IMG/VR virus record: IMGVR_UViG_3300048016_000141 | Span: 1 to 26,228 of that record | Reading direction: 5' to 3' (one strand) | DNA: 26,228 bases | DNA from: a virus | Shown: positions 1 to 26,228 of the stretch, piece after piece | How positions within the stretch are numbered: position 1 is the first letter of the stretch | Layout of the letters: the number at the start of each line of letters is the position of its first letter | Notes under the pieces: model-generated | What the model saw: only the letters and a program-made list of their open reading frames with translations | Databases searched by the model: none | What the model was told of the DNA's origin: nothing | Program-made: the position numbers and the translations under genes

Positions 1-15
1 CGAATGGTGGGTGAG

Positions 16-50
16 AATGGTGGCGTGTTAGTAGCACGCCACCATTTTTT
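16..50 (+). terminator. Intrinsic terminator of the upstream (off-window) operon
   Basis: A perfect 12-bp stem (16-27 with 35-46, AATGGTGGCGTG and its complement) closes a 7-nt loop and runs into a T tract at 45-50. It lacks a T tract in the other orientation, so it acts on plus-strand transcripts. It probably ends the operon to the left, where terminase and portal genes would be expected. The left arm begins with a second copy of GAATGGTGG, also present at 2-10. Confidence 0.85.
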
Positions 51-95
51 CTTGGTTGATGTAACAACGCAGTAAATTTGTTGTATAGTTTGCTT

Positions 96-643
96 TGCCG
101 ACCAGCAAGCAATTCAGTTGCTTGCCATGGTGCCGGATAGCGTAACCGGCAGGCTGGGGTTTCCCGGCTGATGCGCGTGAAAGCCGCGACAACCTTCCGG
201 GGGCGGGGCCCGGAGCCATCAAGCGTGATGACTGATCGAATAGCGTAGCCGGTGCGCGAGTAGTCCGGCGATCTTAGTCGTCACACTTGATGGTGCGAAG
301 TACAAGGACTATCACGCTCCAGCAAAGCGAAACGCTGGTTTGTACCGGGCTGGCCGGGAAAGTTGAACACACAGTGCGTCAAAGTAGGGCGCAGGCCAGC
401 AAAACGTACTTGACAGCCGGAGAGACGGCACCCTCACATAGCCTTATGGGTCGAACCCAGCAGCGCGAAGCCCGGAATGCGATGTCCGGTGAGGCTATGT
501 GATGGTCGAGAAAAGTCGGCTGGATCGCTGCTGCAGCAGCTCCGAAGGAAGGCATGAGTATCAACCATCAACCACCACGCAAGTGGCCGGCCTTTCCTCC
601 CTGGGCCGGAGCCTTTAACCCGGCCTCGCGCCGGGTTTTTTTT
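96..643 (+). ncRNA. Candidate large structured phage non-coding RNA
   Basis: No convincing gene lies between the terminators at 16-50 and 617-643, but the stretch is dense with inverted repeats. Clear stems are 105-112/118-125 (8 bp, perfect), 131-136/146-151, 216-233/276-293 (18 positions with one C-A mismatch and one G-U wobble), 234-238/269-273 and 249-252/265-268 nested inside it, 300-305/340-345 enclosing 319-323/334-338, 349-355/394-400 (7 bp), and 434-443/493-502 (10 bp, extended by ACC/GGT). The last encloses hairpins 447-451/455-459 and 472-476/485-489, giving a three-way junction. A 14-bp palindrome lies at 527-540. The two loops at 137-145 and 239-247 share ATAGCGTA. The start is a guess from a possible -10 box TATAGT at 84-89, and the end is the terminator. 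Size and setting recall the large ornate phage RNAs (GOLLD, ROOL), but I cannot assign a family. Confidence 0.5.
617..643 (+). terminator. Intrinsic terminator directly before the head operon
   Basis: An 8-bp stem (AACCCGGC at 617-624 with GCCGGGTT at 630-637) closes a CTCGC loop and is followed by eight T residues (636-643). It would end transcription of the structured non-coding stretch upstream. The GTCGTGAC promoter motif begins at the very next base, 644. Confidence 0.85.
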
Positions 644-665
644 GTCGTGACGCGACACTGCCCGA
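644..665 (+). promoter_or_regulatory. Late promoter, GTCGTGAC type (site A)
   Basis: GTCGTGAC at 644-651 is followed by a -10-like hexamer GACACT at 654-659, whose second A and last T match the invariant positions of the other sites. The motif begins exactly 22 nt before the ATG at 666, and no Shine-Dalgarno sequence precedes that ATG. The predicted transcript is leaderless. The site abuts the T tract of the terminator at 617-643. The promoter role is inferred from the repeated pattern across the window. Confidence 0.7.
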
Positions 666-1823
666 ATGGGCTTATTCCTTGATCTCTTGCATGTACCGAT
701 CCGCGCCACCAACGATATGTTGGAGGGGCTCTACAAGGCGCTTTCCGACGGCCACGACCACGGGTCTGAAGGAATTTGGAAGCCCCACGATTCACCATTG
801 GTGCGCCGCCTGATCGAGCTGTTTACCGAGCGCGGCCTCGCCCGTCTGGACGCCGTGCACCAGCAGCTGCTGGCGTGGCAGTCTGGCGCCAACCACATTC
901 CCACTGCATCCATCCAGCCAACGCCGCCCGGCACACTCGCTCGCTGGAACGAGGCGGAGCTGTCCTTGGCGCGCCTGTACCTCGAAAGCCTGCCGCCCGC
1001 CGTGTGGACGTTGGACGACCACATGATCGCCATCGAGTACGTCGTGCAGCGGCACCTGCCCGCTGGCGAGCTCGTGGCCGAGGCCGACTGGCTCGCCACC
1101 AAGGCCACGATGATGGGCAAGGTGCAGGCAAACCTCGAAGGCAAGACGCCCACAGCGAAGCAGGCCGACGCCATCCTGGCTGTGTTGCCGTCAGCTGCGG
1201 CGCAAGCCACTGCGCTGTCTGCCGCCACACAGGCCGTGCTCACGTTCGCGCGCGCGCGTGCCGCTGAGCACGTTCAGGCCCTGTCCGACAACACCCGCCA
1301 CCGCCTGCGCGCCGTGGTGGTCGCCGATCTGGAGCAGCGGGCGCTGGGCAACCTGCCGCCCGGCACCAGCAGCCTGCAGACCAAACTGCTGGACGAGTTC
1401 GGCGCCCTTAATCGAGACTGGCGCCGCATCGCTGTCACCGAGGCCGGCGAGGCCCAGTTGCAGGGCTACATCGCCAACCTGAAGCCCGGCACCAAGGTGC
1501 AGCGCGTCGAGCGGTACGAGGGCGCGTGCGCCTTCTGCCGCAGCATCGATGGTCGCGTGGTCACGGTTGTCGCCGCCGATCACCCGGACAAAAACCCCGA
1601 CACCATGATCTGGCCGGGAAAGAACAACGTCGGCCGGTCCGCATCCCCCAAGAAGCGCGTCGGTGACGTGCTGGTGGACCGCGAGCCAGACGAGATGTGG
1701 CAAATCCCAGCCGGACTTGCTCACCCGCATTGCCGTGGTCGCTGGGTACCCGTGATTGAGGACGCCCCAGGCGACGACCCGGCTTTTGCGGATGAGCTGC
1801 GGGCTATTCTTGGCGGCGCTTGA
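666..1823 (+). CDS. MuF-like (SPP1 gp7-type) head morphogenesis protein
   Basis: The 385-residue protein is probably a minor capsid component that acts with the portal during prohead assembly. The C-terminal third has the signature of the Mu F / SPP1 gp7 domain: a region starting near residue 258 with RIAVTEAGEAQ, a C-x-x-C followed by IDG (Cys288, Cys291), and a late H-P-H-C-R motif (His353 to Arg357). In this family the Cys/His residues are thought to bind a metal. The N-terminal 250 residues are helical and not recognised in detail. The ATG at 666 is chosen because the GTCGTGAC motif lies 22 nt upstream, as for other first genes of operons here. The 3' end overlaps the convergent AraC-type gene by 20 bp. 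In related phages this gene follows the portal gene, which should lie to the left. Confidence 0.75.
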   Translation: MGLFLDLLHVPIRATNDMLEGLYKALSDGHDHGSEGIWKPHDSPLVRRLIELFTERGLARLDAVHQQLLAWQSGANHIPTASIQPTPPGTLARWNEAELSLARLYLESLPPAVWTLDDHMIAIEYVVQRHLPAGELVAEADWLATKATMMGKVQANLEGKTPTAKQADAILAVLPSAAAQATALSAATQAVLTFARARAAEHVQALSDNTRHRLRAVVVADLEQRALGNLPPGTSSLQTKLLDEFGALNRDWRRIAVTEAGEAQLQGYIANLKPGTKVQRVERYEGACAFCRSIDGRVVTVVAADHPDKNPDTMIWPGKNNVGRSASPKKRVGDVLVDREPDEMWQIPAGLAHPHCRGRWVPVIEDAPGDDPAFADELRAILGGA

Positions 1824-2199
1824 ATTGCGCCGGGGTTTCCCCTTGGTCGCGCCGAAACACCCGCGTCATGTGGGACTGGTCTGAAAATCCGCACGACGCC
1901 GCCACGTTTGCGAGGCTGCAACGCCCGGCAGCCAGCTTTCGCTTGGCGCACTCCATTTTTTGTTCCAGCACGTACTCCATGGGAGTCTTGCCCGTAACGT
2001 CGCGGAAGACTCGGGCGAAGTGAAAGCGGCTCATGCAGGCGCAGTCGGCCATCTCCGACAGACTTGCATTTATTCCCTCGTCCGATTTTGCAAACGTCTT
2101 TGCGCGCTCAATGCGAGCGCGTTTGTCATTCCCCACCCTTGCCCCCTGTTTTTGTTGTGGCGCCGCGTAAGAACACACAATTTCGGCGAAGTCTCTCAT
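1804..2199 (-). CDS. Stand-alone AraC-family DNA-binding regulator
   Basis: The 131-residue protein is an AraC/XylS-type DNA-binding domain with no sensor domain. After about 20 weakly structured residues come both helix-turn-helix halves: a first around residues 45-80 (SLSEMADCACMSRFHFARVF, then GKTPMEY) and a second around residues 95-130 (SLANVAASCGFSDQSHMTR, then GETPAQFKRR). The second half matches the AraC signature closely. An alternative start is GTG at codon 22 (2136), preceded by AGGGGG, which would give only the core domain. The gene is on the opposite strand to its neighbours. It overlaps the head gene by 20 bp at its 3' end and is divergent from the helicase gene, with 38 bp between the two starts. 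It has no GTCGTGAC promoter of its own, so it is probably expressed at another time. Transcriptional regulators of this type are uncommon within phage structural clusters; it may be a late acquisition. Its target is unknown. Confidence 0.8.
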   Translation of the reverse strand: MRDFAEIVCSYAAPQQKQGARVGNDKRARIERAKTFAKSDEGINASLSEMADCACMSRFHFARVFRDVTGKTPMEYVLEQKMECAKRKLAAGRCSLANVAASCGFSDQSHMTRVFRRDQGETPAQFKRRQE

Positions 2200-2215
2200 C
2201 CAAAAGAATCATGGT

Positions 2216-2237
2216 GTCGTGACCGTATCCTCTGACG
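2216..2237 (+). promoter_or_regulatory. Late promoter, GTCGTGAC type (site B)
   Basis: GTCGTGAC at 2216-2223 is followed by TATCCT at 2226-2231, the best match here to a sigma70-like -10 box. The motif begins exactly 22 nt before the ATG at 2238, and there is no Shine-Dalgarno site between. It lies in the 38-bp divergent gap shared with the AraC-type gene. Confidence 0.7.
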
Positions 2238-5200
2238 ATGCGGCAAATCCCACGACTTCTCATCAAGGCCGACGCAATTCCGGCTGACGCCCACTGGATC
2301 ACAGTCCATCCAAACGGCCCCGGGTCGAAGGGTCAGGCCGTGCTCATCCAGCCGCACCCGGATGGCTCTGCTCGCGTCATTGGTGGCGCTGGCGGCAGCT
2401 TGAACTACCTCAAGCTGCGAGGCGTTAAATCGCACTCTGATTACAAGGCTGAAGCCGGGAAAAAGGCCGCCGATAAGCGTGTTGCACGCAAAGAACAAAC
2501 CGCCGCTGACAAAGCCGCCGGCATCCATGGTGCCAAGGAGCAGGTCCGCAAGGACATTGCAGAGCAGCGCAAGAAGGCCGAGCAGTCGGTTATCAGCGCC
2601 GTCGCCAAAAAGGCAGGCTGGGCTCCCGAGGACATGGAGTTCCCCGAGGCCGACTACGAGCATTTATCCGAATCAGCGCGCGACAAGGTGCGGTCAAAAT
2701 TCCACCGCGACCTGCTCAGCAAGGCCAAGGAGGTAATCCAGCAGAGCCGTCAAATGCTGGTGATAAGCCCCGCCGCGCGTGAAGAGGCCGGCGTTGGCGA
2801 GGTTCCGCTGTTCTCCGATTCGCCTGATGAGGTGTCTGCCGCCGACCTTGACCCTGTTCGTCCGGTTGGTGCTGGGCTGGGGTTCCAAGCCGACTACAAA
2901 GGTCGTGCCGAGGCTGCCGGGCTGTCGCAGGAGAATCTCGAAGCCGAAGCGGCCGAAGTGAAAACGGGCGGCATGACGCCCGAGCAGCGCCAGAAGGCAC
3001 TGGCAAAAGGCGACGCCGCCAAACTAATCAAACAGGAGCTGGCTGGCATCAAGGAGCCCGCTGCACCAAAGGCTGACGCCAGCCTGATTTCCGCCAAGGA
3101 CGCCCTCGATCTGGTGAAGGAGGGCAAGAAGCTCGCACTCATCGAAAAGGCCGCCCGAGAGGCCAACGCCGACGTGGACAAGTCACCCGTGGAGCCCAAG
3201 GCATTCGTGCTGGAGACTACGGACGACGTGGACGCTTCGGTGCAGGAAGACCTCAAGAACGACCTACGCACCGCTCAGACCCGCGCTTTTCTGTCCGAAG
3301 TTGGCAAAATCGCAGGGGCTCAGCCAAACGAGACCTTGGGTGGGCACATGGGCGTTGGGGCGTACAACAGCATCAACGCACTGGCTATGGCCGTGGGTGG
3401 TGACGCCCTCGTGGATCGCTCCGTGGTGGACGTGCTGGGTGTGGCTGGCGCCGCTCAGGTGCTGGCGCGCCGCCTGCACTCCGACCTCAATCCTGACGAG
3501 GTTCAGCACGTCGCCGAGGGCATCCAGGACTGGCACGTCAACCACTACATGGCCACCAGCACCAAGGCGCTGAAGCAAGCGCGGGAGCTGACCGACGCCG
3601 CGGCCGCCATCGACCTCTCGGACGAGGCCAAAACAGGCGCCGACCTAGCGGTGGCCCAAGAGCTGAATTCGCGCCGCCGCGCTGCCGTCGGGGATGCTCA
3701 GCGCATCTTGGGGCAGGCATTGGGCGAGATGGAGGCGAACGCCGCACTGGTGGTTGCCATGAAAGGCCCGGGTTCCGGCGACTTTCAGGTATCCCTTGGC
3801 AACACGTCGCCCGAGGCTGCGATCACGCAGGTTCGGGCGATTGGGCTCCAGCCCGGCGACTACGAGCTGGAGAAAGTCGGTGGCGACACATTCCTCACCG
3901 TCACGCCTGCTGGCATGGCGCGCCTTGCCAAGCCCGTTGCGCGCGAGGACATTGCCCAAGTGCGGCGCAATCTGGCAATCATGCGCGGCGACCACGACGA
4001 GGACGGCTGGCTACCCATGGGCGTCGCCAATCGGCCCGACATGGTCATGGACGTGAAGTCTGGCGTGGCCGAGCGCATGGCGCAGCCGTTCCAGCCTGGT
4101 GAAGACCTGCAGGCCAGCCTGAAGACCTATATTGGGGCGCGGGCCGCAGACGGCGACGCTCCAGCCGACATCCTGTCCGACGTTCAATCCGCCGACTTCT
4201 TCCAAAAGGTCGGGGCAGGGCGCACGGAGGAATACCGCGCTGCGCTGGACGCCGTGGCCCCACTCAAGGGCGCGGACGGCAAGCAGCAGCGCGCTGAGGC
4301 GCTGGCTGACACCTTCGATAAATACGCCGACAGCCACGTGGCCGCCTTGGGAGGCGAGCGCACCACGCTCAACCGGCAGAAATTCCAGATTGACCAGCAC
4401 TCTGTGGACGCGCTCCACCGTGCGCTGGCGGAAACCCCAGAGGGCACCGCCGCCTACAAGCAAATCGGCGAGCTGACCAACAAGGACCAATCTGCCCTGC
4501 GCGAGCATTTTTACCGCCACATCGCCCGTGAGGACGCCGCCGCTGGTGCCATGCGCAAGGAGCTGGAGGAACACATCGCCGGCGAGCCCGAGAAAGAGTC
4601 TACCGATATGTTCGGGGACACTGTGCCCAACCCTGATTGGCAGGACTGGAAAACGCACCGCGACGGCATGGCTGCCAAGCTCAACGCCAGCAGCCTCACG
4701 TGGTCCAAGTACCTCAAGACAATGGGCGGCAACGAGCGTGCCTACGAAGCCGTGCAGGACGTTATTCGCTCGAAGATGGCCAGCTCGTTTATCGACGCCC
4801 ACAACAAGCTCAACCCGGACGCGCCCATGAAGCTGGGCAAGCGCACCATCCGAAACAACCTCAACCACTTGGACGCCGTTGACCCAGCCGCCCGCGAGGC
4901 TCGGCTGGCAAAGGACAAAGAGCTGGTGGACCGGCTGCGCAACCGGGTGGGTGGCAAGTATTCCAGCGGCTCAGTTGCCGACAAGATTGACGCCGCCAAG
5001 CAGGAGCAGGCCGCGTTTGAGCAGGCGCAGATGGGGTTCTTTTCGTCCGAGGACGCACCGGAGTCCACTGGACCCGGTCAGGACGGCGCTCCCGTGCCGC
5101 TGGGGGCTGACGAGCGCCACACCTTGGGGCACGCCGCCGAGCGGCAGATTGCGGCCATGGTGGGCCACGTTGGCGAGAATTTCAAACCCGGCCAGCCCAC

Positions 5201-6788
5201 GAAGCTATGGGGCGTATCCATGTCGGGCAAGTACGCCGCCCAGCAGCGCGCGATCAAGCTGGTAGCAGCCAATAAGCGCGCCATGCTGGCCGCCGGTGCC
5301 GGGTCAGGCAAAACCAACATGATGCTCGGTTCCCACGCGCACCTGTCTGGCATGGGAAAGGTCAAGCGGTCGATCATGATGGTGCCATCCGTCGTGCAGG
5401 GCCAATTCTCCGGCGAGGCATTGCGCCTGCTGGAACCCGGCAAGTTCAAGACCCACATTCAGCCCGGGGCGAGCCAGTCCGAGCGCATCGCAGCCTACAA
5501 GGACGCCGGCACGCACATTTGCGTCATGACCCACCAATCCTTCCGCGACGACATGGTGCACCTCGGCGCCAAGCACGCCGGAATTGACGAAGGCGCCATG
5601 ACGGCGAAGCTGCAGAGTATGAGCACCGACCAGCGGCGCGATTGGGCGGCTGGCGTGATGGGGAAAGAGGGTATCAACTTCGACGCTTCGTTTGTGGACG
5701 AGTCCCACGACACACTAAACCGGGCGGGGAAGGAAAATTCCAGCCTGGCCAACGTCATCGAGGCGGTCGGCCACCACACACCGTACCACGTGCTCTCGTC
5801 AGGCGACCCGGTAAAGAACGACGCCAGCGAGATTCACTCGATGCTGCAAAAGATGGACCCCAGCCGCTACGGCGACCGGGCGGCCTTCATGCGCCGCTAT
5901 GGCGCTGACACCATCGCCAGCAAGGAGGCGCTGCAGCGGGAAATGGCCCGCTACGTGTTCCCGACCTCCATCACGCCCGACGTCGCCGTCAGCCGCAGCA
6001 CGGAGACCGTGCCGCTGTCCAAGGGGCAGCAACAGGCTCTTGGTGAGCTCGACAAGCACCTGGCCCGCGCTCGCCTGGCGCAGCGCGCTGGCAAGGTGGA
6101 CGTGGAGGCCGTGCGCCACATCTCGCCCGGTTCGTTTGATGGTGTTCCCGAGGCGGAGCACGAGGCCGTGGCCGCCAAGCTGCAGAAGGCCGTGGGCATG
6201 CTCAAGTCGTCGGCGGTGAACCGCGTTATCAACACCCACCCCGACAACGCCAAGGTGCAGCGCGCCGTGGAGATGGTGCAGGCGCGGCCGGGCAAGCAGG
6301 GCGTGATCTTCGCCCGCAACCGCGAGGCCGTCAGCCAGTACAAGGCAGCCATGGAGAAGGCCGGGCGCAAGGTAGTGGTCATCACAGGCAGCGACAGCGC
6401 CAAGGAAAAAGACGCCAAGCGCCGAATGTTCAACCCGGAGCAGGGTGAGGCGCAAGCCGACGTGTTGATTGCGTCCGATGCTGGTGCCGTGGGCATGAAC
6501 CTGCAATCGGGCCAGTTCCTGATCCAGCACGATATCAGCCAGACGGCCAAGACGCACAGCCAGCGGAATGCCCGCATTCACCGCCTGGGGCAGAAGAATG
6601 GCGTGGAGCTGATCGACCTGCAGGGTGACCACCCGGAGGAACGCCGCAGCCGCGAGCGACTGGACCGCAAGTACGGACTCAAGAATATGATGGCTTCGCC
6701 GCTGGATGGGCTTGACGATACTGGCGTGGCTGGTGCCATTGCGGCCCGGCGCGCGGCAGCGCAGTCCGACCAGCAGGGTTTGTTTTGA
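2238..6788 (+). CDS. Giant polyvalent protein with C-terminal SNF2/DEAD-like helicase
   Basis: This is the largest gene of the window (1516 residues). The C-terminal third is a superfamily 2 helicase of SNF2 type: Walker A GAGSGKT at residues 1020-1026, Walker B/motif II DESH at 1154-1157, a motif V region (VGMNLQS) near residue 1416, and motif VI QRNARIHRLGQ at 1442-1452, a pattern typical of SNF2 proteins. The first 60 residues contain an HPNG...KGQAVLI...GGAGGSLNYLKLRG segment, a pattern I associate with phage head-region proteins, followed by a Lys/Ala/Glu-rich helical stretch. Residues 120-1000 are not recognised. It lies in the head cluster under its own promoter. By analogy with P1 DarB, a helicase-containing antirestriction protein carried in the capsid, it may be packaged and injected with the DNA to protect or process it. 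That role is inference; the helicase domain is clear. SNF2 proteins use ATP to move along double-stranded DNA. Confidence 0.85.
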   Translation: MRQIPRLLIKADAIPADAHWITVHPNGPGSKGQAVLIQPHPDGSARVIGGAGGSLNYLKLRGVKSHSDYKAEAGKKAADKRVARKEQTAADKAAGIHGAKEQVRKDIAEQRKKAEQSVISAVAKKAGWAPEDMEFPEADYEHLSESARDKVRSKFHRDLLSKAKEVIQQSRQMLVISPAAREEAGVGEVPLFSDSPDEVSAADLDPVRPVGAGLGFQADYKGRAEAAGLSQENLEAEAAEVKTGGMTPEQRQKALAKGDAAKLIKQELAGIKEPAAPKADASLISAKDALDLVKEGKKLALIEKAAREANADVDKSPVEPKAFVLETTDDVDASVQEDLKNDLRTAQTRAFLSEVGKIAGAQPNETLGGHMGVGAYNSINALAMAVGGDALVDRSVVDVLGVAGAAQVLARRLHSDLNPDEVQHVAEGIQDWHVNHYMATSTKALKQARELTDAAAAIDLSDEAKTGADLAVAQELNSRRRAAVGDAQRILGQALGEMEANAALVVAMKGPGSGDFQVSLGNTSPEAAITQVRAIGLQPGDYELEKVGGDTFLTVTPAGMARLAKPVAREDIAQVRRNLAIMRGDHDEDGWLPMGVANRPDMVMDVKSGVAERMAQPFQPGEDLQASLKTYIGARAADGDAPADILSDVQSADFFQKVGAGRTEEYRAALDAVAPLKGADGKQQRAEALADTFDKYADSHVAALGGERTTLNRQKFQIDQHSVDALHRALAETPEGTAAYKQIGELTNKDQSALREHFYRHIAREDAAAGAMRKELEEHIAGEPEKESTDMFGDTVPNPDWQDWKTHRDGMAAKLNASSLTWSKYLKTMGGNERAYEAVQDVIRSKMASSFIDAHNKLNPDAPMKLGKRTIRNNLNHLDAVDPAAREARLAKDKELVDRLRNRVGGKYSSGSVADKIDAAKQEQAAFEQAQMGFFSSEDAPESTGPGQDGAPVPLGADERHTLGHAAERQIAAMVGHVGENFKPGQPTKLWGVSMSGKYAAQQRAIKLVAANKRAMLAAGAGSGKTNMMLGSHAHLSGMGKVKRSIMMVPSVVQGQFSGEALRLLEPGKFKTHIQPGASQSERIAAYKDAGTHICVMTHQSFRDDMVHLGAKHAGIDEGAMTAKLQSMSTDQRRDWAAGVMGKEGINFDASFVDESHDTLNRAGKENSSLANVIEAVGHHTPYHVLSSGDPVKNDASEIHSMLQKMDPSRYGDRAAFMRRYGADTIASKEALQREMARYVFPTSITPDVAVSRSTETVPLSKGQQQALGELDKHLARARLAQRAGKVDVEAVRHISPGSFDGVPEAEHEAVAAKLQKAVGMLKSSAVNRVINTHPDNAKVQRAVEMVQARPGKQGVIFARNREAVSQYKAAMEKAGRKVVVITGSDSAKEKDAKRRMFNPEQGEAQADVLIASDAGAVGMNLQSGQFLIQHDISQTAKTHSQRNARIHRLGQKNGVELIDLQGDHPEERRSRERLDRKYGLKNMMASPLDGLDDTGVAGAIAARRAAAQSDQQGLF

Positions 6789-6802
6789 GGTAACCTCACG
6801 CC

Positions 6803-6997
6803 ATGAGAACTCTTGCCGCACTAATCCTTGCATTCGCCGCAACCGGCGCAGTCGCCAATACCAGCGCCTGCTACAACATCCAGGACGCCGACGCCCGCAC
6901 TATGTGTCTGGCGCGAGCCCACCGGGAGCCTAGCCAGTGCTACTCGATCCAGCGGGCCGACCTTCGGTCGCAGTGTCTCGCTGAGGTGCGCAAATGA
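6803..6997 (+). CDS. Small exported protein with duplicated Cys motif
   Basis: The 64-residue protein has a signal peptide (MR, then a hydrophobic run to about residue 18, cleavage probably after AVA). The mature part is two copies of one motif, C-Y-x-I-Q-x-A-D-x-R-x-x-C-L-A, at residues 23-37 and 46-60, each with two Cys 12 residues apart (23/35 and 46/58). Disulfide-linked helical hairpins in the periplasm are a reasonable guess. GAGG at 6787-6790 is a distant ribosome site (12-nt spacing) and overlaps the stop of the helicase gene. The stop overlaps the next start (ATGA). Its function is unknown; an effect on the host envelope is possible. Confidence 0.65.
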   Translation: MRTLAALILAFAATGAVANTSACYNIQDADARTMCLARAHREPSQCYSIQRADLRSQCLAEVRK

Positions 6998-7251
6998 AGA
7001 AGCACATCGAGAACACCCGGGCTCACTTGGGTGAGCTGCACAGCCTGGCCGCCAAGACCGAGGCCGCCGAGCGCCGCATCCTGCAAAGCGCAACGTCCCG
7101 TCTTGACGAGGTGAATGCCGCCATCGAGCGCCTGCACCCCGGCGTCGAGACTGCACCCGATGCGTCGCAGGAGCGCTATCTGTCCCTAATTAATGAACGC
7201 GGCCAACTCGGCACCGTTATTGCGAAGGCACGGCAGGCGTTGGGCGAGTAA
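6994..7251 (+). CDS. Small helical protein of unknown function
   Basis: The 85-residue protein is rich in Ala, Glu, Arg and Leu and looks like two long helices with coiled-coil character (residues 1-45 and 58-83) split by a HPGVETAPD turn. It starts inside the stop of the exported-protein gene (ATGA overlap), so the two are translationally coupled and end the operon that begins with the helicase gene. No family is recognised. A short GC hairpin (7255-7259/7264-7268) follows but has no T tract. Confidence 0.6.
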   Translation: MKKHIENTRAHLGELHSLAAKTEAAERRILQSATSRLDEVNAAIERLHPGVETAPDASQERYLSLINERGQLGTVIAKARQALGE

Positions 7252-7276
7252 ATCCGGGTCGTCACCCGCGCCGTCA

Positions 7277-7298
7277 GTCGTGACGCAAGAATTCGCTC
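7277..7298 (+). promoter_or_regulatory. Late promoter, GTCGTGAC type (site C)
   Basis: GTCGTGAC at 7277-7284 is followed by AAGAAT at 7287-7292. The motif starts exactly 22 nt before the ATG at 7299, with no Shine-Dalgarno site. The first 16 bases are identical to site F at 22529. It would drive the protease-scaffold-capsid operon. Confidence 0.75.
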
Positions 7299-8207
7299 AT
7301 GACCAGCGAAGCGCAGCTGATTGCGGACCTCCCCGATTACCTCAGTATCGAAATGATGCTGAAAGCCACGCCTGCTCAGGAAGGCGGGAGTCGATTCGTC
7401 TATCTGGAGGCTTCCCGCGAGGCGCGAGACCAGCAGAACGAGATTGTTCTGGCAAAGGCTCTTGAAGAGTCGGCCGGGCACTACCTCAAGTTCGGTAACA
7501 TCGACCTCGACCACAAATCAATGCCAGCCGTCGCCAAGATGTACGGCATCGACAACCCAGAGCACTGGGAAATCGGCACGCCAGTTGATGTCCGTGTGAG
7601 CGGCGCATCTACCTTCGTGAAGGCTCAACTCTTTACCGGCGACACGCCACTAGCCAAGCGCGCAAATGAGGTGTGGGACAGCATGACGAAGCTGAGCCCG
7701 CCCCGCAAGTGGTACCCCAGCGTTGGCGGCAAGGTGTTAGCCAAGTCCACCCGCATCGACCCCGATACCGGCGACCGCGTTGGCGTCGTCAGTGGCGTGC
7801 GTTGGACAAACATCGCACTTAGCCAGCACCCGGTGAATCAAACCGTCGGTGGTGTGTCTACGATCCCTTTCGGTGTCCTGGCGAAGTCCTGGGGCGCGGG
7901 CGGCTTCGATATGGCCAAAGCCCTCGAAGCCTCTTACGCCACGGATGCCACAGCAAAAACCGGCGGAGCCGCTCTGACCACTCAGTCCTTGGACGGTGGG
8001 TCGCGCTCCCCGAAGTCATATTTCGACTTTCGTGAACGTCTCGCGGCCGCCGTCAAAAGCGGCAAGGTCAGCGACACGTCTGCGAATGGCTTGATGCACT
8101 ACAGCGCAGAAGCCTTCGTGCTCTCGCTCGATGAGTCGGCCGAGTGGGTGGATCGCTTTCTAGGTGATCTAAAATCAGGTCTTTCCAAAAACCGGAGAAT
8201 TAAATGA
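7299..8207 (+). CDS. Probable prohead (capsid maturation) protease
   Basis: The 302-residue protein resembles HK97-type prohead serine proteases. An N-terminal beta-rich domain carries D-L-D-H-K with candidate catalytic His72, then GTPVDVRV and a W-Y-P-S-V-G-G motif with candidate nucleophile Ser141. That His-then-Ser order is typical of the family. Residues 190-300 form a Ser/Gly/Ala-rich linker and a helical tail, which may interact with the scaffold. It would cleave the scaffold and capsid N terminus during maturation. Position supports the call: it is directly upstream of a scaffold-like gene and the capsid gene. ATG 7299 is supported by the promoter motif 22 nt upstream. The stop overlaps the next start. 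Confidence 0.65.
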   Translation: MTSEAQLIADLPDYLSIEMMLKATPAQEGGSRFVYLEASREARDQQNEIVLAKALEESAGHYLKFGNIDLDHKSMPAVAKMYGIDNPEHWEIGTPVDVRVSGASTFVKAQLFTGDTPLAKRANEVWDSMTKLSPPRKWYPSVGGKVLAKSTRIDPDTGDRVGVVSGVRWTNIALSQHPVNQTVGGVSTIPFGVLAKSWGAGGFDMAKALEASYATDATAKTGGAALTTQSLDGGSRSPKSYFDFRERLAAAVKSGKVSDTSANGLMHYSAEAFVLSLDESAEWVDRFLGDLKSGLSKNRRIK

Positions 8208-8839
8208 GCAAGAACTTTGAAGCGCTCCTTGAAGAGCTTGGTGCCATTAGCACCGAAACCGACACGATGGCCAAGGCTATCGCTGAGCCACCTGTTCCCG
8301 TCGAAGATGAAGACGACGAGGATGGTGACGACGCCGCAATTGCAGCAGCTGCCGCTGATGGTGGCGTCGCTGCCCCTGCAGCCGCTGGCGACAAACCAGA
8401 CTTTGGCAAATCTTTCGCGTTCACCGACGAGTCTGGCGCAAGCCATGAAGCCGTCGATGCCACCGATCTGGTGAAGTCCCTAATGGAACGCCAGACCCAG
8501 TCCGATGATGTACTGGCTAAAGCGTTGAACTCTTTTAGTACCGTCGTGCGCAAGCAAGGCGACATGATCAAGTCGTTGTCTGCCCAAGTGGCCAGTCTCT
8601 CGTCACAAGGTCGCGGCCGCAAAGCCATGCTGACCATGATCGAGAAGCCCGCCATCGGCGACACGATGGCCAAGGCCAATGCTGACGCGGGTATCTCGCC
8701 CGAGCAGTTTTTCGCCAAGGCTAATGCAGCTTTCGATGCCGGGAAGATCAGCGGCAAAGAACTCAATGTGGTGAGCGTTAGCTTACGCGGCAATCACCCA
8801 ATTGAGCCGGGCTTGATCCAAAAGATCGCCCTCGCCTGA
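8204..8839 (+). CDS. Scaffold-like protein upstream of the capsid gene
   Basis: The 211-residue protein has the make-up of a scaffolding protein. It has a helical start, a very acidic stretch at residues 33-44 (EDEDDEDGDD), an Ala-rich linker, a helical region at 85-130 likely to form a coiled coil (DLVKSLMERQTQSDDVLAK), and a Lys/Ala-rich C-terminal part (residues 137-211). The gene lies between the protease and the capsid gene, where scaffold genes usually lie. GGAG at 8193-8196 precedes the ATG, which overlaps the stop of the protease gene (ATGA). The scaffold role is inferred from composition and position, not from a recognised domain. Confidence 0.6.
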   Translation: MSKNFEALLEELGAISTETDTMAKAIAEPPVPVEDEDDEDGDDAAIAAAAADGGVAAPAAAGDKPDFGKSFAFTDESGASHEAVDATDLVKSLMERQTQSDDVLAKALNSFSTVVRKQGDMIKSLSAQVASLSSQGRGRKAMLTMIEKPAIGDTMAKANADAGISPEQFFAKANAAFDAGKISGKELNVVSVSLRGNHPIEPGLIQKIALA

Positions 8840-8877
8840 TCGCGGCATCATTAACTTTTACTCTTAAGGACACAGCA

Positions 8878-10386
8878 ATGGACGCTCAAACCTTGATGCA
8901 GCAGTTTGCGGGCATGGCCCCCGGCGGCAGCAATCCCTCCCTCGGCGCCTCTATGGGCGGCTCTTTGGACGCCATGGGCGATCTGAAGAAGGCCCTCGAA
9001 GCCAGCTCGTACCAGACCGACGTTTCCACCCTGACCGGTGGTGGCGCTCTGGGCGTGCAGTCTTTGGACACCGCCATGAAGACCACCATTCAGGAGCAGG
9101 AACACTTCGTGTTGTTCAAGCGCTTGCAGCAGACCAACGCGACTAACATCGTTGACGAGTACACCCGCCAGACTGGCATCGGTGGATTCCTCGGCGGTTC
9201 GACCAACTCCCAGATGGGTGTTGTTCGCTCAGCTCAGGGCGAGTACAGCCGTGAAGTTGGCATGGTCAAGTTCCTGATGACTTTGCGCCAGGTCGGCTAC
9301 GTGCTGAACATCGGCAAGAACATCGTGGAAGCCACCGCTGTGGAAGAGCGCAACGGCGCCCTGCAGTTGATGACCGACGCTGAGTACCTGTTGTTCTACG
9401 GAAACAGCAAGGCTTGCCCAACCGAGTTCGATGGCATCTTTGCCCAGATCGAAGCGGAAATCGAAGCCGGCAATGTGCCTGATTCCAACGTCGTGGACAT
9501 GCAGGGCCTGCCCCTGAATTCCGTGGAGCCTTTTGCCAAGATCAACGCTTCGGTGTTTGACTATGGTTCTTGGGGCCGCATCACCGACGTGTTCATGCCT
9601 ACTGCTGTGCAGACTGACTTGAACATGGGTCTGGACCCCGCATTCCGCTGGAGCCCAGATGGTGGCAACCAGAACATGGCAGTCGGCGCTCACGTGTCCG
9701 GCATTCGCCTGACCGAAGGCGTGTTGAAGACCAACATCGACACGTTCCTGCACCACGCAGACTTCGTGATGTCCAAGCCGTTCGAGGTGTCGCAGCCCGC
9801 ATTGGCCACGGCTAACAACACGTTCAAGCCTGCCGCAATTGGTGTTCTCGCCACAGCCGACGACGCAGCCAGCCAGTTCACCGCGCCTCGCGCTGGTAAC
9901 TACTACTACGCCGTCGCCGGCGTGGGCGGCGCTGGTCAGGGTCAGTCCACCATCCTGAAGTCCGGCCAGATCGCCGTGGCTGCAGGCAAGAAGGCTGTCG
10001 TGACTATCACTGTGTCCGCATCCGGCACCGAGACTGGCTACGCGATCTATCGCGGCCGCCAGAATGGTACCGACGGTACCAGCGACCTGCGCTTGGTGAA
10101 AATCATCCCCCGCACTGGTGCATCGACCGTGTTTACCGATTTGAACCGCGACATCCCTGGTACTTGCAAGGTGCCAGTGTTGAACCTGGCTCAGTCGGCT
10201 GATGCAATCGGATGGCGCCAGTTCCAGCCGATGACCAAGATTCCATTGCCTTTCGGCGTGGGTGGCGTGCCAGTGCAATCGTGGTTCCAGTTCCTCTTCG
10301 GTTTCCTGCGTGTGACCAAGCCGAAACATCATGGTTTCGTGAAGAATATTCTTCCCGCAACTAGCACATGGCGTCCGCACGGCTGA
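8878..10386 (+). CDS. Major capsid protein with Ig-like insertion
   Basis: The 502-residue protein is the likely HK97-fold shell protein. Its Gly/Met-rich N-terminal 50 residues could be a region removed on maturation. The central part (residues 60-300) contains segments such as QEHFVLFKRLQQTNATNIVDEY and NGALQLMTDAEYLLFYGNS, typical of a group of large phage capsid proteins. Residues about 315-427 are an inserted beta domain of Ig/fibronectin type (GNYYYAVAGVGG, TVSASGTETGYAIYRG, TVFTDLNRDIPGT), probably displayed on the capsid surface. The chain then returns to the core. A good ribosome site (AAGGA near 8868) precedes ATG 8878. A strong terminator follows the gene. Confidence 0.85.
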   Translation: MDAQTLMQQFAGMAPGGSNPSLGASMGGSLDAMGDLKKALEASSYQTDVSTLTGGGALGVQSLDTAMKTTIQEQEHFVLFKRLQQTNATNIVDEYTRQTGIGGFLGGSTNSQMGVVRSAQGEYSREVGMVKFLMTLRQVGYVLNIGKNIVEATAVEERNGALQLMTDAEYLLFYGNSKACPTEFDGIFAQIEAEIEAGNVPDSNVVDMQGLPLNSVEPFAKINASVFDYGSWGRITDVFMPTAVQTDLNMGLDPAFRWSPDGGNQNMAVGAHVSGIRLTEGVLKTNIDTFLHHADFVMSKPFEVSQPALATANNTFKPAAIGVLATADDAASQFTAPRAGNYYYAVAGVGGAGQGQSTILKSGQIAVAAGKKAVVTITVSASGTETGYAIYRGRQNGTDGTSDLRLVKIIPRTGASTVFTDLNRDIPGTCKVPVLNLAQSADAIGWRQFQPMTKIPLPFGVGGVPVQSWFQFLFGFLRVTKPKHHGFVKNILPATSTWRPHG

Positions 10387-10404
10387 TCGTAGATCGGTAA
10401 AATC

Positions 10405-10431
10405 AAACAAGCGCCTCCGGGCGCTTGTTTT
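10405..10431 (+). terminator. Terminator after the capsid gene
   Basis: A perfect 11-bp stem (10405-10415 with 10420-10430) closes a TCCG loop, a stable UNCG-type tetraloop, and ends in TTTT. No promoter motif lies between it and the next gene at 10453, so that gene must depend on read-through or on a promoter I do not see. This would make the capsid gene expressed more strongly than its downstream neighbour. Confidence 0.75.
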
Positions 10432-10452
10432 CATCCAACTTAGGAGTTTTCT

Positions 10453-10803
10453 ATGCCAAAAGTAATTTGCACTCTTCCGAACGCCGCCGCTGAAATCAAC
10501 GGCGTAAAGTTCACCCCCGCCGAAGGCGGTATGCTGTCCGATGAAGTCTCCGCTGAGCAGGCCGAGGCCTTCCTATCCATCCCCGGCTACGTGGAGCACA
10601 AGGAAGACCCCGCTGCTGATGCTCGCCGCAAGGCTGAAATTGCCGCCGCTGCCCAGCGCGCCGCCGACGAGGCCGCCGCTGCATTGAAGGCCGTCACCCC
10701 ACCCGCCACACCAGTCAAGCCAGTGGCGCCCGTGGCCCCCGCCAAGGCCGTGAAGCCCGCGGCCAAGGCCGACGGCACAGCCGACGACGAAACCACGTTC
10801 TAA
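10453..10803 (+). CDS. Small head-region protein with Ala/Pro/Lys-rich tail
   Basis: The 116-residue protein has a compact N-terminal domain (residues 1-50, with ICTLPNAAAEINGVKFTP and a short IPGY segment). It is followed by an Ala/Arg/Glu helix (residues 55-80) and a low-complexity tail of Ala, Pro, Val and Lys ending in DDETTF. A strong ribosome site, AGGAG at 10442-10446, precedes the ATG. The gene is flanked by terminators on both sides. Similar short proteins occur next to capsid genes in other phages, so a minor head or decoration role is plausible, but I recognise no defined family. Confidence 0.6.
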   Translation: MPKVICTLPNAAAEINGVKFTPAEGGMLSDEVSAEQAEAFLSIPGYVEHKEDPAADARRKAEIAAAAQRAADEAAAALKAVTPPATPVKPVAPVAPAKAVKPAAKADGTADDETTF

Positions 10804-10824
10804 GCCTGGTTGTCGCTTTGAACC

Positions 10825-10848
10825 AGCCGCCTTCGGGCGGCTTTTTTT
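10825..10848 (+). terminator. Terminator abutting promoter site D
   Basis: A 7-bp stem (AGCCGCC 10825-10831 with GGCGGCT 10836-10842) closes a TTCG tetraloop and is followed by a run of T to 10848. The promoter motif begins two bases later at 10850, the same terminator-promoter arrangement as at 617-644. Confidence 0.85.
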
Positions 10849-10849
10849 C

Positions 10850-10871
10850 GTCGTGATGCAATGATTGCCGC
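10850..10871 (+). promoter_or_regulatory. Late promoter, GTCGTGAT type (site D)
   Basis: GTCGTGAT at 10850-10857 is followed by AATGAT at 10860-10865, matching the invariant A and T of the set. The predicted transcription start (10872) is 4 nt before ATG 10876, so this is the one site where the start codon is not exactly at +22. An in-frame ATG at 10861 lies inside the -10 element and would not be transcribed. Confidence 0.65.
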
Positions 10872-10875
10872 CATC

Positions 10876-11955
10876 ATGCTCACGACCACACAGAACCTGC
10901 CAGCCACGCTGGCTGTCATCGTCACGGCCAGTGGCGCTGCCGTACCCATCACAGGCGCCGTGACGGCATCGGTCGTCTCCGTTGATGGCGTCACCGTCTA
11001 CGTGCCATCCAAGGCCGCCACGCTTGGCACTGCGCCTGGTGCTGTGTCTGTCGATTTGACCGATGCAGAAACCCTTGCGATTCCGACGGGCGACGCCCTT
11101 CTGGTGGTGGCGTGGTCCCGTGGCGTGAAGCGCTTTGCCGTCACATCCGTGGCGCTGGGTCAAATCGTGCGCTCGGCCCTGTTCATTCAGGACGTGGTCA
11201 TCGACAAGATTCGGGCGGACCGGCTCATGCTGCTGGCTAACTCGATCATGCCCGACCTGCAGGTGAGCGACGAGTACCTGTGGGAGAAGCTGCTCGCAGC
11301 AGAGGCCCATGTGGCGCATGCCCTGCGCATTCCGCTGGCGCCGACCCGATTCTTCCCACGCACACCAACCCCCGAGCAGATAGCCGCGCTGCCTGCCGGT
11401 ATGCCGTGGGACATCGACCCAGCCTACGATTACGACCCCGGCAACTACACCGGCGACAAGTGGGGAATGATCCTCACCCGTCAGAAGCCTATTCAATCCA
11501 TTGTCAGCATGAAATTCGTCTACCCGTCACCGGCGCAGACGATCATGGAGGTGCCGCCCGACTGGGTGCGTCACGACGGCAGGTACGGACAGGTGCAGAT
11601 CGTGCCCACGGGCACGGCGTACCAGACGTTGCTGGGCGGCATGTTCCTCAGCCACTTCTCTGGCGGACGCCAGCTCCCGTTCACCGTGGAGCTGGAATAC
11701 ATTGCCGGCCTGGCTAACGCCGCCCGCGACTACCCGGACCTGATCGACGCCGTGCAAAAAATGGCAGTGGTCAAGATCGTGGAGGATGGCTTCATGCCTC
11801 AGTCCGGCTCTATCAGCGCCGACGGCCTGTCGCAGAGCTTGTCGGTTGACGCCAGCAAGTACCACGATGCCGTGGACACCATTCTCAACGGCTCGGCTGG
11901 ATCGAATGGCGGCCTCATGGCGCGCATTCACGGCGTGCGGATGGTGGTGATCTGA
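10876..11955 (+). CDS. Probable head-tail connector (adaptor) protein
   Basis: From ATG 10876 the protein has 359 residues; an upstream ATG at 10861 adds five but lies within the promoter element. The N-terminal 90 residues are a beta-rich domain (LTTTQNLPATLAVIV...). The rest starts with a helix and continues with DEYLWEKLLAAEAHVAHALRI, which resembles gp6-like head-tail adaptor proteins that bind under the portal. The C-terminal part is beta strands and a helix (IDAVQKMAVVKIVEDG). It lies after the capsid genes and one base overlaps the next start (TGATG), so the two are coupled. The adaptor call is based on position and partial resemblance. The N-terminal domain is not recognised. Confidence 0.5.
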   Translation: MLTTTQNLPATLAVIVTASGAAVPITGAVTASVVSVDGVTVYVPSKAATLGTAPGAVSVDLTDAETLAIPTGDALLVVAWSRGVKRFAVTSVALGQIVRSALFIQDVVIDKIRADRLMLLANSIMPDLQVSDEYLWEKLLAAEAHVAHALRIPLAPTRFFPRTPTPEQIAALPAGMPWDIDPAYDYDPGNYTGDKWGMILTRQKPIQSIVSMKFVYPSPAQTIMEVPPDWVRHDGRYGQVQIVPTGTAYQTLLGGMFLSHFSGGRQLPFTVELEYIAGLANAARDYPDLIDAVQKMAVVKIVEDGFMPQSGSISADGLSQSLSVDASKYHDAVDTILNGSAGSNGGLMARIHGVRMVVI

Positions 11956-12596
11956 TGCGGTTCAATTCGTCGGCGTTTGATCGCCACCTATCCAACATCG
12001 GACAGTCCGTGGACTGGCGGCGCTCCTATGCCTGTGCGTGCGTCAACCCACAATCAGGCGCGGCCGACCCGAAGCACATACTGTGCTCCGGCAAGGGCCG
12101 CCTGTGGGATGAGCCCGTGCGGACGGTGACCGGCATCGCGGGGCAGGAGACATTGGCGGAGTGGGCGCAGTCCGGGCAGTGGGAGTCCGGCGACACCGTG
12201 CTCAGCATTCCCCAGTCCAGCCCGTTGTGGGACGCCGGCCAGTTCGACCGCGTTGTCATGCTCAACGCCACCGATGTGTTCAGCCAGCCGCTGCTGCGTG
12301 GTGCGCCTGCGGAGCGCCTGATATTCGCAGTGGCCAGCGTCACGCGATGTTTCTGGCTGCATCCGACCACTCGCCTTGTTGTGGAGGGCGGTTTGCCGGT
12401 GATCGGTACCGACGGTCGCCCCACGTGGCCCGGCGGCGTGGGCGAGCCGCCTGCAGGCACCAGCTACTCCCTGACTGGGACGCGGTATCTTGAATATTTC
12501 GTGTGGGCAGCTCTGCCCAGTAATCGGAACATGCACAGCGGCATGCGCCTGCCCAAGAAGGTAGTCGCCCGCAAGTGGGACTTGTTCAGCCGCTGA
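11955..12596 (+). CDS. Probable head-closure/neck protein
   Basis: The 213-residue protein has a Cys-containing N-terminal segment (Cys27, Cys29, Cys44 in CACVNP...HILCSGKGRLWD) and then a beta-rich domain (GDTVLSIPQSSPLWDAGQFDRVVMLNATD) of the kind seen in head-closure or connector proteins. It starts at the last base of the connector gene stop. Its last 11 bases overlap the 3' end of the minus-strand gene, so the two are convergent. Function is inferred from position between adaptor and tail terminator genes. Confidence 0.5.
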   Translation: MRFNSSAFDRHLSNIGQSVDWRRSYACACVNPQSGAADPKHILCSGKGRLWDEPVRTVTGIAGQETLAEWAQSGQWESGDTVLSIPQSSPLWDAGQFDRVVMLNATDVFSQPLLRGAPAERLIFAVASVTRCFWLHPTTRLVVEGGLPVIGTDGRPTWPGGVGEPPAGTSYSLTGTRYLEYFVWAALPSNRNMHSGMRLPKKVVARKWDLFSR

Positions 12597-13458
12597 TCGT
12601 CTTTTTCACGGCGGCCGCAAACGCCGCCTCGGCCTTGGGCTGCATGGCCTGGGCGACACCTCTGGCGAGGAACTTGCCGGGCTGCGCCGGGATGACCCAC
12701 TTGCCGGTTGCGCCCTCCATCATGATTCTGAACGTCATAAGCTGAGACGACTTTCCGCCGCCCGGCGTGCTGGTGTCCATGCGAACCATGCCCGCGTAGC
12801 GTTTCGCTGACGCCGCGTCCATCCCTGCGCCTTTGAGCGCCCCCATCGTCAGTCTGCCGCCCCATGCGTACTTGCGGGCTGCCACCATTGAGGCCTGTTT
12901 TGTCTTTGGGTTGCTTAGGAACGGTGTCTGCTTGCTGGCCGCCGACATGCCGGATTTCGGGGACAGGTTCGTGACCTCCCCGCTGGGGCGTTGCCCCATG
13001 GAGACCACGCGCGACGGCGCCATGGCCGATGCGAGGTTGTGTACAGCGGCTGGCACTGCGCTTGCGTGCGCAGTGTTACCCGGGGTGTTATGGCGCATGG
13101 GTATGACCAGAAACCGGCGCCCATCCTTGGTGCGCCTGACCTTCTGGCTTGTCAGTAGCATCTGCTTTAGGTCGCGTGGCCCGCGCCCGGTTTCGATCTC
13201 GGCGGCGTGCTTGTAGTCGGTTTCGACCATCGCGCTAAAGTCGCCCGTCATCTGCCACTTGATGCTCTGGGCGTATGCGTCCTTTTCCCCGCTCCATAAC
13301 TTGGCCTGGTGCACGGCCTTCTGCCAATCGATTGCAGTCTGTTGCGCCACAGCGCGCACAGCCTGGTTTAGTAGCGGCATCACCTGAGAATTGATGCCTG
13401 CCGCGAGTTCGAGCTGGGCACCGGCGGAGAACGTGATCGTGTAGCTGAGTGCACTCAT
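12586..13458 (-). CDS. Minus-strand head-tail completion-like protein
   Basis: The 290-residue protein lies on the minus strand in the middle of the plus-strand neck module. It resembles HK97 gp10-type completion proteins in outline: a helical start (NQAVRAVAQQTAIDWQKAVHQ), basic segments (VRRTKDGRRFLVIPMRHNT), a Ser/Ala-rich middle, and a C-terminal MTFRIMMEG...GKWVIPAQPGKFLARG followed by a helix (PKAEAAFAAAVKKTI). ATG 13458 is supported by a promoter motif placed exactly 22 nt upstream on the same strand. Its 3' end overlaps the closure gene by 11 bp. The middle (residues 125-215) is a long insertion relative to gp10 proteins of about 120-170 residues. The gp10-like call is tentative. Confidence 0.6.
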   Translation of the reverse strand: MSALSYTITFSAGAQLELAAGINSQVMPLLNQAVRAVAQQTAIDWQKAVHQAKLWSGEKDAYAQSIKWQMTGDFSAMVETDYKHAAEIETGRGPRDLKQMLLTSQKVRRTKDGRRFLVIPMRHNTPGNTAHASAVPAAVHNLASAMAPSRVVSMGQRPSGEVTNLSPKSGMSAASKQTPFLSNPKTKQASMVAARKYAWGGRLTMGALKGAGMDAASAKRYAGMVRMDTSTPGGGKSSQLMTFRIMMEGATGKWVIPAQPGKFLARGVAQAMQPKAEAAFAAAVKKTISG

Positions 13459-13480
13459 GTCTTGATTGTGTTGTCACGCC
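13459..13480 (-). promoter_or_regulatory. Late promoter on the minus strand (GGCGTGAC type)
   Basis: Read on the minus strand, GGCGTGAC (13480-13473) differs at one base from the plus-strand motif. It is followed by CACAAT (13470-13465) with the invariant A and T, and begins exactly 22 nt before ATG 13458. No Shine-Dalgarno site precedes that ATG. It lies back to back with site E (13483), two bases apart. Confidence 0.65.
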
Positions 13481-13482
13481 CG

Positions 13483-13504
13483 GTCGTGATGTAAAAATTC
13501 GGGC
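13483..13504 (+). promoter_or_regulatory. Late promoter, GTCGTGAT type (site E)
   Basis: GTCGTGAT at 13483-13490 is followed by AAAAAT at 13493-13498. The motif begins exactly 22 nt before GTG 13505, which selects that GTG over the ATG at 13514. It forms a divergent pair with the minus-strand copy and would drive the neck and tail operon. Confidence 0.7.
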
Positions 13505-14341
13505 GTGATCTCCATGGTGCAACCACTCCACGTCGGCAATGCGCTGCGGCTCTTTATCGAGCCGCCAGCTGGTGCCGTCCGGTGGAAGGTGCTTCGCAAG
13601 GGGTCTAATACATTTTCCAGCCACGACGACGCATCGGCGGTCGTGGCCTATGAGGGTGACGAGCGTGTAATCGTTGACTCTGCCTTCCTGCAAAATCAGG
13701 TGATGGCCTTCTATCGGCCGTTCTACACGTCCGATGGCTTGGTCTGGACGGCTGGACCAACGGCCAGCGGCACGCCTGATGCTATCTATGAGGACATGAG
13801 CGTCGACGTGCTGTCGGTGCTCCGTCAACGGATTGAGTCCGGCCTCCTGGTGGAGTGCCAACGCGGCAACTTCGCCACCGAGCTTGGTTACATCCAGGTT
13901 TACACCGCATCCCCGTCGCTTGAGCGCGACCTGGCCATGCCACTCGTGACCGTGCACCTCGAAAACGAGGAACCCGGCGAGCGGTTTGTTGGCGAGGACA
14001 TGATCGGCGACCAGTTCGACGAGATTGGCGGCGATTGGTCAGAGTCCGAGGGGTGGCTGGCAAACGTCAGCGTGACCCTGATCGGCTGGAGCTTGAACAG
14101 CGACGAGCGGCTGGAGCTTCGCAAGGCCATACGACGGATCGTCGTGGCAAACCTGCCGGTGTTCGCTGACGAGGGGTGGCAGCAGTGCGGCCTGTCGCAG
14201 CAGGACATTGATGCCGTCAACGGCGAGTATCCCGCTCACATCTACCAGGTGATGAGCACGTTCACCTGCCTTGCCCCGGTTCGCGTTGCGGGTCGAGTGA
14301 ACAGCGTCATCAACGAAGTAATTTTAAGGAGCGCCAATTGA
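13505..14341 (+). CDS. Probable tail terminator protein
   Basis: The 278-residue protein has an N-terminal beta-rich domain (residues 5-85, with ALRLFIEPPAGAVRWKVLRKG). A C-terminal domain (residues 98-278) follows, starting with DVLSVLRQRIESGLLVE and including MPLVTVHLENEEPGERF and SVTLIGWSLNSDERLELRKAIRRIV. That helix-then-sheet layout and the position directly before the sheath gene suit a tail terminator (gpU-like), which caps the tail and joins it to the head. GTG 13505 is preferred because of the promoter spacing; ATG 13514 is the alternative. The stop overlaps the following TTG start. The extra N-terminal domain is unusual for a terminator. Confidence 0.5.
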   Translation: MISMVQPLHVGNALRLFIEPPAGAVRWKVLRKGSNTFSSHDDASAVVAYEGDERVIVDSAFLQNQVMAFYRPFYTSDGLVWTAGPTASGTPDAIYEDMSVDVLSVLRQRIESGLLVECQRGNFATELGYIQVYTASPSLERDLAMPLVTVHLENEEPGERFVGEDMIGDQFDEIGGDWSESEGWLANVSVTLIGWSLNSDERLELRKAIRRIVVANLPVFADEGWQQCGLSQQDIDAVNGEYPAHIYQVMSTFTCLAPVRVAGRVNSVINEVILRSAN

Positions 14342-14553
14342 GTAAGTTAGCCACCACTGTGGCGTCGGCAGAGCCAGCGACGCCGGAACTTCCACAGCAT
14401 CTGAATGAGTTTTGTGCTCGCCTGTCGGCGACCGTGAAGCGTCCAGAGCTGATCGGTTCCTTTGAGCACCACGAGCGCACCGGTGGACGCCTGAGCGCCA
14501 CCGAGTCCGAGTTCAAATCTCGGTTCGACGCATTTCTCAACAAGCCTGTTTAA
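14338..14553 (+). CDS. Small ORF before the sheath gene, TTG start
   Basis: The 71-residue protein begins at TTG 14338, which has an excellent ribosome site (AAGGAG at 14325-14330 region, about 6 nt away) and overlaps the stop of the tail terminator gene (TTGA). The sequence is polar and mostly helical, with no domain, signal or membrane segment that I recognise. Placement next to the sheath gene suggests a small virion or assembly protein, but that is inference. Confidence 0.6.
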   Translation: MSKLATTVASAEPATPELPQHLNEFCARLSATVKRPELIGSFEHHERTGGRLSATESEFKSRFDAFLNKPV

Positions 14554-14565
14554 GCGAGGCCCAGC

Positions 14566-16284
14566 ATGTCTGTATTCTTCAATGGGCGCCTGCTCATCAC
14601 ACCAACCACCGCGTCTGTCGTCAACGATGACGCGATGCGCAATCAAAACCTCAGCGTCGGCAACGTCGTTGCAATTGTCGGGTCTTCCGCCGGTGGAGCG
14701 CCCAAGACAGCGCTGCGCTTTGGCAGCCCGCAGGAAGCCCAGCGCACGCTGGAGTCTGGCGAGTTGCTGGACGCTGTGCTTGCCGCGTTTGACCCCAGCC
14801 GTGAAACCAACGGCCCCAGCCAGGTGGTCGCTGTTCGCGTGAACCCTGCTGTGCAGGCGACGGGCGTCCTGAAGGACTCCACAACCGCCAACGTGATCAA
14901 CCTCACGTCTGTCGGCTACGGCGTGAACGAGAACAAGATCAAGGTCAAGATTGAGGCGGGTAGCGTTACCGGCCTGCGCCCAACGGTGCAGAAGGACGAC
15001 GCCTACTACACCATCGACAACCTGACCCGTAGCGCTTTCTCTCTGGTCTACACCGGTGCCGAGGCCACAGCCGTGGCGACGATTGACGGTACCAGCGTGG
15101 TGCTGCAGGCGCCCACTGGCACCACGGTGGCGACCATCGACATGACGCTGTACACGACCATTCAGGCCGTGGTGGACCGCATCAACTTGGTGGCTGGCTT
15201 CTCCGCTACTGTTGGCGACGGCAATTACTCCAAGATCGCTTTGAACGGTCTGGACTACATCACGACTCAAAACGTGAAAACCACGCCCTACACCGTGAAG
15301 GCAGACCTTCAGGCGTTGGTGGACTGGTTCAACGGTGCGCAGCAGGACTTTGTTCGAGCCACCCGCGTGGCCGCCGTTGGCAAGCCGCCCGCAGCGTCCG
15401 CTTTTGCGTTCCTGTCCGGTGGCTCCAATGGCTCGACCCTTACGGCCGACTGGGCAGACGCCTTCGAGGTACTGCAGACGGTTGACGCGCAGTGGATTTG
15501 CCCAGTGTCTGGTGACGCATCCATCCACGCGATGGCCGATGCCCACGCCGTCTACATGAGCAACGTCGCCCGTATGGAGCGTCGCGCAATTGTTGGTATG
15601 GGCTTGAGCAGCACCGATGCAGCCGCAGTGGCCGCCGCGAAGGCGCTCAACAGCGACCGGACGTCCCTGGTGCACCTCGGGCACTACAACTACAACGCAG
15701 CCGGTGTGCTGACGCTGTACCCAGCTTACATCTCTGCGGCGCTGATCGCTGGGGCGTTTGCCGGCGTAAACCCTGGCACCCCGCTGACCAACAAGACGAT
15801 TGCTGTCCGTGGTCTGGAGCGCGACCTCCGCAACCCCATCGACACCGACGTGCTGATCACCGGCGGCGTGCTGTGCTTGGAGAACACGTCCAGTGGCTAC
15901 AAGGTGGTTAAGTCCATCAGCACCTGGCTTGTGAACGAAAACTACAACCGCGTGGAGCAGTCCTGCGGTGTGGCCCTCGACTTCACCAACCGCAACGTCC
16001 GCGAGGCGCTTGACGTGCTGCGCGGCGCCAAGGGTAACCCACTGGTGTTGTCCCGCGCTATCAGCATCGCTGAGTCCACGCTGCGCGAGCTGGCGCGTGA
16101 AGAGCCCCAAGGCCCTGGCGTGTTGGCTGGCAACACTGAGAGCCCGGCCTACCGCAACATCAAGGCCACGCTTGAGGGCGATGTACTGCGGGTTGAGTTC
16201 GAATGCTCGCCCGTGATCCCCGTCAACTATGTGCTGGTGACCGTGTTTGCTGTGCCGTTCAGCGGCTCTGCCACTGCGGCATAA
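14566..16284 (+). CDS. Contractile tail sheath protein
   Basis: The 572-residue protein forms the contractile outer tube of the tail. The C-terminal half has the features of myovirus sheath proteins: LTLYPAYISAALIAGAFAG followed by NPGTPLTNKTI near residue 405, the NYNRVEQSCG segment near 465, and a terminal strand region (LRVEFECSPVIPVNYVLVTVFA) that would make the inter-subunit handshake. The N-terminal part (SVGNVVAIVGSSAGGAP...) is also typical, and a protruding beta domain occupies about residues 110-250. GAGG precedes ATG 14566. It is followed after 11 bp by the tube gene, the standard sheath-tube pair. Confidence 0.9.
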   Translation: MSVFFNGRLLITPTTASVVNDDAMRNQNLSVGNVVAIVGSSAGGAPKTALRFGSPQEAQRTLESGELLDAVLAAFDPSRETNGPSQVVAVRVNPAVQATGVLKDSTTANVINLTSVGYGVNENKIKVKIEAGSVTGLRPTVQKDDAYYTIDNLTRSAFSLVYTGAEATAVATIDGTSVVLQAPTGTTVATIDMTLYTTIQAVVDRINLVAGFSATVGDGNYSKIALNGLDYITTQNVKTTPYTVKADLQALVDWFNGAQQDFVRATRVAAVGKPPAASAFAFLSGGSNGSTLTADWADAFEVLQTVDAQWICPVSGDASIHAMADAHAVYMSNVARMERRAIVGMGLSSTDAAAVAAAKALNSDRTSLVHLGHYNYNAAGVLTLYPAYISAALIAGAFAGVNPGTPLTNKTIAVRGLERDLRNPIDTDVLITGGVLCLENTSSGYKVVKSISTWLVNENYNRVEQSCGVALDFTNRNVREALDVLRGAKGNPLVLSRAISIAESTLRELAREEPQGPGVLAGNTESPAYRNIKATLEGDVLRVEFECSPVIPVNYVLVTVFAVPFSGSATAA

Positions 16285-16295
16285 GGAGAACCTAA

Positions 16296-16718
16296 ATGAA
16301 ACAAAACATCAAAACCCGCAGCGGCAACCGAGTTGTTGTCGTGTTCGACGGCAAGCAGATCGGTATGGTCCGCTCCGTCCGCCTGAACGACGACTACAGC
16401 CCAGAGCCAGCTTCTGGCATCGGCGACATTCACGTTCAGGAGTACGTGCCCACCATGGCGCGCCACTCCATCAGCGTCAGCCAGATGGTGCTGATCAAAG
16501 GCGCCATGCTTGAGGCTGGTATCGCCGCCGAAAACGGCGACGCCATGCTGCAGGGCCTGGTGTTCGACTTGGAGTGGTATTCCAAGGACGACGGCAAGCT
16601 GTTGCGCAAGTACGTTGGCTGCTCCTACGCCAGTGGCGATATCGACATCAACGCCCACCAGATCATTGTGGCCAGCGGTCAGTTCAATGCTTTGGATGTT
16701 GTCGGCACAGCAGCCTGA
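16296..16718 (+). CDS. Tail tube protein
   Basis: The 140-residue protein is the expected size and composition for a tail tube (Mu gpM / XkdM-like) protein. It is beta-rich with RVVVVFDGKQIGMVRSVRLNDDYS at the start and GLVFDLEWYSKDDGKLLRKYVGCSYASGD in the C-terminal half. AAGGAG at 16282-16287 gives a strong ribosome site. It follows the sheath gene and is followed by a terminator, which would keep sheath and tube expression above that of the chaperones and tape measure. Confidence 0.75.
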   Translation: MKQNIKTRSGNRVVVVFDGKQIGMVRSVRLNDDYSPEPASGIGDIHVQEYVPTMARHSISVSQMVLIKGAMLEAGIAAENGDAMLQGLVFDLEWYSKDDGKLLRKYVGCSYASGDIDINAHQIIVASGQFNALDVVGTAA

Positions 16719-16734
16719 TCCTGCCCGATAATAG

Positions 16735-16768
16735 GCCGCCCCTCCAATGGTGGAGCGGCGGCTTTTTT
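16735..16768 (+). terminator. Terminator between tail tube and chaperone genes
   Basis: The stem GCCGCC (16735-16740) with GGCGGC (16757-16762) and CTCCA (16742-16746) with TGGAG (16751-16755), with one C-C mismatch between them, closes an ATGG loop and is followed by TTTTTT (16763-16768). No GTCGTGAC promoter follows, so the downstream chaperones and tape measure would depend on read-through. Confidence 0.8.
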
Positions 16769-16785
16769 CATGAATGGGATTCAAT

Positions 16786-17163
16786 ATGGCACGCACTGCG
16801 CAGGACACTGATTTTGTTGTGAAGGTAGAGGGCGTTGGCTCTTTCACGTTTGGTAAGCGCACCATGCGCGATGAGATCGCCATTCAGGTGGAGTTCGCCA
16901 GAATCATCGACGGCGTGGAGCCCACCGCATGGCTGCAAACCGTGGGCGGCTGGATGTCCACGTTGCGCGTGCTCACCGTGCGCGCCCCGGCTGGCTTCGA
17001 TTTGGATGATTTGGACCCGCTGGATGACGAATCCTACGCTCTGATGGGCAAGGTGCACAACGCGCTGGCCGAACAGGAGCGCTCTTTTCGTCGCTCAAAG
17101 AACGGCGGAAGCAAAGGAAATAGCCCGGCATCGGGTGACGACGGTGGAGTTTTGGTACCGTAA
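16786..17163 (+). CDS. Tail assembly chaperone (gpG-like, upstream ORF)
   Basis: From ATG 16786 the protein has 125 residues; an upstream ATG at 16774 adds four. It is the short gpG-type protein expected between tube and tape measure genes. It has a beta start (DTDFVVKVEGVGSFTFGKRTMRDE), a helical middle (RIIDGVEPTAWLQTVGGW) and a low-complexity Gly/Ser/Asp-rich end. Such proteins coat the tape measure during tail assembly. The last 40 codons overlap an open +1 frame that continues to 17365 and looks like the gpT-type extension. Its ribosome site is weak, so it may be expressed at a low level. Confidence 0.65.
   Translation: MARTAQDTDFVVKVEGVGSFTFGKRTMRDEIAIQVEFARIIDGVEPTAWLQTVGGWMSTLRVLTVRAPAGFDLDDLDPLDDESYALMGKVHNALAEQERSFRRSKNGGSKGNSPASGDDGGVLVP
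17083..17092 (+). other. Candidate +1 programmed frameshift site (TCT TTT CGT)
   Basis: In the chaperone frame the codons are TCT TTT CGT. A Phe-tRNA on TTT (17086-17088) can re-pair with TTC one base downstream (17087-17089). A shift here enters the open frame from 17045 to 17365 and yields a 192-residue fusion. Reading that frame before the GTG at 17135 gives a protein-like sequence (VAQRTAEAKEIARHRV) that runs smoothly into the downstream ORF. The exact slip site is inferred; a -2 shift is formally equivalent. Confidence 0.35.
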
Positions 17164-17365
17164 AAAGTACAGCCTGCCGGCGACTGATCCACGCTTTTTG
17201 GATGCTACGCCGGAGGAGATGCTTGCGGACTACTACGCGCACCTGTTCCACGACGATCCGAAGGCTTTGGAGGCTGTGGAAGACGACGATTTCAACCCCG
17301 ACGATGTGGCTGCGCTGATCGGGGCCAACAACCCGGATGAATGGGAAGATGTGAGCACTTTATGA
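17135..17365 (+). CDS. Tail assembly chaperone extension (gpT-like)
   Basis: As a free ORF from GTG 17135 this gives 76 residues, but the frame is open back to 17045 and no good ribosome site precedes the GTG. It is probably the C-terminal part of a frameshifted chaperone, like lambda gpGT or Mu gp41. It is acidic, with VEFWYRKKYSLPATDPRFLDATPEEMLADYYAHLF and a Asp/Glu-rich end. Its stop overlaps the tape measure start (ATGA). If not made by frameshift, it could begin at GTG 17144 using GGGTGA as a weak ribosome site. Confidence 0.6.
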   Translation: MTTVEFWYRKKYSLPATDPRFLDATPEEMLADYYAHLFHDDPKALEAVEDDDFNPDDVAALIGANNPDEWEDVSTL

Positions 17366-20217
17366 CAAGCAAAATTGGTATTGGCGTAGAGGCGCAATTC
17401 GACACCTCGGGTATTGAGCAGAAAATCAATAGCCTGGGTCAGAAAATCGCAGCGGCGAACAAGGTGCAGTTCACGCCGTTTTCCGGCACGACCAAGGCTG
17501 ACCTTGACAAGATGGTCAGGCAATTCGAGCAGCTGCGCAAAATTCAGGGCGACTTGAATAAGCGCATGAAAGAGACGGGGCAGGGTGGCGCAAGCCTGTT
17601 GAACGTGGATTGGGAGAAGCTCTACGCTGACCCTAATTCCCGCGCCCGGCAAATGCGCAAGGCCTTTGAGTATTCGACTGGCGCATCCTTCGCTGGTGGC
17701 GGTCAGCAGCCCACCAATCCACAGCCCACCAATCCACAGCATGGCCCGCCTGGCGCGCCTCACGTCACGCCGACGTGGCAGCGCGTCACGCAGGCTGGCT
17801 TGGGGTCTGCTGGCCCCGCTGGCGGCGTTGCAGCCAATGCCTTGGGCACTGGCATGTCCGCTGGCTTTGGTGCCGGGCTCATGGGCCTTATGGGCGGTAT
17901 GCTGGCGCTGGGTGTGGGCAAGCTGGTCAGCGGCGTCATGGAGAAGATCGACCAGGCCGAGCGCAACAACATTGGGCTCGACACCCTGAAGCGGACGCTG
18001 GGCGACGTGAACGTTTCGTTTGCTGCGCTTAAATCCGTGGTTCACGGCAGCGCCGACAACCTGAAGATCACCTACGACGAGGCCGGGCGCCTGGCCGCGC
18101 AGTTCACCAAGCTGGGGAACGTCACCACCGACCAGTACAAGACCATCAGCGACGAGTTGGACGTGGGTGTGGGCATGTCTCGCGCCTTCGGCCTCGACCC
18201 GTCACAGGGCGTGGGCGTGATGGGCCAGATGCGCGGCCTCGGCGTCACCAGCAACACGACAGAGAGCCGTCGGTTCGCGTTGCTGATCGGCGAGACCATC
18301 GGCAAGGCCGGGGCGTTTGCCAAGGCCGAGGAAGTCATGGACGCCTTGGGCGGGTACGCCGCCGCTCAGACCCGTAGCAACATGGGCGTGGCCAACGTCG
18401 CGGGCTACGCCGGCATGTTTTCCAGCATGGTGGGCTCTGGCATCCCGGGCATGGACCCGGCTGGAGCAGCAAGCCTGCTGGGACGCATCAATGGATCGCT
18501 GTCTGCGGGTGGCGCCAAGGGCGAGGCCTCGCAGTTCTTCACATCCATGGTTGGGGCCCGCATGGGACTCGACCCGTTCCAGACCCAGATTCTGCGCGAG
18601 GGTGGTGCGTTTGCCACCAACGACGAGGCGTTTGGTGAAGGCAGCATTGCTAAGCGTTTTGGCATCAGCGGACCCGGTGGCGACAAGACGTTCCTCCAGT
18701 CGTCGCTGGAACAAATGCGCGGCCAGTACGGCAAGAACAATAAAATGCTGGCTCAGGCCACGGCGAACCACTTGGGCATCAACATGCGGCAGGCCATGGG
18801 CATCCTGTCCGTGGACCCGAACCAGATCGGGGAGATGCAGAAGTTTGGCGACCTGTCCAAACTGTCCGGCAACGGCATCGGCAACCTGTCCAAGGCGTTG
18901 TATGGGTCCGACGCCGACCGCAAGGGCTTGTCTGACACGCTTCTGAGCCGAAAGGATGTGAGCGGAGCCGACAAGGAAGAGCTGCGTCGCTCGCTGGGCA
19001 CCCCCATGGAGCGCGAAACGCTGGCCAAGCTCACCGCTCAGTACGATCAGGAGCGCACCCAAGGCTCGGATATCCGCGACAGTAAAAACAGCCTCGACAA
19101 CATCAAGACCAACTTGGCCGACAAGCTGGTGCCAATCGTGGACCAGATGCGCCACGGCATCATGTACATGGCCGGCGGCGGCAAGAAGTCGCCCAAGGAA
19201 ATCATGGCCGAGGTCATGGCGCTGGAGTCCCGGGACAAGGTGGCTGGCATCAAGGGCAGTTTTGAGGCGCAGCGGCTCGGGGCTATTGGCGAGGCCGAGT
19301 CCATTCGCGTGAAGCGCAACACGGCCGTGGCGGAGCTAAAGAAGAACTTTGGCTCCATGACGCCAGAAGAGATTGAGCGCGCGCAAAAGAACATCACCGA
19401 ACTGACAGACGAATACGCCCGCAAGTCTGAGGACGTGCGCAAGCGCATTCTTGATCTGCAGGAAAAAGAAGCCTTGGCGATTGAGGCCGAGACCAAGGAG
19501 CGGGAGAAGCGCATCGAGCAGATGCGCAAGGAAAGCACCGACCCAGAAATCACCGGCAGCATCAACCAGTCGGCAGCCGAAGGCTCTCGACTGGGTCGTC
19601 TTGGGAGTGCTCCTGCAGCCGCGGGCGGCGGCGGTGGTCGCAGCTACACGTCAAGCGGTGGCGCGGAGGCTCCCGGCACGTTTGACGACCTGTTCGTGAA
19701 GTACGGCAAGCAGTACGGCGTGGACCCGCGTCTCTTGAAGGCCATGGCCATGAAAGAGTCCAACATGCGCCCTGGCGCGGTGGGTGGCGTCAACCGCAAC
19801 GGCACCCGGGACTATGGTTTGATGCAGCACAATTCCGCCTTCCTGGCTGAGCGTGGCCTGACAGATGATTGGCGCAATCCCGAGCGATCAATCGAAGAGG
19901 CGGCCAAGCTACTCAAGAACAACATTCAGCGGACGGGCAGCGTGCGCTCTGGTGTTCGCGCCTACAACGGCTCAGGCCCGGCTGCCGAGGCCTATGCCGC
20001 CGATATCATGGCCCGCGTTGAGGGTACCAAGATCGGGGAGGGGACGCCGCTGCCATCCGGCGCCGGGTCTGGTCGCGGTGGTGTGAACCCGTCCTACAAC
20101 ATTAGCGCCGACGACATTACCGTGCGCGTGGTGGATGCAAACGGTCGGCCCATGGGCGCACCGCAGCAGGTCCAGACGCGCGTCCAGTCGAACTGGCGTC
20201 CTTCCATGGGATACTAA
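17362..20217 (+). CDS. Tape measure protein with C-terminal lytic transglycosylase domain
   Basis: The 951-residue protein sets tail length and probably acts in DNA passage. ATG 17362 is chosen over 17341 because it overlaps the stop of the chaperone extension (ATGA). Residues 150-220 contain Gly/Ala-rich hydrophobic segments typical of tape measures. The bulk is helical with Lys/Glu-rich coiled-coil stretches (residues 620-740). Residues about 770-890 are an SLT-type lytic transglycosylase domain: YGVDPRLLKAMAMKESNMRP, with likely catalytic Glu799, then GTRDYGLMQ and RAYNGSG. This domain would cut peptidoglycan to let the tail tube enter the periplasm. A QPTNP repeat (residues 116-125) comes from a 15-bp tandem duplication at 17707-17736. 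Confidence 0.9.
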   Translation: MTSKIGIGVEAQFDTSGIEQKINSLGQKIAAANKVQFTPFSGTTKADLDKMVRQFEQLRKIQGDLNKRMKETGQGGASLLNVDWEKLYADPNSRARQMRKAFEYSTGASFAGGGQQPTNPQPTNPQHGPPGAPHVTPTWQRVTQAGLGSAGPAGGVAANALGTGMSAGFGAGLMGLMGGMLALGVGKLVSGVMEKIDQAERNNIGLDTLKRTLGDVNVSFAALKSVVHGSADNLKITYDEAGRLAAQFTKLGNVTTDQYKTISDELDVGVGMSRAFGLDPSQGVGVMGQMRGLGVTSNTTESRRFALLIGETIGKAGAFAKAEEVMDALGGYAAAQTRSNMGVANVAGYAGMFSSMVGSGIPGMDPAGAASLLGRINGSLSAGGAKGEASQFFTSMVGARMGLDPFQTQILREGGAFATNDEAFGEGSIAKRFGISGPGGDKTFLQSSLEQMRGQYGKNNKMLAQATANHLGINMRQAMGILSVDPNQIGEMQKFGDLSKLSGNGIGNLSKALYGSDADRKGLSDTLLSRKDVSGADKEELRRSLGTPMERETLAKLTAQYDQERTQGSDIRDSKNSLDNIKTNLADKLVPIVDQMRHGIMYMAGGGKKSPKEIMAEVMALESRDKVAGIKGSFEAQRLGAIGEAESIRVKRNTAVAELKKNFGSMTPEEIERAQKNITELTDEYARKSEDVRKRILDLQEKEALAIEAETKEREKRIEQMRKESTDPEITGSINQSAAEGSRLGRLGSAPAAAGGGGGRSYTSSGGAEAPGTFDDLFVKYGKQYGVDPRLLKAMAMKESNMRPGAVGGVNRNGTRDYGLMQHNSAFLAERGLTDDWRNPERSIEEAAKLLKNNIQRTGSVRSGVRAYNGSGPAAEAYAADIMARVEGTKIGEGTPLPSGAGSGRGGVNPSYNISADDITVRVVDANGRPMGAPQQVQTRVQSNWRPSMGY
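17707..17736 (+). repeat. Two tandem 15-bp units in the tape measure gene
   Basis: Two exact copies of a 15-bp unit (CAGCCCACCAATCCA) lie at 17707-17721 and 17722-17736 and encode QPTNP twice, in a linker before the hydrophobic region. Repeat number could vary between related phages. Confidence 0.9.
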
Positions 20218-20222
20218 CGGCC

Positions 20223-21779
20223 ATGGCAACGCTTCAAGATGCAACCCCGCGCTGCGCGGTATGGCTTTTCAAAACCATTGACCGCCGGACGATTGACGGC
20301 AAGTCAGGCGTATCCACACGGTACCAAGGAAAAGACCCCTATATTGATCTGTCCCCATTTCTTGGGGACGGCTCATCCGTGCGGACGAGCAAGTCGGTGC
20401 GCGAGCCCGCCGGTGGCTGGTCCATCACTTTCATGGATGCCGCTCAGAAGGACTGGGTGTCGAACTTCACGCCTCCCGGTTTCCAGTCGCTGGAGAGCGT
20501 CTACGGCCTCGTGGAGCCCATGGACGTGATCGAGATACGCATGTGGAGCGGGGTCGGCCCTGCGCCGCTTGGCGGCAAGTACCCCATCGTCATGCGCGGC
20601 TTCGTGTCCGAGGTGCACCGCAGTCAGAGCATGGGCCAAGACGGCACGCCGCAGCGGCAGGTGACCATCACCGGGCAGGACTACGGGAAAATCTGGCAGA
20701 CGTTCCAGGTGCTGCACCTGCCGTCCTATGTCGAAGGCAAGGCGTTGCTCACCAGCTTCAACCTGTCGGAGCTCTTTGGCGTCAGCGTGGTCGCGGCCCT
20801 GCCGGCTGGGGAGTTCATTCGGCAGATGGTCGAGAAGATCATCAACCCGCACCTGGCTGGCTTTCTGCCAGACACGCTGCCTTCGGACATTCCGAAAAAA
20901 ATACAGACCGGCGACAGCATCTCGGTCAAGCACGGGTCGGTGAACCAGTCGTTTCAATCCATGCAGGGCTCGCTCTGGGACATCATGCGCCTGCACGGCG
21001 ATGTTGGCGTCTGGAACGAGCTGTACGTGGAAGACCGCGAGGACGGCGTGCACTGCGTGTACCGGGCCATCCCGGCTCTGCACCTCACGGCGCCGGAAGG
21101 CTCCACCGACCGCAAAATTCAGGACGATGCGCCCGACCCCATTTATGTGCTGGTGCTGGATGAGCACATCGTGAGCATGTCCGTGATGCGGACCGATGCC
21201 GCGGTGGCTAACTTCTACTGGGTCAACAACAGCCGCTTTGACCTGATTGATGACATGCAGCGCAAGCTGTCGGCCATCGCTGAAAACAGCGAAACTGTTT
21301 CCACCCGCGAATACCCCAACACCGCCGTGAAGTATTACGGCGTGCGGCCCATGTATGCCGAGACGCAGCAGGCCGGGGACGAAATCACCAACCAGCAAAG
21401 CGGGCAGCCTGAAAAGGAGCACGACGAGCGGTCGGTCAAGCAGGAGGCGTGGATCGAGCGCCGTCGCCGCCACATGATGGAAATGAACCGGGACAACGTC
21501 GTTCTGGAGCGCGGCACAGCCCGCATCAAGGGTGGGCTTATGCGCCCCGGTAGCGCGGAAATGCTGAAGGCCGGCGACTGCGCCCGCTTTGTTGTCGGGC
21601 GCATGGTGTGGGACGCCTACATCGTCCAGGTGGACCAGGAGTTCATCCCGTACCAAGGCTACGTGACCACGCTCACATTCGAGCGCGGCGAGGGTTTTGC
21701 GTTGCGCACGGCTATGGAGGGGCAGTCGTCCTCGCCGTGGCTTGTTGAGCAATCCAGCCGATTTGGGGTGCTGCCATGA
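20223..21779 (+). CDS. Baseplate hub protein (Mu gp44 / gpD-like)
   Basis: The 518-residue protein follows the tape measure gene and precedes the spike gene, the place of the trimeric hub that joins the tube to the spike. The start is beta-rich with VRTSKSVREPAGGWSITFMD and DVIEIRMWSG near residues 55-110, then VMRGFVSEVHRSQS...RQVTITGQDYGK, a pattern shared by hub proteins of the gpD/Mu gp44 type. The C-terminal part includes a helical MEMNRDNVVLERGTARIKGG region and a strand-rich end. No strong ribosome site is visible, and translation is likely coupled to the tape measure gene 5 bp upstream. The stop overlaps the spike start (ATGA). Confidence 0.7.
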   Translation: MATLQDATPRCAVWLFKTIDRRTIDGKSGVSTRYQGKDPYIDLSPFLGDGSSVRTSKSVREPAGGWSITFMDAAQKDWVSNFTPPGFQSLESVYGLVEPMDVIEIRMWSGVGPAPLGGKYPIVMRGFVSEVHRSQSMGQDGTPQRQVTITGQDYGKIWQTFQVLHLPSYVEGKALLTSFNLSELFGVSVVAALPAGEFIRQMVEKIINPHLAGFLPDTLPSDIPKKIQTGDSISVKHGSVNQSFQSMQGSLWDIMRLHGDVGVWNELYVEDREDGVHCVYRAIPALHLTAPEGSTDRKIQDDAPDPIYVLVLDEHIVSMSVMRTDAAVANFYWVNNSRFDLIDDMQRKLSAIAENSETVSTREYPNTAVKYYGVRPMYAETQQAGDEITNQQSGQPEKEHDERSVKQEAWIERRRRHMMEMNRDNVVLERGTARIKGGLMRPGSAEMLKAGDCARFVVGRMVWDAYIVQVDQEFIPYQGYVTTLTFERGEGFALRTAMEGQSSSPWLVEQSSRFGVLP

Positions 21780-22519
21780 GTATGCGTCAGGGTATCGTGG
21801 TGGATGTCCACCCGGAGGATCACTCCGTCGATTTGGTCATGATGGACGACGGCTCCCGCATGATCGGTGTGCAGGTGCTCACTCCAAACGGCAGCGCCCG
21901 CTCGGGCTCGGTCAATATGCCGAGCGTGCCGGCGCGTGCGGACAAGTGGGACATCACCAAGCGCAATGGGCAGGACCAGATTGCGCTCGTCGGGTTTGTG
22001 AGAAACAACCCGGTCGTGGTTGGCTACCTGTTCCCGCAAATTTCGCAGATGACATTCAAGGAGCAGGACCGCGCCTTCACGCGCCACACGTCCGACGTTT
22101 ACTCCACCGTGGATGCCAGCGGCAACATGGAGCTGCACCACCCCAGCGGGGCCTTTGTGCGGTTTGCCGAAAGCCTGGAGCACGAAGACCTGGGCGGTAA
22201 GAACGTGGACAAGAACCTCGCTCTTGACCGCAACACCGGGCGCAATATCGGGGTGCGCGTGTTCGTGCCTGGAGCGTTCGATTTGAGCCTGACGCCCGAC
22301 GGCGCGCTCAGCTTGACGGTGTCCAAGGGTGGCGCGCTGGAGTTCGCCGAGGCGCTTACCATCAAGGCTCCGTCCGTCACGCTCGATACGCCGAGCACCC
22401 ATATCACCGGCCCTGTCGTGGTGGATGGCGACGTGACGATTGAAGGCATCAGCTTCCTGGAGCACGTGCATAGCGGCATCCTGCGTGGCCCGGCCAACAC
22501 CGACCCGCCCGTCGGCTGA
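21776..22519 (+). CDS. Baseplate spike protein (gpV / Mu gp45-like)
   Basis: The 247-residue protein has the layout of the membrane-piercing spike. An N-terminal OB-fold (residues 1-110, with GIVVDVHPEDHSVDLVMMDDG and DQIALVGFVRNNPVVVGYLFPQ) is followed by a beta-helix of repeated strands (residues 165-225). A tip has a H-V-H motif (His230, His232), then SGILRG and a final TDPPVG. In P2 gpV and relatives this HxH binds the iron ion at the tip, so the same is likely here. It starts inside the stop of the hub gene and ends 9 bp before promoter site F. Confidence 0.8.
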   Translation: MSMRQGIVVDVHPEDHSVDLVMMDDGSRMIGVQVLTPNGSARSGSVNMPSVPARADKWDITKRNGQDQIALVGFVRNNPVVVGYLFPQISQMTFKEQDRAFTRHTSDVYSTVDASGNMELHHPSGAFVRFAESLEHEDLGGKNVDKNLALDRNTGRNIGVRVFVPGAFDLSLTPDGALSLTVSKGGALEFAEALTIKAPSVTLDTPSTHITGPVVVDGDVTIEGISFLEHVHSGILRGPANTDPPVG

Positions 22520-22528
22520 TCTGCTGTC

Positions 22529-22550
22529 GTCGTGACGCAAGAATGGCGGG
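22529..22550 (+). promoter_or_regulatory. Late promoter, GTCGTGAC type (site F)
   Basis: GTCGTGAC at 22529-22536 is followed by AAGAAT at 22539-22544. The motif begins exactly 22 nt before the ATG at 22551. The first 16 bases equal those of site C at 7277. The short spacer GGCGGG before the ATG is not a good ribosome site. It would drive the late baseplate operon to the end of the window. Confidence 0.75.
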
Positions 22551-23738
22551 ATGATTGACCGCCCTGCGCCCACAGAACAGCGAGCCGGAGTTCGTCCGAT
22601 TGCGTTCGCGTTGGACAACGTGGGCGCCGTTGGGCGCGCGGTCAGCCTCAATATTCGACCCGAAGACCTGACCCGCAACGAGCCTTCGCGCTCTGCCGTG
22701 CACCAGACGCTGGCGCATGGCGACGTCAAAGGCTGGGTTGACAACTTCGGCGCCGGGATGCCGTCGCTTACGATCTCCGGACACACCGGCTGGCGCCAGG
22801 CGCTGGGTACCGGGATGGACGGCGCTCAGGCGTTTGACGCCCTGAATCAGCTTGTGGTGCACGACTACCACGACGCCAAACAGTCGGCGATTGATTACGG
22901 TATCGACCCTGCGCTCGTAAAACTTCTTTTTATTGACACGCTGGACAACTTTGCGTGGTCCGTGGTGCCGACTCAGTTTGTGCTGCGTCGCTCCAAGTCG
23001 CGGCCTCTGCTCTGGCAGTACAACATCACATTGCAGGCCGTCAGCACGTCGGTGTCGGCGTCCGTGAAACTCGGGCCCGGCTACGGAAGCCCGGCCAACG
23101 GTGTTATTGCGCTGGATCGCACAATCGGCCGCTTGGTGTCATACCAGCCCAACGTAAAGAGCTGGGTTGACGAGGCGCTGGGCGCTGTTGACGGCGTATT
23201 CTCTGGGGTTTCCGAGGCAATTGCCGGGTTTGTGCTCACGACCAATGGCGTGTTGAGCTCGGTTCTCAGCGTGCTGCGTGACTCAAACAACTTGGCGACC
23301 GGCGTCGGCAACCGCTTGATTTCGGTGGCCAGTAGTCTGGCTAGTGTCGGGTTGAACGTGTTTCGAGTCGTGAGTTCGATTGCTGGATTGCCCGGCGACA
23401 TTCGCTCCAAAATTTCAAACGTCGCCGCAGCCTACAACGAGGCCCTGTGCATTTTCGCTAACAGCCTGCGCCCGCGCAAAGTCTACGAGCAGTACACGGG
23501 CCTTTACGGGGCATCGAATTGCTCCAGCACGACTGGCGGCCGCCCATACAGCCCGTATGCCAACCTCAACGTCTTCGAGCTGATGACGCCCGACAAAGGC
23601 CCTGTCTCGGTTACTAGTGCAGCGCGTGGCAGCATATCGACTCTGGTCGGCATGGACCCTGTGCTGGCTCCTGTCCCCATGGGTGAAATCGGTCGGTTGA
23701 CCTCGGTCATATCGGGCGGCGTGGGGGTGGCAACGTGA
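22551..23738 (+). CDS. Tail/baseplate protein of unassigned family
   Basis: The 395-residue protein has an N-terminal domain (residues 25-165) with LNIRPEDLTRNEPSRSAVHQTL, GWVDNFGAGMPSLTISGHTGWRQ, and a final RPLLWQYNITLQAV. This pattern occurs in phage baseplate proteins near the hub and in proteins annotated as LysM- or gp53-like, but I cannot name the exact family. The rest is a helical region with hydrophobic stretches (residues 205-300, LTTNGVLSSVLSVL) and a Gly/Ser-rich tail. ATG 22551 is supported by the promoter spacing. The stop overlaps the next GTG start. A hub-associated or tail-tube-initiator role is inferred. Confidence 0.6.
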   Translation: MIDRPAPTEQRAGVRPIAFALDNVGAVGRAVSLNIRPEDLTRNEPSRSAVHQTLAHGDVKGWVDNFGAGMPSLTISGHTGWRQALGTGMDGAQAFDALNQLVVHDYHDAKQSAIDYGIDPALVKLLFIDTLDNFAWSVVPTQFVLRRSKSRPLLWQYNITLQAVSTSVSASVKLGPGYGSPANGVIALDRTIGRLVSYQPNVKSWVDEALGAVDGVFSGVSEAIAGFVLTTNGVLSSVLSVLRDSNNLATGVGNRLISVASSLASVGLNVFRVVSSIAGLPGDIRSKISNVAAAYNEALCIFANSLRPRKVYEQYTGLYGASNCSSTTGGRPYSPYANLNVFELMTPDKGPVSVTSAARGSISTLVGMDPVLAPVPMGEIGRLTSVISGGVGVAT

Positions 23739-24352
23739 GCGAGTTTGAGCGCAGCGAGCCGAATTACCGCCTGGTCGAGTCGCATCGCGGCGACGACCTG
23801 CAGGCCGTTGCAGCGCGAGAGCTGGGCGACGCAAACCGTTGGGTGGAGCTGGTTTGGTTGAACAAGCTGGTTTGGCCATACATCACCGACGACCCGCAGC
23901 GCGTCGCGCCGGGCGTTGTGCTCAGCGGTGCCGGGCTGAAAGTTCCGGCGCCTGTGGGTGTGTGGACCGACGATGCCGAGCGCGGCCAAGTCTACGAGCG
24001 CGATTGCGCCATGGTTGGACGGCAGCTCCAGGATGATGGCGCCGGCGATATCATGGTGCACGCCGGGCTGGACAACTTGCGCCAGCAGCTTGAGCACAGG
24101 CTCATCACGCCCACCGGGCAGGCCAGACGGCACCCGGAGTACGGCTGCCGTGTTTGGCGGCTCTTGGGGTCGATGAATGGCCCTGTGGCTGGGTTGCTTG
24201 GTGCTCAGTATGTGCAGTCTGCGCTAGAGGCCGATTACAGGGTGGCGAGCGTCGATTTCTCGCGCGCCGATGTGCAGTTTGATGCCGTCAAGGTCACCGC
24301 TCGCGCGGTGGCGATTGAGGGTAGTGCTGTTGACCTCGTGGTCAACAATTAA
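23735..24352 (+). CDS. LysM and gp25-like baseplate wedge fusion
   Basis: The 205-residue protein seems to join two parts. Residues about 10-50 (YRLVESHRGDDLQAVAARELGDANRWVELVWLN) fit a LysM module, a short peptidoglycan-binding or baseplate-stabilising fold. Residues about 107-205 (GLDNLRQQLEHRLITPTGQARRHPEYGCRVWRLLG) match the GPW/gp25 wedge family of lysozyme-like folded but non-enzymatic baseplate proteins, including the conserved PTGQ segment. Free gp25 proteins are about 110-150 residues, so the N-terminal part is extra. GTG 23735 overlaps the previous stop (GTGA). Confidence 0.7.
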   Translation: MSEFERSEPNYRLVESHRGDDLQAVAARELGDANRWVELVWLNKLVWPYITDDPQRVAPGVVLSGAGLKVPAPVGVWTDDAERGQVYERDCAMVGRQLQDDGAGDIMVHAGLDNLRQQLEHRLITPTGQARRHPEYGCRVWRLLGSMNGPVAGLLGAQYVQSALEADYRVASVDFSRADVQFDAVKVTARAVAIEGSAVDLVVNN

Positions 24353-24360
24353 GGATTCAC

Positions 24361-25455
24361 GTGTCATTCCAGTTGAAGGACTTTGTTTCCATCGTCGCCG
24401 CGCAAATCAACCACGCGCGCAGCGTCACCACCAAGATCACCGACTTCCAGCCGGGCTCCGTGGCGCGCACGCTCATGGAGGCCCCGGCCGTCGAGATCGA
24501 AGAGCTTTACCTCCAGATGTTCTTGGGGCTGCGCGACGCCATCCCGGTGGCCACGTTCCAGTCGTTTGGCTTCACCAAGCTGCCGGCTGCTCGTGCGTCC
24601 GGGTTTGTCAGCATCTCCCGCCCGGCTCCCGTGGTGTCGCCGCTGGTCATCCCTATTGGCACGGTGTTCACCGCGGTGGATGGCCGCCTATACGCGTCAA
24701 CCGCCGCCGTCACATGGGCTGCAAGCCAGACCGTTGTACGCGTGCCGGTGTCGTATGGCACGCCGGGTCTGGTGGGCAACATCGCCGCCGGGCTCATTAC
24801 GGTATCGTCGGCGTTTGGCAGCGGCTACACCGTCAGCAACCCAGCCATCACCACCGGGCGCGACCCTGAAACGGATGCCGAGCGCGAGGCGCGGTTTGCC
24901 GAGTTTGTCGGCGCGCTGTCGCGCGGCACCGTGTATGCGTGCCTCTATGCCGCGCGCGAGCCCGTGGTGCTGGACGCCGACGGCAACGTCTTCGAATACG
25001 TCACCCGCGCCGGGCTCGATGAGCAGCCCGGCTTGGTGAGGATTTACCTCTACACCAATCGCGGCGAGCCTTCGTCCGAGATGCTTGTCGCCGCTCAGGC
25101 CATGCTTGACGGAAGCCGCGACGACCAGCTTGGCACCATCACGCCGGGGTACCGGTCTGCCGGCGTCGAGATGCAGGTGCTGCCGATGCTGGAGCGCGCC
25201 GTGCCTCTGACTGTTCAGGTCGGAATGTTCGACGGCTACACGCTCAACAGCACCGTGGAGCAGCGCCTCGGCGACATCATGGCTGCAGAGCTTGCAGCCG
25301 TCCCGCCTGGCGCCACGCTGTATCTGGGCTCGCTTGTCGAGGCCATGCTGGCCGCGCCAGGTGTGGCGTCCATCGTTCCCAGTACAAATGCCAACATCGT
25401 ATGCGGCCCCAGTGAGGCGCTGGCCGCCGGCACACTAACCGTCACGGCACTATGA
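24361..25455 (+). CDS. Baseplate J-like wedge protein (Mu gp47-like)
   Basis: The 364-residue protein is a wedge component of the contractile baseplate. The start (FQPGSVARTLMEAPAVEIEELYLQMF) is the typical N-terminal motif of the gpJ/Mu gp47 family. The central part (SYGTPGLVGNIAAGLITV, then DPETDAEREARF) and the C-terminal helix (AAELAAVPPGATLYLGSLVEAML) fit as well. The length is close to Mu gp47 and longer than P2 gpJ. GTG 24361 is preceded by AAGGA at 24351-24355. It overlaps the next gene by four bases (ATGA). Confidence 0.85.
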   Translation: MSFQLKDFVSIVAAQINHARSVTTKITDFQPGSVARTLMEAPAVEIEELYLQMFLGLRDAIPVATFQSFGFTKLPAARASGFVSISRPAPVVSPLVIPIGTVFTAVDGRLYASTAAVTWAASQTVVRVPVSYGTPGLVGNIAAGLITVSSAFGSGYTVSNPAITTGRDPETDAEREARFAEFVGALSRGTVYACLYAAREPVVLDADGNVFEYVTRAGLDEQPGLVRIYLYTNRGEPSSEMLVAAQAMLDGSRDDQLGTITPGYRSAGVEMQVLPMLERAVPLTVQVGMFDGYTLNSTVEQRLGDIMAAELAAVPPGATLYLGSLVEAMLAAPGVASIVPSTNANIVCGPSEALAAGTLTVTAL

Positions 25456-26228
25456 CCCAGACGGCACTCCAGCGGCTGCTCAAGTACCCGCACGCCGCGG
25501 TGTTTGACGTCGCCCCCGCGTCTGAGCTGGCGTTCCGCCTGCGGCACGCGGATGGGGCGTCCTGGGCGATTGCCGACCGGGTGCTAACAGCCACCGCTGG
25601 GGCTCTCGTCGTCAGCCACGACCTGCGGCAGTACACCGTTGACGGGCTGGCCACTGCGTTGACCGCAGACGGGTTCACCATCGAGTCGCTGTCTGCGAAA
25701 TTCTCGGGCCTGTCCGCCGTCGTACTGGTGGAGGGCTTGGGCGACGAGGCGCAATCCAACGGCGACCACATCATGGGCTTCACGTCCCTGCTGTGGGTGC
25801 TGCTGAGCGGCTACGCCGACGAGGTGCTGGGCGCCAAGGAGCAGGTGCGCCAGGCGCTGCTGCAGATGGTCATTGGCACCGCCGACGGCGAGTGGCTCGA
25901 CCTATGGGCAACGCTGTACGGCGTGCCACGGCTGCAAGGCGAGACCGATGCGGCTCTGCGGGTGAGAATTCCGCGCGAGGCCTTCCGAGCCCGCAACAAC
26001 GCCCGCGCCATCGAGCTGGCCATCCGCGACGCCACCGGGTTCGATGTCCGCATCGAGGAACCCTGGCGCGAGATTTTCCAGCTCGACAACTCCGAGCTGT
26101 CGGGGTCGGCTAAGTTTCAGGACGGCCAGCGGGTCGGGCACCACCTGATCCAGCCCGTGGCACGCGCCACGGTTGACTGGGGTGCTGTCACGCCAGTGAT
26201 CAACAGAAACCGCGCAGCGGGCGTTATT
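25452..26228 (+). CDS. Tail protein I / Mu gp48-like, partial (runs off the window)
   Basis: The frame opens at ATG 25452, inside the stop of the J-like gene, and stays open to the last base of the window, giving 259 residues without a stop. The N-terminal half is not recognised. Residues about 140-200 (DGEWLDLWATLYGVPRLQGETD, then LRVRIPREAFRARNNARAIELAIRDATGFDVRIEEPW) match the phage tail protein I family (P2 gpI / Mu gp48), which closes the baseplate wedge and links to the tail fibres. Order J then I is the usual one. The missing C-terminal part may bind the fibre. Tail fibre genes should follow. Confidence 0.75.
   Translation, partial: MTQTALQRLLKYPHAAVFDVAPASELAFRLRHADGASWAIADRVLTATAGALVVSHDLRQYTVDGLATALTADGFTIESLSAKFSGLSAVVLVEGLGDEAQSNGDHIMGFTSLLWVLLSGYADEVLGAKEQVRQALLQMVIGTADGEWLDLWATLYGVPRLQGETDAALRVRIPREAFRARNNARAIELAIRDATGFDVRIEEPWREIFQLDNSELSGSAKFQDGQRVGHHLIQPVARATVDWGAVTPVINRNRAAGVI

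Follow-up and report, generated by a model that had tools for sequence, protein, structure and literature searches.

What does the gene-free stretch at positions 96 to 643, which has a portal/terminase-side module on one side and the gene of a minor head protein on the other, produce in this phage? Large phage RNAs without a known job, such as GOLLD and ROOL, are a recognised puzzle, and laboratory-friendly examples are few. The window (the whole stretch of DNA analysed, 26,228 nt) is a fragment of a roughly 93-kb myovirus genome, and its sequence agrees fully with that of a 93,362-bp IMG/VR contig (L002) across the part that we compared. A preliminary description had proposed a large structured non-coding RNA between two terminators. 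On the RNA itself we reached the same conclusion: promoter, terminator, covariation and module conservation agree, and the stretch very probably makes a folded RNA of about 545 nt. Its features and those flanking it are the following.

13–53, plus strand: intrinsic terminator of the upstream RNA1 (17 pairs, T tail)
61–89, plus strand: sigma-70-like promoter GTAACA-17-TATAGT (signal scan; 0.3 expected by chance)
97–643, plus strand: predicted structured non-coding RNA, about 545 nt (fold z −3.4 to −3.6; ends placed from promoter and terminator)
101–131, plus strand: 5′ hairpin (in the minimum-energy fold and the centroid; conserved in L003 and L004)
148–224, plus strand: module X, three hairpins at about 152–169, 173–190 and 196–214 (homologues in L003, L004, L006 and L068)
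216–293, plus strand: arm A, 216–233 pairing with 276–293 (compensated in L191)
294–433, plus strand: spacer module V, including a hairpin at 416–429 (homologues in L227 and L169)
430–506, plus strand: arm B, 434–443 pairing with 493–502 (minimum-energy fold and centroid)
499–506, plus strand: shared middle strand GUGAUGGU (two possible partners, 430–437 or 564–571)
564–571, plus strand: 3′ strand ACCAUCAA, counterpart of the module Z closing strand in relatives
584–645, plus strand: anti-hemB-like (cuckoo-RNA-like) tail, hairpin then terminator (RF02837 match)
617–643, plus strand: intrinsic terminator of the structured RNA
644–650, plus strand: GTCGTGA motif, exactly 22 nt ahead of the head gene start codon
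666–1823, plus strand: minor head/particle protein gene (served to gather syntenic relatives)

The signal scan returned two intrinsic terminators, at 13–49 and 617–637, as compared with 0.7 expected, and the promoter core TTGTTGTATAGTT was also present in L003 and L004. With the promoter at 61–89 and these terminators, a transcript of about 97–643 is therefore expected, and its start site probably lies at about 96–98. The proposed position between two terminators held in that both signals were found, but the first one ends a separate RNA, RNA1, which lies almost wholly upstream of the window. Because the promoter is of the host type, unlike the GTCGTGA promoter-like motif of the neighbouring genes, the RNA may be made early by the host polymerase. 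In five genes of the window GTCGTGA preceded the start codon by exactly 22 nt (motif and start codon at 644/666, 2216/2238, 7277/7299, 13483/13505 and 22529/22551), and it had this spacing from the head gene in many relatives as well. This motif is likely a phage promoter yielding leaderless or nearly leaderless mRNAs, and its copy at 644–650 the likely promoter of the next transcript. We also observed an AraC-type regulator gene (HTH_18, E 7.9e-24) amid the phage genes, on the minus strand at 1804–2199.

As the preliminary description had held, the region has no plausible gene: none of the ORFs overlapping 96–643 (61–92 aa) was plausible, and the sense ORF at 287–502 gave no PHROG match. ARAGORN and Rfam detected neither a tmRNA nor a tRNA in the window. 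The fold was more stable than that of all 100 dinucleotide shuffles (z −3.6 for 85–645 and −3.4 for 99–643). The long helix described earlier at 216–233/276–293 was recovered inside the top helix of 54–643 (215–235/274–294), which beat 199 of 200 dinucleotide shuffles, the remaining one reaching its score; that score was 17, as compared with 9–16 in 21 tiles from the coding part. The 10-bp stem at 434–443/493–502 and the hairpin at 105–125, the latter extending to about 101–131, were likewise borne out by both the minimum-energy fold and the centroid. The minus strand folded equally well (z −4.2), so folding energy alone cannot set the strand, and we assigned the RNA to the plus strand because of the promoter, the terminator, the tRNAs that relatives encode on the sense strand, and a surplus of G-U over A-C pairs. 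This surplus amounted to 16 G-U as compared with three A-C in 11 arms, but one recurring pair, the first closing pair, supplied seven of the 16; the earlier argument from G-U pairing has modest support only.

Homologues were found to keep the stems by compensatory change, the check that the preliminary description had suggested. For module X, the alignment of the window with L003, L004, L006 and L068 contained five double-change pairs (0 of 500 shuffles; slid controls failed), a test that comprises five sequences only and in which the shuffles ignore phylogeny. In the middle hairpin (173–190) three of the five pairs carried double changes, and a model of module X (R1) retrieved no loci beyond the five already known. 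The hairpin at 152–169 (GGYUGGGGUUUCCCGGC) was also seen letter for letter in tmRNA-like genes of L022, L024, L030 and others. The hairpin pattern GGYTGGGGTTTCCCGGC was not taken as proof of kinship, many of its viral-contig matches being tmRNA genes by eye; strong hairpins of the GGYTGGGGTTTCCCGGC type shared with tmRNA genes are probably convergent.

The arms behaved similarly. Across 11 arms from eight phages, the upper stem paired at 7.6 of eight positions within an RNA as compared with 3.6 of eight when crossed (0 of 20,000 permutations), although the arms were partly selected for pairing and the test is to that extent not fully independent. Arm A is closed by CCAUCA/UGAUGG, and its 44-nt loop holds an inner hairpin. 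Its comparison with the unrelated contig L191 (E 1.6e-10) was the cleanest single covariation test, made on two sequences only: the loop was nearly identical and four pairs had changed on both sides, A-U to C-G twice and U-G to G-C in the stem, and G-C to U-A in the inner hairpin. Arm A was also homologous to a unit in L206, in which the array contains the domain that we termed Z.

These modules belong to a wider set. In the basic module, a 16–18-bp arm closed by CCAUCA/UGAUGG comes after a small hairpin, and the order within a unit is hairpin, arm, domain Z. The arm motif ACCATCACATCAGCGG, with its partner 67–198 nt distant, occurred in ten further contigs, and 34 stretches contained the 3′ motif GAGATCAGNNCNNGCCACCATCAA. 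Domain Z has a closing stem, UGAUGGUG/CACCAUCA, around a hairpin GCGCA-GGCUGA-UGCGC, a variable stretch and a hairpin GCCGG-AGAUCAGCA-CCGGC. The closing stem covaries (GAUGGUG/CACCAUC, UGUGGUG/CACCACA and GAGGGUG/CACCCUC), and the two hairpin loops are complementary (GCUGA/UCAGC); since these kissing-loop pairs hardly vary, we infer the loop–loop pairing from complementarity. In the alignment of 26 Z sequences, 95.7% of cells were paired and nine of 24 pairs showed double changes. None of 500 shuffles, which ignore phylogeny, reached any of five measures, and slid versions were only 25–53% paired. No Rfam family matched Z.

An upstream arm with at least 14 of 16 pairs was located directly ahead of 26 of the 31 Z loci, as compared with seven of 310 at 14 pairs, and none higher, in the null. 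At 24 of the 31 loci, one middle strand was able to pair either with the arm's 5′ strand or with the 3′ closing strand; these two pairings are mutually exclusive. The arm of L238 encloses a tRNA fold (Rfam, 40.9 bits), and ARAGORN at a lowered threshold called no tRNA in arms. In L227, spacer V is followed by an arm and then by a 94-bit Z. Upstream of Z in L259, L261 and L262 we noticed by eye tmRNA-like tag frames (ANEEMYLAVA-stop, ANEDRFLMAA-stop and ANDNTFLAVA-stop, respectively); these regions gave weak tmRNA model matches only (L261), and ARAGORN called none.

The window RNA carries the hairpin and the 16–18-bp CCAUCA/UGAUGG arm kept by compensatory change, as well as arm and spacer modules homologous to those of unrelated members: L191 and L206 for the arm, L227 and L169 for the spacer, where 341–439 corresponds to L227:2995–3093 (E 1.8e-12) and a part to L169:2611–2682. 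Its 3′ closing strand, (C)ACCAUCAA, can pair with the 3′ strand of the arm. Arm B is lengthened by ACC (430–432)/GGU (504–506), and the middle strand at 499–506 can form seven of eight pairs with 564–571, its other option being the arm B 5′ strand at 430–437. The Z model, R3, detected no significant Z in 96–643 and only a chance-level match (6717–6863) in the whole window, and on nine genomes or records reached via other loci it gave weak matches or none outside one virus record. As Z is undetectable in the window, membership rests on the arms, the hairpins, spacer V and the syntenic copy in L004, and we therefore place the window RNA in the modular class as one whose 3′ domain has diverged, and do not call it a Z RNA. 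Its mosaic of modules common to many other phages and its anti-hemB-like 3′ end are points beyond the preliminary description.

That 3′ end matched anti-hemB (RF02837) at 584–645 with 42.6 bits and E 1.5e-8, under the curated cut-off of 49.5; among relatives, L005 passed it (50.6 bits), and L003, L069 and L004 reached 45.5, 40.5 and 40.0 bits, respectively. A hairpin at about 585–609 exposes the anti-Shine–Dalgarno sequence CCUCCC (596–601) in its loop. The hairpin (about 584–609) and the terminator form a separable anti-Shine–Dalgarno, anti-hemB-like module.

Searches with the head protein gathered 16 and later 80 loci, in addition to named phages including Dolphis, PHB04, ST4 and fHe-Yen8-01. 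Between RNA1 and the head gene these phages had nothing, tRNAs (L006, L009, L057, L059 and L091), a permuted tmRNA (L066) or an RNA like that at 96–643. The L066 gene, at 4177–4427, is a phage-encoded permuted tmRNA (RF04321, 92.6 bits) adjoining a tRNA-Met. Among the nearest relatives, L003 had the flanks without arms, L004 one arm and another domain, and the window two arms; the contents of the slot behave as cassettes. In L004, where the slot is the same and the head protein 96% identical, a Z domain scored 77.9 bits.

RNA1 itself, about 145 nt long with its body at L002:4201–4347, just outside the window, is conserved upstream of the head gene and was found in about 35 phage loci. Compensatory changes occurred at all 27 of its predicted pairs, and its model matched 27 of the 80 sources plus one weak off-site location. 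RNA1 had no Rfam match and probably represents a separate, new RNA family. By eye, a third conserved element, 'RNA3' (GCGGTTCATTCGGGATATAAAGGCCGCAG...GATACCGCGCGATAGGCGGC), was seen between two GTCGTGA motifs in the last 240 nt before the head gene in L066, L068, L069, L076, L079, L095, L101 and L105, and the motif CACGANCGGTGAAAGCCCGCGCCGGAGACGTACCCGG recurred in nhmmer searches in L005, L057, L066, L068, L086, L096, L098, L099, L101 and L102. A Proteo-phage-1 RNA (RF03044, 57.6 bits) was located at L015:7914–7996, downstream of that relative's head gene.

To describe how far the class extends, two units were used as blastn queries and returned 235 and 216 records, from phages of Klebsiella, Pseudomonas, E. 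coli, Burkholderia and others, some of them chance matches under the lenient E-limit. R3 confirmed Z in mEp460, P1 (three copies), an E. coli prophage and a plasmid, a Klebsiella phage, UPM 2146 and ZC03. The element adjoins tRNA genes in KP591P1, SCNJ1-C, ZC03, ST4 and P1, with tRNA neighbours thus seen in P1 and in Klebsiella, Pseudomonas and Aeromonas phages; in P1, three tandem Z domains adjoin tRNA genes and lie downstream of tRNA-Asn/tRNA-Thr. Z is the most conserved piece of this RNA family, and an mEp460 query containing it matched 1,820 of the 5,426 E. coli genomes that are complete, about a third, where it lies in prophages. In 460 of them the match covered at least 80% of the query length, and none of the ten matches listed carries an annotated feature. 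Run directly against phage and plasmid DNA, the window RNA gave no phage match and only terminator-like plasmid matches. The RNA was not described in the mainly non-subscription literature on phage tmRNA, P1 RNA, the yfdP-region sRNA and large phage RNAs.

Transcription signals, covarying stems, the sharing of modules with unrelated phages and a frequent association with tRNAs were all observed computationally. We favour a scaffold-type reading, with a processed small-RNA precursor as its main rival, and lean towards an independent, non-messenger RNA of about 545 nt that belongs to an uncatalogued modular class and acts as a scaffold during infection. Each RNA would be built from exchangeable units (a hairpin, a CCAUCA/UGAUGG arm or its covarying equivalents, a variable cargo loop and spacers), with the Z kissing-loop domain as the most widespread spacer domain. 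Once folded into a scaffold during infection, the RNA might have a role comparable to that of GOLLD and ROOL without being of the same family. Its arms may serve as swappable docking or cargo elements, as with the tRNA fold held by the L238 arm. The middle strand UGAUGGU has two possible partners, one within the arm and the other the 3′ CACCAUCAA strand, and could provide a folding switch or an intermolecular joint, such that the alternative pairing would join molecules or time folding. The anti-Shine–Dalgarno tail could sequester ribosome-binding sites, or be merely a borrowed terminator. Only tentatively would we extend this to a modular scaffold superfamily in which arms, with or without tRNA folds, are swapped as cassettes and the middle strand toggles partners to switch or join molecules; it is similarly doubtful that such a superfamily has escaped cataloguing while occurring in phages of many Pseudomonadota and in roughly one complete E. 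coli genome in three.

The arms could instead be RNase III-type processing stems that free small RNAs or tRNA-like pieces, with the 3′ end released as an anti-Shine–Dalgarno sRNA of the cuckoo/anti-hemB kind that acts on ribosome-binding sites. Long, nearly perfect arms around variable loops of 40–150 nt, the tRNA fold within one of them, the tRNA genes that several relatives have in the same gap and the anti-hemB match at the 3′ end of the window, L003, L004, L005 and L069 are in agreement with such a precursor. However, most other class members have no anti-hemB-like tail, the CCAUCA/UGAUGG bases and the kissing-loop domain are conserved far beyond the needs of a processing stem, and the cargo loops, except that of arm A, are not conserved as small RNAs; we regard the precursor, its 3′ product included, as plausible but less likely than the scaffold. 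The variability of the arms, which are swapped among unrelated phages, might also reflect an arms race, the arms and tRNA-like inserts mimicking host tRNAs, CRISPR RNAs or toxin-bound RNAs as decoys or counter-defence; tRNA or tmRNA genes located in the same gap or next to the element would fit this. A constant Z domain and constant arm bases suggest, in contrast, a common partner or architecture and not many targets, no candidate defence target was identified, and we judge a decoy, together with its arms race, improbable.

That the sequence works as DNA, its inverted repeats serving recombination, cassette insertion or protein binding, would account for the length of these repeats, for the cassette-like swaps among L003, L004 and the window and for a minus strand that folds just as well. 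The region nevertheless has its own promoter and terminator, sense-strand tRNAs and a tmRNA occupy the same gaps, G-U exceeds A-C on the plus strand, and the single-stranded loop–loop complementarity of Z is conserved, which makes a DNA-level element very improbable. Were the RNA a divergent form of GOLLD, ROOL or some other Rfam family, its size, its origin in a phage, the nearby tRNAs and its modular layout of constant and variable parts would fit; with covariance models that match only 3′-end sRNA families, and relatives and Z loci without GOLLD or ROOL, we give this explanation hardly any weight. Should the RNA class prove genuine, something widespread in phage biology has so far escaped annotation; as Z occurs in P1 and in mEp460 and other classic E. 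coli phages, the function of the class can be tested by deletion in P1.

Compared with known systems, Rfam searches of the window at the curated cut-off, and of 1–700 at E up to 5, returned only sRNA families at the 3′ end. The likeness to GOLLD and ROOL put forward earlier therefore holds for size, phage setting and tRNA neighbourhood, but GOLLD and ROOL themselves were absent from these searches, and relatives and Z-bearing loci were likewise without matches to them. Over the window and its relatives together, Rfam returned only tRNA, permuted tmRNA, anti-hemB-like tails and matches unrelated to the RNA. Group I and II introns, HEARO-type RNAs and retrons were weighed by eye and dropped without any supporting match. 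Anti-hemB (RF02837), SorX (RF02784) and mmgR (RF00519, Rfam name suhB) resemble the 3′ 60 nt of the window RNA in having a CCUCCC-loop hairpin followed by a GC-rich terminator; they are short bacterial sRNAs, whereas in the window the tail alone matches and forms the end of an RNA of 545 nt. In relatives the gap is also the site of permuted tmRNA (RF04321) and of phage tRNA clusters, but ARAGORN and Rfam revealed neither kind of gene in the window. GOLLD and ROOL adjoin tRNA islands, and the GOLLD linker can contain tRNAs (Nature 2025, PMC12286853). Like the window RNA and its class, GOLLD is a large phage or prophage RNA with a conserved and a variable part, the latter sometimes containing tRNAs; unlike GOLLD, which has many members above 800 nt, the window RNA is of about 545 nt and gave no covariance-model match, and the motifs of its class are CCAUCA/UGAUGG arms and GCUGA/UCAGC kissing loops. 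A further property of GOLLD is an oligomeric nanocage (14-mer). ROOL resembles the class in being a large phage RNA that contains kissing loops and is encoded close to tRNA islands; it also gave no covariance-model match and has one fixed architecture, in contrast to the exchangeable arm units of the class.

What the first reader, a model, noticed from the sequence alone, without database searches (positions are those of the whole stretch)
644..22550. Family of GTCGTGAY promoters that place the transcription start on the start codon
Seven sites share GTCGTGA(C/T), one with GGCGTGAC: 644, 2216, 7277, 10850, 13483 and 22529 on plus, and 13480 on minus. In every site a hexamer NANNNT begins 10 bases after the motif start (GACACT, TATCCT, AAGAAT, AATGAT, AAAAAT, AAGAAT, CACAAT), with the A and T that matter most in sigma70-type -10 boxes. 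In six of seven the motif starts exactly 22 nt before the start codon; the seventh is 26 nt away. That geometry puts +1 on the start codon. None of these genes has a Shine-Dalgarno site. I infer a phage-specific late promoter class, without a -35 box, that makes leaderless mRNAs for the first gene of each operon. Three things set it apart: the fixed distance to the codon, the divergent minus-strand copy, and use across head, neck and baseplate operons.
Basis: partly seen in the sequence, partly recalled or inferred. Interest (0 to 1): 0.9.

Follow-up and report, generated by a model that had tools for sequence, protein, structure and literature searches.

The report
Phage late promoters making leaderless mRNAs
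A family of about 90-kb bacterial viruses carries a short DNA switch in front of its late genes that appears to start many messages exactly on the first codon, so that these genes are read only when their own switch is on.

Summary
All seven sites exist; six start exactly 22 nt before the start codon and one 26 nt before it. The window is a fragment of a ~93-kb myovirus related to Bordetella phage PHB04, Aeromonas ST4, Pseudomonas Dolphis/Jeremy and Yersinia fHe-Yen8-01. Near-complete relatives carry 7-20 copies of GTCGTGAY-N3-A-N2-[A/C]-T, almost all on the late-gene strand, against 0.05-0.3 expected. Of 232 non-redundant sites, 125 place ATG/GTG at 22 (94) or 23 (31) nt. Those genes lack Shine-Dalgarno (SD) sequences and have C at -1 in 78%. 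I infer a phage-specific late promoter: 8-mer at -22..-15, sigma70-like -10 with A(-11)/T(-7), no -35, +1 on the start codon. Read-through RNA would be terminated or have its SD masked, while the promoter's own transcript loses the 5' arm, as in T4 late genes. The recognising factor is unknown: no sigma70 region-2 match; an orphan zinc-type protein is a weak candidate. No start was mapped experimentally. I found no earlier description of this promoter class.

The parts
644..659 (+). late-type promoter GTCGTGAC-GC-GACACT; predicted +1 = A666 of ATG
   Evidence: conserved in L018,L019,L044
617..637 (+). intrinsic terminator stem of the upstream transcript; its T-tract abuts the promoter at 644
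666..1823 (+). 385-aa gene driven by the 644 site; no PHROG or Pfam family; the predicted protein looks like a Mu gpF-type head protein (my reading)
2216..2231 (+). late-type promoter GTCGTGAC-CG-TATCCT; predicted +1 = A2238
2238..6788 (+). 1516-aa helicase gene (phrog_62; Helicase_C, DEAD), leaderless-type
7277..7292 (+). late-type promoter GTCGTGAC-GC-AAGAAT; predicted +1 = A7299
7299..8207 (+). head maturation protease (phrog_1028), leaderless-type
10825..10842 (+). intrinsic terminator stem; its T-tract abuts the promoter at 10850
10850..10865 (+). late-type promoter GTCGTGAT-GC-AATGAT; predicted +1 near 10872/10873, 3-4 nt before ATG10876
10876..11955 (+). 359-aa gene (phrog_772; 'head-to-tail adaptor' in Dolphis/ST4) driven by the 10850 site
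13483..13498 (+). late-type promoter GTCGTGAT-GT-AAAAAT; predicted +1 = G13505 of GTG
13505..14341 (+). 278-aa neck gene (orthologue of 'head-to-tail adaptor'), GTG start, leaderless-type
13465..13480 (-). divergent promoter GGCGTGAC-AA-CACAAT; predicted +1 = A13458; the GGCGTGAC variant recurs at this gene in several relatives
12586..13458 (-). 290-aa minus-strand virion-block gene (phrog_16819), leaderless-type
22529..22544 (+). late-type promoter GTCGTGAC-GC-AAGAAT; predicted +1 = A22551
22551..23738 (+). 395-aa baseplate-block gene (phrog_1011), leaderless-type

Best explanation
The sites are promoters of the phage's late regulon. A still unidentified, probably phage-encoded, DNA-binding factor contacts GTCGTGAY at -22..-15 and lets sigma70-type RNA polymerase open an otherwise weak -10 (N-A-N-N-[A/C]-T, with A-11 and T-7 fixed) without a -35. 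The enzyme starts 7-8 nt downstream of the -10. At slightly over half of the sites that position is the A of the start codon, so the mRNA is leaderless. Elsewhere a normal leader with SD follows, or a hairpin whose 5' arm begins just after the -10 and straddles +1. Read-through transcripts from upstream cannot express these genes well: leaderless genes have no SD, hairpins terminate or mask the SD or start codon, and some sites sit behind a terminator. Expression of each cistron is thus tied to its own late promoter. Shown by sequence: the motif, spacing, strand bias, -10 bases, lack of SD, terminators and hairpins, and conservation in diverged phages. Inferred: +1, leaderless translation, late timing, the factor and hairpin gating.
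For: Consensus from 117 sites in relatives: A at position 11 in 95-97% and T at position 15 in 95-98%, though neither was used to select sites; no other conserved upstream column. Offset peak at 22/23. C at -1 in 98/125 leaderless-type genes against 299/792 controls, as expected for a C(-1)A(+1) start. SD depleted. Near-complete relatives have 7-20 sites, almost all on the structural-gene strand. In Dolphis all exact sites lie outside the replication block, at portal, protease, neck, baseplate and virion-enzyme genes. GenBank annotators, unaware of the motif, chose the same start at 8 PHB04 and 5 Dolphis genes. Sites directly follow terminators. 21 of 107 non-leaderless sites have a hairpin with its 5' arm at position 11-19 (control windows 2-6); mean dG is -14.3 from position 16 but -5.5 from +1. 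Some of these hairpins are terminators followed at once by the start codon, or mask GGAGG (Dolphis 28081, ST4 3897, Yen8-01 30137, PHB04 702, G009 59056), which makes sense only if transcription starts inside the 5' arm.
Against: No 5' end has been mapped. No recogniser is proved: no sigma70 region-2 match in nine complete phages, and the Zn-type protein's fold matched nothing solved. GC-rich -10 boxes without T-12 are weak for sigma70, so another polymerase is not formally excluded; the RNA_pol search had no positive control. Mecenats66, an outgroup with ~39% MCP identity, lacks the exact motif and has only a few variant copies.
Confidence: 0.83

Rival explanations
1. Same promoters, but +1 lies right after the conserved T (position 16): short 6-nt leaders and 5'-terminal protective hairpins, as expected for a T7-like single-subunit polymerase with a compact 16-bp promoter.
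For: Hairpin 5' arms peak at position 16; the compact motif and back-to-back divergent promoters 2 bp apart in the window would suit a small polymerase.
Against: Several such hairpins are U-tract terminators or mask the gene's own SD, which would be self-defeating if the transcript carried them whole. C at -1 of the start codon and exact 22/23 spacing are unexplained. The A-11/T-7 pattern is a sigma-region-2 signature. No RNA_pol match (search without a positive control).
Confidence: 0.09
2. A phage-encoded divergent sigma factor, rather than host sigma70 plus an activator, reads the whole 16-bp element.
For: T4 gp55 and SPO1 gp28 are precedents; Pfam could miss a divergent sigma; the element is read as one rigid unit with fixed 2-bp spacing.
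Against: No Sigma70_r2 match at E<=1 in nine complete phages; most of the G001 proteome also gave none.
Confidence: 0.25
3. The motif is a translational or RNA-level signal upstream of SD-less genes, not a promoter.
For: Fixed distance to the start codon at the leaderless-type genes; no SD there.
Against: Nearly half the sites are further from the start codon and many of those have SDs; sites directly follow terminators; the -10-like A/T pattern.
Confidence: 0.03
4. Ordinary host promoter (sigma70 extended -10, sigma54 or another host sigma) used without any phage factor.
For: When position 7 is T, position 8 is G in 34/43, giving a TGn extended -10.
Against: 189 of 232 sites have C at position 7 and so no TGn; an 8-bp GTCGTGAY is not a known host element (my knowledge).
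Confidence: 0.08

Closest known systems
T4 middle promoters (MotA box plus sigma70 -10, sigma appropriation)
   Same: Phage-specific element replaces the -35 while the sigma70 -10 is kept
   Different: MotA box is (a/t)(a/t)(a/t)TGCTTtA, 12+/-1 bp from the -10 (PMC2988021); here an 8-mer 2 bp from the -10, a late-gene regulon and frequent leaderless starts; no MotA/AsiA shown
T4 late genes e, soc, 49, I-TevI: promoter inside an inhibitory hairpin
   Same: Long read-through RNA forms a hairpin hiding SD/AUG; the late promoter's RNA lacks the 5' arm (PMC3014915, PMC2988022)
   Different: Here the hairpin abuts the -10 of a different promoter class, is sometimes also a U-tract terminator, and alternates with leaderless starts across one regulon
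Thermus phage phiYS40 leaderless middle/late mRNAs
   Same: Most middle/late mRNAs lack leaders (PMC3594737)
   Different: Thermus host, where leaderless genes are common (PMC3160421); here proteobacterial hosts, where they are rare, and a different promoter element
Thermus phage P23-45 extended -10 middle/late promoters
   Same: Late promoters that do not depend on a -35 (PMC7403470)
   Different: Extended -10 TG; here GTCGTGAY, TGn only in a minority

Membership tests
T4-type MotA middle promoter | MotA box centred at -30, 12+/-1 bp from the -10 | tested here: not met
   8-mer at -22..-15, 2 bp from the -10; nothing conserved further upstream
T4-type late promoter | TATAAATA at -10 read by gp55 | tested here: not met
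   -10 consensus is N-A-N-N-[A/C]-T
Extended -10 sigma70 promoter | TGn directly upstream of the -10 | tested here: not met
   189 of 232 sites have C at position 7; TG in 34/232
sigma70-type -10 element | A-11 and T-7 | tested here: met
   95-98% each without selection in the 117-site set
Leaderless gene | start codon at +1, no SD | tested here: inconclusive
   Geometry, -1 C and SD absence fit; no 5'-end mapping is available
T4 e / I-TevI type hairpin-gated late gene | hairpin masks SD/AUG in read-through RNA, promoter start lies inside the 5' arm | tested here: inconclusive
   Met on predicted structure at 21 of 107 non-leaderless sites; neither the RNA fold nor the start inside the arm was measured
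T7-like single-subunit RNAP promoter | phage-encoded RNA_pol (PF00940) | tested here: inconclusive
   No match in nine complete phages, but the search had no positive control
Phage sigma factor regulon | phage-encoded sigma70-family region 2 | tested here: not met
   No PF04542 match at E<=1 in nine phages; control rang in 11 of 14 genomes; a very divergent sigma would be missed
AraC-activated regulon | AraC-family protein present wherever the motif is | tested here: not met
   Present in 7 of 10 motif-positive complete phages; missing in G007, Yen8-01 and phiT5282EW

The most novel reading that the evidence does not exclude
The conserved orphan cysteine-rich protein (about 173 aa, eight conserved Cys, no family or PDB fold match; PHB04 61034-61555 -) is a new kind of late transcription factor. 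It would bind GTCGTGAY next to the -10 and redirect host sigma70 RNA polymerase to start on AUG, so that one factor switches a whole proteobacterial phage regulon to leaderless or hairpin-gated mRNAs.
Probability: 0.15. Interest if true: 0.75.

Novelty: new variant of a known kind. Interest (0 to 1): 0.62.

Why it matters
It gives a testable late-transcription code for a large, barely studied group of ~90-kb myoviruses (most with an integrase) found in alpha-, beta- and gamma-proteobacteria, whose late switch I found no report of. Leaderless mRNAs are rare in these hosts, so one phage infection would supply several natural leaderless messages. The pairing of leaderless starts and promoter-in-hairpin designs under one promoter suggests a common purpose: each late gene can be translated only from its own late transcript. 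The fixed 16-bp element is also a bait for finding a new transcription factor and a compact promoter for expression tools.

Tried and rejected
AraC regulator (window 1804-2199 -) as reader of the motif: rejected as obligatory, because three motif-positive phages lack it. TraR/DksA-like and HTH_17 proteins: missing in two and three motif-positive phages, linked with the integrase block. p97 HTH-like protein: in all motif-positive phages, but a match exists in Mecenats66 too. p173 co-occurrence test: all 13 further p173-positive records have the motif, but they are the same phage lineage (those long enough carry the MCP), so the test is not independent. De novo motif search in Mecenats66: no strong motif; two variant copies (39560, 46183). 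Inverted repeats flanking the motif: weak excess only (6 against 0.7 expected at 6 bp or more among leaderless sites), not pursued. Papers: an exact-string search for GTCGTGAC with phage gave nothing relevant; the Mecenats66 paper, which compares it with PHB04 and Dolphis, has no promoter analysis.

Full report
What the window is. The window is a 26,228-bp IMG/VR virus record that encodes a myovirus head-neck-tail-baseplate block: head maturation protease, major capsid protein, tail sheath, tape measure/lysin and baseplate wedges. It is nearly identical to positions 64775-91002 of a 93,362-bp contig (G001, reverse-complemented). The nearest named phages by capsid protein are Aeromonas ST4, Bordetella PHB04, Pseudomonas Dolphis and Jeremy, Yersinia fHe-Yen8-01 and Enterobacter phiT5282EW at 59-69%, then Touem01 and Morganella Mecenats66 at ~40%. 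A related prophage lies in Microvirga lupini.

The observation. All seven sites are as described. Of nine exact GTCGTGAY in the window, the six with A at position 11 and T at position 15 all precede genes. The three without them lie inside ORFs. Two sites (644, 10850) directly follow the T-tract of an intrinsic terminator, so the downstream gene needs a start within a few dozen nt.

It is a conserved regulon. In 88 loci the offset from G[TG]CGTGA[CT] to an ATG that opens an ORF peaks at 22 (115) and 23 (39), against 1-16 elsewhere. In 117 sites chosen only by the 8-mer and an ATG at 22/23, A at position 11 and T at position 15 came out at 95-98%. Near-complete relatives carry 7-20 exact sites, almost all on one strand, against 0.05-0.3 expected; the reversed-pattern control is 0. 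GenBank start calls agree at 13 genes of PHB04 and Dolphis. The prophage in an alphaproteobacterium has leaderless-type sites too. In Dolphis the exact sites avoid the replication block.

Where transcription starts. If the -10 is positions 10-15, +1 falls on 22-23. Four signs fit. (1) The start codon sits there in 125 of 232 non-redundant sites. (2) The base before it is C in 78% against 38% in controls. (3) SD is depleted: 4/125 against 397/792 with a match of 4 or more nt. (4) At 21 of 107 other sites a hairpin begins at position 11-19 and spans +1 (control windows 2-6). Examples are Dolphis 28081 (10-bp stem, T-run, then ATG), ST4 3897, Yen8-01 30137, PHB04 702 (CCTCCGT...ACGGAGG) and G009 59056 (GACCTC...GGAGGTC). 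If the transcript began at position 16 these would stop it or hide its own SD. If it begins at 22-23 the 5' arm is lost and mean folding energy rises from -14.3 to -5.5 kcal/mol. I read this as gating of read-through transcripts. T4 e, soc, 49 and I-TevI work this way (PMC3014915, PMC2988022).

The class is not purely leaderless. Leaderless, leadered with SD, and hairpin-spanning designs share one promoter. What unites them (inference) is that translation depends on the dedicated late transcript.

Who reads it. No RNA_pol or Sigma70_r2 match was found in nine complete phages; the sigma search had a working positive control, the RNA_pol search did not. AraC, TraR/DksA-like and HTH_17 proteins are not universal. 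One orphan protein with eight conserved cysteines is in 10/10 motif-positive complete phages and has no match in Mecenats66. Its AlphaFold model (pLDDT 78) matched nothing solved, and its wider occurrence is within the same phage lineage. It is a candidate only. A TGn extended -10 exists in a minority, linked to T at position 7 (34/43).

Compared with what is known. It works like T4 middle promoters in replacing the -35 by a phage element, but the element, its distance and the regulon differ. Leaderless late mRNAs are known from Thermus phiYS40 and late promoters of the extended -10 class from P23-45. I found no earlier report of this motif or of leaderless late regulons in these phages; the paper library is partial. 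Verdict: a real, new variant of phage late promoter; start sites and factor remain to be proved.

Noticed in passing
window 1804-2199 (-): A short AraC-type HTH protein (HTH_18) lies between two leaderless-type operons; AraC-like proteins also occur in PHB04, ST4, Dolphis and Jeremy at other places.
   Followed up: partly
window 13465-13498: Two divergent promoters of the class sit back to back with a 2-bp gap; the minus copy is the GGCGTGAC variant in several relatives (PHB04, Dolphis, G009, L043, L045, L047, L165).
   Followed up: partly
L090:14034-14555 (-) (PHB04), L136:10001-10573 (+): Orphan protein with eight conserved Cys, near the start of a divergent, probably early operon, next to a second small zinc-ribbon-like protein; no known family or fold.
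   Followed up: partly
window 1-600: About 600 bp with several inverted repeats, an intrinsic terminator at 13-49 and no convincing ORF; no Rfam or tRNA match.
   Followed up: no
L166:2932 (+): A marine metagenome-bin contig carries GTCGTGACCTTAGATT followed by a hairpin masking GGAGGA before ATG, the same gating design in a distant relative.
   Followed up: partly
L131 and L132 (Mecenats66 record positions 39560 and 46183): The outgroup phage has only a few relaxed copies (GTCGTGATGGTTTAAT, ATCGTGATGGGATAAT) at orthologous genes, suggesting the motif drifted or was sharpened after the split.
   Followed up: no

Follow-up and report, generated by a model that had tools for sequence, protein, structure and literature searches.

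A giant SNF2-type helicase is encoded among the head genes of the phage sequence studied here, and the question is whether such a protein serves the cell that produces it or travels in the virion. The window, by which we mean the whole stretch analyzed, comprises 26,228 nt (positions 1–26,228 of IMG/VR record IMGVR_UViG_3300048016_000141) and is contained, with identical sequence, in a 93-kb IMG/VR phage record (G003).

The helicase gene and its N-terminal region

The gene (2238–6788, + strand) is an intact open reading frame that starts with ATG and encodes 1516 amino acids. A profile search places residues 5–1500 in PHROG 62, "DNA helicase" (E = 3.4e-202). An SF2 helicase of the SNF2 type makes up the C-terminal third: Pfam reports Helicase_C (1.3e-12) and, marginally, SNF2-rel_dom (25.5 bits; cut-off, 24.9), and the best-scoring solved structures are SNF2 remodellers. 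Motifs I (GAGSGKT, residues 1020–1026; 5295–5315, +), II (DESH, residues 1154–1157; 5697–5708, +), and VI (QRNARIHRLGQ, residues 1442–1452; 6561–6593, +) are conserved in relatives from Bordetella phage to Thermus phage, and the principal catalytic residues vary little or not at all down to 31% identity. By these motifs and by the SNF2 core, the protein is an SF2/SNF2-type ATPase, so that the 1516-residue protein with intact helicase motifs described in the original prediction is confirmed. Values of dN/dS are between 0.03 and 0.18 in the helicase part and the N-terminal part alike, which indicates purifying selection on both.

No Pfam domain is found within residues 1–950. An AlphaFold model of the N-terminal part, built from 57 relatives (mean pLDDT, 76; pTM, 0.46), has low-confidence or disordered residues 1–11, a small beta domain at residues 19–55 that is conserved in relatives (WITVHPNG...GGAGGxLN; 2292–2402, +), and a mainly alpha-helical region of no known fold at residues about 66–950 (2433–5087, +). 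At a threshold of E ≤ 0.001, Foldseek found no match to the model in PDB or BFVD, and the conserved N-terminal domain has no convincing copy in the other proteins of related loci. The original prediction had left about 900 residues without an assigned function and had proposed AlphaFold modelling of the N-terminal residues; the model now supplies a helical region and a beta domain, and neither Pfam nor the fold search assigns them.

Gene order and a late-promoter-type element

The helicase gene does lie among head genes, as had been claimed. Upstream is a minor head protein with weak PHROG portal/minor head matches (666–1823, +). Downstream follow s64, s85 (6994–7251, +; 85 amino acids with weak coiled-coil-type matches, directly downstream of the helicase in most loci), the prohead (head maturation) protease (7299–8207, +), a scaffold-like protein named from its position and composition (8204–8839, +), and a major capsid protein (MCP) of the SPO1 type (8878–10386, +). 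Among 80 non-redundant related loci, 66 have enough downstream sequence; the protease lies at most 1.3 kb downstream of the helicase in 45 of these and at most 6.5 kb downstream in 55. A minor head protein is found upstream in 30 of 41 loci. In the Thermus phage Lalka27a, the helicase homolog lies among tail genes instead of head genes.

Two other features lie upstream. An AraC-type regulator (PF12833, 8e-24) is encoded at 1804–2199 (−), between the minor head and helicase genes. Positions 1–640 are non-coding and rich in inverted repeats (540 nt give a predicted −235 kcal/mol, a value without shuffled control), and the stretch is partly common to two sister phages. Rfam reports no family at gathering score over the window, this stretch included; some relatives have, by eye, a seemingly tRNA-like sequence at this location.

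A late promoter had only been asserted for the helicase. We find a candidate in the late-promoter-type element GTCGTGACCGTATCCT (2216–2231, +), whose box starts 22 nt before the helicase ATG and which is common to other late genes. The 16-bp element GTCGTGAYN3ANNMT occurs in the window at 644 (minor head gene), 2216, 7277 (protease gene), 10850, 13483, and 22529, mostly with a near-fixed spacing of 22 nt to the start codon. G003 has 13 copies of the full element (GTCG[TC]GA[CT]N3ANN[AC]T), always on the late strand, against 0.37 copies expected from shuffled sequence; they precede the portal, minor head, helicase, protease, and WGR + ADP-ribosyltransferase genes, among others. Across loci, the box GTCG[TC]GA[CT] stands 22 (21–24) nt before an in-frame start codon at 57 of 92 helicase genes, 61 of 78 protease genes, and 23 of 53 minor head genes; at the same spacing it precedes none of 70 scaffold genes. 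With a box at −22, a −10-like stretch, and the ATG, the layout seems to resemble a P1-type late promoter, and we infer that late mRNAs across the phage group are leaderless. Late co-regulation of the helicase with the head genes is supported at the sequence level.

G003 encodes a second helicase, of the ResIII type, outside the late block (L028:12339–15005, −), and we count its separate existence in favor of the reading, argued below, that the late helicase is capsid cargo. The ResIII-type gene is itself interrupted by an intein with a homing-endonuclease domain. By inspection, G003 also encodes an integrase-like protein and has a large fiber-like gene block between the portal and minor head genes (reverse complement 56202–64415, L025–L029).

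A motif common to head proteins and cargo-type proteins

Many helicase and DarB homologs open with three to four hydrophobic residues and then K[AS]. The motif was first spotted in these starts, and head and control families were tested later, by searching the first 60 residues, family by family, for [LIVMF]xK[AS] (LxK[AS] for short; shuffled means, 3–8), a short regular expression of which single matches mean little. The families hold related sequences, so that the counts are of non-independent events: among head proteins, the motif is present in 50/52 MCPs, 50/53 proteases, 49/53 scaffolds, and 33/39 minor head proteins; it is present in 55/64 helicases and 23/28 DarB proteins, and in the control neighboring families in 3/57 (s85), 1/48 (g116), 3/39 (g364), and 0/39 (g213). 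The proteins of the window carry it as LYKA at residue 22 (minor head protein), as MLKA and LAKA (protease), at seven sites (scaffold-like protein), and as LKK38/A39 (MCP, where K38 is invariant in 42 relatives); the s85 protein of the window is without it. In the helicase, the match to the site lies at LIK10/A11, near the N-terminus (residues 8–11; codons at 2259–2270, +).

The distribution is similar in named relatives. In PHB04 and Mecenats66, the portal, scaffold, MCP, and cargo-type proteins carry LxK[AS], while it is absent from sheath and tube of both phages and from the terminase of Mecenats66. The Mecenats66 minor head protein is also without it, and a few tail proteins of the two phages have a single, chance-like match. 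In the Thermus phage Cumys, scaffold, MCP, and helicase have the motif; the protease has none in its first 60 residues. A comparison within G003 (9/9 against 6/71, Fisher) involves a group that was partly chosen by the motif, and we do not rely on it.

Solved capsids indicate what the motif is. A 439-residue MCP chain (9row) aligns with the phi812 MCP (463 residues, 5lii) starting at the residue that follows K24. The longest resolved SPO1 MCP chain has 445 of 468 residues, the length expected from A24; the phi812 and SPO1 residue numbers derive from lengths and alignments, not from coordinates. Because the phi812-type MCP chain begins exactly after that lysine, LxK/[AS] is very probably where the prohead protease of this head lineage cuts. 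In HK97, too, cleavage follows a lysine, at K103/S104 (PMC10275583). The SPO1 scaffold gp3.3 (L114:3928–4662) contains 11 [LIVMF]xK[AS] sites, which suggests that the Herelleviridae protease has the same specificity as that of the present phage group; the SPO1 protease has five. Since unrelated families have the same site and the capsid relatives are solved, the simplest reading of LIK10/A11 is that the helicase, too, would be a prohead-protease substrate.

The motif keeps its place relative to the helicase rather than to the start of the chain. In 55/55 N-terminal cases and 21/22 internal ones it lies immediately ahead of the helicase module, compared with 6.6% of random windows, the internal copies adjoining the conserved beta domain and helicase module even in N-extended relatives. 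This position, with K10 just ahead of the beta domain in the window protein, could also mean that the motif is a mere structural feature of that domain with no connection to the protease. We think this unlikely: residues 1–11 are of low confidence in the AlphaFold model, the MCP relative begins right after the motif, and the unrelated DarB, InPase, ART, zeta-type, and NUDIX proteins carry a similar short N-terminal motif.

The N-extended relatives bear on the protease reading in another way. In several of them, InPase or ART-PolyVal domains occupy the added part, and 21 of 22 extended members keep the motif directly ahead of the helicase module, an arrangement that cleavage of fused cargo into separate proteins would predict. 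A similar motif opens the stand-alone InPase, InPase-ART, and zeta-type proteins; a short hydrophobic-K-[AS] start is common to SNF2 helicase, DarB, ADP-ribosyltransferase, InPase, zeta-type, and NUDIX proteins. Of 61 related loci with enough flank, 27 contain a DarB-type gene, which is adjacent to the helicase in 23. Tentatively, and with somewhat more reserve than for the helicase itself, we suggest that in SPO1-type heads LxK/[AS] may be a modular signal that both directs proteins to the prohead and releases them, fused cargo polyproteins being cut at internal copies inside the head. If so, the motif would reveal the injected protein set of the whole lineage from sequence. A second capsid cargo protein is predicted in G003, the WGR + ADP-ribosyltransferase protein; it has 1436 amino acids (L027:8472–12782, −) and the N-terminus MNTPRLILLLKS.

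Predicted role and comparison with known systems

We consider it probable that the helicase is capsid-internal cargo, as the original prediction of a packaged and injected protein had proposed; the late element, the protease-type site, the polyvalent fusions, and the DarB neighbors all favor this as a prediction. A DNA-translocating SNF2-type ATPase would be made late, together with the head proteins, and enclosed in the prohead, where the prohead protease would trim it at LIK10/A11. It would leave the capsid with the genome into the new host, track along the incoming double-stranded DNA, and most likely displace or block host proteins, above all restriction enzymes. We infer packaging from late co-regulation together with membership in the processing-site group, a membership that the sequences support and the solved capsid relatives back. 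Ejection and DNA protection are proposed by analogy with P1 DarB, and ejection and the clearing or blocking of host proteins also by analogy with polyvalent proteins, with anti-restriction as a putative part of this role. Points that weigh against the cargo reading are the tail-gene location of the homolog in a Thermus phage, the Cumys protease start without the motif, the 950 N-terminal residues that match no fold, and the absence of DarB from G003. We found no virion proteomics or mass spectrometry for any family member, the Mecenats66 and Thermus papers included.

The late element and the position among head genes are equally compatible with a helicase that acts late in the producing cell, outside the virion, on recombination intermediates or the packaging substrate. 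T4 UvsW is such a late-expressed SF2 helicase outside the virion; the earlier argument, that replication hardly accounts for a helicase expressed late, is therefore no proof of packaging. A role in the producing cell nevertheless seems improbable here, for it leaves unexplained both the ART/InPase fusions and a protease-type site that is common to MCP, scaffold, and DarB and absent from neighboring families.

The main alternative to anti-restriction is a packaged helicase that mainly serves DNA entry or genome organization, by pulling or remodelling. A double-stranded DNA translocase inside the head could do such work, and the family occurs without DarB, as in the window phage: DarB is absent from six IMG/VR records of the phage group, G003 among them, so that a helicase-methylase dyad is not needed. 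We hold this role to be possible, though clearly less likely than action against host proteins, since the neighbors and fusion partners of the family are typical anti-host enzymes (ART, InPase, DarB, and zeta toxin).

Ejected cargo, our preferred reading, makes a concrete prediction for a protein so far annotated only as a helicase: it should be present in virions with the mature N-terminus ADAIP.... The sequence rule may identify capsid cargo across a large phage group with SPO1-related heads, and methylase-free SNF2 motors may form, next to DarB, a second class of DNA-handling proteins that are injected.

The PHROG 62 helicases of PHB04 (Bordetella), Mecenats66 (Morganella), and Lalka and Cumys (Thermus) belong to the same family over most of their length, with 31–62% identity, and those of PHB04, Mecenats66, and Cumys have the same late position. 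As far as the annotations of the PHROG 62 phage records go, the protein is a helicase or a hypothetical protein, and they propose no virion role or processing site for it.

P1 DarB is likewise a giant phage SNF2-type protein; it sits in the P1 head and has an N-terminal targeting signal, its 30 N-terminal residues directing a reporter to the capsid (PMC9024508). The DarB N-terminus is without LxK[AS], and the P1 MCP is cut at E120/S121. We considered whether the window helicase is a DarB ortholog minus its methylase, since both are SNF2-type, late, and often neighbors, and rejected this as very improbable. The N6-adenine methylase of P1 and PHB04 DarB has no Pfam match in the window helicase; the DarB PHROGs 1685, 11801, and 10089, all matched by PHB04 DarB, are not reported for it; the two proteins fall in separate PHROGs; and genomes such as PHB04 encode both. 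The earlier phrase "like P1 DarB" thus holds at most for a similar action: the window helicase has no methylase and is of a different family, and DarB is a separate gene in relatives.

Polyvalent proteins (Iyer et al. 2017, PMC5512222) also include SNF2 ATPases, together with ART-PolyVal and InPase-type domains. Some helicase relatives are true multidomain fusions of this kind, with at least two effector domains per chain; the window helicase has one recognized enzymatic domain. In T4 and SPN3US, too, the prohead protease trims head and internal proteins as the head matures (PMC10052503). The SPN3US protease cuts after A-X-E, whereas the site proposed here, LxK/[AS], is that of SPO1-type heads and resembles that of HK97.

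What the first reader, a model, noticed from the sequence alone, without database searches (positions are those of the whole stretch)
13456..13507. Divergent leaderless promoter pair in the neck module
Only 46 bp separate the start codons of a minus-strand and a plus-strand gene, and this gap is filled by one promoter in each direction, two bases apart (13480 and 13483). Both keep the 22-nt spacing. This confirms the minus-strand gene start and is independent support for the promoter model.
Basis: seen in the sequence. Interest (0 to 1): 0.7.

Follow-up and report, generated by a model that had tools for sequence, protein, structure and literature searches.

The report
Divergent leaderless phage promoter pair
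In a large group of ~90 kb tailed phages, two back-to-back promoters in a gap of a few dozen bases start two opposite neck genes exactly at their start codons, using a phage-specific GTCGTGA signal; the pair is conserved in about 50 phages, and one of the two promoters is always slightly off consensus.

Summary
Between the minus-strand ATG (13458) and plus-strand GTG (13505) lie 46 bp carrying GTCGTGA-N4-A-N3-T (plus, 13483) and GGCGTGA-N4-A-N3-T (minus, 13480), each 22 nt from its start codon. In 51 related loci, 50 have the exact neck-side motif and 43 also the opposite one within one mismatch. Across 184 distinct sites, 101 have a start codon at 22 or 23 nt, with a C-1/A+1 initiator and almost never a Shine-Dalgarno. 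In nine relatives (at least three changes on a tree) the minus gene instead has a Shine-Dalgarno at or near the predicted +1, which marks the motif as a transcription start signal, not a translation signal. New: the neck promoter is exact in 43/43 loci, the opposite one in 0/40, so it is consistently off consensus. No T7-like polymerase, recognisable sigma factor or P1 Lpa was found in relatives. Best reading: a late promoter class used by host RNA polymerase (sigma70-like -10, no -35) plus an unknown phage factor; a zinc-protein pair (gp82/gp83 of phage Dolphis) co-occurs with the motif. No RNA data exist; timing and factor are inferred.

The parts
13483..13504 (+). plus (neck-gene) leaderless promoter: GTCGTGA at 13483-13489 (-22 to -16), -10-like AAAAAT at 13493-13498, predicted +1 = 13505
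   Evidence: sequence; exact GTCGTGA in 43/43 loci scored; profile
13459..13480 (-). minus leaderless promoter: GGCGTGA at 13480-13474, -10-like CACAAT at 13470-13465, predicted +1 = 13458; off consensus by one base
   Evidence: sequence; position conserved, never exact in 40 loci
12586..13458 (-). minus-strand gene, 290 aa, conserved; probable HK97-gp10-like neck/tail-completion protein; its stop overlaps the convergent gene 11955-12596 by 11 bp
   Evidence: phrog_16819 6e-56; tblastn relatives; weak structural matches to a SaPI1 neck protein and HK97 gp10 family
13505..14341 (+). plus-strand gene, 278 aa (GTG start; aligned ATG in most relatives), annotated head-to-tail adaptor in Dolphis/Jeremy/ST4
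644..665 (+). same promoter type before gene 666-1823; abuts the T-tract of the terminator-like hairpin 617-637
2216..2237 (+). same promoter type before gene 2238-6788 (SNF2-type helicase)
7277..7298 (+). same promoter type before gene 7299-8207 (head maturation protease)
10850..10871 (+). same promoter type; predicted +1 = 10872, so the start is probably ATG 10876 (4-nt leader), not ATG 10861; abuts terminator-like hairpin 10825-10842
   Evidence: (other sites with start at 26 nt)
22529..22550 (+). same promoter type before gene 22551-23738 (baseplate region)

Best explanation
The 46-bp gap holds two complete, independent, back-to-back promoters of a phage-specific class. Each has GTCGTGA at -22 to -16, a sigma70-like -10 (xAxxxT, typically CANAAT) at -12 to -7, no -35 element, and initiates with C-1/A+1 (G+1 for the GTG here) at the start codon, so both mRNAs are leaderless. 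Shown by sequence comparison: motif, spacing, conservation, absence of SD, and SD leaders that begin at or near the predicted +1. Inferred: host RNA polymerase does the transcription, a phage-encoded factor contacts GTCGTGA in place of a -35 element, and the class is late. The upstream regions of the two promoters lie in each other's DNA, so in this window they probably cannot hold polymerase at the same time; the off-consensus minus promoter would fire less often than the exact plus promoter, which leads into the sheath/tube operon.
For: Motif and spacing far above chance. 50/51 loci have the exact neck-side motif, 43/51 both within one mismatch. 184 distinct sites: 77 starts at 22 nt and 24 at 23 nt; of the 108 with a start at 21-26 nt, 105 are ATG; in the 22-nt set -1 is C in 85% and +1 is A in 98%. 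SD-like 4-mers in 2/108 of these versus 22/40 other Dolphis genes. SD at or near predicted +1 in L035, L037, L041, L047, L049, L050, L077, fHe-Yen8-01, phiT5282EW, 4 changes on the tree, at least 3 on well-supported branches. Motif 5' ends 0-16 bp apart in nearly all loci and no -35 signal in the profile, so little DNA upstream of -22 is free for a -35. Asymmetry: neck 43/43 exact, minus 0/40, other leaderless sites 39/44. Independent annotators placed starts at the predicted +1, or 1 nt after it, for portal, gp6, protease and ADP-ribosyltransferase genes of Dolphis. No T7-like RNAP, no sigma70 region 2 or 4.
Against: No transcript data. 76 of 184 exact-core sites have no start codon at 21-26 nt; 28 of them have an SD further downstream, so the class is not always leaderless. 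The trans factor is not identified. A weak -35-like TTGTCA lies 16 nt upstream of this window's plus -10, although it is not conserved. The plus gene starts with GTG, rare in this class (3/108).
Confidence: 0.8

Rival explanations
1. GTCGTGA is a translation element, e.g. a distal Shine-Dalgarno extension in which GUGAU/GUGAC pairs with AUCAC near the 3' end of 16S rRNA, not a promoter.
For: Fixed distance to start codons and no ordinary SD; GUGAU is complementary to AUCAC of 16S rRNA (established knowledge, not computed here).
Against: About 12 nt too far from the start codon; the motif is kept when a full SD (AAGGAGGT) sits between it and the start codon; A-11/T-7 are conserved as in a -10 element.
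Confidence: 0.03
2. Promoters of a phage-encoded single-subunit or novel RNA polymerase or sigma factor rather than host RNAP plus activator.
For: One contiguous 16-bp element with no -35.
Against: No RNA_pol (PF00940) in 22 genomes, with T7 as positive control; no Sigma70_r2 in 22 or Sigma70_r4_2 in 17 genomes; the -10 looks like host sigma70. A diverged or unrecognised factor is not excluded.
Confidence: 0.12
3. GTCGTGA is the operator of a repressor over ordinary host promoters.
For: Relatives carry integrases and annotated repressors.
Against: No conserved -35 and no consistent TG extended -10 (mostly CG at -15/-14), so the promoters would be weak without help; the element lies at fixed phase to the -10.
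Confidence: 0.07
4. Only the plus promoter is real; the minus motif is a decayed copy.
For: The minus motif is never exact in 40 loci.
Against: It is kept at 22/23 nt from the start codon, or from the start of an SD leader, in most of 51 loci; the minus gene is conserved with its start.
Confidence: 0.05

Closest known systems
Phage P1 late promoters (Lpa-dependent), notably the divergent LP26/LPpmgL pair
   Same: Several late promoters per genome, sigma70-like -10, a dedicated element centred near -22 and no required -35; a divergent late pair exists (PMC10695390).
   Different: The P1 element is a 9-bp inverted repeat (e.g. AAGTGACTT), 4 bp from the -10 in LPpac, and LP26/LPpmgL share one copy; here it is a non-palindromic 7-mer 3 nt from the -10-like hexamer and each direction has its own. 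The P1 late promoters sampled have leaders. No Lpa homologue found in 7 related genomes.
AR9/phiKZ non-virion RNAP late promoters
   Same: Phage-specific short late motifs close to the start site (AACA-N6-TA/G in AR9; PMC5312081).
   Different: Those need phage multisubunit RNAPs; AR9 leaders are 26-491 nt (PMC5312081). Here the start codon is at +1.
Single leaderless phage mRNAs such as lambda cI from PRM
   Same: Start codon at the mRNA 5' end (from general knowledge).
   Different: A single regulatory gene, not a genome-wide class for structural genes.

Membership tests
P1 Lpa-type late promoters | sigma70-like -10 with no conserved -35 | tested here: met
   site profiles
P1 Lpa-type late promoters | 9-bp inverted repeat at about -22 | tested here: not met
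   non-palindromic GTCGTGA at -22 to -16
P1 Lpa-type late promoters | Lpa activator encoded | tested here: not met
   phmmer of P1 Lpa against six-frame ORFs of 7 related genomes: no hit; a very diverged homologue is not excluded
T7-like single-subunit RNAP promoters | RNA_pol (PF00940) gene in the phage | tested here: not met
   0/22 genomes; T7 rings as control
Phage-encoded sigma70-family promoters | sigma70 region 2 or 4 gene in the phage | tested here: not met
   controls ring
Standard host sigma70 -35/-10 promoters | conserved -35 hexamer | tested here: not met
   no signal at -37 to -30
Leaderless mRNA | start codon at predicted +1, no SD | tested here: met
   predicted from sequence only:
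Leaderless mRNA | mapped RNA 5' end at the start codon | not testable with these tools
   no RNA data
HK97-gp10-like neck/tail-completion proteins (minus gene) | fold match | tested here: inconclusive
   weak matches to SaPI1 neck chain 9mu2_P (E 0.83, prob 0.87) and HK97-gp10 models in BFVD

The most novel reading that the evidence does not exclude
A phage-encoded zinc protein (gp82 of Dolphis, perhaps with its neighbour gp83), of no known family or fold, redirects host RNA polymerase to -35-less GTCGTGA promoters that start late transcription on the start codon, across alpha-, beta- and gammaproteobacterial hosts; within this system the neck gap is a conserved two-way promoter with a fixed strong/weak asymmetry.
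Probability: 0.35. Interest if true: 0.78.

Novelty: new variant of a known kind. Interest (0 to 1): 0.62.

Why it matters
Late gene expression of this group of ~90 kb myophages is undescribed in the papers found here. A single 16-bp element that sets +1 on the start codon gives precise start-codon annotation (public starts such as Dolphis gp15 look about 54 codons too short), a compact two-way promoter, and a natural series in which leaderless and SD-led versions of the same gene swap behind one promoter. It makes the missing transcription factor directly testable.

Tried and rejected
Translation-element reading: rejected, the motif stays when an SD is interposed. T7-like polymerase and sigma70-family factors: not found in the genomes searched. 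AraC-type, TraR/DksA-like and HTH46 proteins as the universal factor: not found in fHe-Yen8-01 and phiT5282EW. gp82 (pLDDT 86): no significant match among solved structures and none in Pfam, PHROGs or NCBIfam. Fixed helical spacing between the two promoters: not seen, 0-16 bp in nearly all loci. Literature searches for the motif string gave noise; the Mecenats66 paper, which discusses this group, does not mention promoters. Mecenats66 keeps only a variant of the neck promoter (ATCGTGATGGGATAAT, ATG at 20 nt) and none of the leaderless class.

Full report
What is there. The window is a 26,228-bp IMG/VR viral fragment from the head-neck-tail region of a myophage related to ~90-kb phages: Pseudomonas phages Dolphis and Jeremy, Bordetella PHB04, Aeromonas ST4, Pseudomonas Touem01, Yersinia fHe-Yen8-01 and Enterobacter phiT5282EW. 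Between the minus ATG at 13458 and the plus GTG at 13505 are 46 bp. They read GTCGTGATGTAAAAATTCGGGC|GTG on the plus strand and GGCGTGACAACACAATCAAGAC|ATG on the minus strand. Each motif starts 22 nt from its start codon; two bases lie between the motifs.

Not chance. In this window, motif within one mismatch, A at -11, T at -7 and a start codon at 22 nt occurs 7 times against 0.1 expected. The whole genomes of relatives give 2-8 against 0.2-1.0. Over 71 exact sites in seven sequences, ATG falls at offset 22 in 26 cases and at 23 in 7, against about 0-6 at most other offsets; the peak at 14 comes from the AAT+G of the -10 itself.

Conserved pair. The minus-strand protein was used to fetch 52 viral and 6 bacterial-contig loci, among them contigs titled Oxalobacteraceae, Microvirga, Mesorhizobium and Paraburkholderia. 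Of 51 scored, 50 have the exact neck-side motif and 43 have both within one mismatch. By eye, L028, L038, L039, L042, L049, L063 and L070 have looser minus-gene versions, and L066 has neither. The motif 5' ends are 0-16 bp apart in nearly all loci, without fixed spacing. So the two are separate elements, unlike P1 LP26/LPpmgL, which share one -22 repeat.

It marks a transcription start. In 184 distinct exact-core sites (57 loci plus phage genomes), 108 have a start codon with an open frame at 21-26 nt: 77 at 22, 24 at 23, 3 at 25, 4 at 26; 105 are ATG. In the 22-nt set position -1 is C in 85% and +1 is A in 98%, and no upstream -35 appears. A-11 and T-7 were required by that search, but in a set selected without them they are A in 35/37 and T in 34/37. 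SD-like 4-mers occur in 2/108 of these genes but in 22/40 other Dolphis genes. In nine relatives the minus gene's start codon is displaced and an SD stands at, or within a few bases of, the predicted +1 (e.g. L035 ...|AAGGAGGTTCGGATG, L050 ...|AAGGAGGTACTTCGTATG, phiT5282EW and fHe-Yen8-01). The tree needs 4 changes between the two states, at least 3 on well-supported branches. This is hard to explain if the motif acted in translation. Public annotators independently placed the Dolphis gp6 and ADP-ribosyltransferase starts exactly at +1, and portal and protease one base further.

Conserved asymmetry. The neck promoter is exact GTCGTGA in 43/43 loci; the minus promoter is exact in 0/40 (GGCGTGA 18, GACGTGA 8, ATCGTGA 7, others), keeping GTGA, which this particular count required; other leaderless sites are exact in 39/44. 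I read this as a selected, weaker minus promoter; that reading is inference.

Who reads it. No T7-like RNAP, no sigma70 region 2 or region 4, no P1 Lpa homologue. The -10 suggests host sigma70, with a phage factor on GTCGTGA; both are inferred. Among Dolphis proteins outside the virion and replication genes, gp82, gp83, gp84 and a small HTH protein are found in all the related genomes compared. gp82, a cysteine-rich protein, and its neighbour gp83 are in 22/22 genomes. Of 38 IMG/VR records found by gp82, 34 carry leaderless motifs, with the reversed control pattern absent everywhere; the four misses are fragments under 17 kb, and Mecenats66 and P1 have none. Of 28 records picked by the motif alone, 14 have gp82, including all nine of 70 kb or more; shorter ones are mixed, and a 69-kb record lacks it. 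This is association within a lineage and does not show function; Mecenats66 has gp82 without the leaderless class. The gp82 model has no known fold match.

The genes. The minus protein is probably an HK97-gp10-like neck or tail-completion protein (weak matches). It is the lone reversed gene in the structural block, and its stop overlaps the convergent neighbour by 11 bp. The plus gene is annotated as a head-to-tail adaptor in relatives.

Limits. No RNA data were available; 'late' rests on the genes served. Counts come from related sequences, so sites are not fully independent even after removing near copies.

Noticed in passing
window 10850-10878: Exact promoter motif with predicted +1 at 10872; the first in-frame ATG (10861) lies upstream of it, so the gene probably starts at ATG 10876 with a 4-nt leader.
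   Followed up: partly
window 617-665 and 10825-10871: Terminator-like hairpins whose T-tracts directly abut a GTCGTGA promoter, so one unit ends where the next begins; similar T-tracts precede sites in PHB04 and Touem01.
   Followed up: no
window 2238-6788: 1,516-aa protein with SNF2/helicase domains, itself behind a leaderless promoter; a helicase gene of similar size and place is annotated in PHB04 and Mecenats66 but not in Dolphis, Jeremy or ST4.
   Followed up: no
L005:14298-14482: Dolphis gp15 is annotated from 14482, but the conserved leaderless start is 14320; the public start appears about 54 codons too short.
   Followed up: yes
L013:6249-7144 (fHe-Yen8-01), L006:33307-33579 (Dolphis): Adjacent cysteine-rich proteins gp82/gp83 without convincing Pfam, PHROG or NCBIfam matches, in every related genome searched; candidate regulators.
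   Followed up: partly
L034 around 9940-10001: Two copies of the minus-gene motif (GTCGTGTCACGACGCT and ATCGTGACAAGAAGAT) in tandem before the minus gene.
   Followed up: no
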